Made by a program: the position numbers and the translations under genes
The notes under the pieces: generated by a model
What the model was told of the DNA's origin: nothing
The model's database searches: none
Seen by the model: only the letters and a program-made list of their open reading frames with translations
Assembly: GCF_041378895.1 (NCBI RefSeq)
Contig: NZ_CP144212.1
Coordinates: 1,659,501 to 1,723,500 of the forward strand
Length of the DNA: 64,000 bases
Direction: 5' to 3'
Source: Dechloromonas sp. ZY10
GTDB taxonomy: Bacteria > Pseudomonadota > Gammaproteobacteria > Burkholderiales > Rhodocyclaceae
Shown: positions 1 to 64,000 of the stretch, piece by piece
Position numbering within the stretch: the stretch's first letter is position 1
How the letters are laid out: every line of letters starts with the position of its first letter

Positions 1-595
1 CGACCCCGGTGTCCGGGACGTACAAGTTGAAAATGGCAGCCAGCAGGTAGAGCAGGCCGATTACGGTCAGGGCCATTTCACCGATGCTGTCGATCGGAGT
101 GTCGAAAAGCGGGAAATCAAAGCTCAGGATCGAACCGCCGATGTCGGGCCGGATCAGGAGTCCGCCGATGACCACCCCGAGAATGATCGCGCCGACGGTG
201 AGACCCTCGATCCAGCCATTGGCGACAACCAGCAGGCGGTGCGGCAGGTATTCGGTGAGGATTCCGTACTTGGCCGGGGAGTAGGCTGCCGCGCCGAGGC
301 CGACGACGGCGTAGGCCAGCAGCGGGTGAACGCCGAAGAACATCAGGCTGCAGCCAAAAATCTTGATCCCGTTGCTGATGAACATCACCCTGCCTTTCGG
401 CATCGAGTCGGCAAAGGCTCCGACAAAGGCAGCGAGAGCGACGTAGGAGACAGTGAAGAAGGTCTTCAGCAGTGGCTCGTATTCGGGCGGCGCCTGCATT
501 TCGCGCAGCGCCGCAATCGCGGCAATCAACAAGGCGTTGTCGGCCAGCGCGGAAAAGAACTGCGCAGCCATGATGATGTAAAAGCCAAAGGGCAC
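1..595 (-). CDS. lplT: Lysophospholipid transporter LplT, partial (N-terminal ~198 residues)
   Basis: The reverse strand gives an open frame that starts at a GTG (593-595) and runs off the left edge. It matches the N-terminal half of LplT, the inner-membrane MFS-type flippase that returns lysophospholipids to the cytoplasm for reacylation. Visible family blocks are AAQFFSALADNALL near the N-terminus, a KGRVMFISNGIK-like loop and the stretch AAYSPAKYGILTEYLPH. Several hydrophobic membrane segments are present. The start is uncertain; an in-frame ATG lies eight codons downstream. The C-terminus, and any acyltransferase partner, are outside the window. It is transcribed divergently from the LysR gene at 766. 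Confidence 0.85.
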   Translation of the reverse strand, partial: MPFGFYIIMAAQFFSALADNALLIAAIAALREMQAPPEYEPLLKTFFTVSYVALAAFVGAFADSMPKGRVMFISNGIKIFGCSLMFFGVHPLLAYAVVGLGAAAYSPAKYGILTEYLPHRLLVVANGWIEGLTVGAIILGVVIGGLLIRPDIGGSILSFDFPLFDTPIDSIGEMALTVIGLLYLLAAIFNLYVPDTGV

Positions 596-765
596 TTGAT
601 AGATTCTCGCGGAAGTGTTGTGTCTTATAGAACTCCAGACTCCGGGCTGGGTTTATACCCGCGCTTGCAGTCGGGCGCAAGGCTTGCGGCAAAGGCTGAA
701 TTGTGCCCGGTTTGCCTGCGGATATGATTGAATAATGCCGGTTCCGGGAATCGGTGAGAAAAGTA

Positions 766-1665
766 ATGGCGGATCGGCGTTTGCAGGTATTTCATGCGGT
801 GGCAAGGCATCTCAGCTTTACCCGCGCGGCCGAAGCGTTGTTCATGACCCAGCCGGCAGTCACCTTCCAGATCCGGCAGCTTGAGGAGCAGTACCGGGCT
901 CGCCTGTTCGAGCGTCGCCATGGCGGTATTTCTCTGACCCCGGCGGGGGAACTCGTGCTTTCGTACGCTGAAAGGATTCTAGCCCTTGGCGACGAACTGG
1001 AAGTTCGCCTGGCCGAAATGACTGACGAGATGCAGGGACCCTTGCTGCTCGGCGCCAGTGCAAGCATTGGCGAATACATGCTGCCGCGCCTGCTGGGTGA
1101 GTTCAATGCCCTTTATCCCCGGGTACGGGTGACCCTGATGGTCGCCAATTCCGAAAACCTCGAACAACGCGTGGCTGAGCGCAGCGTCGATCTTGCTCTG
1201 GTCGAGCTGGCTCCCCGGCTCCCCGGGGTGGCCGGGCGCAGTTGCCGTGCCGATGAACTGGCGATGGTTTGTGCGCCGGATCATCCGCTGGCCGGGCTGG
1301 CGACGGTCCGTGCCCGCGAACTGGTGGATTATGAGTATGTCGGGCGTGAAACCGGCTCGGCGACGCGGCAGCTGATCGAACATTATTTCAGTGAGCAAGG
1401 CATCGCTGCCCGGGGGCTCAAGACACTGATGGAGCTGGGCAGTCCCGAGGCACTGAAGGCGGCGGTTGCAGGAGGGCTGGGTTTTGCCATTCTTTCCCGC
1501 TTGGCGGTTGAACGGGAATGCCGGTTGGGAGAATTGCGGGCAATTGCACTGCAGCCGCCACTCCGCCGCGAACTCTACCTGATTCATCCGCAGGAGCGTT
1601 TCCAGTCGCGGGTGGTGAGTTCATTCATTGATTTTGTCGTTCGGCAATTGCACGAGGCGGGGTGA
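766..1665 (+). CDS. LysR-family transcriptional regulator
   Basis: A 299-residue protein with the standard LysR layout: an N-terminal winged helix-turn-helix (about residues 5-65, with FTRAAEALFMTQPAVTFQIRQLEEQ) and a two-lobed effector domain (about 90-290). It resembles the CysL/CbbR-like branch, but the effector cannot be read from the sequence. I chose the ATG at 766; a GTG at 754 is in frame and would add four residues. It is divergent from lplT, with about 170 bases between them, and lies upstream of alr in the same direction. The divergent arrangement suggests lplT as a possible target, which is inference only. Confidence 0.9.
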   Translation: MADRRLQVFHAVARHLSFTRAAEALFMTQPAVTFQIRQLEEQYRARLFERRHGGISLTPAGELVLSYAERILALGDELEVRLAEMTDEMQGPLLLGASASIGEYMLPRLLGEFNALYPRVRVTLMVANSENLEQRVAERSVDLALVELAPRLPGVAGRSCRADELAMVCAPDHPLAGLATVRARELVDYEYVGRETGSATRQLIEHYFSEQGIAARGLKTLMELGSPEALKAAVAGGLGFAILSRLAVERECRLGELRAIALQPPLRRELYLIHPQERFQSRVVSSFIDFVVRQLHEAG

Positions 1666-1814
1666 TCGCGGAGAAAGCGAGCCGGTTTGCCAGGGAGGGC
1701 GATTTGCTGCTGCAATCTCGCGCCTGGGCCGATGGAGCGAATACAATCCGCACTCCGGGTTTTCTCCGTCGGTGCCCGGCATCGAGTTGCCCGACCTTTA
1801 TTTTTTGCTGATTC

Positions 1815-2903
1815 ATGAATACTTCCCGTCCGATCCGTGCCCGCATCCTACCCGCCGCCATTCTTCACAATTACCGTCTGGCCAAGGCGCGAGCGCCGCG
1901 CAGCAAGGCCTGGGCAGTAATCAAGGCGAATGCCTACGGACATGGCCAATGGCGAACGGTGGAGGCCCTGCGGGCTGAGGCCGATGGCTTTGCGCTGCTC
2001 GAATGCGAAAATGCGCTTGCCTTGCGCGAGGCCGGCATTGCCCAACCGCTGCTGTTGCTCGAAGGGGTTTTCAGTAGCCGCGATGCGCGGGCGGTGGTTG
2101 CGCATGACATCGTTTCCACGGTCCACTGCCGCGAACAGCTGGAAATGCTGCTGGCTTCCCTGCCAGCAGGGAAACCCCTGGCAATCTGTCTCAAATTGAA
2201 TACCGGAATGAACCGGCTGGGCCTGGTGTCCACCGATTTGCCGGCGGTCTGGGCCAGCCTTGCTGCGCGGCCGGAGGTCAGGGTGACGCTGATGACCCAC
2301 TTTGCCGAGGCCGACGGCGAGCGTGGGGTGGCCGGACAACTGCAACGTCTGCACGAGTTGGTGCCGAATTGGATGGGGCCGCTGACCCTGGCCAATTCGG
2401 CGGCGCTGCTCGACCATCCGCAGACGCATGGGGACTGGGTACGGCCGGGGATCATGCTTTACGGCGGTAGTCCGTTTGCCGGGCGCAGCGCCGAACAACT
2501 CGGGCTGCAGCCGGCAATGGCGCTGGAAAGCGCAATCATCGGCGTACAGCAGTTGCAGCCGGGCGACCGGGTCGGCTATGGCGGAACTTTCGTGGCCGAG
2601 CGGCCGATGCGGATCGGTATCGTCGCCTGTGGCTATGCCGACGGTTATCCCCGGCATGCGCCAAGCGGCACGCCGATTGCGGTGGCCGGACGGCGGACGC
2701 GTACAGTCGGGCGGGTATCGATGGACATGCTAGCCTGTGACCTGAGTGAAATTCCCGAGGCCGGTCTTGATGCCCCTGTGACCCTGTGGGGGCCGGGGCA
2801 GGGGGGGCTGGTGCCGGCCGACGAGGTGGCGGCGGCAGCCGGCACGATTTCCTATGAACTGTTTTGTGCCTTGGCTCCGCGCGTGCCACTGGCGCTCGGC
2901 TGA
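1815..2903 (+). CDS. alr: Alanine racemase
   Basis: A 362-residue PLP enzyme that interconverts L- and D-alanine for peptidoglycan synthesis. The PLP lysine lies in AVIKANAYGHG (Lys37). The second catalytic base is the tyrosine in CGYADGYPRH (about residue 274). Length and both motifs are normal for the family. The fold is an N-terminal TIM barrel followed by a C-terminal beta domain that contains the SMDML segment. Only one racemase is visible here, so alr versus dadX cannot be settled by context; no D-amino-acid dehydrogenase adjoins it. It is convergent with the cNMP-binding gene, 16 bases from its stop. Confidence 0.95.
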   Translation: MNTSRPIRARILPAAILHNYRLAKARAPRSKAWAVIKANAYGHGQWRTVEALRAEADGFALLECENALALREAGIAQPLLLLEGVFSSRDARAVVAHDIVSTVHCREQLEMLLASLPAGKPLAICLKLNTGMNRLGLVSTDLPAVWASLAARPEVRVTLMTHFAEADGERGVAGQLQRLHELVPNWMGPLTLANSAALLDHPQTHGDWVRPGIMLYGGSPFAGRSAEQLGLQPAMALESAIIGVQQLQPGDRVGYGGTFVAERPMRIGIVACGYADGYPRHAPSGTPIAVAGRRTRTVGRVSMDMLACDLSEIPEAGLDAPVTLWGPGQGGLVPADEVAAAAGTISYELFCALAPRVPLALG

Positions 2904-2919
2904 GCCGGCGCCGGTCGTT

Positions 2920-3420
2920 TCAGTCGCCGTAACGACCGACGACGAAAGCCTCATCCATCGTCCGCAGGCGGCGGCTCAAGGTACGGGCGATGTTGTGAAA
3001 GATTTTGGCGCTGGCGACCGGTTCGTTCCAGCAGGCCTTTTCGTTGATCCGGATCAGCACGCAGGGCGATAGCGCAATCACCGAGGCCGAGCGGCTGTCA
3101 CGGTCGACCAGTGACATTTCGCCAAAACAGTCGCCGGCATTCAGGCGCGCCAGTTCTTTCGGAGGGTGCTTGCCGTCAGCCGGGCTGGGGGCCTTGAGCA
3201 CGGCGACAGAGCCCTCGATCAGAACATAGAGGAAGGCGCCGGTGCTGCCTTGGCGAACGATCGCCTCGCCTGCTTCGAAGGTGCATTTTTCGGCGCTTTC
3301 GAGCAGTTTCTGGACTTCCTTGTGGGTCAGTCCTTGCAAAAAGCTGACCTTTTCAATCAGCCGCGACATCAGCCGCTGAATATCGTTGAAATCGAGTTTT
3401 TCCTTGGTCCAGTGATTCAT
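2920..3420 (-). CDS. Cyclic-nucleotide-binding domain protein
   Basis: A 166-residue protein made almost entirely of one CRP/cNMP-type beta-barrel domain (about residues 25-145). The glycine-rich turns are recognisable (EAGEAIVRQGSTGAFLYVLIEGSV) and so is the phosphate-binding-cassette-like stretch CFGEMSLVDRDSRSASV. No helix-turn-helix follows the barrel, so it is not a CRP-type regulator. It is more likely a stand-alone sensor or a regulatory subunit. Whether it binds cAMP or c-di-GMP cannot be judged. It is divergent from radA, about 100 bases away. A half-palindrome cacggtcgacc falls inside the gene near 3099. Confidence 0.85.
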   Translation of the reverse strand: MNHWTKEKLDFNDIQRLMSRLIEKVSFLQGLTHKEVQKLLESAEKCTFEAGEAIVRQGSTGAFLYVLIEGSVAVLKAPSPADGKHPPKELARLNAGDCFGEMSLVDRDSRSASVIALSPCVLIRINEKACWNEPVASAKIFHNIARTLSRRLRTMDEAFVVGRYGD

Positions 3421-3520
3421 TTTCAGTATGGCGACGTCGATGATGGCGGGGCCCCAAGGGCTCTGCGGATGTCCGGCGATGCTTGCCGGGAACGGCTGCT
3501 AGTGTATCCTCCCGCCGATC

Positions 3521-4882
3521 ATGGCTAAAAGCAAAACCGTTTATTACTGCGGCGAATGTGGTGCCAGCAGTCCCAAGTGGCAGGGCCAGTGTCCGGCCTG
3601 CAGCGCCTGGAATACCCTGGTCGAAGGCGTGGCCGAAAAGGCTGCCGGCAACCATCGTTTCGATTCGCTGGCTCCTTCCGCGCGCCTGCAGAACCTGTCC
3701 GAAATTGAAGCCCGCGAGGCCGAGCGGATTCCTACCGGGATCGGCGAGTTCGACCGCGCCCTCGGCGGCGGTCTGGTGGCCGGCGGCGTGGTGCTGATCG
3801 GCGGCGACCCGGGGATCGGCAAAAGTACCTTGCTGTTGCAGGCGCTGGCCAGGCTGTCGCAGGCGCACCCGGTGCTTTACGTCAGCGGCGAGGAGTCGGG
3901 CGAGCAGGTTGCGCTGCGGGCGCGGCGGCTGACGCTGGATGCCGAGCGGGTGCGCTTGATGGCCGAGATCAACCTTGAACGCATCGTTTCCGCCTTGCAA
4001 AGCGAAAAGCCGCAGGTAGCGGTGATCGACTCGATCCAGACCCTGTGGTCGGATCAGTTGTCGAGTGCCCCCGGCTCGGTGGCGCAGGTGCGCGAATGCG
4101 CGGCGCAGTTGACGCGGCTGGCCAAACAGTCGGGGACGACGGTGATCCTGGTCGGGCACGTGACCAAGGAAGGTGCGCTGGCCGGCCCGCGCGTGCTTGA
4201 GCACATTGTCGATACCGTGCTCTATTTTGAGGGCGATACGCATTCGAGCTTTCGCCTGATCCGCGCTTTCAAGAACCGTTTTGGCGCGGTCAATGAGCTC
4301 GGTGTGTTTGCGATGACCGAAACCGGGCTCAAGGGGGTGAACAACCCGTCGGCGCTGTTTTTGTCGCAGCACGGCCAGGAAGTTGCAGGGTCCTGCGTGA
4401 TGGTGACGCAGGAAGGGACGCGGCCGTTGCTGGTCGAAATCCAGGCGCTGGTCGATACCGCGCACGGCAATCCCCGCCGGCTGACCGTCGGCCTCGATGC
4501 GCAGCGGCTGGCGATGTTGCTGGCGGTGCTGCACCGCCATGCCGGGATCGGCTGCTTTGACCAGGATGTGTTCGTCAATGCGGTGGGCGGGGTCAAGATC
4601 AGCGAGCCGGCCGCCGACCTGGCGGTCTTGATGTCGATTGCCTCGTCGCTCAAGAACAAGCCCTTGCCGAGCAAGCTGGTGGTGTTCGGCGAGGTCGGTC
4701 TGGCCGGCGAGATTCGCCCGGCGCCGCGCGGTCAGGAGCGCCTTAAGGAGGCGGCCAAGCTGGGCTTTACCCGGGCGCTGGTCCCCGAGGCCAATCTGCC
4801 GCGCCAGCCGATTCCCGGGATCGAGGTGATTGCGGTACGGCGGATCGACGAGGCCGTGATGCGCATCCGCGAACTGGACTGA
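3521..4882 (+). CDS. radA: DNA repair protein RadA (Sms)
   Basis: A 453-residue RecA-related ATPase that drives branch migration during recombinational repair. It has an N-terminal C4 zinc finger (Cys10, Cys13, Cys24, Cys27), a Walker A loop GDPGIGKS at about residues 95-102, the RadA-specific KNRFG motif at about 250, and a C-terminal Lon-protease-like domain. Length and motif order are normal. The permease gene begins three bases after the stop codon, so the two are probably cotranscribed. Confidence 0.97.
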   Translation: MAKSKTVYYCGECGASSPKWQGQCPACSAWNTLVEGVAEKAAGNHRFDSLAPSARLQNLSEIEAREAERIPTGIGEFDRALGGGLVAGGVVLIGGDPGIGKSTLLLQALARLSQAHPVLYVSGEESGEQVALRARRLTLDAERVRLMAEINLERIVSALQSEKPQVAVIDSIQTLWSDQLSSAPGSVAQVRECAAQLTRLAKQSGTTVILVGHVTKEGALAGPRVLEHIVDTVLYFEGDTHSSFRLIRAFKNRFGAVNELGVFAMTETGLKGVNNPSALFLSQHGQEVAGSCVMVTQEGTRPLLVEIQALVDTAHGNPRRLTVGLDAQRLAMLLAVLHRHAGIGCFDQDVFVNAVGGVKISEPAADLAVLMSIASSLKNKPLPSKLVVFGEVGLAGEIRPAPRGQERLKEAAKLGFTRALVPEANLPRQPIPGIEVIAVRRIDEAVMRIRELD

Positions 4883-4885
4883 ACG

Positions 4886-7384
4886 ATGCTGCGGCTGGCC
4901 TGGCGGTTTTTTTGCCGCGAATTGCGCGGTCGCGAATTGCGTCTGCTGTTGCTGGCATTGGCGCTGGCCGTGGCTGCGACCACCGCAGTCGGTCTGCTCG
5001 ATCAGCGGGTGCGTCACGCCTTGGCGACGGAAGGCAGCCGCCTGCTCGGCGCCGACCTGTTGCTGGTTGGCGACCAGGCCTGGTCGGCTGAGTACCATGC
5101 TGCCGTTGCCTCGCATGGTTTGCGCAGCGCAACGACCCAGATTTTTCCCAGCATGGTGCTGGCTGGCGACCGTAGCCAGTTGGCCGAGATCAAGGCGGTC
5201 AGTGCCGCTTATCCTCTGCGCGGCGAGTTGACAGTTGCCGGGCAGCCAGCAGGCGCGCCTCCGGCCGGCTCGGTCTGGCTTGACGAGCGACTGGCCGCTG
5301 CGTTGCAGGTGGTGGCCGGGAATCAGATTCAGGTGGGACGCTTGGCTTTGCGAGTGGGGGGGGTACTGACCGGCGAGCCGGACCGCGGTTTCGGTTTTTT
5401 CAGTCTCGCACCACGCCTGATGTTGGCGCAGGAAGATCTGGCTGCGACCGGTCTGACTGGTTTCGGTGCCCGGATTCGCCACCGTCTGCTGGTGGCTGGC
5501 GAGGCGTCCGCCGTTGCGGCCTTCGCTGCCTGGGCCAAACCGCGCCTGGGGCGCGGGCAGCGCCTGGAAAGTCTGGATAATGCCCGGCCCGAAATGCGTA
5601 GCGCACTCGATCGGATCGAGCGCTTTTTGGGGTTGGCAGCGATGTTGACCGTGGTTCTGGCGGCCGTCGCTGTGGCGCTGGCAGCGCGCCGCTACACCCA
5701 GCGTCACCTGGATGCCTGTGCCTTGTTGCGCTGCCTCGGTCTGACCCAGCAGCAACTGTTGTCCCTGCATGCCTTGCAGTTTCTGGTGGTGGTCGGGGCT
5801 GCGAGCGGCCTTGGGGTGTTGCTTGGCTATCTTGGCTATCGTCTCCTGCTCGACGGCGTCGGGCAGGCACTGGCGCTGGCCTTGCCGCCGCTGCCGGACT
5901 TGCTGTGGCAGTTGCCGTCGGTGCTGCTCAAGGGCGGGCTGCTCGCTGCGGTATTGCTGTTCGGATTTGCCTGGCCGCCGCTGGTCCAGTTGGCTCGGGT
6001 GCCCAGCTTGCGTGTACTGCGGCGCGAACTCGGCAGCCTTTCGCACGCGACCTGGTTCAGTGTCTTGGTCGGGGCACTCGCGCTGGCTGGCCTGGTGCTG
6101 TATTTTGCCGGTGACCTTAGGCTGGGGGGACTGGTTCTGGGTGGCTTCACTCTGGCCGTGGCGCTGTTCTGGCTGCTGGCGCAGGCAGGGATTGCCCTGG
6201 CCGCCGGTCTGCGCGGTGCTGCGGGCGTCCTGCTCGGTGCGGCTGGCTGGCGCCAGGGGCTGGCCAATCTGGTCCGCCACCGGCACAGCAACAGCGTGCA
6301 GATTGTTGCTTTGGCGCTGGGGATGATGGCCTTGCTATTGCTCAGCGTGACCAGCCTGCAGCTACTGCAGGCCTGGCAGCAAGCCACTCCGGCGGACGCA
6401 CCCAACCATTTCCTGATCAACATCCAGCCCGAGCAGCGCGGTGCCGTGCAGGCGGCTCTGGCCAAGCAGGGGGTGGTTGCCGAACTGGCGCCGATGGTAA
6501 GGGCCAGGCTGCTGCAGATTGCCGGGCGACCGGTGAGTGCGGCAGCCTATCCTGACGACGAGCGGGCGCAACGGCTGGTCGAACGTGAGTTCAACCTCTC
6601 CTGGCGGGCCGAGCTGCCGACGGGCAACCGGATAACCGCCGGCCGCTGGTTTGCTCCGGCAGATGTTGGCCAGCCGGTAGCTTCAGTCGAAGCCGGATTG
6701 GCCCAAACCCTGGGAATCAAGCTGGGTGACGAGCTTTGTTTCAGCATTGACGGGCAGGACCGTTGTTTTCGGGTGGTCGCTCTGCGCCAATTGGCCTGGG
6801 ATTCGTTACGGGTGAATTTCTTCGTGCTGACCCCGCCCGGGGTGCTCGAATCGGCGCCGGCCAGCGATATCACCAGCTTTCATCTGCAGCCGCAGCAGTT
6901 TGCTACGGTCAACGCGCTGCTGGCGGAATTTCCCAATCTGACCCTGATTGACGTCGAGGCCATGCTGGGCCAGTTCGAGCGGCTGATGACTCAGCTGGCG
7001 GTGACGATTCGGGTGGTGTTCATCTTTGCCCTGCTGGCCGGGGTGCTGGTCTTGCATGCGGCCCTGCTTGCAGCATTTGCCGAGCGTCAGCAGGAATTAG
7101 CCTTGTTGCGTGCCCTGGGGGCGACCCGGCGTCAGTTGCGTCTGGCGCTGCTGGTTGAACTGGCCGCAGTGGGTGGGCTGGCTGGCACGCTGGCCGGCGG
7201 TGCCGCCTCCTTGCTGGGGATGCTGGTGGCCGAGCAGGTGCTGCGGATTGCCGGCGGCGGATCCTGGTTCTTGGTCCCGCTGGCCGCACTGGCTGGGATG
7301 CTATTGACCTTGCTGAGTGCGGCCGGGAGCATTCGCCACCTGCTACGAACTCCACCGGGGCGGGTATTGCGCGAGATGGTCTGA
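4886..7384 (+). CDS. FtsX-like ABC transporter permease (YbbP type), orphan
   Basis: An 832-residue polytopic membrane protein with the YbbP-like layout: a membrane helix at the very N-terminus, a periplasmic MacB-like region, a first FtsX four-helix block (about residues 245-470), a second periplasmic region and a final FtsX block (about 695-825, with LALLRALGATRRQLR). This family normally works with a YbbA/LolD-type ATPase encoded next door. No ATPase gene is present here; the neighbour is radA, three bases upstream. Substrate unknown. Either the ATPase is encoded elsewhere or it is shared. Confidence 0.88.
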   Translation: MLRLAWRFFCRELRGRELRLLLLALALAVAATTAVGLLDQRVRHALATEGSRLLGADLLLVGDQAWSAEYHAAVASHGLRSATTQIFPSMVLAGDRSQLAEIKAVSAAYPLRGELTVAGQPAGAPPAGSVWLDERLAAALQVVAGNQIQVGRLALRVGGVLTGEPDRGFGFFSLAPRLMLAQEDLAATGLTGFGARIRHRLLVAGEASAVAAFAAWAKPRLGRGQRLESLDNARPEMRSALDRIERFLGLAAMLTVVLAAVAVALAARRYTQRHLDACALLRCLGLTQQQLLSLHALQFLVVVGAASGLGVLLGYLGYRLLLDGVGQALALALPPLPDLLWQLPSVLLKGGLLAAVLLFGFAWPPLVQLARVPSLRVLRRELGSLSHATWFSVLVGALALAGLVLYFAGDLRLGGLVLGGFTLAVALFWLLAQAGIALAAGLRGAAGVLLGAAGWRQGLANLVRHRHSNSVQIVALALGMMALLLLSVTSLQLLQAWQQATPADAPNHFLINIQPEQRGAVQAALAKQGVVAELAPMVRARLLQIAGRPVSAAAYPDDERAQRLVEREFNLSWRAELPTGNRITAGRWFAPADVGQPVASVEAGLAQTLGIKLGDELCFSIDGQDRCFRVVALRQLAWDSLRVNFFVLTPPGVLESAPASDITSFHLQPQQFATVNALLAEFPNLTLIDVEAMLGQFERLMTQLAVTIRVVFIFALLAGVLVLHAALLAAFAERQQELALLRALGATRRQLRLALLVELAAVGGLAGTLAGGAASLLGMLVAEQVLRIAGGGSWFLVPLAALAGMLLTLLSAAGSIRHLLRTPPGRVLREMV

Positions 7385-7741
7385 TTTTTTCGGGATGGGT
7401 CCCAGGAGTCCTGGAACCCGGTGCACGGTCCTGGTCATGCAGATCCATGCAGGTTGCTCAGGCGCCCGTGGCTTGCTTGATCACCTCTCGATGGGTATTT
7501 CCCGGTCAAACTGGCTGCAAGCGAAACCGCCACTTTCCGAGTGTCCGCCGAAGGACAGTCGCTTTCAGGGGGGGGGCGCGTGTCGGCAGGCTTGTCGTTG
7601 ATGAGAATCCTCCACGGTTGCACTCTGTCGCCGGAAAAAATACTCCTGGCAGCCTTCCTTGCAAAGTGAGGGCAAAACGGCGGAGAAAAAACAATGGGCA
7701 GCCGAAGCTGCCCATTGGTTGTGGCATTTGCTGCCGAGGGC
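7385..7741. other. Intergenic region between the permease gene and efp
   Basis: I see no convincing gene here. Recognisable elements are an imperfect hairpin at about 7397-7419 shortly after the permease stop, a run of nine G at about 7568-7576, and the efp terminator at 7685-7717. The reading frames present have neither a ribosome-binding site nor protein-like composition. Confidence 0.6.
7685..7717 (-). terminator. Intrinsic terminator of efp
   Basis: An 11-bp perfect stem (CAATGGGCAGC/GCTGCCCATTG) with a four-base loop that reads TTCG on the reverse strand. It is followed on that strand by a run of six T. It lies 25 bases beyond the efp stop. Confidence 0.9.
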
Positions 7742-8302
7742 TTACTTGGTGCGGCCCTTGTACTCGTCGGTACGGGTGTCGATTTCGATCTTGTCACCGA
7801 TTTCAACGAAAGCCGGCACCGGCAGTTCGAAACCGGTCGGCTTGATGCGGGCCGGCTTCATCACCTTGCCCGAGGTATCGCCCTTGACGGCCGGCTCGGT
7901 GTATTCGACTTCGCGGACCAGGGTGGTCGGCAGTTCAACCGAGATGGCCTTGCCGTTGTAGAACACCACTTCGCAAGCCATGCCGTCGTCGAGGTACTTG
8001 AGCGCATCGGTCATGTTCTCGGCTTCGACTTCGTACTGGTTGTACTCGGCGTCCATGAACACGTACATCGGATCGGCGAAGTAGGAGTAGGTCACTTCCT
8101 TCTTGTCGAGGATGACGACTTCGAATTTGTCGTCGGCCTTGTAGACCGCTTCCGACGGGTTGCCGGAGAGCAGGTTCTTCATCTTCATCTTGACGACGGC
8201 GGCGTTGCGGCCGGACTTGTTGTATTCAGTCTTCTGCACCACGAGCGGCTCGGTGCCGACCATGATCACGTTACCGGAGCGGAGTTCCTGTGCGGTCTTC
8301 AT
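7742..8302 (-). CDS. efp: Translation elongation factor P (arginine-32 type)
   Basis: A 186-residue protein that relieves ribosome stalling at consecutive prolines. It has the three-domain EF-P length. The tip of domain I carries arginine at position 32 (KSGRNAAVV) rather than lysine, which marks the subfamily modified by rhamnosylation. The matching enzyme gene, earP, lies immediately upstream on the same strand, 40 bases away, so the pair is likely cotranscribed earP-efp. A strong terminator follows the gene. Confidence 0.98.
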
Positions 8303-8342
8303 GAGGGAAATTCCAAAATGTCTTTAAAAGGAAAACGTTAGA

Positions 8343-9461
8343 TTATACCTTGCCGGCCACGAATTTGACGAGGCGTGTCGCCAGATCGTCCTTTTGGCTG
8401 AGGTCGGCAGCCCACTTTCGGGCGTGTTCGCGCAATTCAGGCCAGTGCTGCAAATAGTCTGGCCAGATTTCGCACGGCAGTTGTTCGCCATTCCAGGCCA
8501 GATGCAGGGCGCGCGTTGCGGCAGCGGCGGCGGGCGACAGCCCGGCGGTATAGCGATCGAGAAAGGCGGTGAGCTTGTCGAGGTGGGCGTTCTCGGCCTG
8601 CGCGTAAATGTGCCAGAGCAGCGGCCGGGCGGCCCACTGGGCGCGGACAAAGGAGTCTTCGCCGCGAATGCAGTTGAGATCGCAGCGCCAGAGCAGCGCG
8701 TCGTAATCGGCCTGCGCCAGAAAAGGGAGAGGAATCAGTTCGAGCGGCCCCCACGACCAGGGGCCGGGATCGTCGGCAGCCTTGCCGAGCAGGGTGCGGA
8801 GGGCAGTTTGCGGCTTGCCGGCGGCAACGTGGATGCGGGTCGGTTGCCCGGCAGCGGCGAGGGCCTGCAGCCAGTCGGAGAGCGGTGCGTGTTCGTAGCA
8901 GAAAAGGCTGATTTCCAGCGGTCGACCGTGTGCGTCCTCGCTCAAGCCGGCTTGCATCGCGTCACGCCGCGCCAGCAGGTTGCCTTCGCGTAGCAGCCCG
9001 CCGCTGCGTTCGCCAAAGCCGGGGAAGAAAAAGTGCTTGGTCAGGGCCAGGCTGGGGTGTGGCGAAGCCAGGCCGTGGCAGTCTTCGGTCCAGCTTTCGG
9101 CGCTCAGGTATTCGAGGTTGATCCAGGCCGGTGGCCGTGAACGTTTGGCCATCGCGGCGACGAAGGCAGGTGGCAGTTCGCAGGCGAAGGCTTCGATCAC
9201 CACGTCGCCAACCGCATCTGGCGCCGCTGCGTCCCAATGGGAGGTGAACTCGTCGGCCCACTGGCGAATTTCGACTCCATGCAGCAATTGCGCGCGGCTG
9301 GCGGGGTCGCTGGCCGGCAGCAGCGGCTGCAGGCTGCGCAGGTCGTCCACCCACAGGCGCACCGGAGTGCGATGTTCCTCGGCGAGCTGGCGGGCAAGGC
9401 GCCAGCAGACGCCAATGTCGCCGTAGTTGTCGATGACGCGGCAGAATAGGTCGAAACGCAT
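8343..9461 (-). CDS. earP: EF-P arginine rhamnosyltransferase EarP
   Basis: A 372-residue inverting glycosyltransferase that transfers rhamnose from dTDP-L-rhamnose to Arg32 of EF-P. The two aspartates implicated in catalysis are present in VIDNYGDIGVCW (Asp11 and Asp15). The dTDP-binding loop NCIRGEDSFVRAQWA is in the C-terminal Rossmann domain. It is adjacent to efp. A copy of the dispersed palindrome (8917-8930) is embedded in frame and encodes His-Gly-Arg-Pro in a linker between the two domains. That linker varies between species. Confidence 0.95.
   Translation of the reverse strand: MRFDLFCRVIDNYGDIGVCWRLARQLAEEHRTPVRLWVDDLRSLQPLLPASDPASRAQLLHGVEIRQWADEFTSHWDAAAPDAVGDVVIEAFACELPPAFVAAMAKRSRPPAWINLEYLSAESWTEDCHGLASPHPSLALTKHFFFPGFGERSGGLLREGNLLARRDAMQAGLSEDAHGRPLEISLFCYEHAPLSDWLQALAAAGQPTRIHVAAGKPQTALRTLLGKAADDPGPWSWGPLELIPLPFLAQADYDALLWRCDLNCIRGEDSFVRAQWAARPLLWHIYAQAENAHLDKLTAFLDRYTAGLSPAAAAATRALHLAWNGEQLPCEIWPDYLQHWPELREHARKWAADLSQKDDLATRLVKFVAGKV
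8917..8930. repeat. Dispersed palindrome copy inside earP
   Basis: Reads AGCGGTCGACCGTG on the plus strand, with the exact core CGGTCGACCG. It lies within the earP reading frame and encodes HGRP on the gene strand. Confidence 0.75.
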
Positions 9462-9511
9462 GGAGGCTTGCTTGGAGTGGGGGAGGGCGGGCGCATGCTA
9501 ACATTCCACTG

Positions 9512-10207
9512 ATGTCTACGCTGCAAACTTCCCCCGCTTTTGCCGACCCCGCGCTGGCCGGGCCGGTCGGTTGTACCGATTGTCCGCGCCTCGCCGAACA
9601 TCTGGCCATGATCCGCGCCCGCGACCCGCACTGGCACGCCCGGCCGGTGCCGGCTTTCGGTCCTCTCGACGCACGCCTGCTGGTGCTTGGCCTGGGGCCG
9701 GGCGAGCGCGGTGCCAACCGCACTGGGCGACCGTTTACCGGCGACGTCGCCGGCGAACTGCTCTACCCGGCGCTGCACCGTTTCGGCTTTGCCAGTGCTG
9801 CCGAGCCGCTCGGCCCGGATCAATGGGCCAACCCCGCAATGCAGCTGCACGATTGCCGGATCACCAACGCGGTGCGCTGCCTGCCGCCGGCCAACAAGCC
9901 GACCCCGGCCGAAATCCGTCAGTGCAACGGCCATCTCCGTGTCGAACTGGCCGCGATGCCGCAGTTGCGGGTGATCGTTGCCCTCGGTCTGGTTGCGCAT
10001 CAAGCCCTGCTGCGGGCCTATGGCGAAAAGCCGACGCATTACACCTTTGGCCACCATGTTCGTCATGCCTTGCCGGACGGGCGCATTTTGCTCGATAGCT
10101 ACCATTGCAGCGGCTACAACTGGCGCACCGGGCGGCTCAGCCGCGAGAGTTTCGAGGCGGTGTTTGCCGAGGTGCGGACGCTGCTCGACGCCCCCCTGGC
10201 TGGATAA
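9512..10207 (+). CDS. Uracil-DNA glycosylase, family 5 (UDGb-like)
   Basis: A 231-residue DNA repair glycosylase that removes uracil and related deaminated bases. It shows the family 5 signature GPGERGANRTGRPFTGD near residue 70 and the C-terminal loop DSYHCSGYNWRTGRL, equivalent to the HPS-type loop. Cysteines in CTDCPRL, together with those in CRITNAVRC, are placed to bind a 4Fe-4S cluster. Note a cysteine where many relatives have proline after the catalytic-loop histidine. It is divergent from earP and is followed by uvrC 24 bases later, giving a small DNA-repair cluster. Confidence 0.88.
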   Translation: MSTLQTSPAFADPALAGPVGCTDCPRLAEHLAMIRARDPHWHARPVPAFGPLDARLLVLGLGPGERGANRTGRPFTGDVAGELLYPALHRFGFASAAEPLGPDQWANPAMQLHDCRITNAVRCLPPANKPTPAEIRQCNGHLRVELAAMPQLRVIVALGLVAHQALLRAYGEKPTHYTFGHHVRHALPDGRILLDSYHCSGYNWRTGRLSRESFEAVFAEVRTLLDAPLAG

Positions 10208-10220
10208 AAACTCCTTTTTC

Positions 10221-10234
10221 CACGGTTGACCGTG
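10221..10234. repeat. Dispersed palindrome copy overlapping the uvrC start
   Basis: CACGGTTGACCGTG, one base from the perfect palindrome. Both candidate uvrC start codons (TTG at 10226, GTG at 10232) lie inside it. The left side is T-rich (CTCCTTTTTC). Confidence 0.8.
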
Positions 10235-12127
10235 ACATTTGACGCAAAAGCCTTTCTCGCGACGCTGACCGAACTCCCTGGCGTCTATCGCATGCTCGCC
10301 GCCGATGGCGAAGTGCTTTACGTCGGTAAGGCCAAAAACCTGAAGCGCCGGGTTGCGTCTTACTTTCGCGACCATCTGCCGAGTCCGCGCATTGCGCACA
10401 TGGTTACGCGCATTGCCAGCATCGAAACCACGGTGACCCGGACCGAGGCCGAGGCGCTGCTGCTTGAAAACAACCTGATCAAGTCGCTGGCGCCGCGCTA
10501 CAACATCCTCTTTCGCGACGACAAGTCTTATCCCTACATTGTCCTGACCCGTGGAGACTATCCCAAGCTGGGTTTCTTTCGTGGCAACCCGGACCGCAAA
10601 GCCGATTATTTCGGCCCCTATCCGTCGGCCTGGGCGGTGCGCGACACGACGCACCTGCTGCAGAAAATGTTCCGCCTGCGCACTTGCGAGGACAGCGTCT
10701 TCGCCAATCGCTCGCGGCCCTGTTTGCTGGCGCAGATCAAGCGCTGCAGTGGTCCCTGCGTCGGCTTGATTTCGCCCGAGGATTACGCCGCCGATGTGCA
10801 GATGGCGTCGATGTTCCTGCTCGGCAAGCAGCAGGAGGTGATCCGCCGGCTCAGCGAGGCGATGGAAAAGGCGGCCGAAAATCTAGCCTTCGAGCAGGCG
10901 GCGGTCTATCGCGACCAGATCCAGTCGCTGCATCAGGTGCAGGAAAAGCAGTTCATCTCCAGCAGCAAGGGCGAGGACGTCGATATCGTCGTCGCCGTGC
11001 ATGAGGCAGGACAACTCTGTGTCAATCTGGCGATGGTGCGCGGCGGTCGTCACCTCGGAGACCGGCCGCTGTTTCCCAATCACGGCGGTGGTTTTGCCGA
11101 AGGTGGCGCCAGCAGCGAGGCCGAGGCGCTGGCCGCCTTCATTCGCCAGCACTATGCCGCGCATCCGGCGCCGGCCAGATTGCTGCTGGCGCCGCTGCCG
11201 GCTGAGGTTGAACCCGTCGAGGCGGCTGAAGAGGGCGGTGGCGAGGCTGCGGGCGGCGAATCGGCAGTGCGCAATCCGCAGGCCGAACTGGCTGAGGAGC
11301 TGGCGGCGCTGGCCGGCCGGCCGGTGCCGATCTTTGCCGCGCGCACGTTGGCGCACAAGGCCTGGGTCGAAATGGCGCGGCAGAACGCGCAGCTGGCGAT
11401 CCTCGCCCGCAACCAGGCGACGCAGCAGCAGGAAGTGCGGCAGCAGGCGCTGCAGGAGGTCTTGCAGCTGGCCGAACTGCCGCAGCGGATCGAGTGCTTC
11501 GACATCAGCCACACCCAGGGCGAGGCGACGGTGGCTTCCTGCGTCGTCTATGACGGCAATGGGATGAAAAAATCCGACTATCGCCGCTTCAATATCCGCG
11601 ACATCCAGCCCGGCGATGACTACGCCGCGATGCGTCAGGCGGTGTTCCGCCGTTACGACGCGCTCGCCGGCGGCGAGGGCAAGGCGCCCGACCTGATCCT
11701 GATCGACGGCGGTAAAGGTCAGGTCGGGTCGGCGTTTGCCGCGTTGAGCGACCTCGGGCTGGCGCATCTGCCGATGATCGGCGTGGCCAAGGGCGAAGAA
11801 CGCAAGCCCGGTCTGGAAACACTGATCTTTGCCGATGGCCGCGAACCGCTCAATCTGGCGACCACGCACCCGGCATTGCATCTGATCCAGGAGGTACGCG
11901 ACGAGGCGCATCGCTTTGCGATCACCGGCCACCGTGCGCGGCGCGCCAAGCCGCGCAAGACGTCAACTTTGGAAAGCCTGCCTGGCGTTGGTCCGGCCCG
12001 GCGCAAGGCGCTGGTCGCGCGTTTTGGCGGCTTGCCCGGGGTCAAGGCGGCAAGCGTCGAACAACTGGCTTCGGTGTCCGGGATCGGCCCGGAGCTAGCC
12101 CAGAAAATCCACGATGCTTTACACTGA
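10232..12127 (+). CDS. uvrC: Excinuclease ABC subunit C
   Basis: A 631-residue subunit that makes both incisions in nucleotide excision repair. Visible domains are the GIY-YIG nuclease at the N-terminus (LPGVYRML...VLYVGKAKNLKRR), a cysteine-containing region near 150-170, a UVR domain near 205-240, an RNase H-like endonuclease domain (ECFDISHTQGE, LILIDGGKGQ) and C-terminal helix-hairpin-helix motifs. The GTG at 10232 fits the usual start MTFDAKAFL best; a TTG two codons earlier is possible. There is no clear Shine-Dalgarno sequence, and the dispersed palindrome covers the start. pgsA begins three bases after the stop. Confidence 0.97.
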   Translation: MTFDAKAFLATLTELPGVYRMLAADGEVLYVGKAKNLKRRVASYFRDHLPSPRIAHMVTRIASIETTVTRTEAEALLLENNLIKSLAPRYNILFRDDKSYPYIVLTRGDYPKLGFFRGNPDRKADYFGPYPSAWAVRDTTHLLQKMFRLRTCEDSVFANRSRPCLLAQIKRCSGPCVGLISPEDYAADVQMASMFLLGKQQEVIRRLSEAMEKAAENLAFEQAAVYRDQIQSLHQVQEKQFISSSKGEDVDIVVAVHEAGQLCVNLAMVRGGRHLGDRPLFPNHGGGFAEGGASSEAEALAAFIRQHYAAHPAPARLLLAPLPAEVEPVEAAEEGGGEAAGGESAVRNPQAELAEELAALAGRPVPIFAARTLAHKAWVEMARQNAQLAILARNQATQQQEVRQQALQEVLQLAELPQRIECFDISHTQGEATVASCVVYDGNGMKKSDYRRFNIRDIQPGDDYAAMRQAVFRRYDALAGGEGKAPDLILIDGGKGQVGSAFAALSDLGLAHLPMIGVAKGEERKPGLETLIFADGREPLNLATTHPALHLIQEVRDEAHRFAITGHRARRAKPRKTSTLESLPGVGPARRKALVARFGGLPGVKAASVEQLASVSGIGPELAQKIHDALH

Positions 12128-12130
12128 CGC

Positions 12131-12721
12131 ATGCCTTTCAATTTACCGATTTTCCTGACCTGGCTGCGCATCGTCGCGATTCCGCTGCTGATTACTGTCT
12201 ATTTTCTGCCTGCGGCGTGGTTGACCGTGGAAGAGCGCAACCTGGCCGCGACGGTGATCTTCATTGCCGCCGCGATCACCGATTGGGCTGACGGCTACCT
12301 GGCGCGGCGCCTGAACCAGACCTCGGCCTTCGGGGCCTTCCTCGATCCGGTGGCTGACAAACTGATGGTGGCGGCGGCCTTGATTGTGCTGGTCCAGCTC
12401 GGGCGTACCGATGCAATCATTGCCAGCATCATCATTGGCCGCGAAATCACCATTTCGGCATTGCGCGAATGGATGGCCAAGATCGGTGCCTCCAAGAGCG
12501 TTGCCGTGTCGATGCTGGGCAAGATCAAGACCACGGCCCAGATGGTGGCAATCCCGATGCTGCTGTTCCAGTCGCCGCTGGCCGGGGTCGATATGCAGCA
12601 GGCTGGCAGTCTGCTGATGTGGGTTGCAGCACTGTTGACCTTGTGGTCGATGGGCTATTACCTGCGCATGGCCTGGCCCGAAATTGCCCGCAGGAGCAAG
12701 AAAATCGACGAAGGGTATTGA
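12131..12721 (+). CDS. pgsA: CDP-diacylglycerol–glycerol-3-phosphate 3-phosphatidyltransferase
   Basis: A 196-residue inner-membrane enzyme that makes phosphatidylglycerol phosphate, the committed step to phosphatidylglycerol and cardiolipin. The CDP-alcohol phosphatidyltransferase signature is intact at about residues 55-80 (DWADGYLARR, then FGAFLDPVADK, giving the spaced aspartates). Several membrane helices are present. It follows uvrC with a three-base gap and is followed by a tRNA cluster whose promoter overlaps the pgsA stop codon, the same gene order as in Escherichia coli. Confidence 0.97.
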   Translation: MPFNLPIFLTWLRIVAIPLLITVYFLPAAWLTVEERNLAATVIFIAAAITDWADGYLARRLNQTSAFGAFLDPVADKLMVAAALIVLVQLGRTDAIIASIIIGREITISALREWMAKIGASKSVAVSMLGKIKTTAQMVAIPMLLFQSPLAGVDMQQAGSLLMWVAALLTLWSMGYYLRMAWPEIARRSKKIDEGY

Positions 12722-12745
12722 CACGGCCATCTGGTCGTCTATAAT
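12718..12745 (+). promoter_or_regulatory. Sigma-70 promoter of the tRNA cluster
   Basis: Consensus TTGACA (12718-12723) and TATAAT (12740-12745) are separated by 16 bases. The -35 box overlaps the pgsA stop codon (12719-12721). Transcription would start a few bases before the first tRNA-Gly. Confidence 0.85.
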
Positions 12746-12761
12746 GCGCGCTCAGTTCAGC

Positions 12762-12837
12762 GCGGCAGTAGCTCAGTTGGTAGAGCGATACCTTGCCAAG
12801 GTATAGGTCGAGAGTTCGAGACTCTTCTGCCGCTCCA
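12762..12837 (+). tRNA. tRNA-Gly(GCC), copy 1
   Basis: A 76-base cloverleaf with acceptor GCGGCAG/CTGCCGC, D-loop AGCTCAGTTGGTAGAGC, anticodon GCC in CCTTGCCAAGG, a T-arm around GTTCGAG and an encoded CCA. It is identical to the second copy at 12975. Confidence 0.97.
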
Positions 12838-12892
12838 GAATTTTTCCGAGAAGTCGCTGACTTCTTCTGTAGTAAAAGCAGGTTTGAGGCAT

Positions 12893-12966
12893 GGCGCGAT
12901 AGCAAAGCGGTTATGCACCGGATTGCAAATCCGTGTAGGTCGGTTCGACTCCGGCTCGCGCCTCCA
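12893..12966 (+). tRNA. tRNA-Cys(GCA)
   Basis: A 74-base tRNA with acceptor GGCGCGA/TCGCGCC, anticodon GCA in GGATTGCAAATCC, T-loop GGTTCGACTCC and an encoded CCA. It lies between two identical tRNA-Gly genes. Confidence 0.97.
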
Positions 12967-12974
12967 AAAAACAT

Positions 12975-13050
12975 GCGGCAGTAGCTCAGTTGGTAGAGCG
13001 ATACCTTGCCAAGGTATAGGTCGAGAGTTCGAGACTCTTCTGCCGCTCCA
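12975..13050 (+). tRNA. tRNA-Gly(GCC), copy 2
   Basis: Sequence identical to the tRNA-Gly at 12762-12837, including the CCA. It looks like a local duplication flanking tRNA-Cys. E. coli has only one Gly gene in the equivalent cluster. Confidence 0.97.
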
Positions 13051-13055
13051 GTTGG

Positions 13056-13089
13056 AAGAGGGAAAGTGCCTGGCGCTTTCCCTCTTTTG
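13056..13089 (+). terminator. Hairpin between tRNA-Gly 2 and tRNA-Leu
   Basis: An 11-bp stem AAGAGGGAAAG/CTTTCCCTCTT with a nine-base loop, followed by a short T run. It could terminate the Gly-Cys-Gly transcript or act as a processing signal before tRNA-Leu. Confidence 0.65.
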
Positions 13090-13122
13090 CTTTGGGCTGT
13101 ATCTCGCCAGAGTTGCAACCCT

Positions 13123-13208
13123 GCCCGGGTGGTGAAATCGGTAGACACAAGAGACTTAAAATCTCTCGCTCTTTGAGTGTACGGGTTCAAGTCCCGTCCC
13201 GGGCACCA
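13123..13208 (+). tRNA. tRNA-Leu(TAA)
   Basis: An 86-base class II tRNA with acceptor GCCCGGG/CCCGGGC, anticodon TAA in GACTTAAAATC, a long variable arm CTCGCTCTTTGAG, T-loop GGTTCAAGTCC and an encoded CCA. It corresponds to leuZ in the E. coli pgsA-glyW-cysT-leuZ order. Confidence 0.97.
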
Positions 13209-13223
13209 CAACTACTTTGTCGC

Positions 13224-13685
13224 ATGATCATCTACGACCTTTGCTGCGCTCAGGATCACCGCTTTGAGGGCTGGTTCCGCGATGCGGCCGACTTTGATCG
13301 GCAATTGCAGGAAGGTTTGCTGCTTTGTCCGCATTGTGCCGAGCGCAGTGTGCGGCGGGTTCCTTCGGCGGTTGCCATCGGTTCGTCACCGCGTGCCGTT
13401 GTTCCGCCGGCTGACCGTGCAGATCAGCGGACTACCACCCACTCCTCGATCCCGCCAAGTCTCAGTGAGTTGAAAGCAGCCTACCGTCAGGTCATGCAGC
13501 AAATGCTGGCTGGCAGCGAAGATCTGGGACGCGGTTTTGCCGCTGAAGCACGGCGGATTCATTATCACGAGGCTCCGGAACGTCCGATTCATGGGCAGGC
13601 GAGTGCCGATGAGTGTGCTGCTTTGCACGACGAAGGGATTGCGGTTCTGCCGTTGCCTGCGCTTGATCCGAACGAGCTGAACTGA
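13224..13685 (+). CDS. DUF1178 family protein
   Basis: A 153-residue protein of unknown function, conserved in proteobacteria. It begins MIIYDLCC, with the metal-ribbon-like cysteines of the family: an N-terminal CC plus LLCPHCAERSV, which suggests zinc binding. The middle (about 55-85) is Pro/Ser/Thr-rich and probably disordered. The C-terminal part has the family segment with RRIHYHEAPERPIHGQAS and E..AL.DEGI. The ATG at 13224 lies 16 bases after the tRNA-Leu. A longer upstream frame would run through that tRNA and is rejected. Confidence 0.88.
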   Translation: MIIYDLCCAQDHRFEGWFRDAADFDRQLQEGLLLCPHCAERSVRRVPSAVAIGSSPRAVVPPADRADQRTTTHSSIPPSLSELKAAYRQVMQQMLAGSEDLGRGFAAEARRIHYHEAPERPIHGQASADECAALHDEGIAVLPLPALDPNELN

Positions 13686-13841
13686 ACCGCGACTGGCGCC
13701 GGTAGGAAATTTTCCGGGTCGACGGCGATGCCGGCAGGTCGGGTGCTTGCCTTTGATGGGCGAGATATATTACTTTGGTGATAAATATCCTGCTGCAGCA
13801 GTAGCGGGCTCATCCCTTCCCATTTCTTGCTCCCTCGTTCG

Positions 13842-16800
13842 ATGATCCGTCTTGCTGCTTTTCCCGTGTTGCCGAGCCTGTTTGCCTTCGTTCTTGGTGC
13901 GATGGCGAGCGTGGCGGTGGGGCAGTTGGATGCCGAGCGTCTGGCTTCTGAGGCACGCAACAAGGTGATTGTCGAGTTGGCGCTGGTACGAGCCCGGATT
14001 GAAGGGAGTCTCAAGGCAACCTTCAATTCTACCGACGGGCTGGTGCATCTGATCTCGCTGCAGGGGGGGATCGACGGGCCGCTGTTCAATGAGATGGCGC
14101 GTCTGGCAATAGGCAAGAATCCTCATGTGCGCAACATCACCGTGGCACCTGACGATGTCGTCCATCATGTCTATCCGCTGGCTGGCAATGAACGGGTTCT
14201 GGGCTTTGCTTTTGCCACGCGTCCGGAGCAAATGCGCACGGTGCAATTGGCCCGTGAGCGGCGCGAGCCGTTGCTGGCCGGGCCGGTCGAGTTGGTTCAG
14301 GGGGGGCGTGCCTTGATTCAGCGGACCCCGGTCTTTGTCCGCCGGCCCGCAGGCGAAGCCTACTGGGGCGCCGTGTCGATCGTGGCCTATATCGATGGCC
14401 TGCTGCAGCCCGAGGGCGAGGCTTTGCCAACCTCGTTGCAGGTTGCAATTCGCGGTCGCGACGGGCTCGGTGCGGCCGGTGCGATGGTCGATGGCGACCC
14501 GGAGGTTTTTGCCCGGCAGCCGGTCCTGATGGATGTGGCGGTCCCCGGCGGCAGCTGGCAGGTGGCGGCAGTGCCGGTAGGTGGCTGGGAGTCTCGTCGT
14601 TTTTACGCTTCGCCCTATTTCCAGGGGGGAATTCTGATCAGTTTGCTGCTAGCGCTGATCATTGGCTTGCGTTCCCGTCATCTGCGACTGTTTGCCGAGC
14701 GCAATGCCATTCTCGAACAGCAGGTACGTGAGCGAGAACGGGCTGAGGCCAGCCTGCGCGATGAGGAAGAGCGTTTCCGGGTGCTGTTCGAACTGTCGCC
14801 CGATCCTGCCTGGATCGTCGAGGGGAATGAGTGCGTGGCTTGGAATGAGGTGGCACGCCAGGTTTTCGGAATTTCCTCCGCCACCAAAACTCTGCATCCG
14901 GCGCAGATTTCGCCGGAATTTCAGCCCGACGGCGAATCTTCCCTGCTCAAGTCGGAGCGGATGATTGCCGAGGCCAGGCGATGCGGTGTTATGCGTTTCG
15001 AATGGATGCACTTGCGTGCCGACGGCCAGCCGTTTACTGCCGAGGTTACGCTGCTTGCCGTGAATATGCGCGAACAGCAGATCGTCTATGCCGAGGTGCG
15101 CGATATTTCCGAGCGCAAGCGTGCCGAGCAGGAACTGCAAGCCAGTCGCAATTTGTTGCAGGCGTTGGTTGAAAGTGCCGGCGCGGTGATTTATGTCTTC
15201 GATCCGCAGGCGCGTTTGTTGTTGTGCAACCAGCAGTTCGAGGAAGTGCTCGGGCAGCCGCGGCAGCAGATGCTGGGCAAAAGCCGGCACGAGTTCATGC
15301 CGGCGGAAGTCGCGGCACAGCATGAAGGCAACGATCTGGCGGTGATCGCCTCGCGCAAGCGGACCAGTTTTGAGGAAATCAACCTCGAAGCCGATGGTTT
15401 GCATCATTACCTGACCATCAAGTGTCCGGTTTTTGCCGATGGGGAGATTCGCGGTGTGGTCGGAATTTCGACTGACATCACCGAGCGCAAGCGGGACGAG
15501 GAGCAGTTGAAGCTGGCCGCAGCCATTCTGGCGTCAACCTCCGAAGGGGTGATCATTACCGACGTCAGCGGGGTCATTGTCGCGGTCAACCGGGCTTTTA
15601 GCGAAATTACCGGCTATAGCGAGGCCGAGGCTTTGGGCCAGAAGCCGAGCATGCTGCGTTCGGAGCGCCAGCCGCCGGATTTTTATCGGGCGATGTGGGC
15701 TGCGATCAACGAAAACGGAACCTGGCAGGGGGAAATCTGGAACCGCCGCAAATCCGGGGAGGCCTACCCCGAGTGGCTGTCGATCAGTACCATCCGCGAC
15801 CGCCAGCAGCAAGTGACGCACTACGTCGGGGTGTTTTCCGATATATCCTCGTTGAAGCTTTCGCAGGAGCGTCTTGAGCATCTTGCCCACTTTGACCCGC
15901 TGACCGATCTTCCCAACCGGGTCTTGTTCCAGGATCGTCTGGCGCATGCGATCGATCGTGCTGCCCGCTACCAGCACGGGATTGCCGTTCTGCTGCTTGA
16001 CCTGGATGGGTTCAAGCACATCAACGACAGCTTGGGCCACCCGGTCGGCGACCAGTTGCTGACGCAGGTGGCAGGCCGTCTCAGCCATTGTGTGCGGGTC
16101 GAGGATACCGTCGCACGTCTTGGGGGGGACGAGTTTGCGGTGATCCTGGCCAATATGCGGGATGCCAGCGATGCGATCGAGGTGGTGCGCAAGATTTTGC
16201 TCAGTATCGAGCGGCCGTTCGATCTCGATGGGACCGGTGCCATGGTCAGCGCCAGCATCGGCATTGCGGTTTATCCCGCCGATGGCAGCAGCGCGATCGA
16301 ACTGGTGCGCAATGCCGATGCCGCGATGTACGGTGCCAAGGAGGCCGGGCGCAATACCTATTGTTTTTACCAGAGCGGGATGACGGAGAAGGCGCAGGAG
16401 CGTTTGCGCCTCGAAGCGGCATTGAAGCGAGCAATCGAACGCAATGAATTCGAAGTCTGGTTCCAGCCGCAAATCAGCCTGCACAGCGGCCGCTTGACCG
16501 GGGCCGAAGCCTTGTTGCGCTGGCGCGATCCGGAGCGCGGGCTGGTGCCTCCGGCCGAGTTCATTCCGCTGGCTGAACGCACGGGCCTGATCTTGCCGAT
16601 TGGCGAACTGGTGGTTGCCGAGGTGGTCGAGCGAGCCCGGGCATGGCGTGATGGCGGCCTCGAGTTCGGTCGCCTGGCGATCAACGTGGCAACGCCGCAA
16701 CTTGAGCGTAGCGATTTTCCGGGGCTTTTGCAGCGGACCCTTGCGGCCGTTGGTGTGCCACCCGAGGTGCTCGAAATCGAGATTACCGAAAGCTTCATCA

Positions 16801-17165
16801 TGAGCAACGCGGCCACTGCTCGCGAGTCCTTGCTGGCCATCCAGGCGCTGGGCGTGACCACGGCCGTTGACGATTTCGGGACGGGTTACTCATCGCTCGC
16901 CTACCTCAAGGATCTGCCGATCGACAGCCTCAAGATCGACCGTGCTTTCGTGCGCGATCTGCCCGATAGCTGCCACGATGCGGCAATCAACCGGGCGATC
17001 ATCGCGATGGCCCATAGCCTGGGGTTCAAGGTCATTGCGGAAGGCATCGAAAATCCGGAGCAGCAGGCCTGGCTGGCGGCAGAAGGCTGCGATGAGGCGC
17101 AGGGGTATGCGATTGCCCGGCCGATGCCGGCCACTGAGTTTGCTGCCTGGCTGCGCAGCCGCTGA
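13842..17165 (+). CDS. CHASE–PAS–GGDEF–EAL c-di-GMP signalling protein
   Basis: A 1107-residue membrane sensor. From the N-terminus: a signal-anchor helix; a periplasmic CHASE-type region (about 30-240, with KNPHVRNITVAPDDVV and EAYWGAVSIVAYIDGL); a second membrane helix (about 265-285); three PAS modules (about 300-690); then GGDEF and EAL domains. The diguanylate cyclase motif is intact, with LGGDEF at about residue 761, and so is the phosphodiesterase motif, with EALLRW at about 889. Either or both activities could therefore operate on c-di-GMP. An alternative TTG start lies five codons upstream. It is convergent with the YitT-like gene. Confidence 0.93.
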   Translation: MIRLAAFPVLPSLFAFVLGAMASVAVGQLDAERLASEARNKVIVELALVRARIEGSLKATFNSTDGLVHLISLQGGIDGPLFNEMARLAIGKNPHVRNITVAPDDVVHHVYPLAGNERVLGFAFATRPEQMRTVQLARERREPLLAGPVELVQGGRALIQRTPVFVRRPAGEAYWGAVSIVAYIDGLLQPEGEALPTSLQVAIRGRDGLGAAGAMVDGDPEVFARQPVLMDVAVPGGSWQVAAVPVGGWESRRFYASPYFQGGILISLLLALIIGLRSRHLRLFAERNAILEQQVRERERAEASLRDEEERFRVLFELSPDPAWIVEGNECVAWNEVARQVFGISSATKTLHPAQISPEFQPDGESSLLKSERMIAEARRCGVMRFEWMHLRADGQPFTAEVTLLAVNMREQQIVYAEVRDISERKRAEQELQASRNLLQALVESAGAVIYVFDPQARLLLCNQQFEEVLGQPRQQMLGKSRHEFMPAEVAAQHEGNDLAVIASRKRTSFEEINLEADGLHHYLTIKCPVFADGEIRGVVGISTDITERKRDEEQLKLAAAILASTSEGVIITDVSGVIVAVNRAFSEITGYSEAEALGQKPSMLRSERQPPDFYRAMWAAINENGTWQGEIWNRRKSGEAYPEWLSISTIRDRQQQVTHYVGVFSDISSLKLSQERLEHLAHFDPLTDLPNRVLFQDRLAHAIDRAARYQHGIAVLLLDLDGFKHINDSLGHPVGDQLLTQVAGRLSHCVRVEDTVARLGGDEFAVILANMRDASDAIEVVRKILLSIERPFDLDGTGAMVSASIGIAVYPADGSSAIELVRNADAAMYGAKEAGRNTYCFYQSGMTEKAQERLRLEAALKRAIERNEFEVWFQPQISLHSGRLTGAEALLRWRDPERGLVPPAEFIPLAERTGLILPIGELVVAEVVERARAWRDGGLEFGRLAINVATPQLERSDFPGLLQRTLAAVGVPPEVLEIEITESFIMSNAATARESLLAIQALGVTTAVDDFGTGYSSLAYLKDLPIDSLKIDRAFVRDLPDSCHDAAINRAIIAMAHSLGFKVIAEGIENPEQQAWLAAEGCDEAQGYAIARPMPATEFAAWLRSR

Positions 17166-17178
17166 GCCAGGCCAGGGC

Positions 17179-17787
17179 TCAGGTGCCCATGTAGCGCCCG
17201 GATTTGTGATTCACCGCCAGGACCAGATTCAGTGCCAGCGCGCCGACCACCGAGAGCAGCACGCTCCACGGGTCGCGCATCAGCAGGCCGCCGACCAGGA
17301 TCAGCAGGTCGGCCGCCATCTGGACCTTGCCCGCCGGCCAGCCGCGGGTGTTTTGCCAGTACAGCGCCAGCACTCCGATGCCGCCAAGGCTGGCCTTGTG
17401 CCGGACAATCATCAGCAGGCCGACGCCGACCATGAAGCCGCCCATGATGGCGGCAAACAGGCGATCGACCCGGGTGAACTCGATCCACTGCGGTAGCCAG
17501 GCTGCATATAGTGAGAGCAGGGCGACGGTGCAGAAAGTCTTGATCGTGAAGGTCCAGCCCATCGCCCGCAGGGCAAAGAGGTAAAAAGGCAGGTTGACCG
17601 AGAACAGCAGCCAGGGCAGCGGCCAGTCAAGCAGGTAGTGCAACAGGAAGGCAAGGCCGACCGCGCCGCCGGAGAGCAGGCCGGCCTGCTGGAACAGGGC
17701 AACGCCAAGGGCAACGAACAATGGTGCCACCAGCAGGGCCTGGGCATCCTCGAACAGGGTGTGGGGTAGGTGTACGGATTTAGGCAT
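17179..17787 (-). CDS. YitT-family membrane protein
   Basis: A 202-residue integral membrane protein with about five or six hydrophobic segments. It has the glycine-rich family turns GLLSGGAVGLAFLLHY and ASLGGIGVLALYW. It belongs to the YitT/DUF161 group of unassigned inner-membrane proteins. The C-terminal soluble DUF2179 domain of long members is absent, giving the short form. It is transcribed divergently from the NIT chemoreceptor, with a perfect copy of the dispersed palindrome between them. Confidence 0.85.
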   Translation of the reverse strand: MPKSVHLPHTLFEDAQALLVAPLFVALGVALFQQAGLLSGGAVGLAFLLHYLLDWPLPWLLFSVNLPFYLFALRAMGWTFTIKTFCTVALLSLYAAWLPQWIEFTRVDRLFAAIMGGFMVGVGLLMIVRHKASLGGIGVLALYWQNTRGWPAGKVQMAADLLILVGGLLMRDPWSVLLSVVGALALNLVLAVNHKSGRYMGT

Positions 17788-17867
17788 GCCGTATTTTGCC
17801 GTTTTGCTGCGCTGATGTGCTCACAGGCAGGGTTTTCCCTGATCCGGGTGAGAGAAAATGGCTTTTT

Positions 17868-17881
17868 CACGGTCGACCGTG
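17868..17881. repeat. Dispersed palindrome, perfect copy
   Basis: A perfect CACGGTCGACCGTG within a longer imperfect dyad (GGCTTTTT on the left, AGAAAGGC on the right). It sits in the divergent intergenic region between the YitT-like gene and the chemoreceptor gene. Confidence 0.9.
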
Positions 17882-18033
17882 AGAAAGGCATTTTTTTTCA
17901 TTTCTGGCATTTTCCGGATGATAAAAATCAACGATTGCAGTAGGCTGGCGGCCTTAAACTTGCGTTCACCATGACCATGGGGCGCGAACGGGCCATGAGT
18001 CCGGGTCAGGGTGTTTCTGAGGAGGGGGTTTTC

Positions 18034-20643
18034 GTGAAATTGCGTCACAAACTATTGCTGCTGGTGCTGATTCCGCTGATTTGCATGCTCGCTTTTGCGT
18101 TAACCGCAGCCAGCGCACGCCTCAAGCAGACCCGCGAAATGTCCGCGCTGGTCGAGTTGTCCCGGATTTCGGTCGGGATTGGCGCGGTGGTTCATGAAAT
18201 GCAGAAGGAGCGGGGGATGAGTTCCGGCTTCATTGGCAGCAAAGGAGCCAAGTTTGCGGCGGAACTGACAGCGCAGCGGCAGGAGGTCGATAAGCGGCAG
18301 GCTGAACTGAACGCGCTGCTTGCCGGATTCGATACCACAGCCTATGGCGATGAATTCCGCAGCAAGCTCAACGACTTCACGCTGCGCAGCCAGCAACTGG
18401 CAAGCAAGCGCCAGGAGGTCAGCGGGCTGAAGATTACCGCCGGGGAGGCGGTAGCTTATTACACCGGCAGCATTACCAACCTGCTGGCCTTGGTTGGCCA
18501 GTCGGCAGTGCTTTCAAGCGATGCCGGGATCACCCGGCTGGCGACCGCCTACGGTGCCTTCCTGCAGAGCAAGGAATTCGCTGGTATCGAACGGGCAACC
18601 TTGTCCAATATCATCGGTGCCGACCGGTTCACGCCGGACACCCTGGGCCGCCTGCTGGCAATTTCCTCGGCGCAGGATACCTGGCAAAAGGTTTTCCTGA
18701 CTTACGCCTTACCGGCACAGCGCGAGATGCTGCAGCAAAAGCTGACGGCTCCGGTGGTCGCCGAGGTGGCGGCAATCAAGCAGGCTGCCCTGGATAAAAT
18801 GCAGGCGCCGTCGCTGGAGATGGATGCCGTCCAGTGGTTTGCCAAGTCTACCCAGCGTATTGAACTACTCAAGCAGGTTGAGGACCGCCTGGCCGGCGAC
18901 CTGACCGAAGCAGCCGTCCAAGGCCGCGATGAGGCCCAGCGCTGGCTGCTGATCAATGGCGTACTCAGCCTGGCTGCCTTCGTGCTGACTTTCTTTGTTG
19001 CTCAGCGCTTGATTGCCAATATTCTCGGGCAGATCGGCGGCGAGCCGGAAGAGGCTGTCCGGATTGCCCAGGCGATTGCCGAAGGCAAACTGGATAATTC
19101 GATTCCGGTACAGGCCGGCGATGAGACCAGCCTGTTTGCCGACATGCAGAAAATGCAGCGGCAATTGAAGGAGCGGATCGAGGCCGATCGGGTGATCGCC
19201 GAAACCAATCAGCGCATCCGCATCGCACTCGATAACGTCAGTACCGGGGTGATGATCGCCAATAGCGAACGCGAAATCATCTACGTCAACAAGTCGGTAC
19301 AGCGCATCCTCAAGGGGGCAGAAGCCGGAATTCGCAAACAGTTGCCAAATTTCAATGCCGATCAGTTGCTGGGGACCAATATCGACAGCTTCCACCGGGT
19401 TCCGGCACATCAGGCCGGCTTGCTGGCCAATCTGCAGGGGTCACATGTTGCCCAGCTGGTGGTTGGCGACAGCCATCTCACCGTCACCGCCAATCCGGTG
19501 ATCAGCGACCGGGGTGAGCGTCTGGGAACGATTGCCGAGTGGATCGACCGTACCGGTGAAGTGATGGTCGAGCGCGAAATCGAGGGCATTGTCGGGGCGG
19601 CGGCGCAAGGAGATTTGCTGGCACGGATCGACACCGCGAACAAGCAGGGCTTCTTTGCAACCTTGGGCACGAGTACCAATCAGTTGCTGGAAACCACCAG
19701 CGACGCGCTCGAAGCGACGCTGGGCGTGCTCGACAAGCTGGCGCACGGAGATCTGACCACGACCATCGACCGGGACTATGCTGGGGTTTTCGGACAGTTG
19801 CGTCACGACACCAACCTGACGGTTGAAAACCTGCGCGAGGTGGTCGGCCGGATCAAGGAGGCCAGCGACGCGATCAATACCGCCGCGCACGAAATTGCCG
19901 CCGGCAACCAGGATCTCTCCGGACGTACCGAGGAGCAGGCCAGCAGCCTGGAGGAAACGGCCAGCTCAATGGAAGAGTTGAGCGCCACGGTCAAACAGAA
20001 TGCCGACAATGCGCAGAAGGCGGCGCAACTGGCCGAGCGCTCCAACCAGATTGCCACTCGTGGCGGCGAACTGGTGCGTCAGGTGGTGGACCGGATGAGT
20101 TCGATCGAGGCCAGCTCGCACAAGATTTCCGACATCATCGGGGTGATCGACAGCATCGCCTTCCAGACCAATATCCTGGCGCTCAACGCCGCCGTTGAGG
20201 CAGCGCGGGCCGGCGAACAGGGTCGTGGCTTCGCCGTGGTCGCCACCGAAGTGCGCAACCTGGCGCAACGCAGTGCGACTGCGGCCAAGGAAATCAAGGC
20301 GCTGATCGTAGACTCGGTGACCGAAATCGAACAGGGGAACCACCTGGTGACCCAGGCCGGTTCGACCATGGACGAAATTGTTTCGAGTTTTGAACAGGTG
20401 ACCCGCCTGGTCTCCGGAATCAGCAGCGCCAGCAGCGAACAGAGTCGCGGCCTGGAGCAGGTGGCGCAGGCAGTGGGTCAGATGGACGAAGTGACGCAGC
20501 AGAACGCGGCCCTGGTCGAGCAGGCCGCCGCCGCTGCCGAGAGCCTGGAAGAGCAGGCGCGGGCCTTGATGGATGCGGTCGACGGCTTCCGTTTGCCGGG
20601 GCAGGCTTCCCGTCCGGTACTGGCAGCACCACGGCATTACTGA
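18034..20643 (+). CDS. Methyl-accepting chemotaxis protein with NIT sensor domain
   Basis: An 869-residue chemoreceptor. A membrane helix (about 8-28) is followed by a periplasmic nitrate/nitrite-sensing type helical domain (about 40-290, with [16 protein letters not shown]). Next come a second membrane helix (about 305-325), a HAMP-like linker, a PAS-like region (about 405-510), a second HAMP-like stretch and the signalling hairpin. The hairpin tip lies near residue 700-745, with [29 protein letters not shown] chose the GTG at 18034 because GAGGAGGGGG precedes it by about five bases; an ATG 21 codons upstream is possible. A strong terminator follows. Confidence 0.92.
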
Positions 20644-20652
20644 GCCACAGCC

Positions 20653-20685
20653 AAAAAAAACGCCCCGTTCGGGGCGTTTTTTTTC
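20653..20685. terminator. Bidirectional intrinsic terminator
   Basis: CGCCCCG, TT, CGGGGCG stem (20661-20676), flanked by eight A on the left and eight T on the right. It can serve both the chemoreceptor gene and the convergent uraA. Confidence 0.93.
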
Positions 20686-20707
20686 GATTGTTTGCCGGGC
20701 GCTCTGG

Positions 20708-21937
20708 TCAGGTCGTTTCGCTCTTGGGTAGCATGAAATTGAGCAGGACCGCGAGTACGCCACACAGGCTGATGCCCTGCAGCGAGAAGCTGCCGATATG
20801 CACGCCCAGACCGCCGATGCCGGTCACCAGCGTGACCGAGACAATGCACAGATTGCGCGGGTTGGCGAGGTCGACCTTGGCGTCCATCAGCGTTTTCAGG
20901 CCGATGCCGGCAATCGAGCCGAAGAGCAGGACCATGATGCCGCCCATTACCGGCAGCGGGATGGTTTGCAGCAGCGCGCCGAATTTGCCGACGAAGGCCA
21001 TCAGGATGGCGAAGCCGGCGGCCCAGGTCATGATCGCCGGGTTGTAGTTTTTGGTTAGCATCACCGCGCCGGTAACTTCGCCGTAGGTGGTCACCGGCGG
21101 GCCGCCGAAGAGGCCGACGACGTTCACTGCCAGACCGTCGCCGAACAGCGTGCGGTGCAGGCCGGGGCTTTCGGTGTAGTCCTTGCCGGAGACCGAGCCG
21201 ATGGCGAGAATGCCGCCGACGTGTTCGACAATCGGCGCAATCGCCACCGGGATCATGAACAGGATCGCGGCCAGGTTGAATTCCGGCTTGCCGAACTCGG
21301 GAACGGCAATCCAGGCTGCATCATGTACCTTGCTGAAATCGACGATGCCGGCAAACAGCGAGGCGATGTAACCCACCGCCACTCCGACCAGGATTGGCAC
21401 CAGCTTGAGCAGGCCCTTGGCGCGAATCGCAGTGAGCATGGTTGCCAGTAGCGAGATTCCAGCAATCGCAATTGCGGTTTCGTAGGGTACGACCTGCGCC
21501 TCGCCCGCCTTGCCGGTGGCCATGCCGACTGCCACCTGGGCGAGGCCGAGGCCGATCACCATCACCACCGGGCCGATCACCACGGGCGGCAGCAGGCGGT
21601 GGATGAAGCCAACCCCGCGCCATTTCACCAGGCCGGCGGCGACGTAGTAAAAGAAACTGGCCGAGGCCAGCGCACCGAGCGTTGCCGGCATGCCCCAGGT
21701 CTGCACCGAGTAGATTACCGGGGCGATGAAGGCGAAGCTGGAGCCAAGGTAGATCGGCACCTGGCGCTTGGTGCACAGCTGGAAGAGCAGGGTGCCGACG
21801 CCGGCACCGAGCAGCGCCAGGCTGGGGTTGAGGCCGGTCAGCAACGGTACCAGTACGGTGGCGCCGAAGGCGACGAAGAGGATCTGGGCGCCGGACAGCG
21901 CGGTGCGCCAGGTCGGCTCGTGGGCGTAGGTACTCAT
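20708..21937 (-). CDS. uraA: Uracil permease (NCS2 family)
   Basis: A 409-residue uracil:proton symporter with about 14 membrane segments. Key family features are the substrate-binding glutamates in [11 protein letters not shown] and [10 protein letters not shown], and the N-terminal block [19 protein letters not shown]. It overlaps the upstream upp gene by one base (TAATG), so the two are translationally coupled and together form a uracil salvage unit of uptake plus phosphoribosylation. Confidence 0.95.
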
Positions 21938-22569
21938 TACGCCTCCTTGGTGCCGAAAATCTTGTCGCCGGCGTCGCCGAGGCCGGGAATGATGTAGCCG
22001 ACTTCGTTGAGGTGGCTGTCGACGGCCGCAGTGTACAACTGCACGTCAGGGTGAGCGGCTTCCAGCGCCTTGATCCCTTCCGGCGCCGCGACCAGGACCA
22101 GCGCCTTGATTTGCTGGCAGCCGTTGCGCTTCAACATGTCGATGGTGGCAATCAGCGAGCCACCAGTCGCCAGCATCGGGTCGATGATCATCGCCAGGCG
22201 CTCTTCAAGCTGGCCGACGAAACGCTCGAAATAGGGTTCGGGCATCAGCGTGTCGTGGTTGCGGGCAATCCCGACGACGCTGACCTTGGCATTGGGGATC
22301 AGATCGAGCACGCCGTCGAGCATGCCGAGGCCGGCGCGCAGGATGGGCACGACGGTGACCTTCTTGCCCTTGATCTGGTCGATCTCGACCGGACCGGCCC
22401 AGCCGGCGATGGTGACTTTTTCCATTTCAAAGTCGGCGCAGGCTTCGTAAGTCAGCAGGCGGGCAACTTCGGCGGTCAGTTCGCGGAATTTCTTGGTGCT
22501 GATGTCGCCTTCGCGCATCAGTCCGATCTTGTGTTTGACGAGGGGGTGTTTGAGTTCGTGGACCGGCAT
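21937..22569 (-). CDS. upp: Uracil phosphoribosyltransferase
   Basis: A 210-residue enzyme that converts uracil and PRPP to UMP. The PRPP loop [12 protein letters not shown] (about 127-138) and the C-terminal uracil-binding stretch [16 protein letters not shown] are intact. It is the first gene of the upp-uraA pair. A copy of the dispersed palindrome lies about 110 bases upstream, between upp and the small CxxC protein gene. Confidence 0.97.
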
Positions 22570-22677
22570 AGCTGTTCCCGGGCAAAAAAATGACCGCCCG
22601 AGCTTAGCCGATCAGCCTCTTTCTTGCTATGCGGGAAATCCGCAATCCGTTGCGGGGCGCGGGTTTTTGCCCTGATT

Positions 22678-22691
22678 CACGGTCGACCGTG
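22678..22691. repeat. Dispersed palindrome, perfect copy
   Basis: A perfect CACGGTCGACCGTG. GGTTTTTGCC begins 16 bases to its left, and TATTTCGCCAAAAGG follows on the right. It is intergenic, upstream of upp. Confidence 0.9.
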
Positions 22692-22726
22692 TATTTCGCC
22701 AAAAGGCTCCGGTGGCCGAGGCCCCG

Positions 22727-22939
22727 TCATTCGTCGGCCGGCAGTTGCTGCCAGCGCAACCAGTGGCCGCAAGCCGAGCGCGCCCGGCGCTCGCTGTTGT
22801 CCCACGGGCCGCCCCGGCACAGGCCGCAGCTCAATTCGGATTCGATTTCGACCTGGCGGCCATCGCTGCCGGCGCGGCGTTCCCCTTGCCAGCGGTCGCA
22901 ACTGGCGCAACGTTTGCGGTCGACGGCCTGGCTCAGCAC
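22727..22939 (-). CDS. Small CxxC-containing protein, uncharacterised
   Basis: A 70-residue protein with two CxxC pairs, CASC near residue 12 and CGLC near 39, plus a further cysteine near the C-terminus, suggesting a small zinc-ribbon-like or metal-binding fold. It starts at a GTG that overlaps the stop of the upstream rhodanese gene (GTGCTGA), which implies translational coupling. I do not recognise the family. The cysteine spacing and the coupling favour a real gene; composition is otherwise Arg-rich. Confidence 0.6.
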   Translation of the reverse strand: MLSQAVDRKRCASCDRWQGERRAGSDGRQVEIESELSCGLCRGGPWDNSERRARSACGHWLRWQQLPADE

Positions 22940-23388
22940 GTTTTGTCGGCGCGGCAGGCTGCCAGGGTGGGCTGCACCGGGATCACCGCACCGCCGTCGC
23001 GCTGCCAGCCCTTGATCCCGCTTTTAACGTTGTACACCTTGGCGTAACCCGCTTGTTGCGACAACATCTGGCCCACTATCCGGGTCCGGTTGCCGGTGCG
23101 GCAGATCAGGATCACCGCCTGGTCCGGACTGGCGGTCGTTTTAAGCTGCTGTAGCCAGTGCCGGGCATCGTAGCGGCCGCGTTCGTCAAAAAAAGTCAGC
23201 AAGCGGCTGCCGGCGACAATCCCGGTTTCTTCCCACTCCGGGGCGGTCCGGATATCGACCACCGGCACACCGGATTTCTGCAGGCGGGTCAGTTCCGCAC
23301 TGTCGATGTCGATCATCTCGGCCTGAACCGAGCCGGCGAGCAAGATCGGCAGCAGAGAGAAAAGGCGGCGGAAGCGATAGGCAAGCAT
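22933..23388 (-). CDS. Exported rhodanese-like protein
   Basis: A 151-residue protein with a signal peptide (about 1-23, cleavage after VQA) and one rhodanese domain (about 30-135). The active-site loop is intact, with the cysteine in LICRTGNRT, so sulfur transfer or persulfide chemistry in the periplasm is possible. The lead-in VVDIRTAPEWEETG is typical. The C-terminus ends in a Cys-rich tail (CRADKTC). The small CxxC protein overlaps its stop codon. Confidence 0.88.
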   Translation of the reverse strand: MLAYRFRRLFSLLPILLAGSVQAEMIDIDSAELTRLQKSGVPVVDIRTAPEWEETGIVAGSRLLTFFDERGRYDARHWLQQLKTTASPDQAVILICRTGNRTRIVGQMLSQQAGYAKVYNVKSGIKGWQRDGGAVIPVQPTLAACRADKTC

Positions 23389-23431
23389 GGGAACAACCTC
23401 TGTATCAGCAAACCCTGATTGTACCTTGGCC

Positions 23432-23983
23432 TCAGCGGGTACCCTGCTGCCGCTTCATCATTTCCTTGACGCGCGGATCGTTCATCAGCTCCTGCAGATT
23501 GCCGCCGCCCTGGCCGGGCAGGACCATCTCGCCCGGCTTCTGGCCGCTCTGGCAGGGGCCGAGCCAGCGCGCCTCCTGGGTCATCCGCATCTCGCGCATT
23601 CCGCGTTGCGGCGGGTCGTAGCGCAGGTTCATCTCGTTACGATACTGTTTTTCAAGGTCGCCGCTGATCACCGAATCGCTGGTTACGGTCGTGCCCTCGT
23701 GCTGGCAGACGGCGTGGATCAACAGTTTTCCGCCGCTGCGGCTGACTTCCAGCTTGGGGCAGTTGCTTTGCCGCCGGCTGCGCTCCTGCAGCAGATTATC
23801 GCTGCCCTGATCGACGCAAATCTGCATCGGCATCGCTCCCGGCATGCCGGCCGGTGCATCCTGCATCCGGGTGGTGATTTCCCAGAGTCCTGACTTGCGT
23901 TTGGGCAGTTCGCTCGCGCCAGCGGGCAGCGAGGCCAGGACGAGCAGGGCACTGACGGTGAGGCTGGCAAGGCGGCAACGCAT
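23432..23983 (-). CDS. DUF3617 family periplasmic protein
   Basis: A 183-residue protein with a clear signal peptide (LASLTVSALLVLASLPAGAS). The mature part matches DUF3617: KSGLWEITTRMQD at the N-terminus and paired cysteines (ICVDQ, NCPKL, VCQHEG, LGPCQSGQKPG). Function unknown. The ATG at 23983 has an AAGGAG site seven bases upstream and defines the start; the frame stays open far upstream but runs across the yaeQ-like gene. It is divergent from that gene. Confidence 0.85.
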   Translation of the reverse strand: MRCRLASLTVSALLVLASLPAGASELPKRKSGLWEITTRMQDAPAGMPGAMPMQICVDQGSDNLLQERSRRQSNCPKLEVSRSGGKLLIHAVCQHEGTTVTSDSVISGDLEKQYRNEMNLRYDPPQRGMREMRMTQEARWLGPCQSGQKPGEMVLPGQGGGNLQELMNDPRVKEMMKRQQGTR

Positions 23984-24055
23984 GGCATTTCTCCTTAGCG
24001 GCGGGAATTTCCTGATTGTAGTGGGATAATCGCCGCTTTTTGCGGAGTCGTGCGC

Positions 24056-24589
24056 ATGGCGCTCAAATCCACCGTCTTCAAAGCTGAACTGCAGGTTGCG
24101 GACCTCGACCGCGGGCATTTTGCCGATTACGCGCTGACCCTGGCCCGCCATCCCTCCGAAACCGATCTGCGGATGATGGTACGGCTGCTGGCGTTTGCCC
24201 TTTATGCCAGCGAAGACCTGCGCTTTGGCAAGGGTTTGTCGACCGATGACGAACCGGCCCTGTGGGAGGTTGATCCGGCGGGCATCATCAAATGCTGGAT
24301 CGAGGTCGGCCAGCCTGACGAGGACCGAGTGCGCAAGGCGGCAGCCAGATCCGAGCGGGTGGTGGTAATCGCCTACGGCGACAAGGCGGTCGATGTCTGG
24401 TGGCAGCAGAATCGCGATAAATTGGCCCGTTTTGGCAAGTTGACCGTGTTGCGGATCAGCAACGACGAGGGCGAGGCGCTGGCAGCGCTGGCCGAACGCT
24501 CGATGAAACTGGCTTGCACCGTGCAGGAAGGTACGGTCTATCTCGAAGGTTGCGAGTTGCGGCCGCAAGTCTTGCAGGCAGCAGCCTGA
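24056..24589 (+). CDS. yaeQ: YaeQ family protein
   Basis: A 177-residue protein of the YaeQ family, which has a PD-(D/E)XK nuclease-like fold and no settled function. Family blocks are ALKSTVFKAELQVADLDR at the N-terminus, RHPSETDLRMMVRLLAFALYA, LSTDDEPALW and WIEVGQPDEDRVRKA. Length is normal. I chose the ATG at 24056; a GTG two codons upstream is in frame. It is followed by an unrelated reading frame 31 bases later in the same direction. Confidence 0.92.
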   Translation: MALKSTVFKAELQVADLDRGHFADYALTLARHPSETDLRMMVRLLAFALYASEDLRFGKGLSTDDEPALWEVDPAGIIKCWIEVGQPDEDRVRKAAARSERVVVIAYGDKAVDVWWQQNRDKLARFGKLTVLRISNDEGEALAALAERSMKLACTVQEGTVYLEGCELRPQVLQAAA

Positions 24590-24620
24590 AGCCGCCGCAA
24601 GCGTTTTCCGGAGGAATGCG

Positions 24621-25382
24621 ATGAAAGCTGAAGACCGCCTCGACGGCGAGCTGCGCCGCCTGTTTTTGCCAACGGCGGGCAAGCAGTTGTGTACGCCGGC
24701 CGGCGACTGCCGGCTGCTGACCCTGCGCCTGTTGCGCAGTGCCGACTGGGAGGCTTTGGCTGGTTTGCTCGCCGGGCTTGCCGATGAACTTGAATTGCCG
24801 CTGCCAGCGCTGTCGGTCGAGGCCCAGGGCGGCTACCGGTTGTGGTTCTCGCTGGCCGAGCCGGTTGCCCCGGCGGCTGGCCAGGCCTTCCTGCAAGGTT
24901 TGCTGCAACGTTACCTGCCGGCCTTGCCGGCTGGCCGGGTGGCCCTGGCGTTGCCCTCGGGTACCGAGGAATTGCCGGCGATACCGGCCGTCGATACTGC
25001 CGGCGAGCGCTGGAGCGCCTTCATCGACCCCGGGCTGGGCGCGATGTTTTGCGACGAAGCCGGGCTCGACATCGCCCCCGGACGCGACCGCCAGGCCGAT
25101 TTGCTGGTGCCGGTCAGAAGCTGGAGCCGGGCCGACTTTACCCGTGCCTGCAGCGAACTGGCAGCCTTGGTCGGGACTGCGACAGCAAGCGTTGCCGGCA
25201 CCCCGCCCCCGGTCGCCGGCGAAGCCGTGTCGCCCGTTGCGCTCGGTGGGGGCTGGCAGCAGGTCGGCACAGCCTACGATAATCCGCGCAGTTTCCTTCT
25301 GGCGGTGATGAATGACCCGGGCGCCAGCCCGGAGCAGCGCTTGCGCGCGGCCGAGGCCTTGCTGCCGCACTGGCCCGCCTAA
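24621..25382 (+). CDS. Uncharacterised protein
   Basis: A 253-residue acidic, Leu/Ala-rich protein with no signal peptide or membrane helix. I do not recognise it. Visible features are GGYRLWFSLAEPV near residue 72, faintly reminiscent of primase-polymerase strands but too weak to call; VALALPSGTEELP near 110; and FIDPGLGAMFCDEAGLDIAPG near 140. A Pro/Ala linker near 190-205 leads to a C-terminal segment with DNPRSFLLAVMNDPGASPEQRLRAAEALLPHW. The start has GGAGG close upstream. It is probably cotranscribed with yaeQ. Confidence 0.7.
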   Translation: MKAEDRLDGELRRLFLPTAGKQLCTPAGDCRLLTLRLLRSADWEALAGLLAGLADELELPLPALSVEAQGGYRLWFSLAEPVAPAAGQAFLQGLLQRYLPALPAGRVALALPSGTEELPAIPAVDTAGERWSAFIDPGLGAMFCDEAGLDIAPGRDRQADLLVPVRSWSRADFTRACSELAALVGTATASVAGTPPPVAGEAVSPVALGGGWQQVGTAYDNPRSFLLAVMNDPGASPEQRLRAAEALLPHWPA

Positions 25383-25460
25383 GCGCACGCTCGGCGGCTT
25401 TTATCACCATTTGTTAATATGGTCGCTTCGCCTGTCTTTCAGTCTTTTCCGGAGCCTCGC

Positions 25461-26171
25461 ATGCGTATTGCCGATCCCGCCCAGACCCGCCTGGTCAACG
25501 AAGTCAAACTGCTGCTCGAAAGCTTGCCGCTCGATGGGGCGCGGGTGCTTGAACTGGGCTGTGGCAAGGCGGAAAAAACCCGTCTGCTGGCCGAGAGCGG
25601 GCGGGTGCGCGAAATCGTCGCCCTCGAAGTCGATGCACGGCAGCATGCGAAAAATCTCGAAATTGGCGACCTGCCGCAGGTCCGTTTCGCGTCGGGCGGA
25701 GCCGAAGCCATCCCCCTGCCCGATGCCAGCGTCGATCTGGTGCTGATGTTCAAATCGCTGCACCATGTGCCGCTGGCGCTGATGGATCGGGCGCTTGGCG
25801 AAATTGCCCGGGTGCTCAAACCGGGCGGCCTGGCCTGGATTTCCGAGCCGGTTTACGCTGGCGACCTGAACGAAGTGTTCAAGCTCTTCCACGACGAAAA
25901 AATCGTCCGTGAAGCGGCTTTTGCCGCGCTTTGTCGCGCCGTCGAACAAGGCCCGCTGCAACTGCGCGAGCAACTCTTTTTCAACACCCGCAGCCATTTT
26001 GCCGACTTCGCGCAGTTCGACCAGCGGATGATCCAGGTCACCCACAGCGACCATCGGCTGTCGCCCGAACTGTATGCCCAGGTTAAGGCCAGGTTCGAGC
26101 AGCATCTCGGGCCGGAAGGGGCGACCTTTTTCAACCCGCAGCGGGTCGATCTGCTGTCCAAGCCGGCCTGA
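25461..26171 (+). CDS. Class I SAM-dependent methyltransferase (type 11)
   Basis: A 236-residue methyltransferase. The SAM-binding motif I is VLELGCGKAEKTRLL (about residue 27), the acidic residue of motif II is in IVALEVDARQ, and the post-motif VDLVLMFKSLHHVP is typical of Methyltransf_11 members. Substrate unknown. The ATG at 25461, preceded by CCGGAG, gives the normal N-terminus; the frame is open further upstream. Confidence 0.9.
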   Translation: MRIADPAQTRLVNEVKLLLESLPLDGARVLELGCGKAEKTRLLAESGRVREIVALEVDARQHAKNLEIGDLPQVRFASGGAEAIPLPDASVDLVLMFKSLHHVPLALMDRALGEIARVLKPGGLAWISEPVYAGDLNEVFKLFHDEKIVREAAFAALCRAVEQGPLQLREQLFFNTRSHFADFAQFDQRMIQVTHSDHRLSPELYAQVKARFEQHLGPEGATFFNPQRVDLLSKPA

Positions 26172-26189
26172 ACGGTTTTTACGATCTTT

Positions 26190-26203
26190 GCCGGTCGACC
26201 GTG
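26190..26203. repeat. Dispersed palindrome copy at the start of an AraC-type gene
   Basis: GCCGGTCGACCGTG, with two mismatches in the left tip. GGTTTTTACG begins 16 bases to the left. A possible GTG start codon (26201) lies inside the right arm. Confidence 0.8.
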
Positions 26204-26215
26204 GAATTCCCGACC

Positions 26216-27043
26216 ATGCCGCTGAGCGGTGTGCCTGAGCAGTTTGCGGCGGCTGCCGACCGGGCCGAATTCTGCGCCGGTCCGCGTCCGGGGGTTGAAC
26301 TCTACCGGGCGCAGATCGTGCATCATGCTTTTGCGCCGCACAGCCACGAGGGCTATGGCTTCGGCGTGATCGAAGCAGGCGCCGAGCGCTTTCGTTATCG
26401 CGGCAGCGACTATCTTGCCGGCCCCGGCGCGCTGGTGACGATGAACCCGGATGTGTTGCATACCGGCGCTGCGGCGGGCGACGAGGGCTGGCGCTACCGG
26501 ATGATTTATCTGACGCCGGCCGTGCTGGCGGAAATCAGCGGCGAACCTGGCTGGTGGTATGCCCAGCCATTGGCAACGGCGCCAAGCGCCCAGGTCCGCC
26601 AGATCGAATTATTGCTGCAGGCCCTTTGGCAATGTGCTGACGCCTTGACCGGCGACAGCCTGCTGGCCCTGTTGCTCGATGCGCTGCGCCCGGCGACACA
26701 AGGCCTGCGCCCGGTGGAGCCGCCGTTGCGGATGAGCCGGGTGCTCGACTACATGCATAGCCATCTGGCCTCGACCGTGCGGCTGGAGGATCTGGCCGCA
26801 GTGGCCGAGCTGAGTCCCTTTCATTTCCTCCGCCAGTTTCGTGCCTGCTACCACGTTACTCCGCAGCAGATGCTGATGGCGCTGCGCCTGCAGCAAGCCA
26901 AGCAACGGCTGGCGCTCGGGCAGCCGCTGGCAACGGTGGCGGCCGAGGTTGGCTTGAGCGACCAAGCGCACCTGACCCGTGCCTTTTACCAGCGCTACGG
27001 CACCACGCCGGCTGCCTACCGACGGCAGATTCAACGCGCCTGA
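26216..27043 (+). CDS. AraC-family transcriptional regulator
   Basis: A 275-residue regulator. It has an N-terminal AraC-type cupin (about 25-150, with HHAFAPHSHEGYGFGVIEAG) and a C-terminal double helix-turn-helix (about 170-275, with LEDLAAVAELSPFHFLRQFRACYHVTPQQML). The effector is unknown. The next gene downstream in the same direction is an EamA transporter, a common pairing. Start uncertain: ATG 26216 or an in-frame GTG at 26201 that falls inside the palindrome. Confidence 0.92.
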   Translation: MPLSGVPEQFAAAADRAEFCAGPRPGVELYRAQIVHHAFAPHSHEGYGFGVIEAGAERFRYRGSDYLAGPGALVTMNPDVLHTGAAAGDEGWRYRMIYLTPAVLAEISGEPGWWYAQPLATAPSAQVRQIELLLQALWQCADALTGDSLLALLLDALRPATQGLRPVEPPLRMSRVLDYMHSHLASTVRLEDLAAVAELSPFHFLRQFRACYHVTPQQMLMALRLQQAKQRLALGQPLATVAAEVGLSDQAHLTRAFYQRYGTTPAAYRRQIQRA

Positions 27044-27184
27044 GGTTTCGCCGGCCGACCTTGAGCGCCGCCGGCATGCCGCCAGCGGCAAGCGCAATCC
27101 GGTACAAGACAAGGGCGACGAGCGGCGGCACACTGCTGCGGTTCCGGCAGATTTGAGCGCCGGGTAAGGGTTGCGAGGAGTTTT

Positions 27185-28144
27185 ATGTTTTTGGGCGTTT
27201 TGCTGGCCTTGGCCGCCGGGCTGATGTGGGGGCTGGTCTTTGTCGGGCCGGTCTGGCTGCCGGATTATCCGGCCGTGCTGCATACCGCCGGCCGTTATCT
27301 GGCATTTGGCGTGATCGCCTTGCCGCTGGCCTGGTTTGACCGGTGCGAACTGGCCGGTCTGCGGCGGGTGGACTGGTGGATGGCACTCAAACTGGCGGCG
27401 ATCGGCAACCTGCTGTACTACTTTTGCCTGGCCAGCGCCATCCAGCTGGCCGGCGCGCCGCTGCCGACGATGATCATCGGCTGTCTGCCGCTGGTGATCG
27501 CGATTTGTGCCAACCTGCGCCAGCCGGCAACGGGCCGGCGCCTGCCCTGGGCGCGACTGGCTCCCCCATTGGTGCTGCTGGCCGCCGGGATCGCTTGCGT
27601 GCAGCAGGTCGAATGGCAGGCACTGCGCGCCGGGCCGGGAGGCTCCGGGCAGGTGGTCTACGGGATGTTGCTGGCGACGGCGGCATTGATTTGCTGGACC
27701 TGGTATCCATTACGCAACGCCGACTGGCTGCTCGCCCATCCCGAGCGCCGGGCGCGTGCCTGGGCTACGGCGCAAGGCCTGGCGACCTTGCCGCTGGCGA
27801 TCCTCGCCTATCTGTTGATCCTGCTCTTTCCCGCTACCGTCGGGGCCGATTTTGCGCTGCCCTGGGGGCCGCGCCCGCTGGCTTTTTTCGGCTTGATGCT
27901 GGCCATCGGCCTGTTCGCCTCGTGGCTCGGAACCCTGTGCTGGAATGCCGCCAGCCGCCGCTTGCCGGCGGCGCTGGTCGGCCAGCTGATTGTCTTTGAA
28001 ACCTTGGCTGCCTTGCTCTACGCTTATTTGCTGCGCGCCAGCTGGCCGCCGTTGCTGACCTGGATCGGGATCGCGCTGTTGTTGCTGGGGGTGAGCTGGG
28101 GCTTGCGGGTCAGTCGGGCGGCCGGAACGGTGGAGCCGGTTTAA
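27185..28144 (+). CDS. EamA/DMT-family transporter
   Basis: A 319-residue inner-membrane protein with about ten hydrophobic segments and the internal duplication typical of EamA (RhaT/YdcZ-like) exporters. It opens LGVLLALAAGLMWGLVFVGPVW. Substrate unknown. A GAGGAG site lies seven bases before the ATG. It follows the AraC regulator by 140 bases, which may control it. Confidence 0.9.
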   Translation: MFLGVLLALAAGLMWGLVFVGPVWLPDYPAVLHTAGRYLAFGVIALPLAWFDRCELAGLRRVDWWMALKLAAIGNLLYYFCLASAIQLAGAPLPTMIIGCLPLVIAICANLRQPATGRRLPWARLAPPLVLLAAGIACVQQVEWQALRAGPGGSGQVVYGMLLATAALICWTWYPLRNADWLLAHPERRARAWATAQGLATLPLAILAYLLILLFPATVGADFALPWGPRPLAFFGLMLAIGLFASWLGTLCWNAASRRLPAALVGQLIVFETLAALLYAYLLRASWPPLLTWIGIALLLLGVSWGLRVSRAAGTVEPV

Positions 28145-28171
28145 GACTGGCTCAAGGCCGCCTCCCGCGCC

Positions 28172-28888
28172 CTAATCGAGCAGACGAAGCAGAAAGCCGG
28201 CACCGTCGACCAGCAGGTCGACCAGATCCACCCGTTCATTCCAGGCGCCCGCCTTTTCCCGGCGCAGCCGGCTGCGCTCGCGCTCGGTCGCGATGATCAG
28301 GTCGCCGAGAGCTTCCGGGCTGGGCGCCCGGGCTTGCCGTTGGTCGGCCTGATGGTAGCGGGCCAGCGCGGTTTCCACCGCCTGCGGGTCGAGCAGCGTG
28401 ATCGGTGCGCGGCAGTGCGGGCAGGCCGGGTCGCGTTGCAGGTCGACCGGGGCGCCGCAGCCGTTGCAGCGGATTTGTTTGATCTCGACCGCCAGTCGGG
28501 CGATTTCACCCGGGGTGAGCTGGCGGATGAAACCCTTTTCGATCAGAAATTGCGAAAAGGCAACGAAACGGCCGTGTTGCTGCGGGCAGCGATGGTAGTT
28601 GAAGCGGCCGCCAGGCTGGGCCAGGTCCATCCCGTGCCGCAGTGCTTCGTCACAACGCGGGCAATGCAATGTGGCCGGTAGCGGCTGGCGCGGCGTATCC
28701 CGCCGTGCGTGGATTTCGCGGAACAGTTCGATGACACCGCCGGGCGTGAGCTGCAGGCTTTCGTACTGATCGAACCACAGTCCCTGGCAGCTGTAGCAGA
28801 GGTCGAGCGCCACTTCGCCGCCCTGCCTGCGCGGATAGCGCAGCTTGGCCATGGTCTGGCGGCAGGCCGGGCAGGCGAGGGGCAGCAT
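28172..28888 (-). CDS. TFIIB-type zinc-ribbon protein
   Basis: A 238-residue protein with several zinc ribbons. An N-terminal CPAC...LCYSCQGLWFD pair fits the zf-TFIIB (DUF-type) ribbon family. CPRC near residue 76 is followed by CPQQHGRF, and a third set CNGC...CPHC lies near 143-160. The rest is charged and probably helical. Function unknown; the ribbon set suggests nucleic-acid or protein binding. It is the last gene of the methyltransferase-rlhA operon, 18 bases after rlhA. Confidence 0.8.
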   Translation of the reverse strand: MLPLACPACRQTMAKLRYPRRQGGEVALDLCYSCQGLWFDQYESLQLTPGGVIELFREIHARRDTPRQPLPATLHCPRCDEALRHGMDLAQPGGRFNYHRCPQQHGRFVAFSQFLIEKGFIRQLTPGEIARLAVEIKQIRCNGCGAPVDLQRDPACPHCRAPITLLDPQAVETALARYHQADQRQARAPSPEALGDLIIATERERSRLRREKAGAWNERVDLVDLLVDGAGFLLRLLD

Positions 28889-28906
28889 CGGGCTGGAGAA
28901 CTGCGC

Positions 28907-30802
28907 TCAGCCGCAGCCGTTGGGGCGGATGGTGCCGAGGTTGAGCGTGACGCCCTTTTTCATCTTGCCGATGACGTGCATTTCGCAGGCCTGGCAGTCG
29001 AATTTGAGCACCAGCTTTTCGTTGCCGTTGATCAGCGTCATCGGGTCCGGCTTGATGTACTTCACCTCCTTGGGGCAGAGGTTGAAGCTGTAGCGCAGGC
29101 AATGGCGGGTGATCATCAGCGAGACCATGCCCTTTTCGTTGCCCGCCTCGTAGGCCTCCTCGATCAGCTTGACCCCGTGCTTCTCGTAGAAGGCGCGGGC
29201 CTTGGCGTTGAAGACGTTGCCGAGGTAGGTCAGTTCATCTTGCGGGTAGGGCACCGGGTTGGCTGCCGGTTGGTCGCGTTGCGGGCGCGGATGGCTGGCG
29301 ATGCGGGCGGCGAGCAGTTTTTCCGTTGCCTCGCGGCGCAGCGCATTGACCGCACCGACCGGCAGGAACCACGCTTGCTGCAAGGCCAATTCAACCTCGC
29401 GGCAAGTGAAGGGCGTATTGCCGAACTTGCCCAGGTTTTCCTTGAGCTTGGCCAATGCGGCCTCAGGGTTCTGCGCCAGTTCGCTGCCGATTTTTTCGCT
29501 TTTGGCCAGGTCGACCGTGACACTGAGCTGATCCTCATCGGTGAGCGTCAGCGCAAAGCCCTTTTCGTACTCGGCAAAGCGGGCGCTCAGGGCGATGCGG
29601 CGCTCGGCCGAGTCCTTTTCCAGCGCTCGCTCGAATTCCTGGTCGCGGTTGCGGAACAGGCTGACGCCTTCGGCCAGGTCGGCGGGCATCTCGGCCGGGT
29701 AGAGCTTGCCGCTCTCGACCTTGTTGATGCGCATCCCCTGCACGTCGCCGTGCGCGTCGTGGAAGCAGACGCCGTCGCCGTTGTGGAATTCCTGGTCGCT
29801 ATTCACCGTGATCCAGCCGTCGCCGACCTCGCTCACCTCGCCGATCAGTTCGCCGACGAAGGCCGGCGAATCGAACGCACCGATGTCGTCCTGGCGGCCG
29901 CCGGCAAAGTAGTCGGTATAACCGCGATTGAAGGTCTTGTCCGGCTGCGGGGTGAAGGTGAAGGTCGAGCGGCCGCTGGACGCGCGCACGTACTGCGGGT
30001 TGGCGTCGATGATCTCGTCGAGCAGGCTGCGGTAATGCGCGGTGATGTTCTTGACGTAGGAGAGGTCCTTCAGCCGGCCCTCGATCTTGAAGGAGTTGAC
30101 CCCGGCCTCGATCAGCGCCAGCAGGTTCTCGGACTGGTTGTTGTCCTTCATCGACAGCAGGTGCTGGTTTTCGGTGATCACCTTGCCCTTGTCGTCGACC
30201 AGCGTGTAGGGCAGGCGGCAGGCCTGAGAGCATTCGCCGCGATTGGCGCTGCGCCCGGTGTGCGCGTGGCTGATGTAGCACTGGCCGGAGTAGGCGACGC
30301 ACAGCGCGCCATGCACGAAATATTCGAGCGACAGCGTGGTGGCGGCAGCGACCTTTTTGATTTCGTCGATGCTCATTTCGCGCGCCAGCACCAGCTGCGA
30401 GAAACCGGCGTCTTCGAGGAACCTGGCCTTGGCCGGGTTGCGGATGTCGGTCTGGGTCGAGGCGTGCAGCTGGATCGGCGGCAAGTCCATCTCCAGCAGG
30501 CCCATGTCCTGGATGATCAGCGCATCGACGCCGGCGTGGTAAAGGTCCCAGCACAGCTGGCGCCCGGCTTCGAGTTCCTCATCGTGGAGGATGGTATTGA
30601 CCGCGACGAAGACCTTGGCCCGGTAGAGGTGGGCAAAGTCGCAGAGGCGGGCGATCTCGGCCAGCTCGTTGCCGGCGCCGTAGCGGGCGCCGAAGGCCGG
30701 GCCGCCGATATAGACGGCGTCGGCGCCGTGCTTGATCGCTTCGATGCCGAAATCGGCGTTCTTGGCCGGGGCGAGGAGTTCGATGGGGTGTTGGTAACGC
30801 AT
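28907..30802 (-). CDS. rlhA: 23S rRNA 5-hydroxycytidine C2501 synthase (U32 family)
   Basis: A 631-residue member of peptidase family U32, co-linear with E. coli RlhA (YdcP). RlhA hydroxylates C2501 of 23S rRNA and depends on prephenate and an Fe-S cluster. Diagnostic blocks are HGADAVYIGGPAFGAR, the long GALCVAYSGQCYISH...GRSANRGECSQACRLPY region (about 170-200) and the C-terminal CLRYSFNLCPK...LKFDCQACEMHVIGK. The conserved cysteines are present. The C-terminus is about 20 residues shorter than in E. coli. It lies between a methyltransferase gene and a zinc-ribbon gene in one operon. Confidence 0.88.
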   Translation of the reverse strand: MRYQHPIELLAPAKNADFGIEAIKHGADAVYIGGPAFGARYGAGNELAEIARLCDFAHLYRAKVFVAVNTILHDEELEAGRQLCWDLYHAGVDALIIQDMGLLEMDLPPIQLHASTQTDIRNPAKARFLEDAGFSQLVLAREMSIDEIKKVAAATTLSLEYFVHGALCVAYSGQCYISHAHTGRSANRGECSQACRLPYTLVDDKGKVITENQHLLSMKDNNQSENLLALIEAGVNSFKIEGRLKDLSYVKNITAHYRSLLDEIIDANPQYVRASSGRSTFTFTPQPDKTFNRGYTDYFAGGRQDDIGAFDSPAFVGELIGEVSEVGDGWITVNSDQEFHNGDGVCFHDAHGDVQGMRINKVESGKLYPAEMPADLAEGVSLFRNRDQEFERALEKDSAERRIALSARFAEYEKGFALTLTDEDQLSVTVDLAKSEKIGSELAQNPEAALAKLKENLGKFGNTPFTCREVELALQQAWFLPVGAVNALRREATEKLLAARIASHPRPQRDQPAANPVPYPQDELTYLGNVFNAKARAFYEKHGVKLIEEAYEAGNEKGMVSLMITRHCLRYSFNLCPKEVKYIKPDPMTLINGNEKLVLKFDCQACEMHVIGKMKKGVTLNLGTIRPNGCG

Positions 30803-30868
30803 GTCTCGATTCAGGCGTGCCGGCCCCGGCGAGGGGCTGGCAACGCGAAGGGGGTCAGGGATGGCTGC

Positions 30869-31696
30869 TTAGTAGCAAAAACGCGGTGCGAGTTCGCACA
30901 AATTGAACTCGCGCAGGATGGCTTCAGCGCGTTCGCGGGCGTTTTTGCGCGGCTTGCCGCCGGGGCGCCTGGAGGCAATGATCAGCTCGTTCTTCATCGA
31001 ATGCTCCCAGCCGACCAGTTCGGTCACGGTCACCTCGTAGCCGTGCGACTCCAGCAGCAGGCAGCGCAGCACGTTGGTCAGGTGGCTGCCGAGTTCGCGG
31101 GTGTGGATCGGGTGGCGCCACAGTTCGGACAGCGGGGTCTGTCCCAGCGCTTCATTCTTGCGGGCGCGCATCGCGGCCGCGACTTCGGCCTGACAGCAGG
31201 GCACCAGCACGAGGTGGCGGGCATTGCGGGTGAGGGCGAAGCGGATCGCGTCGTCGGTGGCGGTATTGCAGGCGTGCAGCGCGGTCACCACATCGACCGT
31301 CGCCGGTAGTTCTGCCGAAGTCAGTGAATCCTCGACCGTGCAGGCGAGAAAGCGCATGCGCGGGAAATTCAGGCGCTCCGCCAGTTCGCGCGACTTGTCG
31401 ACCAGTTCCTTACGGGTTTCGATACCAACGATCTCGCCAGCGTCCAAAGCCTTGAAATACAGGTCGTAGAGGATGAAGCCGAGGTAGGACTTGCCGGCAC
31501 CGTGGTCGACCAGGGTCTGCGCGTCGGCGAGCAGCGGCTCGATGAACTGGTACAGGTGATAGACCTGCTTGAGCTTTCGGCGGGTATCCTGGTTGAGCTT
31601 GCCGTCGCGCGTCAGGATATGCAATTCCTTCAGCAAATCAATGGATTGGCCGGGACGGATCTCGGGGATGTCGGCGGGGGTGTTCTGCTTTTTCAT
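30869..31696 (-). CDS. SAM-dependent methyltransferase (Methyltransf_32-like)
   Basis: A 275-residue protein with a Rossmann methyltransferase core (about 40-225). The SAM site looks like VDHGAGKSYLGFILYDLYF. A VTALHACNTATDDAIRFAL segment and the Pro-Cys-Cys loop VLVPCCQAEVAAAM are characteristic of the Methyltransf_32 group (GSTCD/METTL25-like), often predicted to act on RNA. It is the promoter-proximal gene ahead of rlhA, 66 bases away, consistent with but not proving a shared role in rRNA modification. Confidence 0.85.
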   Translation of the reverse strand: MKKQNTPADIPEIRPGQSIDLLKELHILTRDGKLNQDTRRKLKQVYHLYQFIEPLLADAQTLVDHGAGKSYLGFILYDLYFKALDAGEIVGIETRKELVDKSRELAERLNFPRMRFLACTVEDSLTSAELPATVDVVTALHACNTATDDAIRFALTRNARHLVLVPCCQAEVAAAMRARKNEALGQTPLSELWRHPIHTRELGSHLTNVLRCLLLESHGYEVTVTELVGWEHSMKNELIIASRRPGGKPRKNARERAEAILREFNLCELAPRFCY

Positions 31697-31851
31697 GGGG
31701 CGCGATTATCGCATTTCCACCGCCCCCGTTGCCCGTTTTCGCGACTTGAGAAATTACTTCAAGTTTTTGCATGATTTGTGTCAACCGGATGAAAAGAGCC
31801 GCGTTATTCGGCTCATGGTGATCCACACCGCTTGCTAAACCGGAGACAAAA

Positions 31852-32130
31852 ATGGGCCGTCTGAGTAACGAATCCTTTGAACAATTTCTGGATTCCCTGA
31901 AGAAAGCTGGCATTACGATTTCCAACGAAGCCGAGTTGCGCGAACGTCTGGCCGAAGCCCAGCGCTGGCGCTTCGCCTTCCAGACCCTGGCTGCCAACGG
32001 CAAGTCGATCGGCATCAGCTTTGCCGAAACTGCCGAAGGCCGCAACGACGCCGAAATCGAGCGTGCGTTCAACGAATTCAGCCTGTCTGAACGGACCCGC
32101 GCGGTTTTCTCCGCCAGCCTCAAGCACTGA
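31852..32130 (+). CDS. Conserved small protein, uncharacterised
   Basis: A 92-residue soluble, charged, largely helical protein (RLSNESFEQFLDSLKKAG... at the N-terminus, SERTRAVFSASLKH at the C-terminus). I do not recognise a named family. A GGAG site lies eight bases before the ATG, a terminator follows, and codon use matches the neighbours, so it is a real gene. It is divergent from the methyltransferase-rlhA operon. Confidence 0.8.
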   Translation: MGRLSNESFEQFLDSLKKAGITISNEAELRERLAEAQRWRFAFQTLAANGKSIGISFAETAEGRNDAEIERAFNEFSLSERTRAVFSASLKH

Positions 32131-32168
32131 TCCCGCTGCGTTCGCGCCAGTGCGCGATGCGATCAGCC

Positions 32169-32196
32169 AGGGCGCCCCAGCGGCGCCCTTTGTTTT
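32169..32196 (+). terminator. Terminator after the 92-residue protein gene
   Basis: Stem GGGCGCC/GGCGCCC with a CCAGC loop, followed by TTTGTTTT. The next small gene starts within or just after the T tract. Confidence 0.8.
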
Positions 32197-32340
32197 ATGA
32201 AAATCCTGCTCTACCTGCTGCTTTTGCTGGCCTGCGGCTGGCTCCTTGCCAGTTATCCCTTCCTCTTCGAAATCCCGCTGCTACTGGCCATTGGTGGCGC
32301 CTACTACCTGTTTTTCCGGGTGCCAACCCAGGGTGAATGA
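32197..32340 (+). CDS. Small membrane protein (47 aa)
   Basis: A 47-residue, strongly hydrophobic protein with two probable membrane segments (ILLYLLLLLACGWLLASYPF and IPLLLAIGGAYYLFF) and a short polar tail. It starts immediately after a terminator hairpin and has no clear Shine-Dalgarno sequence, so its expression is uncertain. The composition is that of a membrane peptide rather than of a random frame. Confidence 0.5.
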   Translation: MKILLYLLLLLACGWLLASYPFLFEIPLLLAIGGAYYLFFRVPTQGE

Positions 32341-32379
32341 AGCCGCCGCCGCGCTTGGCCGGTGGTTTTTGTCCTTTTA

Positions 32380-32393
32380 CGCGGTCGACCGTG
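32380..32393. repeat. Dispersed palindrome copy
   Basis: CGCGGTCGACCGTG, one mismatch. GGTTTTTGTCCTTTTA lies immediately to its left. It is in the convergent region between the small membrane protein gene and the transglutaminase gene. Confidence 0.85.
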
Positions 32394-32421
32394 GAAATCT
32401 GCCCGGTTGCGCCTGGCAGGC

Positions 32422-33006
32422 TCAGAGTCTGGGCAGCAACTCGATATCCGGCAGCTTGGCCAGTACCTGGTCGTAGGTCGGGTAGCGTGTCAGCGCCTCG
32501 ACCACGACGGCCAGCGGCTCGGCCCAGATTTCCGGTAGGTCGCGCTCGGCGGCTTCGCGGATGGCAAAGGCCAGCGCTTCTTGCGGTGGCATGAACTGCG
32601 CCGCAACGCCCGGCTTGTTGCCGCGCGCATCGATCCGATACCAGCCGAAATCCTGCAAATACACCGCATTCAGTCCGTGCAGGCAATACGGCGCGCCGCT
32701 GTCGCCAACCGCCAGCCGCTGGTAGCACAAGCCGGCGGGAATCCCGTTGGCGCGCAACAGCGCCGCCAGCAGGTGACTCTTGGCGTAGCAATAGCCGGTC
32801 CGGTGCCGCAGCACGTCGGAGGCCTTGCAGGTCACCGGATTCAGCCGATAGTCTGAACTATGGCGGATTTGGTCGCGGACAAACTCGAAGCAGCGGCGGG
32901 CGCAGTCCAGTTTGCCCTCGCTCTCGCTGGCCAGACGGCGTGCGAGTTGCTGGATTTCGGGATGGTCGACGTCGATGTAGGAACTGGCGGCGAGATAGCG
33001 GTGCAT
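32422..33006 (-). CDS. Transglutaminase-like family protein
   Basis: A 194-residue single-domain member of the transglutaminase-like cysteine protease superfamily. The putative Cys-His-Asp triad is intact: Cys in TGYCYAKSHLLAALLRANGIP (about residue 73), His in YCLHGLNAVYL (about 109) and Asp in WYRIDARGN (about 124). No signal peptide, so probably cytoplasmic. Substrate unknown. It lies next to an AraC regulator on the same strand, 48 bases downstream of that gene. Confidence 0.88.
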   Translation of the reverse strand: MHRYLAASSYIDVDHPEIQQLARRLASESEGKLDCARRCFEFVRDQIRHSSDYRLNPVTCKASDVLRHRTGYCYAKSHLLAALLRANGIPAGLCYQRLAVGDSGAPYCLHGLNAVYLQDFGWYRIDARGNKPGVAAQFMPPQEALAFAIREAAERDLPEIWAEPLAVVVEALTRYPTYDQVLAKLPDIELLPRL

Positions 33007-33054
33007 GGGGCGGGTACTCGAAAAAATGGTGGGGAATGGCAGGCGAATCCGGCT

Positions 33055-33933
33055 TCAGGGGCTGTCAGTGGCAAGGCCCATGGTCGGCTGCGATGGCTCG
33101 GCGGCGGGTGGGTTTTCAGCCTCTTTTTTGCCATTTTTTGCGGTCGACCGTGACAGGGCCTTGGAGAGTGCGCTGCTGCTGCGGTAGCCGCTGCGCCGGG
33201 CGGCTTCCTTCAAGCCCCGGCCTTGCGCCACTGCCTGGCGGGCCAGCGCCAGGCGCAAGTCGGCAAGATACTGCCCCGGCGTTTGCTGCAGGCAGTCGCG
33301 AAAGCAATTGGCAAAGGCGGTGCGCGACATGCCGGCAGTGGCGGCCAGACTTTCCAGCGTCCAGGGGGCGGCCGGCGCTTCGTGCAGCGCGACCAGGACC
33401 CGCGCCAGGCGCGGCTCGGCCAGGCCGCGAAACAGCTGGCCGCTGCGGCCGGGGTGTTCGATCTGGTGGCGGAGCAGGGTGATGAAGAGGATTTCACAGG
33501 CCCGTTTGAGCAGGGCCGGCTGGCCGCAGCGCGGGGCCTGTGCCTCGTCGCAGATCAGGCCGACCACCTGGCGCAATGCCGGCGATTCGCTGCCGTCGCA
33601 GGCGATTACTTGCAATTCGGCAAACTGCGCCGCCAGCAAGGAGCCGGCCGGACCGTCGAAGCTGATCTGCAGGCGCAGCCAATCGGCACCGGCAGGGGCC
33701 GCCAGCAAGGTGGTTGGAACGTAGCCGCCAAGCCACAGGGCCGGTGCCTTCAGCTCGTGTTCGCTCGTTTCGGCCGAGAACCGGGCGTGGCCGCGCAGCA
33801 GCAGCCCAAGCCGCAAGCCGGCGCTGGCCGCCGGCCAGGGGCAGTCGCCGCCAAGCAGGTCGATCCTGGGTTGGGCGCCTTCAAGCAAGGCAGAGAGCCG
33901 GTCCAGGTGGCTGAGATTTGTACGAATAGACAT
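33055..33933 (-). CDS. AraC-family transcriptional regulator
   Basis: A 292-residue regulator with an N-terminal AraC cupin-like domain (AraC_binding_2 type) and a C-terminal double HTH (about 170-265, with LESLAATAGMSRTAFANCFRDCLQQTPGQYL). The conserved fold ends near SSSALSKAL. The last ~35 residues begin exactly where a copy of the dispersed palindrome is read as Ser-Arg-Ser-Thr-Ala, then continue as a Pro/Glu-rich tail. That tail looks like an extension produced by the repeat. It is divergent from a peroxiredoxin-like gene, its likely target. Confidence 0.9.
   Translation of the reverse strand: MSIRTNLSHLDRLSALLEGAQPRIDLLGGDCPWPAASAGLRLGLLLRGHARFSAETSEHELKAPALWLGGYVPTTLLAAPAGADWLRLQISFDGPAGSLLAAQFAELQVIACDGSESPALRQVVGLICDEAQAPRCGQPALLKRACEILFITLLRHQIEHPGRSGQLFRGLAEPRLARVLVALHEAPAAPWTLESLAATAGMSRTAFANCFRDCLQQTPGQYLADLRLALARQAVAQGRGLKEAARRSGYRSSSALSKALSRSTAKNGKKEAENPPAAEPSQPTMGLATDSP
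33139..33152. repeat. Dispersed palindrome copy in the 3' end of an AraC-type gene
   Basis: TGCGGTCGACCGTG, with two mismatches at the left tip; CTTTTTTGCCATTTTT lies to its left. It is read in frame at the point where the conserved AraC domain ends. Confidence 0.8.
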
Positions 33934-33960
33934 GATTTCTGAACGATTTGTTTGTTCGGG

Positions 33961-33974
33961 TACAGGATACTGTA
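33961..33974. promoter_or_regulatory. Dyad between the AraC and peroxiredoxin-like genes
   Basis: TACAG-GATA-CTGTA inverted repeat in the 94-base divergent region, about 55 bases before the peroxiredoxin ATG. It is a plausible operator for the divergent pair. The half-sites face the wrong way for a LexA box. Confidence 0.4.
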
Positions 33975-34027
33975 TTCCATGGCACTCAGACCCGGTGCCT
34001 CAGCATCCCGTCTTTCTGGAGAAAATC

Positions 34028-34582
34028 ATGTCCTTATCCCCATCCCCGCTCTTGCCCCGTCGTCCGGTTCCTGCCCTGCGTGTTCCTCTGGTTGGTGGCG
34101 GCGATTTCGTGCTCGGTGTCGCGCCGGGCCAGCATTTTGATCTGGTGGTCGTCTATCGCGGCCTGCATTGCCCGCTGTGCGCCAAGTATCTGCTCGAACT
34201 CTCGCGGCTGCAGGACGAGTTTGCCCAGCGCGGCGTGAGTATCATTGCCGTCAGCAGCGACGACGCCGAGCGCGCCGCCGCGATGGCGGAAAAGGTGCCC
34301 GGCCTGCGCTTCGGCTACGGCCTCAACCTGCACAGCGCCCGCCAATGGGGTCTGTACATCAGCGCCGGGCGCGGCAAGACCTCGATCAATATCGAAGAGC
34401 CGGCACTCTTTGCCGAGCCTGGCGTTTTTCTGGTCCGTCCCGACGGTACGCTCTACTACGGCGCGGTTCAGACCATGCCCTTCGCCCGCCCGAATTTCTC
34501 TGACCTGCTGCTCGCCGTCGATTTCGCGATCAGCAAGGACTACCCGGCGCGCGGGGAATATGCGGGGGCATTGCCGCTGTAA
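34028..34582 (+). CDS. Peroxiredoxin-like (AhpC/TSA-type) protein
   Basis: A 184-residue thioredoxin-fold protein with the redox motif VVYRGLHCPLCAKYL (Cys48 and Cys51, CxxC). The following helix, the VSIIAVSSDDAERA strand-loop and the C-terminal FLVRPDGTLYYG hairpin are typical of peroxiredoxin-like redoxins. The CPLC motif is closer to thioredoxin-like redoxins than to the TxxC peroxidatic motif, so peroxidase activity is uncertain. The start at 34028 has CTGGAG upstream. It is divergent from an AraC regulator. Confidence 0.88.
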   Translation: MSLSPSPLLPRRPVPALRVPLVGGGDFVLGVAPGQHFDLVVVYRGLHCPLCAKYLLELSRLQDEFAQRGVSIIAVSSDDAERAAAMAEKVPGLRFGYGLNLHSARQWGLYISAGRGKTSINIEEPALFAEPGVFLVRPDGTLYYGAVQTMPFARPNFSDLLLAVDFAISKDYPARGEYAGALPL

Positions 34583-34634
34583 AACCGGGCCGGGCATCCG
34601 ACCCGGCGGTCTTGGCCGGTTTTTGCCCATTGGC

Positions 34635-34648
34635 CACGGTCGACCGTG
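34635..34648. repeat. Dispersed palindrome, perfect copy (16 bp when extended)
   Basis: A perfect CACGGTCGACCGTG, extended to CCACGGTCGACCGTGG (34634-34649). GGTTTTTGCC lies 17 bases to the left and GAAAAGCCCG to the right. It is intergenic. Confidence 0.92.
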
Positions 34649-34757
34649 GAAAAGCCCGTTTTTTGTCGTCAATTTCCCTGGGGTTTGCGGCAGGACAAAG
34701 CGCTGCCAGTTGCCGGGGGTAGGATGGGGGTGTGGTTTCTGGGTCTCGGAGGTGCGA

Positions 34758-35066
34758 ATGTCGGGGCGACGGTGGATGGCGGGGCTGGGGGTGTTGTGTG
34801 CCTTGTTGCTGGCCGATGGCGTGCTGGCGGCCGGGCCGTGGCGGGCGAACCGGGCGAATACGCCGGGCTGGCAGTGGCTGACGCCGGCCGAGCGGCTTGA
34901 GCATCAGGCGCGGATACGCACTTTCGGCGATTACGACGAGTGTGTGCGTTATCGTCTGGCGCATCGGCAGTTGGTCCGCGAGCGGGCGCGCGCCAGTGGC
35001 CAGCAGTTGGGGCGGGGGCGGGATGATTTTTGCGCCCATTTGCCCCGGCGGGAGGATGGCCGATGA
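34758..35066 (+). CDS. Small secreted protein upstream of a ferric-reductase-like gene
   Basis: A 102-residue protein with a signal peptide (LGVLCALLLADGVLA, cleavage near residue 25). The short mature domain contains WQWLTPAERLEHQARIRTFGDYDEC, then an Arg-rich helix and a second cysteine near the C-terminus; the two cysteines could form a disulfide. I do not recognise a named family. It has a GGAGG site upstream, and its stop overlaps the start of the next gene (ATGA). It therefore belongs to a three-gene redox cassette. Confidence 0.75.
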   Translation: MSGRRWMAGLGVLCALLLADGVLAAGPWRANRANTPGWQWLTPAERLEHQARIRTFGDYDECVRYRLAHRQLVRERARASGQQLGRGRDDFCAHLPRREDGR

Positions 35067-36343
35067 GCGCTATTCCTGTTTCGCCCTGGGCCACGGGCGC
35101 CTGGCGCCTGCCTTTGCTCGTCGGTGTGTTGGCTGGCTTGCCGGCCGCATGGGCGTGGCCGTTAGAGGTGGGTGGCTGGCGGGCGGCCGGGATCATTGCC
35201 GGCTGGCTGGGGCTGGGCTTGTGGGCAGCATCCTTGCTGCTGGTGGTGCGCGGGGTCCGCTTGTCGGCCTGGCTGGGCGGCCTGGCGCGGATGTATCGCT
35301 GGCATCATGGCCTGGCGGGGCTGCTCTATCCGTTGCTGCTGTCGCATCCCTTGTTGCTGGCTGCCGACTTGCTGGACGAGGGAGCGCCGGTAGCCTGGTC
35401 CTTGTTGTCGCCGCTGGAACAGGGATGGGCGGTGTGGTCGGGCTGGCTGGCCTTGGCGACTTTGGCACTGGGACTGGCGCTGGCCTTGCAGCCGGGGCTG
35501 GCTTATCGTCGCTGGCGGGCTTGGCATGCTGGACTGGTCGTGCCGCTGTTGCTGGCGGTACTGCATTTGCAGGCGCTGGGTTTGCGCCAGTTGCTGCTGG
35601 GGCTGCCGGTATTGGCAGCGGGCCTGCTGCTGTGGCGCTATCTGGGCAGCGATTGCGGCTGGGGTGCCCATCCGGCCGAGGTGGTCGCGGTCGAGCATCC
35701 GCAAGCGGCGATGATCGAAGCGACGCTACGGCCGATGGTCGGGGCGGCACCGTTTCCAATGGCCCGTCCGGGGCAGTTTGTGTTGCTGGCCTTTGGCCAC
35801 GGCGCCGGGTTTGCCGGCTGCGGGGAGTTTCATCCTTTTACCCTGAGCGAGGTTGCTGCAGGCGGTGACTGGCGAGTGGCGATCAAGGCTATGGGGCCGT
35901 GTTCAGCGCACTTGCAAGGGCTGCAAGCGGGTGTGCCGCTGCGAATTCAGGGGCCGTTTGGCGAGTTTCTCGGCCATGCCGGCACGGCGCCGGCATGGTG
36001 GTTTGCCGGTGGTGTCGGGATTACGCCGTTTCTGGCGCGCTTGCGGGCGCCGCAAGCGCTGGCGGCGACCCGTCTGGTGTATTTTTCCCGCTCTGCCGAT
36101 GCGGTGGCCTATCGCGACGAATTGTCGGTCCTGGTCGAGGGACATCCCGGGTTTTCCTGGCAGTTGGTGGTCGCCCAGCCTGGCGATGATCTGGCGGAGC
36201 ATTTGCCGACGGCCGATGCGCTGGCCGGCCAGGATTGCTATCTGTGCGGGCCGCCGGCCTGGATGGCGCAGGTGCGTGCAGAGTTGCGGGAGCGTGGTGT
36301 GCCAAAGCACCGGATTTTCTTTGAACGTTTCGAGTTTCGCTGA
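35063..36343 (+). CDS. Ferric-reductase-like transmembrane flavoprotein
   Basis: A 426-residue protein. The N-terminal ~190 residues form about six membrane helices with the histidines expected to hold hemes (RWHHGLAGLLYP, LLSHPLLL, WHAGLVVPLLLAVLHLQ), matching the ferric reductase/NOX-type membrane domain. The C-terminal half is a ferredoxin-reductase-type unit: the FAD-binding site is HPFTLSE, the pyridine-nucleotide loop WFAGGVGITPFLARL, and the C-terminal YLCGPPAWM. It probably moves electrons from NAD(P)H across the inner membrane. It overlaps both neighbours (ATGA upstream, TGATG downstream). Confidence 0.9.
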   Translation: MSAIPVSPWATGAWRLPLLVGVLAGLPAAWAWPLEVGGWRAAGIIAGWLGLGLWAASLLLVVRGVRLSAWLGGLARMYRWHHGLAGLLYPLLLSHPLLLAADLLDEGAPVAWSLLSPLEQGWAVWSGWLALATLALGLALALQPGLAYRRWRAWHAGLVVPLLLAVLHLQALGLRQLLLGLPVLAAGLLLWRYLGSDCGWGAHPAEVVAVEHPQAAMIEATLRPMVGAAPFPMARPGQFVLLAFGHGAGFAGCGEFHPFTLSEVAAGGDWRVAIKAMGPCSAHLQGLQAGVPLRIQGPFGEFLGHAGTAPAWWFAGGVGITPFLARLRAPQALAATRLVYFSRSADAVAYRDELSVLVEGHPGFSWQLVVAQPGDDLAEHLPTADALAGQDCYLCGPPAWMAQVRAELRERGVPKHRIFFERFEFR

Positions 36344-36702
36344 TGCGACGCTGGTTCCATCTTTCCAATCTGCTGTTTGTTGCGGCACTGGCCGGCTTGT
36401 ACGTGGCCGCCAAGCTGCAGTTGCCGGTCGAGCCGGTGGCGGCACCAGCCGAGGTATCGGTCAACGCGCTTGAGCTGGCCCGCCATGCCGAGGCAGGGGA
36501 TTGCTGGATGGCAATCAACGGCGAGGTCTACGATGTCACCGATTATTTGCCGGAGCATCCATCGCGGCCGGCGGTGATTCTGGCCTGGTGTGGCCGTGAG
36601 GCGTCGGAGGCCTATCGGACCAAGGGCAAGGGCAAGCCGCATTCGGCCGCTGCCGGCCAGTTGCTGCCGGCTTACCGGATCGGCCGCTATCAGGCAGATT
36701 GA
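36343..36702 (+). CDS. Membrane-anchored cytochrome b5-like protein
   Basis: A 119-residue protein: an N-terminal membrane anchor (about 5-25) followed by a cytochrome b5-like heme/steroid-binding domain (about 40-118). Family blocks are CWMAINGEVYDVTDYLPEHP and the second ligand region GKPHSAAAG. The first histidine sits in EHPSRP instead of the usual HPGG. Both heme-ligand histidines therefore look present, though one loop is altered. It is translationally coupled to the ferric-reductase-like gene and is likely its electron-transfer partner. Confidence 0.88.
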   Translation: MRRWFHLSNLLFVAALAGLYVAAKLQLPVEPVAAPAEVSVNALELARHAEAGDCWMAINGEVYDVTDYLPEHPSRPAVILAWCGREASEAYRTKGKGKPHSAAAGQLLPAYRIGRYQAD

Positions 36703-36740
36703 CCGCGGGCGCCGGGGTCTGGGTAAAAATGTTCGGTGAC

Positions 36741-36754
36741 CACGGTCGACCGTA
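36741..36754. repeat. Dispersed palindrome copy
   Basis: CACGGTCGACCGTA, one mismatch, preceded by GTGAC and followed by AAAACCGCCC. It is in the convergent region between the cytochrome b5-like gene and ettA. Confidence 0.85.
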
Positions 36755-36783
36755 AAAACCGCCCATTTTCCCATCACCAAACA

Positions 36784-36809
36784 AAAATCGCGGCCGGGGC
36801 CGCGATTTG
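36784..36809. terminator. Terminator of ettA
   Basis: Stem AAATCGCGGC/GCCGCGATTT with a short loop. On the reverse strand it is followed by TTTTTGTTTGG. It lies 17 bases beyond the ettA stop. Confidence 0.8.
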
Positions 36810-36825
36810 CTGAGTGAGCAGCCGT

Positions 36826-38490
<1,665 letters not shown>

Positions 38491-38507
38491 TGAAAAATGC
38501 CTTTTTC

Positions 38508-38521
38508 GTCAGTTGACCGTA
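38508..38521. repeat. Degenerate palindrome copy upstream of ettA
   Basis: GTCAGTTGACCGTA. Only the right half (GTTGACCGTA) fits the consensus, with CTTTTTC to its left. It is 18 bases before the ettA start. Confidence 0.4.
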
Positions 38522-38535
38522 AATAAGAAAGCGAA

Positions 38536-38552
38536 GGCCCGGAAAACGGGCC
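38536..38552. other. Small hairpin downstream of the lipoyl-domain gene
   Basis: GGCCCG, GAAAA, CGGGCC. There is no strong T tract on either strand, so it is only a weak terminator candidate. Confidence 0.35.
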
Positions 38553-38659
38553 GCAAAGGACGAAGTTTAGCCTGAAAGGGCGAGCCGGGCGAATGCCGGG
38601 CGTGCCTTGGTCGGGTTCGTTCCGGCCGCAGGCTACGTCATTCCCGGAAGCTGCCGGTT

Positions 38660-38926
38660 TCAGTCGCTTTCCAGCGTCAGCAGCGGGGCCCCTTCGGCAA
38701 CCCGGTCCCCCGGTGTAATGTGCAGCGCGGTAATCCGCCCGGCGCGCGGTGAGGGAATGTCGAGTGCGACCTTGCCGGTTTCCAGCGTCAGGATGGTCTG
38801 GTCGAAGTCCAGCCAGTCACCCACCGCAACCGCAATATCGAGGATGAACACCTCGCCCTGGGCGCAGGCGCCACAACTCTCCCAGCATTCCGGAGTGCGC
38901 GGCATGGGGATGATGTGGGTGGGCAT
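38660..38926 (-). CDS. Stand-alone biotinyl/lipoyl-domain protein
   Basis: An 88-residue protein consisting essentially of one lipoyl/biotinyl hammerhead domain. The modification hairpin is LTLETGKVALDIPSP, with Lys in the position normally lipoylated. The flanking strands VGDWLDFDQTI and GDRVAEGAPLLTLE are typical of E2 lipoyl domains. An N-terminal CWESCGAC stretch, three cysteines in seven residues, is unusual. No dehydrogenase genes adjoin it, so its partner is unknown. An alternative ATG is 13 codons upstream (38965). Confidence 0.82.
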   Translation of the reverse strand: MPTHIIPMPRTPECWESCGACAQGEVFILDIAVAVGDWLDFDQTILTLETGKVALDIPSPRAGRITALHITPGDRVAEGAPLLTLESD

Positions 38927-38959
38927 GGGAGGCAGAATGCAGAGATTTTGAAAAAGCCC

Positions 38960-38987
38960 TTGCATTCTACGCTGAACTGTCTATAAT
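38960..38987 (+). promoter_or_regulatory. Sigma-70 promoter of tRNA-Arg
   Basis: TTGCAT (38960-38965) and TATAAT (38982-38987) with a 16-base spacer, ending 16 bases before the tRNA. Confidence 0.8.
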
Positions 38988-39003
38988 GCGCCGCTCTGAC
39001 AGC

Positions 39004-39080
39004 GCGCCCGTAGCTCAGTTGGATAGAGTACTTGGCTACGAACCAAGGGGTCGGGCGTTCGAATCGCTCCGGGCGCGCCA
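39004..39080 (+). tRNA. tRNA-Arg(ACG)
   Basis: A 77-base cloverleaf with acceptor GCGCCCG/CGGGCGC, anticodon ACG in CTTGGCTACGAACCAAG, T-loop GCGTTCGAATCGC and an encoded CCA. It decodes CGN codons after A34-to-inosine editing. Confidence 0.97.
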
Positions 39081-39095
39081 TTCAGAAACAGATCA

Positions 39096-39122
39096 GGCAC
39101 TTCGCAAGAAGTGCCTTTTTTG
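39096..39122 (+). terminator. Terminator of tRNA-Arg
   Basis: Stem GGCACTTC/GAAGTGCC with a GCAA loop, followed by seven T. It lies 15 bases after the tRNA. Confidence 0.9.
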
Positions 39123-39226
39123 TTTCTGTTTTACCTGTTTCCCTTGCGATTGCAGGTTTTGTGCCTGTCTATGCCCCGGATATAATCACATTTTCATTGA
39201 CGGGCAGGCGCCTTGACCGGGCGGAA

Positions 39227-39691
39227 ATGATGCGACGGCATTCCGGGTTTACGTTGATCGAACTGGTGACGGTGATTGTCATTCTCGGCATTCTGGCGGC
39301 GACGGCGTTGCCCAGGGCGGTCGATCTTTCTTCCGATGCGCGGCGGGCAACTTTGCAGAGTGGGGCCGGGGCGATCATGAGTACCGTATCGCTGGTCAGC
39401 GCCAAGGCCCGGGCTTCCGGGTTGTCGGCGGATGGCCTGGTGCATCTGGTCGATCTTGGCGGCGGCCGGATGGTCGAGGTGGTCGGGGTCAATCCGTCGT
39501 GCTCTCCTGACGGGATCTGGAAGGCGATGACTTTGTCGAGCACGCAATACACCTGGACCGAAGGGGGAAGCGGCAGCTTGTATTGCACCTTGTATGCGGC
39601 GAATAACGGCGCCAAGCATTCCGACAGTTGTGGCGTGGTATATAGCGCCGAATTTGGCAATTTGTGGGCGCCGCTGACTTCAGGTTGTTGA
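39227..39691 (+). CDS. Type IV pilin-like protein (lone prepilin)
   Basis: A 154-residue prepilin with the class III leader RRHSG followed by FTLIELVTVIVILGILAATALPR. This contains the processing glycine, methylated Phe and Glu5, then the hydrophobic helix. The C-terminal globular part has four cysteines (NPSC, LYC, DSC, SGC). It is short and stands apart from any pilus assembly operon; PilU is 19 kb away. It may be a minor pilin or an MSHA-like pseudopilin. ATG 39227 and 39230 are both possible starts. Confidence 0.85.
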   Translation: MMRRHSGFTLIELVTVIVILGILAATALPRAVDLSSDARRATLQSGAGAIMSTVSLVSAKARASGLSADGLVHLVDLGGGRMVEVVGVNPSCSPDGIWKAMTLSSTQYTWTEGGSGSLYCTLYAANNGAKHSDSCGVVYSAEFGNLWAPLTSGC

Positions 39692-39784
39692 GCTTCTCTT
39701 GTTGCGATGCAGCAACTTTTTTTCTATCTGTCTCCGGGGACTTTCTTTTAAAGCTTGGAAATAAGGGTTTCACGTCGGTTAAAT

Positions 39785-39804
39785 TTTTGTTGCGCTGCAC
39801 AAAA
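39785..39804. promoter_or_regulatory. Putative PhaR operator 1 at the phasin promoter
   Basis: TTTTGT-TGCGCTGC-ACAAAA dyad, a TGC-rich site ending five bases before the -35 box. Confidence 0.5.
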
Positions 39805-39808
39805 TCAG

Positions 39809-39836
39809 TTGACAGCTACGCCGCTGTGGCTACAAT
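39809..39836 (+). promoter_or_regulatory. Sigma-70 promoter of the phasin gene
   Basis: TTGACA (39809-39814) and TACAAT (39831-39836) with 16 bases between them. Transcription would start near 39843, leaving a leader of about 75 bases. Confidence 0.8.
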
Positions 39837-39840
39837 CGAG

Positions 39841-39858
39841 TTGTGCTGCAGTGCAACA
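39841..39858. promoter_or_regulatory. Putative PhaR operator 2 over the phasin transcription start
   Basis: TTGTGCTGCAGTGCAACA, with a CTGCAG core and TTG/CAA edges, placed over the predicted start site where a repressor would block transcription. Confidence 0.5.
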
Positions 39859-39919
39859 TAACGTGTTCGGCGATATGTGGCGAGTGGCTTCTTGAGTCCA
39901 ACCCCCAGGAGAAAACATC

Positions 39920-40453
39920 ATGATCAAGCCCGAAGAGTTTGCCAAGACCGGCGTCGATTTCACCTTCTTTTTTGCCAATACCGCTTTTGACGCTTTCGAA
40001 AGCCTGATCCTGTTGAACATGGCGACTGCCCGTTCCGCTTTCGAACTGTCCCTGTCCAACCTCAACGCCATCCTTGGTGCGAAGGATCTGAACGCGCTGG
40101 TCGCCGTGCAGAAGGAACTGGCTGGCCCGTCGCTGGAAAAGAGCATCGATTACTCGCGCAAAGTGATCGACATCGCTGCCGATACCAAGGGCAAGCTGGC
40201 CAAGGAAGTCGAAGCCAAGGTCGCTACCGCCAATGCTCAGGTGTCGCAGATCGTCGAGAAGGCCCTGGCTGCCGCTCCGGCCGGCTCTGAAGCTGCTGTT
40301 GCCGCCGTCAAGTCGGCGATCAAGACCGCTGGCGATACCCTCGAAGGTATCAACAAGGCTGCCAAGCAGGTTGCACAGGTTGCTGAGGCCAGCGTTTCTG
40401 CTGCCACCGAAGCCACCCTGAAGGCAGCCACCGCTGCGCAAAAAGCTGCCTGA
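39920..40453 (+). CDS. phaP: Phasin family protein (PHA granule-associated)
   Basis: A 177-residue amphipathic, Ala-rich helical protein of the phasin (PhaP) family that coats polyhydroxyalkanoate granules. The N-terminal half, with FANTAFDAFESLILLNMATARSAFE and NLNAILGAKDLNALVAVQKEL, is the phasin core. The C-terminal third is Ala/Lys/Val-rich and probably coiled. A strong AGGAG site precedes the ATG, as expected for an abundant protein. It has its own promoter with two TGC-rich operators and its own terminator. No PHA synthase gene is in the window. Confidence 0.93.
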   Translation: MIKPEEFAKTGVDFTFFFANTAFDAFESLILLNMATARSAFELSLSNLNAILGAKDLNALVAVQKELAGPSLEKSIDYSRKVIDIAADTKGKLAKEVEAKVATANAQVSQIVEKALAAAPAGSEAAVAAVKSAIKTAGDTLEGINKAAKQVAQVAEASVSAATEATLKAATAAQKAA

Positions 40454-40477
40454 TCGGACTTTCCGTTCAGTCCATCG

Positions 40478-40502
40478 GCCGGGGCCTGACCCCGGCTTTT
40501 TT
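40478..40502 (+). terminator. Terminator of the phasin gene
   Basis: Stem GCCGGGG/CCCCGGC with a CCTGA loop, followed by six T. It lies 25 bases after the stop. Confidence 0.92.
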
Positions 40503-40544
40503 GCGTCGGTTGTCGGCGGCTGGCGGCTGGTTTTGGCCGGTTTC

Positions 40545-40558
40545 CACGGTCGACCGTG
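40545..40558. repeat. Dispersed palindrome, perfect copy (16 bp when extended)
   Basis: A perfect CACGGTCGACCGTG, extended to CCACGGTCGACCGTGG. GGTTTTGGCCGGTTTC lies to the left and GCAATCGCCAAAAAC to the right. It is in the convergent region downstream of the phasin terminator. Confidence 0.92.
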
Positions 40559-40572
40559 GCAATCGCCAAAAA

Positions 40573-41163
40573 CTACGGGCAGTTGGCAGGGAGTGCGAGC
40601 AGAGGGAGTGGCATTTGCTGGCGTAGGGTTTCCGGTGGAGCCTGCAGGCAGTAGCGGCGACCGTCGGGTAGGGTGACGCGAACCAGTTCGCCATTCAGGC
40701 GTTCAACCTCGGGGCCGTTGTGGATTTGGCCAGAGGTGGCGAGCGGTTCGAGTGCGAGGCGCGGCTGGCGTTCGGCACGGGCGCGGGCCTGGCGGATTTC
40801 TTCGCGCCAGGCGGCGGTTCCGCGCTCGATCAGCATCGCTGCGTCGACTGCGGGGGGTGCTTGCGATGGTTTGCTTGCTGTCGTCCAGTGCGGGCCTGGT
40901 GCGCTTGCCGCTGCGGTGGAAGTGCGCGGCTCGCGTGTCCGGGGCGACGCCGGGGCGGTGCGTGCCGCCGCCGCTGGCGGCAGGTTGTTGGCGGGGGGCT
41001 TCAACGAGATTTCCGCGGGTAGCCGGATGCTGACCCGCAGCGGGAGCGTGGCTGGAGCCGGGTGAGGCTGGCTGAGGTCAGGCAGGCCATAGCCGGCGCC
41101 AAGATGGAGCAGGCCGGACAGCAGTAGCGGTCCGGCCAGTTTGCGCGCAGCCGGTTCAGGCAT
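40573..41163 (-). CDS. Proline-rich, membrane-anchored protein, uncharacterised
   Basis: A 196-residue protein with one N-terminal hydrophobic segment (about 8-28), then a long Pro/Ala-rich stretch (about 30-110), a basic helix (WREEIRQARARAERQ) and a small C-terminal domain ending VTLPDGRRYCLQAPPET...LLALPANC. The layout recalls TonB-like or periplasm-spanning proteins, but no TonB signature is visible. I do not recognise it. It is the last gene of a four-gene operon and overlaps the winged-helix regulator gene by eight bases. Confidence 0.7.
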   Translation of the reverse strand: MPEPAARKLAGPLLLSGLLHLGAGYGLPDLSQPHPAPATLPLRVSIRLPAEISLKPPANNLPPAAAARTAPASPRTREPRTSTAAASAPGPHWTTASKPSQAPPAVDAAMLIERGTAAWREEIRQARARAERQPRLALEPLATSGQIHNGPEVERLNGELVRVTLPDGRRYCLQAPPETLRQQMPLPLLALPANCP

Positions 41164-41485
41164 GCCGGCTGCGCAGCGCCGGCAGGCTTTCGCTGTGCGG
41201 GTCGGCCAGCGGCAGCAACTGCTGCAGGGCGTGAATGTACGCTGCCAACGCTGCCTGGCCGCTTTCGGTCAAGGCGTAGAACGATTGCGGGCGACTGCCG
41301 CCTTGCTCTTTGCGAACGCTGAGGTAGCCTGCGGCAAGCAGCTTTTTGAGGTGGGCGTCGAGGTTGCCGTCGGAAACCGCCAGCTGACGCTTCAACTCGC
41401 CAAAGGTCTGTTCGCCGGCAGCGGCGAGAAAAGCCACCAGTTGCGTACGCAGCGGCTGGTGCAGCAAGGGATCAAGTTCTTCCAT
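41156..41485 (-). CDS. Winged-helix transcriptional regulator
   Basis: A 109-residue single-domain winged helix of the HTH_34/MarR-like type. The recognition helix region is FGELKRQLAVSDGNLDAHLKKLLAAGYL and the wing follows, with YALTESGQAALAAYI. There is no effector domain. It is the third gene of an operon (membrane protein, lipoprotein, regulator, Pro-rich protein) whose promoter carries two 17-bp palindromes. The simplest reading is autoregulation of the operon. Confidence 0.87.
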   Translation of the reverse strand: MEELDPLLHQPLRTQLVAFLAAAGEQTFGELKRQLAVSDGNLDAHLKKLLAAGYLSVRKEQGGSRPQSFYALTESGQAALAAYIHALQQLLPLADPHSESLPALRSRHA

Positions 41486-41490
41486 GCGGG

Positions 41491-41913
41491 TTATTTCAGG
41501 TTGAATTCAGCCGACATTTCGCCGGGGCTGAGGGCATCCGGACGATTATCCTTGAAGCCGGGCAGGCTGATCACAAAACGCCCGCCGACCCGGTCGCTGT
41601 CGCGGCTCCAGGTTTTGCCGTCAAAGCTGAGCTGGCCGCGATAGAGATAGACATCCTGCTTCAGCTGTACCTGCAGTTCGCCCCGGTCGCTTTGCGCCAG
41701 CAGGCTGCCTTGTACGCTGACCTGAATCGGCAACTTGCTGGCGGCCGGGTAGCGGAGGACGAAGTTGCCGTCTTCCGGCCCTTTCTGGCCGTAGGTGACG
41801 ACTGGCAGGCGCGCGATTTCTTCCGGGCTCGGGGTGTTGAGGCTGGCGCAGCCGGGCAGTAGCGCCGCACAGGCAAGGCTCAGGGGCAGAAGGTGGCGGG
41901 TCGGACGGGACAT
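41491..41913 (-). CDS. Predicted outer-membrane or periplasmic lipoprotein
   Basis: A 140-residue protein with a lipoprotein signal (LLPLSLACAALLPGC, lipobox LPGC, cysteine at about residue 22). The mature part is beta-rich, with repeated strands such as FVLRYPAASKLPIQVSVQG and LQVQLKQDVYLYRGQLSFDGKTW. It resembles in style the C-terminal domain of the membrane protein encoded just upstream (both discuss a similar PxPVxVxxxG... strand pattern), suggesting paired domains. The start at 41913 has CAGGAA upstream; a TTG six codons earlier is possible. Confidence 0.75.
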   Translation of the reverse strand: MSRPTRHLLPLSLACAALLPGCASLNTPSPEEIARLPVVTYGQKGPEDGNFVLRYPAASKLPIQVSVQGSLLAQSDRGELQVQLKQDVYLYRGQLSFDGKTWSRDSDRVGGRFVISLPGFKDNRPDALSPGEMSAEFNLK

Positions 41914-41990
41914 GATGAATTCCTGATTCAAGGAGGGAAGAAGGTGGCAGGGATATGCCGGGGAGAAATCGCAGGCAGGTGCGTACAGCG

Positions 41991-43037
41991 TCAGCGTTCT
42001 TCAGGGCGCAAGCGAACGATCAGCGAACTGCGGATGCGTGGGCCGTGTTCGGCGCTCAGTTCGGCGCGGATCCACGGAATCGTCAGCCAGCGGGTACGGT
42101 GGGCGTTCTGCCAGCTTTCGCCGGGAAAGCGCATGTCGCCGCTCAGCTTGCCGTTGAGCATGAGCAATTCGATCGGTTCTTGCAGGGTTAGCGGCATTTG
42201 GGTGTGGGTTTCGCGGCCGGCAAAGAGGTCGCCCACCAGCTCGACTTCGACCGGAATCGGCGTTCCGGCCGGCAACGTGATGATCGCGGTACCGTCGGCC
42301 GGCGGCCGGGTGCGGAATTCTTCCAGGCTCAGCAGGGGGCCGTCGGGCAGGGTGCGCAAACGGCTTTGCTGCTCGATCAGCAAGGGCAGCACGACCACCA
42401 CCGCGAGCCAGCCGCAGATTTGCAGCAGGCGGACGTAGGCTGGGCGGTGGCGGCCCCGGTCGAGTTGCAGCGCAAATAGCGGCAGGCCGATGGCAAACAC
42501 CGAGGCCGCCAGCCAGCGCAGGCTTTGGTAAGGCAGGCCGGCGATCAGGCTGACGATGCCGATGGCGATCATCAGGCCGCCGCCCCATTCGAGCAATTCT
42601 TCCGAAAACAGGCCGTGTACGTAGAGGCCGAGACCGGCAAAGATCAGCCAGAGCGAGCAGACCATGTAGCCACCGCCGTAGAAAAACATGGCGAAGGTAG
42701 TCAGGGTGGCGAGCGCCAGCAGCAGCCACATCACTTTGAGCACCTGGCGATGGATGAAGCCCCAGGTTTCGTCGCGGGTGGCCTTGATTTTTCGTGTCCA
42801 GTGCCAGTCGACCGTGACAATCGTACCGATCACCGCGACGAGCAGCGCCAGCCAGGAGAGGGCGCGTTGCTGCAGATCGGGAATCTGCTCCGGTGTGAAA
42901 ATTGACTCGGACAGGGCAAACAGCAGCCCGGCGGGGAGGCCGAGCAGCAACAGGGTGTGCCGTTCCATGCGCAGATTGCGCTGGCCGGAGGCAAGCATGG
43001 CGTGAATTGCCTGAAGTTGTTTTTGCGGAGAGTTCAT
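41991..43037 (-). CDS. Multi-pass membrane protein with C-terminal soluble domain, uncharacterised
   Basis: A 348-residue protein. An N-terminal cytoplasmic helix (QLQAIHAMLASGQRNLRMERHTL) is followed by about six to seven membrane helices (about 30-225). A soluble C-terminal domain (about 240-348) contains ITLPAGTPIPVEVELVGDLFAGRETHTQMPLTL and W...WIRAELS. That domain resembles in pattern the lipoprotein encoded next. I do not recognise a named family. It is the first gene of the operon governed by the tandem palindromes at 43053-43091. Confidence 0.75.
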   Translation of the reverse strand: MNSPQKQLQAIHAMLASGQRNLRMERHTLLLLGLPAGLLFALSESIFTPEQIPDLQQRALSWLALLVAVIGTIVTVDWHWTRKIKATRDETWGFIHRQVLKVMWLLLALATLTTFAMFFYGGGYMVCSLWLIFAGLGLYVHGLFSEELLEWGGGLMIAIGIVSLIAGLPYQSLRWLAASVFAIGLPLFALQLDRGRHRPAYVRLLQICGWLAVVVVLPLLIEQQSRLRTLPDGPLLSLEEFRTRPPADGTAIITLPAGTPIPVEVELVGDLFAGRETHTQMPLTLQEPIELLMLNGKLSGDMRFPGESWQNAHRTRWLTIPWIRAELSAEHGPRIRSSLIVRLRPEER

Positions 43038-43052
43038 GCGGATCGGGTTTTA

Positions 43053-43096
43053 CTCTGTTTTGCAGAGTTTATTACTCTGTAAAGCAGAGTGTCAAC
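43053..43096 (-). promoter_or_regulatory. Promoter with tandem palindromic operators
   Basis: Two 17-bp palindromes, ACTCTGTTTTGCAGAGT (43053-43069) and ACTCTGTAAAGCAGAGT (43075-43091), with centres 22 bases apart, about two helical turns. On the reverse strand TTGACA (43091-43096) abuts the second site, which fills the promoter spacer; a weak -10 TAAACT lies between the two sites. Binding there would block the operon that starts at 43037. Confidence 0.8.
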
Positions 43097-43171
43097 CGGA
43101 ATGCATGCGTAAAACGGCTGGCGTGACGATGCGGTCCGGGTGCGTCCAGCCGTCCGGTGCCGCTGCAGCGT

Positions 43172-44044
43172 TCAGGTCGTGGCCGGCGTGCGCTGCGGCC
43201 AGGTCAGCAACAGGGCGGCACTGAGAATGCCGGCAGCGCCGAGCGCCTGCGCCAGGGTCAGGCGCTCGTCAAGAAAAAGGAGGCCGAGCAGCAGTGTGAT
43301 CAGCGGTTCGACCGTCGAGAGCAGGGCGGCACGGGTTGGACCGATGCGGGCCAAGCCGGCAAGGAAGGCGGCAATTGCCAGCACGCCGCCAAATACGCCA
43401 ATCGCGAGACAGGCCAGCCAGCCGGCCAGCCCCTGCGGCCAGGCAAAGCCTTCCAGCCCGGCGGCCAGGCCATTGCCGGTGGCGGCGGCGAGCAGCACCA
43501 CACAGGTGGCCGCCAGCGGCGACGAGTGATCGGCCTGGCGCAAAAAGCCGCTGCCGACAACATAGGCGGCATAGATCAGGGCTGCGCTCAGGGCGTAGGC
43601 GGTGCCGCTCAGGCTGAAGTTGTCGTGCTCGCCGCCCAGCGCAAGAAGCAGGCCGCCGGCGGCAAGCAGCAGGGCGAGCAGTTCGCGGCGGCCGAAGCGG
43701 TCGATGCCCAGCGCACCGGCAAACAGCGCGACAAAAATCGGGTAGGTGTACAGCAGTAAGGCGGCAAGTCCGCTGCTGGTATGGCGCAGGGCGCTGAAAA
43801 AACACCAGGCGGTGAGCGCATAAAGTCCGCCCAGGTACAGATAGCCACGCCGCACCCGGCCAGCGGGCAGGGCAATCCGGCGCAGCCCGAGCCAGCCACC
43901 GAGCAGCAGCGTACCGATGGCAAAGCGGAGAAAAACCACGGTCGCCGGGCTGGCGCCGTCGGCGTAGGCCCAGTGGGCAAACAGCGCCATGCTGCCGAAG
44001 CCGGCAGTGGAAAGCAGAATCATCAGGGAGCCAAGACCGGGCAT
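43172..44044 (-). CDS. EamA/DMT-family transporter
   Basis: A 290-residue inner-membrane protein with ten hydrophobic segments and two EamA repeats. Recognisable blocks are the N-terminal STAGFGSMALFAHWAY, the repeat-one end SGLAALLLYTYPIFVALFAG, and the repeat-two end AALLSTVEPLITLLLGLLFLDERLT. Substrate unknown. It is divergent from a GcvA-like LysR regulator (44216), its most likely controller. Confidence 0.92.
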   Translation of the reverse strand: MPGLGSLMILLSTAGFGSMALFAHWAYADGASPATVVFLRFAIGTLLLGGWLGLRRIALPAGRVRRGYLYLGGLYALTAWCFFSALRHTSSGLAALLLYTYPIFVALFAGALGIDRFGRRELLALLLAAGGLLLALGGEHDNFSLSGTAYALSAALIYAAYVVGSGFLRQADHSSPLAATCVVLLAAATGNGLAAGLEGFAWPQGLAGWLACLAIGVFGGVLAIAAFLAGLARIGPTRAALLSTVEPLITLLLGLLFLDERLTLAQALGAAGILSAALLLTWPQRTPATT

Positions 44045-44155
44045 GAGGTGGTACGCGCAAAAAGGACTGAGCGAACGATAAGGTATTGATTGATCGTGGG
44101 CAAATTGATTGTTTTTCGCTGCAAGGCGCTAAAATTTTGCGTCTATGCGGCTTTC

Positions 44156-44171
44156 CACGGTCGACCCGGTG
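44156..44171. repeat. Imperfect palindrome copy upstream of a LysR gene
   Basis: CACGGTCGACCCGGTG: the left half is perfect and the right half carries extra bases. TATGCGGCTTTC is on the left and GAAAAAGCCC about ten bases to the right. It lies in the LysR/EamA divergent region. Confidence 0.6.
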
Positions 44172-44215
44172 TTCGGGTGAAAAAGCCCGGGCCGCTGTTG
44201 AATGGAGCTCCCCGC

Positions 44216-45121
44216 ATGCGTCTGCCGCCCTTATCCGCCTTGCACGTTTTTCGCGAAGCCGTTCGCTGCGGTGGCTTCGCACGCGCCGCCGAAGGGCTGG
44301 CGCTGACGCCGAACGCCGTCGCGCATCAGGTTCGCCAGCTGGAGGAGTGGCTGGGGTTGGCCTTGTTCGAGCGGCATCCACGCGGGGTGACGGTGACCCC
44401 GGCCGGGCGCGATTACGCGCAGGCGCTAGGCGAGGTATTCGACCGGTTGGCCGAGGCAACGCAGGAAGTGCTGGTGCGCGGCGACCGGCAAACCGTGACC
44501 TTGACGGCGATGCCGTCGCTGATCAGCCGCTGGCTGATGCCACGCCTGGAGCGGCTGGCGGTGCAGCACCCGGAAATCGAGTTGCGGGTGCAGGCGACGA
44601 TCCGGCCGCTCGACCTGATTCGGGGCGAGGCCGATATTGCGCTGCGCCTGGGCGCCGGTCCCTATCCCGGCCTGACCGCCACGCCCTTGCTGGTTGAGGA
44701 TTTTATCGCCGTCGCCAGCCCGGCCTTTGTCGCTGCCCACCCGGAATTGCAGACGCCGGCCGATCTGTTGCGATTGCCGCTGCTGCACGACGAAATCGTT
44801 GCCGGTATTCCCGAGCAGATCGACTGGTGGCGCTGGCTGCGGGCGCAAGGCGTTGCCGCGCCGCGGCGGCTGCCCGGACACCTGTTTTCCCACACTTACC
44901 TGACGCTGGAGGCCGCGCAGGCCAGCCAGGGCGTGGCGCTGGCGAGTGCTCCGATGCTTGGCGACGCCCTCGCCAGCGGTCGCCTGCAAGCCCTGTTTGC
45001 CGGTGGTGCGGTACGTGGGCCGTATGCCTACCATCTGCTGCATCTGCCCGATCTGGCCGCACGTCCGGCCGTGGCGACGGTATGTCAATGGATTCGTGTC
45101 GAGGCGAGCCTGCCCGCTTGA
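44216..45121 (+). CDS. LysR-family regulator (GcvA-like)
   Basis: A 301-residue LysR protein of the GcvA/AmpR-like branch. It begins RLPPLSALHVFREAVRCGGFARAAEGLALTPNAVAHQVRQLEE, then has the linker TPAGRDYAQ and an effector domain with SLISRWLMPRLERLAVQHPEIELRV and GEADIALRLGAG. The ATG at 44216 follows TGGAG. A longer upstream frame would run through the palindrome and lacks a ribosome-binding site. It is divergent from the EamA transporter. Confidence 0.92.
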   Translation: MRLPPLSALHVFREAVRCGGFARAAEGLALTPNAVAHQVRQLEEWLGLALFERHPRGVTVTPAGRDYAQALGEVFDRLAEATQEVLVRGDRQTVTLTAMPSLISRWLMPRLERLAVQHPEIELRVQATIRPLDLIRGEADIALRLGAGPYPGLTATPLLVEDFIAVASPAFVAAHPELQTPADLLRLPLLHDEIVAGIPEQIDWWRWLRAQGVAAPRRLPGHLFSHTYLTLEAAQASQGVALASAPMLGDALASGRLQALFAGGAVRGPYAYHLLHLPDLAARPAVATVCQWIRVEASLPA

Positions 45122-45145
45122 GCCAGCGGGGAAATAGCAGTTTTT

Positions 45146-45159
45146 CACGGTCGACCGTT
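45146..45159. repeat. Dispersed palindrome copy
   Basis: CACGGTCGACCGTT, one mismatch. GGAAATAGCAGTTTTT is on the left and GCCAAGGCAAAAAAA on the right. It is in the convergent region after the LysR gene. Confidence 0.85.
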
Positions 45160-45167
45160 GCCAAGGC

Positions 45168-45200
45168 AAAAAAAGCCCGCCGGGCATGTGCCGGGCGGGC
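45168..45200 (-). terminator. Terminator on the reverse strand
   Basis: A GC-rich hairpin (GCCCGCC...GGCGGGC, with an inner GGCA/TGCC) followed on the reverse strand by seven T. It serves the small reverse-strand gene at 45261-45464. Confidence 0.85.
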
Positions 45201-45260
45201 AGTAACTCTGTCTTCCGCTACGCACGAAATACAGAACAGGGATTCAAGGCTGGGAAGCGC

Positions 45261-45464
45261 TCAGGCTTCACGTTGCGGCTGGTGGCCGGGTTGGATCGCG
45301 TGTGCCTGGCGCGAGATCGTCCCGGCCTGGCCGGAAATCAGGCGGGCATGACCGTGCATGCGTTCGGCGGCATGGCGCAATTCGTGGGTCGAGCGGGCGT
45401 AGCGTTCCAGGGCGCGGGAAAAGTTGAGCATTGCGGTATGCATGCTGGGCTTGCTTGGTTTCAT
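45261..45464 (-). CDS. Small basic protein (67 aa), uncharacterised
   Basis: A 67-residue, His/Arg-rich, probably helical protein (SRALERYARSTHELRHAAERMHGHARLISGQ). I do not recognise it. It is supported by a strong Shine-Dalgarno sequence (ACGGAGGT, five bases before the ATG) and by a clear terminator about 60 bases after its stop. No membrane segment or signal peptide. Confidence 0.65.
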   Translation of the reverse strand: MKPSKPSMHTAMLNFSRALERYARSTHELRHAAERMHGHARLISGQAGTISRQAHAIQPGHQPQREA

Positions 45465-45657
45465 CGAGACCTCCGTTAGCGGATGGGCACTATCTTGGTG
45501 CTCGAAGATGAAAGCCTGATGACCGGGAAATGGCAGTTTGGTGGTCGTTCGCCGTCTGGCCGGGTCGGTCCTGGCAGGGGGCTGCTTCCTTCAGTTCGGG
45601 GCCTTGCTTGCTCCAGCCTGGGAGCAGGCGTCCTGGCTGGCCGCCCGAGGGGCAGCT

Positions 45658-47400
45658 TTAGCAGGTTTCCAGGAGATGCGGGCCGCCGGTCGCGAAAGCC
45701 TCGCGGATTGCCGTGGTCAGGGCTTGTGGCGTCTCGATGCGGCGGTAGGCCAGGCCGAAGGTTGCCGCAGCGGCGGCGAAATCGATCTGCTGCGGAGTGC
45801 GCCAGCCGGCGACGAACTCGGGCAGGCTGGCTTGCGGCAGATAATCAAAAATTCCGCCGCCGCCGTTGTTGACCGTGACAATCACCAGATTGCGCCCCTG
45901 CGCCAGCGCCAGTCCGCCCAGGTCATGCTGGGTCGTGAGGTCACCCAGCAGGGCCAGCGCGCGGCCGCGTATTGCGGCGATTCCGGCGGCGCTCGAGATA
46001 TTCCCGTCGATACCGCTGGCGCCGCGATTGCCGAAAAAATCGAGCGCGGCGGGGCCGCAGCCGGAGTGACTGTCGAGTTCGCGGATGGCCAGCGAGTTGC
46101 CGATGAAGCAGGCCGTATCGTCCGGCACGCCGGCGAGGATGGCGGCGATGCGCCGGGCTGCGCAGCGACCGGACCCCGGTCGGTTGTCCAGCGTGGCTGC
46201 GGCGGAGGCCGGGTGGAGGCTCGGGGGGACGGCAGTTGGCTCTGTTTCGACCTCGGCAGCTGCGGCTGCCTCCCAGGCAGCAAAAGCAGCGCTCCAGGCA
46301 GGCGTGGCCGGCTGCAGGTCTTGCTGTAGCAAGGCTTCGCAAGCCGCCAGCGGGCTGGCGTGCAGCAACAGGTCGAGCCGCTGCTGCGGGTCGCGCCAGG
46401 CCGGCGCCGGGTCGATCAAGGCCTGCCAGCGGGCGCTGGCGACGAAATTTTGCAAGGGCCGGGTGACCGGCCAGGGGCCGATACGCAGTACCCATTCCGG
46501 CGGCGTCGCGTCCAGCGCGGCTTGCACCTGTGGTTGTTTGAGCCAGTCGGCATAGCGGACGCAGGTTCGGGCACCGGCTGCTGCCGGCGTTTGCCAATGC
46601 CGGCCAAAGCGCAGGCCGGAGAGCGGTTCGAGCAGCAGCGGGCAGCCCAGGCGGGCGGCTAACACGGTCAACGCGGCAAACAGGGCATTTTTCTCGGCGG
46701 CGCTGCGGGCCGGCAATTCGCCGCAGACAATGGCGCCGGGGCGGCCGGAAATCTGCGTGGCCAGCCGGCGGATCGCTTCCGTTTGCGGCAGTGCCGGTGG
46801 CTGGCTGAGCGACAGCACGGGGGCGGGGAGCCATGCAGGCGTCGCTCCGGCGGGGATCAGCGGCTCGTGGAACGGGAGGTTGAGATGGACCGGCCCGGCT
46901 TGTGGCCAGCTGCTTTCTTCGACTGCCCGGGCGGCGACACGCCACAGCCCCTCGGGGGAAAAGGCCTGGTCCAGAGCCAGCCGGGGGGCCGGCAAGGCGT
47001 GGCGGGCGCGGACAAAATCGCTGAACAGCGCGCTTTGTGCAACCGTCTGATTGGCACCCCAGCCCTGGATTTCCGGCGGCCGGTCGGCCGAGAGCAGGAG
47101 CAGCGGGATGTCGGCCTGGCTGGCTTCGATCACGGCCGGTAGCCAGTTGGCCGGGGCGGTGCCCGAGGTGGCGACGAGCAGCGCTGGCCGGCGGCTGGCC
47201 TTGCCCAGGCCCAGGGCAAAAAAAGCGGCACTGCGCTCGTCGATTGCCAGCGTGCAGCGGATGCCGGGGGTGCGCAGCAGGGCAAGGGTCAGCGGGGTCG
47301 AGCGCGAACCGGGGGAAATCACCGCTTCGTCGATTCCGGCGGCGACAAAGCCGGCGATCAGGGCTTGCGCCGACAGGTAGTTCAGGGTGCCGATATCCAT
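45658..47400 (-). CDS. menD: 2-succinyl-5-enolpyruvyl-6-hydroxy-3-cyclohexene-1-carboxylate synthase
   Basis: A 580-residue thiamine-diphosphate enzyme that carries out the SEPHCHC synthase step from isochorismate and 2-oxoglutarate in menaquinone synthesis. Diagnostic blocks are VISPGSRSTPLTLAL (about residue 28), IDERSAAFFALGLGKAS and TSGTAPANWLPAVIEAS in the PYR half, and FGNRGASGIDGNIS...LLGDLTTQHDLG and VTVNNGGGGIFDYLPQ in the ThDP/Mg half. The protein is complete. It is the only men gene in the window, at the end of the smpB–TRIC–menD stretch. Its presence implies menaquinone use, probably under low oxygen. Confidence 0.94.
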   Translation of the reverse strand: MDIGTLNYLSAQALIAGFVAAGIDEAVISPGSRSTPLTLALLRTPGIRCTLAIDERSAAFFALGLGKASRRPALLVATSGTAPANWLPAVIEASQADIPLLLLSADRPPEIQGWGANQTVAQSALFSDFVRARHALPAPRLALDQAFSPEGLWRVAARAVEESSWPQAGPVHLNLPFHEPLIPAGATPAWLPAPVLSLSQPPALPQTEAIRRLATQISGRPGAIVCGELPARSAAEKNALFAALTVLAARLGCPLLLEPLSGLRFGRHWQTPAAAGARTCVRYADWLKQPQVQAALDATPPEWVLRIGPWPVTRPLQNFVASARWQALIDPAPAWRDPQQRLDLLLHASPLAACEALLQQDLQPATPAWSAAFAAWEAAAAAEVETEPTAVPPSLHPASAAATLDNRPGSGRCAARRIAAILAGVPDDTACFIGNSLAIRELDSHSGCGPAALDFFGNRGASGIDGNISSAAGIAAIRGRALALLGDLTTQHDLGGLALAQGRNLVIVTVNNGGGGIFDYLPQASLPEFVAGWRTPQQIDFAAAAATFGLAYRRIETPQALTTAIREAFATGGPHLLETC

Positions 47401-47408
47401 GGGCAGGT

Positions 47409-48050
47409 TTATTCGCTGGGTTTGGCGGCGGCGAAGGCCGGCAGGGTGATGTGGTAGCGCATTGCCAGCAGGCGCAGCCCCAGGGTTACCGCCATGCCGC
47501 CCCAGGCGGCGCTCATTGGCGTCAGTCCGAGCTGGCCGAGGCCAATCACGGTGAGCGCGCCGAGCCAGGCCGCCGAGGCGTACAACTCGCCCTTGCGGAA
47601 AATCAGCGGCACGTCGTTACAGAGAATGTCGCGCAGCACGCCGCCAACCACGCCGGTCGTCATGCCCATCAGGCTGGCAACCAGCCAGGGGGCGTGCCAT
47701 TGCAGCGCGACCTGGGTGCCGAGCGCGGTAAACAGGGCCAGACCGACCGCGTCGGGAATCAGGAACAGCCGTTCCGGGAGGCTGAAGCGGCGGGCGATGA
47801 AGAAGGTCAGCGCGCCAGTCGCGAAGCTGGTCAGCAGGTAGGTCTGGTCGACTACCCAGAAGACGTTGCGGTCGAGCAGCAGGTCGCGCACGGTACCGCC
47901 GCCGAGTGCAGTGGCGGTGGCTACCAGCAGCGCGCCGACCAGATCCATCTCCTTGCGTTGCGCATCGAGCACGCCGGTTAGCGCATTGACTGCGACGGCG
48001 GCGATGCCCAGCCAGTACAGGAAGAGGTCGAGGCTGAGGTGGGGCGGCAT
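47409..48050 (-). CDS. TRIC-like cation channel family protein (UPF0126)
   Basis: A 213-residue membrane protein with seven hydrophobic segments and the two inverted-repeat signatures of the bacterial TRIC/YadS family, ALGGGTVRDLLLDR and GVVGGVLRDILCND. Family members form trimeric K+ or cation channels; the physiological role in bacteria is unclear. It is encoded 19 bases after smpB and eight bases before menD on the same strand. Confidence 0.92.
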   Translation of the reverse strand: MPPHLSLDLFLYWLGIAAVAVNALTGVLDAQRKEMDLVGALLVATATALGGGTVRDLLLDRNVFWVVDQTYLLTSFATGALTFFIARRFSLPERLFLIPDAVGLALFTALGTQVALQWHAPWLVASLMGMTTGVVGGVLRDILCNDVPLIFRKGELYASAAWLGALTVIGLGQLGLTPMSAAWGGMAVTLGLRLLAMRYHITLPAFAAAKPSE

Positions 48051-48069
48051 CGACGGCGGGCCGCGCGGT

Positions 48070-48519
48070 TTAGCGCTGGCGTTCCTTCATCGCCCGTTGG
48101 GCTTCGCGCTTGGCGTCCTTTTCGGCGGCATCGTGGCGCTTGTCGTGCTGCTTCTTGCCCTTGGCCAGACCGACTTCGAGCTTGATCCGGCCGCGCGTGT
48201 AATGCAGGTCGATCGGCAGCAGAGCATAGCCGGAGCGTTCAACCTTGCCGATCAGCTTGTTGATTTCGGCCGCGTGCAGCAACAGTTTACGGGTCCTGGT
48301 CGGGTCCGGGTTGACGTGGGTCGAGGCGGTCGGCAGCGGCGTGATGTGCATGCCGATCAGGAAAATTTCGCCATTCTTGATGACGACGTACGATTCCTTG
48401 ATGTTCATCCGGCCGGCGCGGATCGCCTTGACTTCCCACCCCTGCAAGGCAATGCCTGCCTCGTACTTCTCTTCGATGAAGTAGTCGTGAAAGGCTTTCT
48501 TGTTGACGGTGATGCTCAT
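48070..48519 (-). CDS. smpB: SsrA-binding protein SmpB
   Basis: A 149-residue tmRNA partner in trans-translation. It has the OB-fold core with [41 protein letters not shown] and the C-terminal basic tail [20 protein letters not shown] that reads the empty A site. Length normal. In related genomes smpB sits head-to-head with ratA-rnfH. Here the same neighbours are present but separated from it by two signalling genes. Confidence 0.97.
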
Positions 48520-48581
48520 GCTGCCGGTCGTCCGATAAAACGCCCAATCTTACAGGATTCGCCTCGGCTGCGGGAGCAGCC

Positions 48582-51128
48582 TCAATCAAGTGTCGCGTCG
48601 AAGCTGCGGATCAACGCCTGCGAACAGTCGCGCAGTTTTTCGATTGCCGCAGCAACCTGCCCCGGATCGGCGTCGCCGAGGCAGCGACAGAGATGACGGG
48701 TCTGCTCGTGCAGTTGCTGCATCTGATTGGCGCAGACTGCCGGCGCCTGGGCCAGCAGCGGCGAATCGCTGATCCCGTCCGGGTCGCGCTGGCGGCCGAG
48801 GGCTTGCAGCCAGTCGTGATGCTGCCGGCGCAGGGTCAGGTGGCGCAGCAGGACCGGTTGCCACGGTCGCCCCGCCCATTCCTGCCATTCCGGGAAAACC
48901 CGGAAACGCTGGCGCCAGGCCATGACCTCGCCGGCCGGCATCGGGCGGCCGATACCGTAGCCTTGGGCCACTCCGCAACCGAGGCTGGCCAGCAGCATCC
49001 CGTGTTCCAGGGTTTCGACGCCTTCGGCGACTACCCGGCGTCCGAGGGCGTCGGCAATGCCGACGACTGCCTGCACAATGGCGGCATCGCCTTCGCGTTC
49101 GAACAGGTTGCGCACGAAGGTCTGGTCGATCTTGACCGTGGCCACCGGCAACTCGCGCAGATAGGCCAGCGACGAATAGCCAGTACCGAAATCGTCGAGC
49201 GAGAAACCGAAACCGGCCTGCTGGGCCGAGGCAACCAGCGAATTGACGTGATGCAGGTTGGCCATGGCCCCGGATTCGAGAATCTCGATGTCCAGGTGTT
49301 GTGGGCTGGCACCCGGGAGATCGGCAACGGCCGTATGCAGGCGATGCAGGAAATCCGGCTGCTGCAGGTGCAGAGCCGCGATATTGACCGAAATTTGCGT
49401 GCGCAGCCCGCCGGCCTGCCAGGCGAGCGCCTGGCGCAAGGCTTCGCGCATCACCCATTCGCCAATGTCGACAATGATCTCGTGTTGTTCGGCTTCCGGC
49501 AGAAAGTCGCCGGGCGGGATCAAGCCCAGCTCGGGGTCGATCCAGCGCAGCAGGGCTTCGAAACCTTCGAGCCGGCCGCTGGCAATCGCTACCTTGGGTT
49601 GGTAGTAGAGAACGAACTGATTTTGCCGCAAGGCCTTTTCGATGCGCGACAACAAGGTGCGCCGCTGCCGCGCAGCCTGGTTCTGGTTGGCATCGAAATA
49701 GCGGCAGCGACCGCGCGCTTCGTCCTTAGCTCGGTACATCGAGACTTGCGCATGGCGCAGCAGTTCGCCGGCATCGGCATCGTCATCGGGAAAAATAGTG
49801 ACGCCGAAACTGGCGGCAACGCGAATCGGGCAATCCAGCCCATCGACCGTGAACGCTTCGGCAAACAGTTCGATCAGGCGGTTGACCTGGGTTTCGGCGG
49901 CTTGCCAGTCGCGCAGGTCGGAGAGCAGCAGTGCGAATTCATCGCCGCCGACCCGGGCCAGCAGCGCCCCGCCCGGAGCGCGTCGGGATAGACGCTGGGC
50001 GACGGCGAGGATCAGGTGGTCGCCATGATGTTCGCCGTGTGTTGCGTTGATCTCGCCGAAATTGTCGATGTCGATGTAAACCACGGCCAGCGCCGAGCCG
50101 AGGCGGCGGGCGCGATGAATCGCAGTTTCGAGCTGGCGGGTGAAGTAGGTGACATTGGGGAGGTCGGTCAGTGCATCGTAATGCGCCATGCGTTCCAGAC
50201 GCTTCTGGAAACTCTTCAGCTCGTGGATGTCGGTATAGATCGCGAAATAATTGCTGATCAGGCCGTCTCCGTCGCGGACCGCGCCGATCCGTACCAGGTC
50301 CAGTTCGACTTCGCCGCTCTTGCGGCGATTCCAGATTTCGCCCTGCCATTCGCCGGTGCGGGAAATGTCTTCCCACATTGTTTCGTAGAAGCGCTGGTCG
50401 TGCAGTCCGGAGGGCGAGACCGGCACCTTGCGACCGACCACCTCGGCCCGGGTGAAGCCGGTGATGGTGGTGAAGGCATCGGTGCAGTCGAGTACCTGCA
50501 GGGCCGGATCGGTAATCAATACGCCATCGCGGGTGTTGGCCAGTACCTGGGCGTAGAGTTTCTGCCGGTTGAGCGAGTCCGAATAAGAGTCGACCACATG
50601 CTGGTAGGCTTGTTCGTAGTTACGGCAGAAAACGACGGCGCGGGCCAGGTTTTCCAGCACCGGAGCGAACAGTTCGGTATAGGGCAGCGGCGCCGGACCG
50701 GCCGGATTGCCGAACAGCAGGATCACCCCCTGGTCGCCAACCGGCAGGCGGATGGCCTGCCGGCGCGGGGTGCGCAGCTCAAGCGCGGCCCATCTCGCGG
50801 GCTGGTCGAGCAAGGCAGGGCCGCCGCAAAGCAGGTCAGCGGGCAGCGATAGCGTCGTTCCCTGGCGACGGCCGAGGGCAAAGTCGCCAATTGCCAGGCG
50901 CAGGTCGGCGAGGCAATGCTCCGGCTCACCTTCCGGGGGGCCAATCCGCTCGAAAAACAGTCCGACCGGATAGCCGGTGTGGTACAGCAGCCGTTGCAGA
51001 AAGTGCGTCAGCATCGGCGTCAGCGACATCTGGCCGCTGATCGTCAGTGCCAGGTCGTAAAGAATTGCCAGCGCCGGGGCGCCGGCACCGTGCGGGCTGC
51101 CAGGTTGGGTACTCAACGCCCCGGCCAT
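48582..51128 (-). CDS. GAF/PAS–GGDEF–EAL protein coupled to a FIST sensor
   Basis: An 848-residue cytoplasmic signalling protein. A GAF-like N-terminal region (about 15-200) is followed by a PAS domain (about 215-340, with VLANTRDGVLITDPALQVLDCTDAF), a GGDEF domain with an intact GGDEF at about 394-398 and an EAL domain with EALLRW at about 524. A C-terminal helical tail (about 745-848) has HHDWLQALGRQ and QLHEQTRHLCRCLGD, perhaps a CZB-like zinc module, though key residues are not clear. The ATG lies inside the end of the FIST gene (16-base overlap), so the pair is translationally coupled. The frame stays open upstream but only as antisense to FIST coding. Confidence 0.9.
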   Translation of the reverse strand: MAGALSTQPGSPHGAGAPALAILYDLALTISGQMSLTPMLTHFLQRLLYHTGYPVGLFFERIGPPEGEPEHCLADLRLAIGDFALGRRQGTTLSLPADLLCGGPALLDQPARWAALELRTPRRQAIRLPVGDQGVILLFGNPAGPAPLPYTELFAPVLENLARAVVFCRNYEQAYQHVVDSYSDSLNRQKLYAQVLANTRDGVLITDPALQVLDCTDAFTTITGFTRAEVVGRKVPVSPSGLHDQRFYETMWEDISRTGEWQGEIWNRRKSGEVELDLVRIGAVRDGDGLISNYFAIYTDIHELKSFQKRLERMAHYDALTDLPNVTYFTRQLETAIHRARRLGSALAVVYIDIDNFGEINATHGEHHGDHLILAVAQRLSRRAPGGALLARVGGDEFALLLSDLRDWQAAETQVNRLIELFAEAFTVDGLDCPIRVAASFGVTIFPDDDADAGELLRHAQVSMYRAKDEARGRCRYFDANQNQAARQRRTLLSRIEKALRQNQFVLYYQPKVAIASGRLEGFEALLRWIDPELGLIPPGDFLPEAEQHEIIVDIGEWVMREALRQALAWQAGGLRTQISVNIAALHLQQPDFLHRLHTAVADLPGASPQHLDIEILESGAMANLHHVNSLVASAQQAGFGFSLDDFGTGYSSLAYLRELPVATVKIDQTFVRNLFEREGDAAIVQAVVGIADALGRRVVAEGVETLEHGMLLASLGCGVAQGYGIGRPMPAGEVMAWRQRFRVFPEWQEWAGRPWQPVLLRHLTLRRQHHDWLQALGRQRDPDGISDSPLLAQAPAVCANQMQQLHEQTRHLCRCLGDADPGQVAAAIEKLRDCSQALIRSFDATLD

Positions 51129-52261
51129 GGCACGTCGACCAGAGTAGCGTTGTGGAACAGCGGGTAGCCACCGGAGCGGGAGCCCCCGATTTCTCCCAGC
51201 GACAAGGCACCGCAGAGGCTGCCTGTGCTGGCGGCAAAAGCCTGCAATTCTTCTTCGGCCAGGGGGCCGGCGTGCATGCGGCGACCTGCGCAGTAGAACA
51301 GCAGTTGTCCGCTGCCCGGCACGGGCGCGGCAGTCTGCAGCGCAGTGACGGCCCGGCCGATGCCGTCGCGGGCGTCGAGCAGGGTCAGGACCGAGTTTTC
51401 CGGAATCTCGCCGACGCAGACGATGGCGTCGGTCACATCGAGGGCTACCGGGATGCGAACCAGAATTTCGCCGTCGGCACGCAGAATGCCGAAGGGGAAA
51501 TGCACCGCATATTGATAAAAATTCTCGCGGTTGACGACCACTCCGTAAGCTTCGGCAAGAATCCGCTGGTATACCTGCAGCGCCGGTTGCCAGTCGATCT
51601 GGACAATCCGGTTGCCGCGGGCCGAGGTTGCCGAAATGACCTGTTCGGGAACGCCATAGGCGTGTTCCAGGCGGCCGCCGGGATGCCCTGGCAGTAGTTG
51701 TACGAGCAGGGCATCGCCGACAAAGCGCTGATTGTCGAACAGGCACGGTGCCGGCTCGAAGCGTTCATTTCCGGCGTTGACGCCGAGGTAGCGAACCCGG
51801 TCGGCGAGTTTCAGGTACCACTGGTCGAGATGCGTGGCGATATTCGGCGTCAGGGCATCAAAAATGCAGAACAGGGTGGCGTCCTCGTCGTCGCTGAGGC
51901 GGCTGAGAACATGCTCGAGCAGTTCCTCAGCGACGGCGGCAGGCGCCGAGCCGGCACCAACGCCGGTCAGCAGCAAGGCTTGCGGTGCATCGACAACGCG
52001 CAGCAGCTGGACGCCTTGAGTAACGAACCGGTCTTTTTCGATCAGGGCTGGAAATACCCCGCCGGCCAGAGTAATCCCGCGTTCGTTGCAGGCAGTCTGC
52101 AGCAACGGCACCGCAGCACGCTCGGCATCCGGCAGCAAGGCCAGCAGGTGGAAGGGGTGGTCATCGCGCAGCCAATCGTCGAGCAAGGCAGAAAGTGCCG
52201 CGTGGCTGACTTCGGGCAGGTGGCGGCAGCAATTTCCGGGGCAGGACGGGGAACTGGTCAT
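51113..52261 (-). CDS. FIST-domain sensory protein
   Basis: A 382-residue protein with FIST N (about 25-215) and FIST C (about 235-360) domains, proposed small-ligand (amino-acid-like) sensors. Typical segments are LLALLPDAERAAVPLLQTACNERGITLAGGVFPALI and the C-terminal GSLCGALSLGEIGGSRSGGYPLFHNATLVDV. It has no output domain of its own. The coupled GGDEF-EAL gene starts within its last codons, which suggests the FIST protein feeds ligand information into c-di-GMP turnover. Confidence 0.9.
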   Translation of the reverse strand: MTSSPSCPGNCCRHLPEVSHAALSALLDDWLRDDHPFHLLALLPDAERAAVPLLQTACNERGITLAGGVFPALIEKDRFVTQGVQLLRVVDAPQALLLTGVGAGSAPAAVAEELLEHVLSRLSDDEDATLFCIFDALTPNIATHLDQWYLKLADRVRYLGVNAGNERFEPAPCLFDNQRFVGDALLVQLLPGHPGGRLEHAYGVPEQVISATSARGNRIVQIDWQPALQVYQRILAEAYGVVVNRENFYQYAVHFPFGILRADGEILVRIPVALDVTDAIVCVGEIPENSVLTLLDARDGIGRAVTALQTAAPVPGSGQLLFYCAGRRMHAGPLAEEELQAFAASTGSLCGALSLGEIGGSRSGGYPLFHNATLVDVPWPGR

Positions 52262-52442
52262 GGCAATTGGGAGGGTGGGGGAAAGAGTGTCCGGCAGGCC
52301 GAAACCCCTAATGGCAACAAGGATAGCTTTGGCCGTTGCGGTTGTGAACTGGCGGCCTGCTGCGTTGTGCCGATGGGTAGCCGGATCGGGCGCTTGCGCA
52401 TAGAATGCGCCCCTGACTTTTGTTGCAGGAAATCGCTGACCC

Positions 52443-52877
52443 ATGGCCCTCGTCGAAAAATCCGTATTGATCGAACGCTCGGCCGAGCAGATGTTCGAAC
52501 TGGTGGATCGTTGCGAGGACTATCCGGCCTTTCTGCCCTGGTGCGGCAAGACCGAGCTGAAGTTTCGCGATCCGGCTAAAACGGTGGCCACGCTGCATAT
52601 CAATTACCACGCGGTGAAGTCGAGTTTTACCACCGAAAATGACAAGCTGTTCCCGCAGTCGATGCATATCCGTCTGGTCGATGGACCTTTCCGTCGTCTG
52701 GAGGGCTCCTGGCAGTTCAGGGCGCTGACCGAGAACGCCTGCAAGATCGAGTTTCGCCTGCATTACGAATTTTCCAGCAAGCTGTTCGAGAAGGTGATCG
52801 GCCCGGTATTCAGCCATATTGCCAATACCTTCGTGGATGCTTTTGTGCGGCGGGCGGCGCAAATTTACGGAAACTGA
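52443..52877 (+). CDS. ratA: RatA/COQ10-type START-domain protein
   Basis: A 144-residue START-like (polyketide cyclase/COQ10) protein. Family blocks are LIERSAEQMFELVDRCEDYPAFLPWC and the C-terminal LHYEFSSKLFEKVIGPVFSHIANTFVDAFVRRA. In E. coli RatA (PasT/YfjG) was described as a ribosome-association toxin, while the fold and other genomes point to ubiquinone binding; the sequence cannot separate these. It forms an operon with rnfH, five bases apart. Confidence 0.92.
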   Translation: MALVEKSVLIERSAEQMFELVDRCEDYPAFLPWCGKTELKFRDPAKTVATLHINYHAVKSSFTTENDKLFPQSMHIRLVDGPFRRLEGSWQFRALTENACKIEFRLHYEFSSKLFEKVIGPVFSHIANTFVDAFVRRAAQIYGN

Positions 52878-52882
52878 AGAAA

Positions 52883-53215
52883 ATGGCCGAAAGCGAAAAG
52901 ATTTCTGTTGATGTCTGTTATGCGCTGGCGAGCAAGCAGGAGGTCGTGACCGTCTCCCTGCCGGCTGGCAGTACGCTGGGTGATGCACTGGAGGCCAGCG
53001 GCCTGCTGGAAAAATATCCCGAGATCGATCTCAAGAAAAACAAGTTCGGGATTTGGAACAAGCTGGCCAAGGTCGATGCTGCGCTGCGGCAGCGCGACCG
53101 CGTCGAAATCTATCGGCCGTTGATTGCCGATCCCAAGGAGGTCCGCAAGCAGCGGGCGGCCGAAGGCAAGGTCATGAAGAAGGGGGCTGGCGAAGGCGAG
53201 GGTGCCGAGGCCTGA
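52883..53215 (+). CDS. rnfH: RnfH family protein
   Basis: A 110-residue ubiquitin-fold (beta-grasp) protein of the RnfH/RatB family. It begins ISVDVCYALASKQEVVTVSLPAGSTLGDALEASGLL and ends with the conserved KVDAALRQRDRVEIYRPLIADPKEVRKQRA. Function is poorly known. It is paired with ratA in most proteobacteria. The acidic Gly-rich C-terminus is species-specific. Confidence 0.93.
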   Translation: MAESEKISVDVCYALASKQEVVTVSLPAGSTLGDALEASGLLEKYPEIDLKKNKFGIWNKLAKVDAALRQRDRVEIYRPLIADPKEVRKQRAAEGKVMKKGAGEGEGAEA

Positions 53216-53227
53216 GCCAGGCAGGCG

Positions 53228-55182
<1,955 letters not shown>

Positions 55183-55200
55183 TCGCTTCGGCATTCTGCA

Positions 55201-55225
55201 GGGCGGCTCAAGGAGCCGCCCTTTT
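55201..55225 (+). terminator. Hairpin between guaB and guaA
   Basis: Stem GGGCGGCTC/GAGCCGCCC with an AAG loop, followed by four T. It may attenuate transcription into guaA. Confidence 0.75.
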
Positions 55226-55257
55226 CATTCAAGGATTCACTTTTCCGGATTTTTTCA

Positions 55258-56892
<1,635 letters not shown>

Positions 56893-57241
56893 CCGCAAGG
56901 GTTTGCTACTCCCTTGCTGCCCATGACCGTAATGACCCCTGGTAGTGCCCAGGGGTTTTTTTGCCTGGCGGTTTGTGTGGTTATATTACCGGGGGGGTAG
57001 TAGGATTCCTGCCGGATATTGTGGCGGAGTAAGTGGCAGTTGGCTTTCCGGTTGTTGCATCCCTGTTGGCCCATCGACATTGCCAATATGCAGTTCAGGG
57101 CGCCGATGCGTTTGCGCCCAGAAACTCCCTGGCTGGCTACTTGAGGCGAGGCCGAGCCGAGGGACAAGGCGCCGCAAAGCCGGGGCGCAGGGACAGCGAT
57201 CAACTCCGCCGGGATGCAGGCTGAGCCAGGGGGCAGGCGTT
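56893..57241. other. Gene-free region after guaA
   Basis: It holds the guaA terminator (56935-56963) and then about 280 bases with no convincing gene or RNA on either strand. A short poly-G stretch (ACCGGGGGGG) lies near 56990. The frames here lack ribosome sites and have no protein-like composition. Confidence 0.55.
56935..56963 (+). terminator. Terminator of guaA
   Basis: Stem CCCCTGG/CCAGGGG with a short TAGTGC-type loop, followed by seven T. Confidence 0.9.
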
Positions 57242-57595
57242 TCAGATTGTGGTGCGGCTCTCGCGCAGGCGGTCAAGTTCGGAGACAAGCTGGTGCGAGG
57301 CATCGGTTAACTCGGGGAGCAGCAAATCCGCATCGCAAGACAGGCCGTTGCTGCTCAAGTCGATGATCTCGTTGGCTAACTGGTGAAAGCGGCGATCTGC
57401 CCGCTGCAGTCTGGCCACGATCTCGAGGTCGGAGGCGGTGTCGGGCTGGATGCCGCCCAAGGTGCGCTCAAGCAAGCAACTGCGATGTTCCGAGAGCGGC
57501 ATGTCGGCATAGGCGCCGCCTGCAAAGGCATTGAGGAACTGGCGTCGCCATTGGGTGTGCTGGCGTATGGCCGCATCAATGTCGATACGCTTCAT
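57242..57595 (-). CDS. Small protein resembling a stand-alone CZB-like module
   Basis: A 117-residue soluble helical protein. DAAIRQHTQWRRQFLNAF, SEHRSCLLERTLGG and ADRRFHQLANEII follow the helix order of chemoreceptor zinc-binding (CZB) domains (H..W, then C, then H in the last helix). One of the usual His ligands of the last helix is an aspartate here, so the assignment is tentative. A GGAG site lies upstream of the ATG at 57595. It is divergent from the rRNA methyltransferase-like gene. Confidence 0.65.
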   Translation of the reverse strand: MKRIDIDAAIRQHTQWRRQFLNAFAGGAYADMPLSEHRSCLLERTLGGIQPDTASDLEIVARLQRADRRFHQLANEIIDLSSNGLSCDADLLLPELTDASHQLVSELDRLRESRTTI

Positions 57596-57741
57596 GGTGC
57601 AAGGTCTCCGTGGACTCGGTAGCTGGCCGAAAAGGCGCAATTATGCCTCACAGCCCGGGGGGAGCAAGACGGTATTTTCCCTCCGGTGCATGCTTAACCT
57701 ATCATACGCCCCTCTTTGTTTATCCCTGCTGGAGTTGTCAC

Positions 57742-58686
57742 ATGTTGCCCCCTGAGTTTTTGTCACGTTTGGAGATGACTTGCCCCCCCGATCTGTTGTC
57801 GGGGGCGCTGGCTTCTTTTGCGGGCAAGGAGGCGGTGGCCTTCAGGATCAATCGCCTGAGTGTTGCGGCGCCCGAACCGGTGCTTGCCGAGTTGGCCGGG
57901 ATGGGTATTGCGTGTGCGCCGGTGGCCTGGGCGCAGGCTGCTGGCGTGTGGGCCTATACCTGTCCGCAGGAGCAACGTGAAATCCTGACCTATTCCTCGG
58001 CAGCTAGTCTTGGCTCGATTTACATCCAGAGTCTATCAAGCATGCTGGCTCCTATCCTGCTGGCTCCCCAGCCTGAAGAATGGGTCCTTGATCTGGCCGC
58101 TGCTCCGGGGGGTAAAACCATTCTCCTGGCGGAAATGATGGGAAATGAGGGGAAAATCAGTGCGGTCGAGCCAGTCAGTGCCCGTTATCATCGGCTGAAG
58201 GCCAATCTGGCGCGGATGGGCGTCAGTAATACCCAGACCTATCTGAAGGATGGGCGCGTGGTCGGTAGTTTGAAGCCAGACTGTTTCGACCGGGTCATGC
58301 TTGATGCCCCGTGTTCTTCTGAAAGTCGCTTCAAGACTTGGGATCCTGGCTCTTGGGAACATTGGTCTCCAGCCAAGGTCAGCGAATGCGCCAAAAAGCA
58401 AAAACGCTTGATTTTGAGCGCTTTTGACGCGTTGAAGCAAGGTGGCACCCTGATGTATTGCACCTGTTCCTTTGCGCCGGAAGAAAACGAGCTGATTGTC
58501 GATCACCTGTTGAAAAAACGCGAGGGTGTCCGTTTGCTGCCGCTTTCGCTGGACTTGCCGAATGTGCGCCCCGGTTTGGGTGAGTGGAAGGGTAAGCCGC
58601 TGGCTGCGGCTTGCCAGGAAACCCGACGGGTTTGGCCAACCGGTGAAATGGATGGCTTTTACCTGGCGTTGATTGCCAAGGCTTAG
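57742..58686 (+). CDS. RsmB/NOP-family RNA (cytosine-5) methyltransferase
   Basis: A 314-residue SAM-dependent m5C methyltransferase core. The SAM site is VLDLAAAPGGKTILLAEMM (about 114-132). Motif IV is LDAPCSSESRF with one of the two catalytic cysteines, and motif VI is YCTCSFAPEENE with the other. It is short, without the N-terminal NusB-like or C-terminal PUA extensions of RsmB/RsmF, so the target rRNA or tRNA position is not clear. It starts at the ATG at 57742, preceded by GGAG. Its stop overlaps the convergent pilU stop by four bases. Confidence 0.9.
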   Translation: MLPPEFLSRLEMTCPPDLLSGALASFAGKEAVAFRINRLSVAAPEPVLAELAGMGIACAPVAWAQAAGVWAYTCPQEQREILTYSSAASLGSIYIQSLSSMLAPILLAPQPEEWVLDLAAAPGGKTILLAEMMGNEGKISAVEPVSARYHRLKANLARMGVSNTQTYLKDGRVVGSLKPDCFDRVMLDAPCSSESRFKTWDPGSWEHWSPAKVSECAKKQKRLILSAFDALKQGGTLMYCTCSFAPEENELIVDHLLKKREGVRLLPLSLDLPNVRPGLGEWKGKPLAAACQETRRVWPTGEMDGFYLALIAKA

Positions 58687-59888
58687 GTGCTGGTGGGGGC
58701 AGGGGAGCTACCTTCGCCGGCGTCTTCGTCCTCGTCTTTTTTCTCTTCCTCGATCGACAGTGAAAAGCCGCTGCTATTGGCTGGTTCGCCACGTTTGCTC
58801 TTGAGCTTGATCGCGAGGCGCAGTTCATTGGCCGAATCGGCGTTGCGGATGGCTTCGTCGTAGGCGATGTGACCTGCATCGTAGAGGTCGAACAGGGCTT
58901 GATCGAAGGTCTGCATGCCGAGTTCGCGGCTCTTGTCCATCACCGGCTTGATTGCCGCCGACTGTCCTTTGGATAGCAGTTCGGCCACGGTTGGCGTGTT
59001 GAGCAGAATTTCGATGGCTGGCTTACGTTTGCCGTCGATCGTCCGGATCAGTCGCTGTGAAACCACCGCCTTCAAATTCGAGGCTATATCCATCAGCACC
59101 TGGGCTTTTCGTTCGTCGGGGAAGAAATTGACGACCCGGTCCAGCGTCTGGTTTGCGTTGTTGGCATGCAGGGTTCCCATGCACAGGTGGCCGGTCTCGG
59201 CAAAGGCCAGTGCATGTTCCATGGTTTCGAGATCGCGGATTTCCCCGATCAGGATCACATCCGGCGCCTGTCGCAGCGTGTTTTTCAGGGCGTTGTGCCA
59301 GGAGTGGGTGTCGACCCCGACTTCGCGGTGAGTGACCAGGCATTGTTTCGAGGTATGCACGTATTCGACCGGATCTTCGACAGTAATGATGTGTCCCGGG
59401 GCGGTCGCGTTGCGGTGGTCAAGCATGGCCGCCATGGTCGTCGATTTGCCTGAGCCTGTGCCGCCAACGACCAGAATCAGCCCGCGTTTGGTGGTGATGA
59501 TTTCTTTGAGGACTTCGGGTAGGCCAAGCTTTTCGAGATTGGGGATTTCGCTGGTAATCGTCCGGATGACCATGGCCACCGTTTGCTGTTGCAGGAAGAC
59601 ATTGACCCGGAAGCGAGAAATGCCCGGTAGTGAAATTGCAAAATTGCATTCGTGTTCTCGTTCAAACTCCTCGCGCTGGGTTGGGTTCATCAGGGCTTGC
59701 GCCAATTTGCGGGCAATGTCCGGGGTCAGCTTTTGCGATGACAGCGCCTTCATCGTCCCGTGGACTTTCATGGTCGGTGCAAAATCCTTGGCAATGAACA
59801 GATCCGAGCCGCCGTGCTGAACCATTGCTTTCAGCAGTGCGTGGATATAGTTCTTGAGTTCGTCGCCGGGGGTGTCTTCCGCGCTCAT
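58683..59888 (-). CDS. pilU: Type IV pilus retraction ATPase, PilU type
   Basis: A 401-residue hexameric secretion-type ATPase for pilus retraction. It has the Walker A loop VVGGTGSGKSTTMAAML (about 137-150), the Asp box TVEDPVEYVH, the Walker B region APDVILIGEIRD and the His box FAETGHLCMGTLHANNA. The longer, Ser/Glu/Asp-rich C-terminal tail and the overall sequence favour PilU over PilT. pilT is not adjacent in this window. Confidence 0.92.
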   Translation of the reverse strand: MSAEDTPGDELKNYIHALLKAMVQHGGSDLFIAKDFAPTMKVHGTMKALSSQKLTPDIARKLAQALMNPTQREEFEREHECNFAISLPGISRFRVNVFLQQQTVAMVIRTITSEIPNLEKLGLPEVLKEIITTKRGLILVVGGTGSGKSTTMAAMLDHRNATAPGHIITVEDPVEYVHTSKQCLVTHREVGVDTHSWHNALKNTLRQAPDVILIGEIRDLETMEHALAFAETGHLCMGTLHANNANQTLDRVVNFFPDERKAQVLMDIASNLKAVVSQRLIRTIDGKRKPAIEILLNTPTVAELLSKGQSAAIKPVMDKSRELGMQTFDQALFDLYDAGHIAYDEAIRNADSANELRLAIKLKSKRGEPANSSGFSLSIEEEKKDEDEDAGEGSSPAPTST

Positions 59889-60109
59889 GAGGGCTCCGCT
59901 GCCTGGGTGGGGAAAATCCGGGCTGGCCGGATGGGATGGCGGAAATTATGACTCAGGCGGAGATAAACGGGTGGACGGCAAAAAATCATTTGCAGCGGCA
60001 AGAATTGCCGCTGGGTTTTGCCGTGGTTTGTTTGGCTGCATGGTGCTGCAGCCTGTGCGGCGGTAGCTAACCGAATAAACCGGTTGTAGGGGGCTGAGTC
60101 AGCTGTCTT

Positions 60110-60280
60110 TCAGGCTTCGGCGCCACTGATGCGAGAGCGGCGGCGCCAGCAAGCTGGCAGGCGCAGGGGGCGATCATCGAAATTTTCGCGAGAAAAAACT
60201 TGTTTGGCCTGGCGATAGCGTTCGTATTCAAGCGGATCGAAGCCGGCGATTCGCTCAAACCACCTTTGCAGGTTTTTCAT
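60110..60280 (-). CDS. Small basic protein (56 aa) behind a LexA box
   Basis: A 56-residue Arg-rich protein (NLQRWFERIAGFDPLEYERYRQAKQVF, then RLPACWRRRSRIS). I do not recognise a named family; the size and basic C-terminus recall DUF1127-like small proteins without a firm match. A GGAG site lies ten bases before the ATG. Upstream, on the same strand, are a TATAAT box (60353-60358) and a consensus LexA site (60364-60383) at the -35 position. It is therefore probably SOS-induced. Confidence 0.65.
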   Translation of the reverse strand: MKNLQRWFERIAGFDPLEYERYRQAKQVFSRENFDDRPLRLPACWRRRSRISGAEA

Positions 60281-60624
60281 GGTACAGCGCTCCGTTAAAT
60301 GACAGGAATGAATCCGTGCTCTCTGGCGGTTGGGGCCGTGTGACAGTTCCGGATTATACACACTACTGTTTTTTTGTACAGTATTTGTCTGGCGGGTGCT
60401 TTGTTGTGCGTAGCCCGAATTTTGTTTTTTTGACAAAAGCAGTATTCATGCCTGTTTGTGGAGAGCGACAATTCAGCCTAGTTTTCTGCTCTCCTTTTGC
60501 GGTTCGGAGGGGCGCGAATCTGCGGTATGATGCAGACCTTTGGCCGCAGAGCCGGATGGGCCGTTGGCAGCTTGACTGTCGCGTCTTTCGTATCACGCTG
60601 TTCTTCCCGGATTATTTTTTTCCT
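60281..60624. other. Divergent regulatory region between the small SOS-type gene and ppiD
   Basis: About 340 bases, AT-richer than the surroundings, with no gene I can support. It holds the LexA-box promoter for the reverse-strand small gene and presumably a ppiD promoter; a TATGAT at 60526-60531 is a weak -10 candidate. An open frame from 60316 to ppiD is not protein-like. Confidence 0.6.
60353..60383 (-). promoter_or_regulatory. LexA (SOS) box overlapping a reverse-strand promoter
   Basis: TACTGTTTTTTTGTACAGTA (60364-60383) has the complete CTGT-N8-ACAG core and matching TA/TA ends. The reverse-strand -10 TATAAT is at 60353-60358, and TGTACA within the box serves as a plausible -35 with a spacer of about 16 bases. 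LexA would block the promoter of the 56-residue gene. Confidence 0.85.
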
Positions 60625-62499
60625 ATGTTCGACCTCGTTCGCGATAACAAGAAAATCGTCCAGATTTTCCTGGCGCTGATTGCGCTGCCATTTGCCTTCT
60701 TTGGTGTCGATTCCTATGTCCGCAATGCGGGCGGCGACGATGTCGCGAAAATCGGCGATGCCCGTGTCACCCAGCAGCAATTCCAGCAGGCGCTGCGCGA
60801 ACAACAGGAACGCCTGCGGGCGCAACTGGGGCAGATGGATCCGAAAATGCTGGATAACCCGGAGGCACGTAAAGCCATTCTTGATGACCTTGTTGATCAG
60901 CGTCTGCTGATGCTTGAAGCGAGCAAGCGGCGGATGTTTGCCTCCGATGATGCGGTGCGGCGTGCGATCGCCGGGATCGAGGTATTCAAGGTTGACGGGA
61001 AGTTTTCCAGTGAGCGTTATGAGGCGGCTCTGCGCGCCCAGGGAATGACTCCGGCAATGTTCGAAGCGCAGTTGCGGCAGGATCTGACCTTACAGCAACT
61101 GGCGGGGGCTGTCGGTCAGTCCGGCTTCGTGTCGAAGACGGTCGGCGAGCGCCTGATTGCACTGCAGACCGAAAAGCGCGAAGTGGTTGAGCACCGCCTG
61201 GGGCTGGATGCCTATCTCGGCAAGGTCAAGTTGGCCGAGAATGCGGCGAAGAAGTTTTACGAAGAAAACGGCAAGCAGTTCGAGACGCCCGAGCAGGCGC
61301 GGGTCGAGTATGTGGTGTTGTCGATGGATGCCGTGGCAAGCCAGCTCAAGGTGAGCGAGGAGGAGGTCAAGGCCTGGTACGAACGCAGCAAGGACCGCTA
61401 CCGTCAGCCGGAAGAGCGGCGCGCCAGCCATATCCTGCTAGCGAACGACAAGCACGGCCAGGAAAAAGCCAAAGCCAGGGCCGAGGAGTTGTTGCAGCAA
61501 GTCAAGGCCAATCCTGCAGCGTTCCCCGAGCTTGCCAAAAAGCATTCGGATGATCCGGGCTCTGCAAGCAAAGGCGGCGATCTCGGCTTCTTTGGTCGCG
61601 GCATGATGGTCAAGCCCTTTGAGGATAGTGTGTTTGCCCTCAAGGAAGGCGAGATTTCGACTGTAGTTGAGTCACCGTTTGGTTTTCATATCATTCGCCT
61701 GACCGGCATTCATGCTGCCAAGGAGCGTCCGCTGGCCGAGGTGCGCGGCGAGATCGAGGAGGAACTCAAGAAAACGGCTGCCGGTAGAAAGTTTGCCGAA
61801 GCTGCCGAGGCTTTCAGCAATACGGTATATGAGCAGCCTGACAGCCTTAAGCCGGTGGCTGAGAAGTTTCACCTGACGATCAAGCAGTCTGACTGGATTG
61901 GACGCGCGGCCAATCCGGCTGCTGGTCCGCTGGGGAATGAAAAGGTACTGGCTGCCGTATTTGCCGAAGATTCGGTCAAGAACCGACGCAATACCGAAGC
62001 TATCGAGATCGGACAAAACACTCTTCTGGCTGCCCGTGTTGCTGATTACCGTCCGGTTGCCCGGCAGCCGTTCGATAGCGTGGTTGCCAGTATCGAAACC
62101 CTGCTCAAGCGCCAAGAGGCGCAGGCGCTTGCCCGTCAGGAAGGCGAGGCGCTGCTCACCAAGCTTCGCCAGGGCGAAGACAAGCTTGCCTGGGGGGCAC
62201 CGAAACTGGTGTCGCGCATGGATGCCCGTCTACTCCCGCCGCAGGCTGCGAGCGCCGTGCAGCGAATGGATACCGGCAAACTACCGGCGTACACCGGGGT
62301 CGAGTTGCCGGGGAACGCCTATGCGCTGATTCGCCTGAATCGTGTCGAAGCTGGTCAGAAGCTCGATGATGCCCAGCAGAAGGCGATGCTTGGCCAGTTG
62401 GGGCGGATTGCGATGCAGGAAGACGTGCAGGCCTATCTGGCTGCTCTGCGCGCCCGCTACAAGGTTGAAATCAATCAGGCCTTGCTCGAAGCCAAGTAA
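60625..62499 (+). CDS. ppiD: Periplasmic folding chaperone/peptidyl-prolyl isomerase PpiD
   Basis: A 624-residue inner-membrane-anchored chaperone. It has a short cytoplasmic start (FDLVRDNKKIVQ), one membrane helix (about 12-32), a SurA-like N-terminal chaperone domain (about 45-230), one PpiC parvulin domain (about 265-365, with ASHILLA and HSDDPGSASKGGDLGFFGRG...FGFHIIRL) and a long C-terminal helical part. Length normal. I chose the ATG at 60625; the frame is open further upstream without a start signal. Two terminators follow. Confidence 0.94.
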   Translation: MFDLVRDNKKIVQIFLALIALPFAFFGVDSYVRNAGGDDVAKIGDARVTQQQFQQALREQQERLRAQLGQMDPKMLDNPEARKAILDDLVDQRLLMLEASKRRMFASDDAVRRAIAGIEVFKVDGKFSSERYEAALRAQGMTPAMFEAQLRQDLTLQQLAGAVGQSGFVSKTVGERLIALQTEKREVVEHRLGLDAYLGKVKLAENAAKKFYEENGKQFETPEQARVEYVVLSMDAVASQLKVSEEEVKAWYERSKDRYRQPEERRASHILLANDKHGQEKAKARAEELLQQVKANPAAFPELAKKHSDDPGSASKGGDLGFFGRGMMVKPFEDSVFALKEGEISTVVESPFGFHIIRLTGIHAAKERPLAEVRGEIEEELKKTAAGRKFAEAAEAFSNTVYEQPDSLKPVAEKFHLTIKQSDWIGRAANPAAGPLGNEKVLAAVFAEDSVKNRRNTEAIEIGQNTLLAARVADYRPVARQPFDSVVASIETLLKRQEAQALARQEGEALLTKLRQGEDKLAWGAPKLVSRMDARLLPPQAASAVQRMDTGKLPAYTGVELPGNAYALIRLNRVEAGQKLDDAQQKAMLGQLGRIAMQEDVQAYLAALRARYKVEINQALLEAK

Positions 62500-62523
62500 T
62501 TCCGGCGGTCAGGCGCTGAAAAC

Positions 62524-62550
62524 AAAAACGGACCTGCGGGTCCGTTTTTG
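62524..62550. terminator. Terminator after ppiD
   Basis: Stem AAAAACGGACC/GGTCCGTTTTT with a small TGCG loop and T runs on both strands. It lies 25 bases after the stop. Confidence 0.9.
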
Positions 62551-62631
62551 TTTGTCCTTGGCCACCTGGCTGCCGCCATGGATGGCCGCTTGCAGCTTCG
62601 CAGGTGAGGGGGTGGTTGAAGATGTTGATAT

Positions 62632-62663
62632 AAAAAAGCCGACGGCACGGCGTCGGCTTTTTT
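62632..62663. terminator. Second terminator, ppiD/fabI convergent region
   Basis: Stem AAAAAAGCCGAC/GTCGGCTTTTTT, perfectly symmetric, so it can work on both strands. Confidence 0.9.
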
Positions 62664-62668
62664 GATTT

Positions 62669-62708
62669 TTCCGGCGTCGACCGTGTGTGACCACGGTCGA
62701 CGCCGGAA
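62669..62708. repeat. Inverted pair of palindrome half-sites
   Basis: A perfect 17-bp inverted repeat with a six-base loop. The left arm is TTCCGGCGTCGACCGTG (62669-62685) and the right arm CACGGTCGACGCCGGAA (62692-62708). Each arm contains the right or left half of the dispersed palindrome. It lies 14 bases from the fabI stop. Confidence 0.9.
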
Positions 62709-62721
62709 GTGGTCGTGCGGG

Positions 62722-63519
62722 TCAGGCTGGTAGCGGCTCCGGGTTGCCGAGGGCGACGGTGTTCATGCCGCCGTCGACGTACATGATTTCGCCGGTGATG
62801 CCGGATGCCAGGTCGGAGAGCATGAAGGCGGCGGCGTTGCCGACTTCCTCGATGGTCACGTTGCGGCGCAGCGGGGCGTGGTGCGAGTTGTACGACAGCA
62901 GCTTGCCAAAGTTGCCGATCCCGGATGCGGCCAGGGTCTTGATCGGGCCGGCGGAAATCGCATTGGCGCGAATTCCTTCGGGGCCGAGGCAGAAGGCCAG
63001 GTAACGGGTGGCGGCTTCAAGGCTGGCCTTGGCCAGACCCATGGTGTTGTAGTTCGGCATGGTCCGCTCGGCGCCCAGGTAGGACAGCGCCAGCAGGGCC
63101 GACTTGCGGCCTTGCATCAGCGGGCGGGCCGCCTTGGCCAGAGCCGGGTAGCTGTACGACGAAATATCGTGGGCAATACGGAAGGACTCACGCGAGATAC
63201 CTTCAAGGAAATCGCCCTCGATGGCTTCAGTCGGCGCGTAGGCAATCGAATGCACCAGGCCGTCGAGACCGTCCCAGTGCTTGCCGAGGTCGGCAAAAAG
63301 CTGGTTGATCTGTTCGTCGTTGCTCACGTCGAGCGGGAAGATCAGTTCGCTGTCGAACTCGTTGGCAAACTTCTTGATGCGATCTTCAAAGCGCTCGTTC
63401 TGGTAGCTGAAGGCCAGTTGCGCACCTTCGCGGTGGCAGGCTTTGGCAATGCCGTAGGCGATGGAATGCTTGGACAGCAGACCGGTAATCAGAATTTTCT
63501 TGTCGGCGAGAAAGCCCAT
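62722..63519 (-). CDS. fabI: Enoyl-[acyl-carrier-protein] reductase (NADH), FabI
   Basis: A 265-residue short-chain dehydrogenase-type reductase for the last step of fatty-acid elongation. The N-terminal nucleotide-binding segment is [21 protein letters not shown]. The catalytic Tyr and Lys lie in [31 protein letters not shown], with the FabI-specific Tyr-x6-Lys spacing. [17 protein letters not shown] is typical. A GGGAG site lies upstream. It is convergent with ppiD. Confidence 0.97.
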
Positions 63520-63562
63520 TTGTATGTACTCCCTTGGGGGTCAAGCCCGCGATTATACGCGA

Positions 63563-64000
63563 TCACATGTTGGGATAGGTGGGTCCTTCGCCGCCTTGCG
63601 GGACTACCCAGTTGATGTTTTGCGTCGGATCCTTGATGTCGCAGGTCTTGCAGTGCACGCAGTTCTGCGCATTGATCTGCAAACGCGGCTGACCTTCGTC
63701 CTGGCCGAGGATTTCATAAACGCCGGCCGGGCAGAAGCGCTGCTCGGGCGCGTCGTATTGCGCCAGGTTGACGCTCACCGGCACCGCCGTATCCTTGAGT
63801 TGCAGGTGGCAGGGCTGGTCTTCCTCGTGGTTGGTCGAGGACAGGAAGACCGACGACAGGCGATCAAAAGTGAGCACGCCATCGGGTTTCGGATAGTCGA
63901 TTTTGGGGCACTCGCCGGCCGGCTTGAGCTTGGCGTGGTCGGGCGTGGTGTTGTGCAGGGTCCACGGCGCCTTGCCGCCAAAAATGATCTGGTCGATGCC
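63563..64000 (-). CDS. Electron transfer flavoprotein-ubiquinone oxidoreductase, 3' part
   Basis: About 145 C-terminal residues, open through the right edge of the window. The frame carries [24 protein letters not shown], then [25 protein letters not shown] and the 4Fe-4S cluster region RFCPAGVYE...[23 protein letters not shown], ending [10 protein letters not shown]. This is the signature C-terminus of ETF-QO, which passes electrons from ETF (fatty-acid and amino-acid oxidation) to the quinone pool. The protein is complete at its C-terminus; the start is outside the window. Confidence 0.93.

Follow-up and report, generated by a model that had tools for sequence, protein, structure and literature searches.

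What is the short palindrome that recurs along this stretch of DNA, and what keeps it there? The window, as we call the whole analysed stretch of 64,000 nucleotides, spans bases 1,659,501-1,723,500 of the home genome, G000 (one contig of 3,568,927 bp), whose genus we take to be Azonexus in GTDB's sense, Dechloromonas included. A first-pass annotation had described a dispersed family built on the palindrome CGGTCGACCG, flanked by A/T-rich arms, and had proposed either a small mobile or selectively maintained element or a dense site for a nucleoid or segregation protein. Its 11 exact cores are all in place (mean 0.10 and maximum 2 in 100 dinucleotide shuffles), eight of them between called genes and those at 8919, 33141 and 56563 within genes; the near variants (10221, 38508, 44156) also occur as described, as does the inverted pair (62669-62708), and each has a GTYGACCG core. 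The excess is genome-wide, with 385 palindromes in the 3.57-Mb G000 against 66 for the word read backwards, and with 230 (both-strand counts) in an 864-kb sample against 24.3 expected under an order-4 Markov model. This sample (24% of the genome) underlies the anatomy, consensus and location statistics of G000 given below.

The palindrome is real, yet it is not the basic unit, which is asymmetric: an A/T tract, a second A/T tract one helical turn further on, then GTYGACCG, with a variable 3' end. One asymmetric profile is common to two words that are not palindromic, GTTGACCGTG at 89 places and GTCGACCGTG without a preceding CG at 72 places of the 864 kb: in it A/T reaches 0.90-0.99 at positions -18 to -16, a G+C-rich stretch follows, a weaker A/T tract (0.65-0.70) lies around -8, the core comes next, and A/T rises only weakly just 3' of it; these profiles have no common sequence outside the tracts and the core. 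The tracts are placed about one and about two helical turns upstream of the core, approximately 10 bp apart. The A/T arms described earlier are genuine and fixed in position upstream of the core: A/T occupies -18 to -16 in 277 of the 304 GTYGACCGTG words of the 864 kb, compared with the 5.8% of all positions at which three A/T bases occur. The tract is also carried by 79 of the 89 GTTGACCGTG words; because this non-palindromic form shows the same pair of tracts, the palindrome was rejected as the unit. The 14-mer CACGGTCGACCGTG, present in 164 copies in G000, is the head-to-head overlap of two asymmetric units, and such double places account for 71 of the 321 distinct places in the sample. Taking the palindrome as the frame of the element had missed the true unit, many copies of which are non-palindromic and intragenic. 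Of the 44 GTYGACCG words in the window, 31 have an A/T tract; the copies are as follows (no strand is assigned to palindromic doubles or to the final pair).

3099..3127, minus strand: unit tttt..GTCGACCGTG, in gene 2920-3420 (minus)
5625..5653, plus strand: unit tttt..GTTGACCGTG, in gene
6904..6932, minus strand: unit GTTGACCGTA, in gene
8902..8930, plus strand: unit aaaa..GTCGACCGTG, in gene; core palindrome 8919
10206..10234, plus strand: unit aaaa..GTTGACCGTG, at called start of gene 10226-12127 (plus)
12201..12229, plus strand: unit attt..GTTGACCGTG, in gene
15581..15609, minus strand: unit GTTGACCGCG, in gene
17574..17602, plus strand: unit GTTGACCGAG, in gene
17853..17896: palindromic double unit, intergenic; minus tract perfect, plus tract imperfect (agaa)
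22663..22706: palindromic double unit, intergenic; W3 perfect on plus strand, not on minus
24420..24448, plus strand: unit aatt..GTTGACCGTG, in gene
26175..26203, plus strand: unit, intergenic; core palindrome 26192
29491..29519, plus strand: unit in U32-peptidase-family gene 28907-30802 (minus); compared in 32 relatives
32365..32393, plus strand: unit, convergent intergenic; core palindrome 32382
33124..33152, plus strand: unit, in gene; core palindrome 33141
34620..34663: palindromic double unit, intergenic; both tracts perfect
36726..36769: palindromic double unit, convergent intergenic; both tracts perfect
38347..38375, minus strand: unit, in ABC-transporter-domain gene
38493..38521, plus strand: unit aaaa..GTTGACCGTA, intergenic; the variant first noted at 38508
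40530..40573: palindromic double unit, convergent intergenic; both tracts perfect
42788..42816, plus strand: unit, in gene
44156..44184, minus strand: unit tttt..GTCGACCGTG, intergenic; the variant first noted at 44156
45131..45174: palindromic double unit, convergent intergenic; both tracts perfect
45849..45877, plus strand: unit, in gene
46663..46691, minus strand: unit, in gene
56546..56574, plus strand: unit, in gene with GMP-synthase domains (55258-56892, plus); core palindrome 56563
62657..62720: plus-strand unit 62657-62685 with inverted GTCGACCGTG lacking a tract at 62692-62720, convergent intergenic

The copy at 38347..38375 may be codon-driven, part of its core being conserved coding sequence in relatives.

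The consensus is very strong, nearly all-or-none. In the G000 sample, 392 of 575 perfect GTYGACCG cores carry the tract, compared with 179 of 2,872 one-mismatch cores (6.2%, near the 5.8% background), the main exception being GTGGACCG, with a tract in 12 of 24. According to passages of PMC12616744, self-specific DNA uptake sequences are reported from two families only, Pasteurellaceae (USS) and Neisseriaceae (DUS), and passages of PMC1626085 present so strong a consensus as a puzzling trait common to USS and DUS, unlike ordinary regulatory sites, with "many more" perfect than singly mismatched copies in both. We put at roughly 75% the probability that the repeat is a DNA uptake sequence of Azonexus, the third such system after those of Pasteurellaceae and Neisseriaceae. 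From the sequence patterns we infer uptake, a receptor, drive and termination as follows: a receptor on the cell surface, belonging to the type IV pilus uptake machine, would preferentially bind GTYGACCG with its upstream A/T tracts; DNA bearing the unit would be taken up and recombined more often; by molecular drive, variants nearer the consensus would accumulate in genes and spacers alike; and spacer copies, in inverted or overlapping pairs, would be co-opted as transcription terminators, which would be why an earlier reader saw palindromes. The hallmarks of uptake sequences found here are (i) hundreds to thousands of copies, (ii) perfect copies far outnumbering one-mismatch copies, (iii) copies in both genes and spacers, with point-mutation differences (unpolarised), and (iv) close inverted pairs, as judged by position and predicted fold.

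Within the genus, W3-N16-GTYGACCG was counted in 76 genomes, with the reversed motif as control. Forty genomes (rich) hold 429-2,410 copies and the other 36 (poor) 25-210, the control giving 18-67; G000 itself has 1,298 (control 60), of which 946 extend to W3-N16-GTYGACCGTG. The outer two bases are mostly TG in G000 and in its sister genome of the same genus, G011, either TG or TA in G068, mostly CA in G043 and little constrained in G071 (40-kb samples for the last three), and core variants differ between the few genomes sampled. The GCTGACCG form stands out in three of the 76 genomes, all GTYGACCG-poor (G029, 133 vs control 14; G075, 102 vs 16; G069, 79 vs 15), the remaining genus genomes having 14-67 copies. 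With the excess confined to these three, this variant was rejected as an explanation of the poor genomes; the GCTGACCG excess in G065 is without an A/T tract, and when seven poor genomes, 40 kb from each, were searched de novo for other enriched words, none combined the tract architecture with a strong excess. A tree of one ABC-F-like gene covers 37 rich and 30 poor genomes, 67 of the 76 in all; on it the two groups are interspersed and cluster only weakly, with 18 rich/poor changes, at least eight of them forced by well-supported branches; label shuffles gave a mean of 22.2 changes, and 25 of 500 were as low as 18. These 18 changes represent repeated loss or gain, or else gene-tree noise, and the interspersion counts against the uptake-sequence reading.

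Part of the first proposal keeps some force, namely that an abundant nucleoid or chromosome-organising protein, bending DNA over the phased A/T tracts, binds sites kept by selection. Helical phasing of the tracts speaks for such a protein, as do the dense and slightly even spacing (gap CV of 0.89 vs 0.96 at random) and the sites common to G000 and G011. Across 64 kb aligned at 87.6% identity, the two genomes share 21 of 22 sites counted from G000 and 21 of 25 from G011, compared with 24 of 52 shuffled 10-mers, both sides pooled (Fisher P = 5e-5 and 0.003, respectively); this sharing also speaks for an uptake sequence. Ordinary protein sites, however, would not be expected to show so little enrichment of single-mismatch copies, and the patchy presence of the motif within the genus is equally awkward for a chromosome-organising role. 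Nor is there an orientation bias between replichores, with 189 units on the G-rich strand and 203 on the other (P = 0.51), so the motif is not KOPS- or Chi-like. Whole-contig strand counts are uninformative on this point because opposite replichores cancel, and a polar motif of this type was rejected on 41 stretches split by GC skew, in which the strands carry 101 and 105 units where skew is positive and 98 and 88 elsewhere. Depletion in low-GC DNA also argues against this protein: the 44 kb of DNA below 54% GC contain a single unit (Poisson P = 1e-5 relative to a uniform density), and two 20-kb stretches that include DNA of 50% GC, with sugar-nucleotide or motility genes, have one unit each. 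This depletion, which is part of a general trend in that unit density climbs with GC throughout, lends support, though no proof, to avoidance of recently acquired DNA. Like the lack of orientation bias, it also speaks for an uptake sequence. The all-or-none consensus, the lack of replichore bias and the patchy species distribution make a nucleoid or segregation protein an unlikely explanation, if the best of the rivals.

Under the uptake-sequence reading, copies are expected in genes and spacers alike. Genes were assigned by our own codon-based calls (81% coding) and both halves of a palindrome were counted separately; among the 277 units placed in the 864-kb sample, 140 lie in genes, 128 in spacers and nine at edges, the spacer share being an upper estimate because the true coding share is probably higher than that called. 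The GTT form, which is not palindromic, is mostly in genes (59 of 79), while the palindromic 14-mers are mostly in spacers (65 of 92). Convergent spacers carry 45 units in 16.8 kb, codirectional ones 60 in 76.2 kb and divergent ones 18 in 38.3 kb. Fourteen pairs lie close together (9-59 bp), and nine of these have inverted orientation and are 30-34 bp apart; 13 of 67 ACGGTCGACCGT sites have predicted hairpin arms of at least 20 bases with at least 85% paired; in the window, the double unit at 17853..17896 (copy at 17869) is predicted to form a long hairpin (-36.1 kcal/mol, z -5.9). Judged by position and predicted fold, spacer copies between convergent genes probably form terminator-like hairpins. 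That the repeat is nothing but a set of intrinsic terminators sharing a preferred stem would account for the convergent-spacer enrichment and the long predicted hairpins, but it leaves the coding copies, half of all units, unexplained, as well as the non-palindromic GTT form and the tract on GTTGACCGTG words, and we consider it very improbable.

A dispersed mobile palindrome of the REP, RPE or MITE kind, copied into spacers, would agree with the high copy number and with the preference of the palindromic form for spacers, and REP/RAYT families are similar in being dispersed palindromes in spacers. They differ in that G000 has no match to a Y1/RAYT transposase (Y1_Tnp, 0 in G000, with a positive E. 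coli control), in that copies also occupy coding DNA, and in that the profile has no shared sequence past the tracts. Comparison of orthologous sites bears on the same point. We took 38 sites (W3-N16-GTYGACC, any 3' end) from the rich genomes G071, G068, G043, G000 and G011 and compared them with seven poor genomes wherever BLAST aligned, giving 160 site-by-genome comparisons, which include plain codon-conserved words and in which one orthologous site may enter from several rich genomes. The core was substituted without a gap in 123, identical in 12 and gapped in 25 (direction unpolarised), and the surrounding 50 bp were gap-free in 98, gaps of at least 10 occurring in only 14. In these alignments, sites differ from their motif-poor counterparts mostly by substitution rather than insertion. 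The empty and filled sites that a small mobile element should leave are not the prevailing pattern, and that part of the first-pass annotation can hardly be sustained, whereas its alternative of a selectively maintained, dense site is supported. The least credible possibility, together with the two preceding ones, is a restriction-modification or methylation signal in the form of a HIP1-like iterated word, for which the GTYGAC within the core could be cited but which would need neither A/T tracts 16 bp away nor an eight-base intolerance of single changes. HIP1 of cyanobacteria is a highly iterated palindrome for which we know of no flanking tracts, in contrast to the asymmetric Azonexus unit.

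The comparison at a single site fits the uptake-sequence reading less well. At 29491-29519, in the U32-peptidase-family gene, the tracts and the GGTTGACCGT word are found, with short alignment gaps, in the rich genomes G068, G043, G002 and G012, and unrelated codons occupy the site in poor genomes such as G065, G018, G036 and G040. Rich G054, G039, G072 and G058, however, are missing either the tract or the full core, and a core-like word persists in some poor genomes, G044 and G067 among them. Over the 32 relatives the pattern is mixed and counts against uptake.

Both known families of uptake sequence resemble the repeat in part. The Pasteurellaceae USS types are Hin, AAGTGCGGT, and Apl, ACAAGCGGT; as described in parts of PMC1626085, PMC12616744 and PMC1852404, USS are like it in arising by mutation, in a consensus of unusual strength, in occupying both coding and spacer DNA, in forming inverted copies at close spacing within terminators and in having subtypes, and, in parts of the first two, in pairing a short core with two A/T-rich segments that both lie to the same side of it. 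For H. influenzae, deep sequencing has been applied to DNA that the cells had taken up (passages of PMC7811141). The Azonexus core GTYGACCG is nevertheless unrelated to AAGTGCGGT or ACAAGCGGT and belongs to a betaproteobacterial genus of about 62% GC; its tracts are about 10 bp apart, compared with 12 in the Hin type; and it shows heavy overlapping palindromic pairing (G000 and G011) and several core variants in one genus. The Neisseriaceae DUS, GCCGTCTGAA and its dialects, is bound by the minor pilin ComP and is similar in its occurrence in Betaproteobacteria, comparable copy numbers, dialects and terminator pairs (passages of PMC12616744). In contrast, DUS, whose core is centred on CTG, is described in passages of PMC1626085 and PMC12616744 as a continuous word without flanking motifs, while the Azonexus unit includes A/T tracts and has a different core, and pilin presence does not track its motif. 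The repeat can be filed in neither family because neither core is present, though the sequence hallmarks are. With slightly less confidence than for uptake itself, we regard it as probable that this is a third, independently evolved uptake sequence, that its betaproteobacterial genus, not one of the Neisseriaceae, has several variants of the core and has repeatedly gained or lost the system, and that the two A/T tracts, about one helical turn apart, are convergent with those of USS. Searches of the open-access literature turned up, among the matches listed, neither data on transformation or uptake in the genus nor a report of the repeat (the listed matches to the sequence words were irrelevant by title), and the word Dechloromonas is absent from the main text of PMC1852404 and PMC5217627.

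If the reading is true, it would provide (i) a third origin of self-specific uptake, with gain, loss and change of the core naturally replicated among the 40 rich and 36 poor genomes, (ii) an independent receptor to find, (iii) a way to ask if uptake mechanically requires a pair of A/T tracts in helical spacing, and (iv) a possible route to transforming Azonexus organisms. The evolutionary reason for self-specific uptake is debated.

The competence genes were surveyed in the same 76 genomes. ComEC was found in 71, including all 51 good ones, and a pilin with a ComP_DUS domain in 70, a wide occurrence that speaks for the uptake-sequence reading. Such pilins do not mark the rich genomes, being present in rich and poor alike, and our own reading of the sequence letters at 20 pilin loci (13 rich and 7 poor) revealed pilin-like frames in rich and poor genomes, many of them close to a FimT-like pilin. 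A PDB search with the G000 pilin returned general type IV pilins and no ComP entry by name. Gene structure was checked in 16 genomes, and in the rest comEC was counted as whole on the length of its open frames; by this measure it is broken or incomplete in five of the 39 rich genomes with a match (G002, G008, G019, G055 and G061) and in seven of the 32 poor ones (G005, G018, G029, G035, G036, G044 and G057), so its integrity does not track copy number (Fisher P = 0.35). The comEC pieces of G008 and of G019 are split over two contigs, and the N-terminal third alone went undetected in five genomes. Neither the ComP_DUS pilin nor the state of comEC discriminates, and both were rejected as markers of rich genomes. 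The broken comEC of rich genomes is the main weakness of the uptake-sequence reading: either the breaks are recent, or they are assembly errors, or the reading is wrong.

Beyond the genus, a family sample of 297 genomes (12 of the genus, G000 included, and 285 others) contained no genome among the 285 with more than 55 copies. In viral contigs the 14-mer was found in 104 stretches, in one place each among the matches listed, which gave no sign of a viral family carrying it. A scan of genome contigs returned multiple places only in Azonexus sp. MAG.149, among the matches listed. A few genomes outside the genus exceed their own reversed control, such as G165 (55 vs 23) and G159 (54 vs 18).

A core form of the proposed uptake unit other than GTYGACCG, GCTGACCG, was found with the same A/T tract in 79 to 133 copies in the genomes G029, G075 and G069, all of which are poor in GTYGACCG, and this form is possibly a further dialect of the unit. 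Outside the genus, a slight excess of the unit (55, versus 23 for the reversed-motif control) was seen in G165, which belongs to another genus of the same family; four of its seven GTYGACCGTG units lie inside C38:40227-51366. This excess may represent an ancestral trace or else acquired DNA.

The unit also occurs within a tandem repeat of one unit-rich genome, and two stretches of the home genome are low in GC:

G071:C1:2536815-2538448, tandem repeat carrying the unit, in which a single unit-bearing word occurs six times, each exactly 321 bp from the next

L141:9685-18929 and L143:1-8100, home-genome stretches with a GC content of about 50%

One of the latter two harbors sugar-nucleotide, TPR and DUF4214 genes, the other CheA-like, MotA/MotB-like and SRP54-GTPase-domain genes, and the 20-kb stretches containing them have a single unit apiece.

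The competence gene comEC is split near residue 290 (home-genome numbering) in both G002:C33 (L371, L372) and G044:C1 (L364, L365), with the two pieces approximately 33 kb apart in each, and in G019 it is broken close to this same point, at contig ends. These splits look like the action of a comEC-targeting mobile element.

A separate repeat of the home genome contains the ten-mers AGCTCCCTCT and AAGCTACAAT; it is present in about 51 copies in the sample (L128-L167 or the window) and is probably a CRISPR array.
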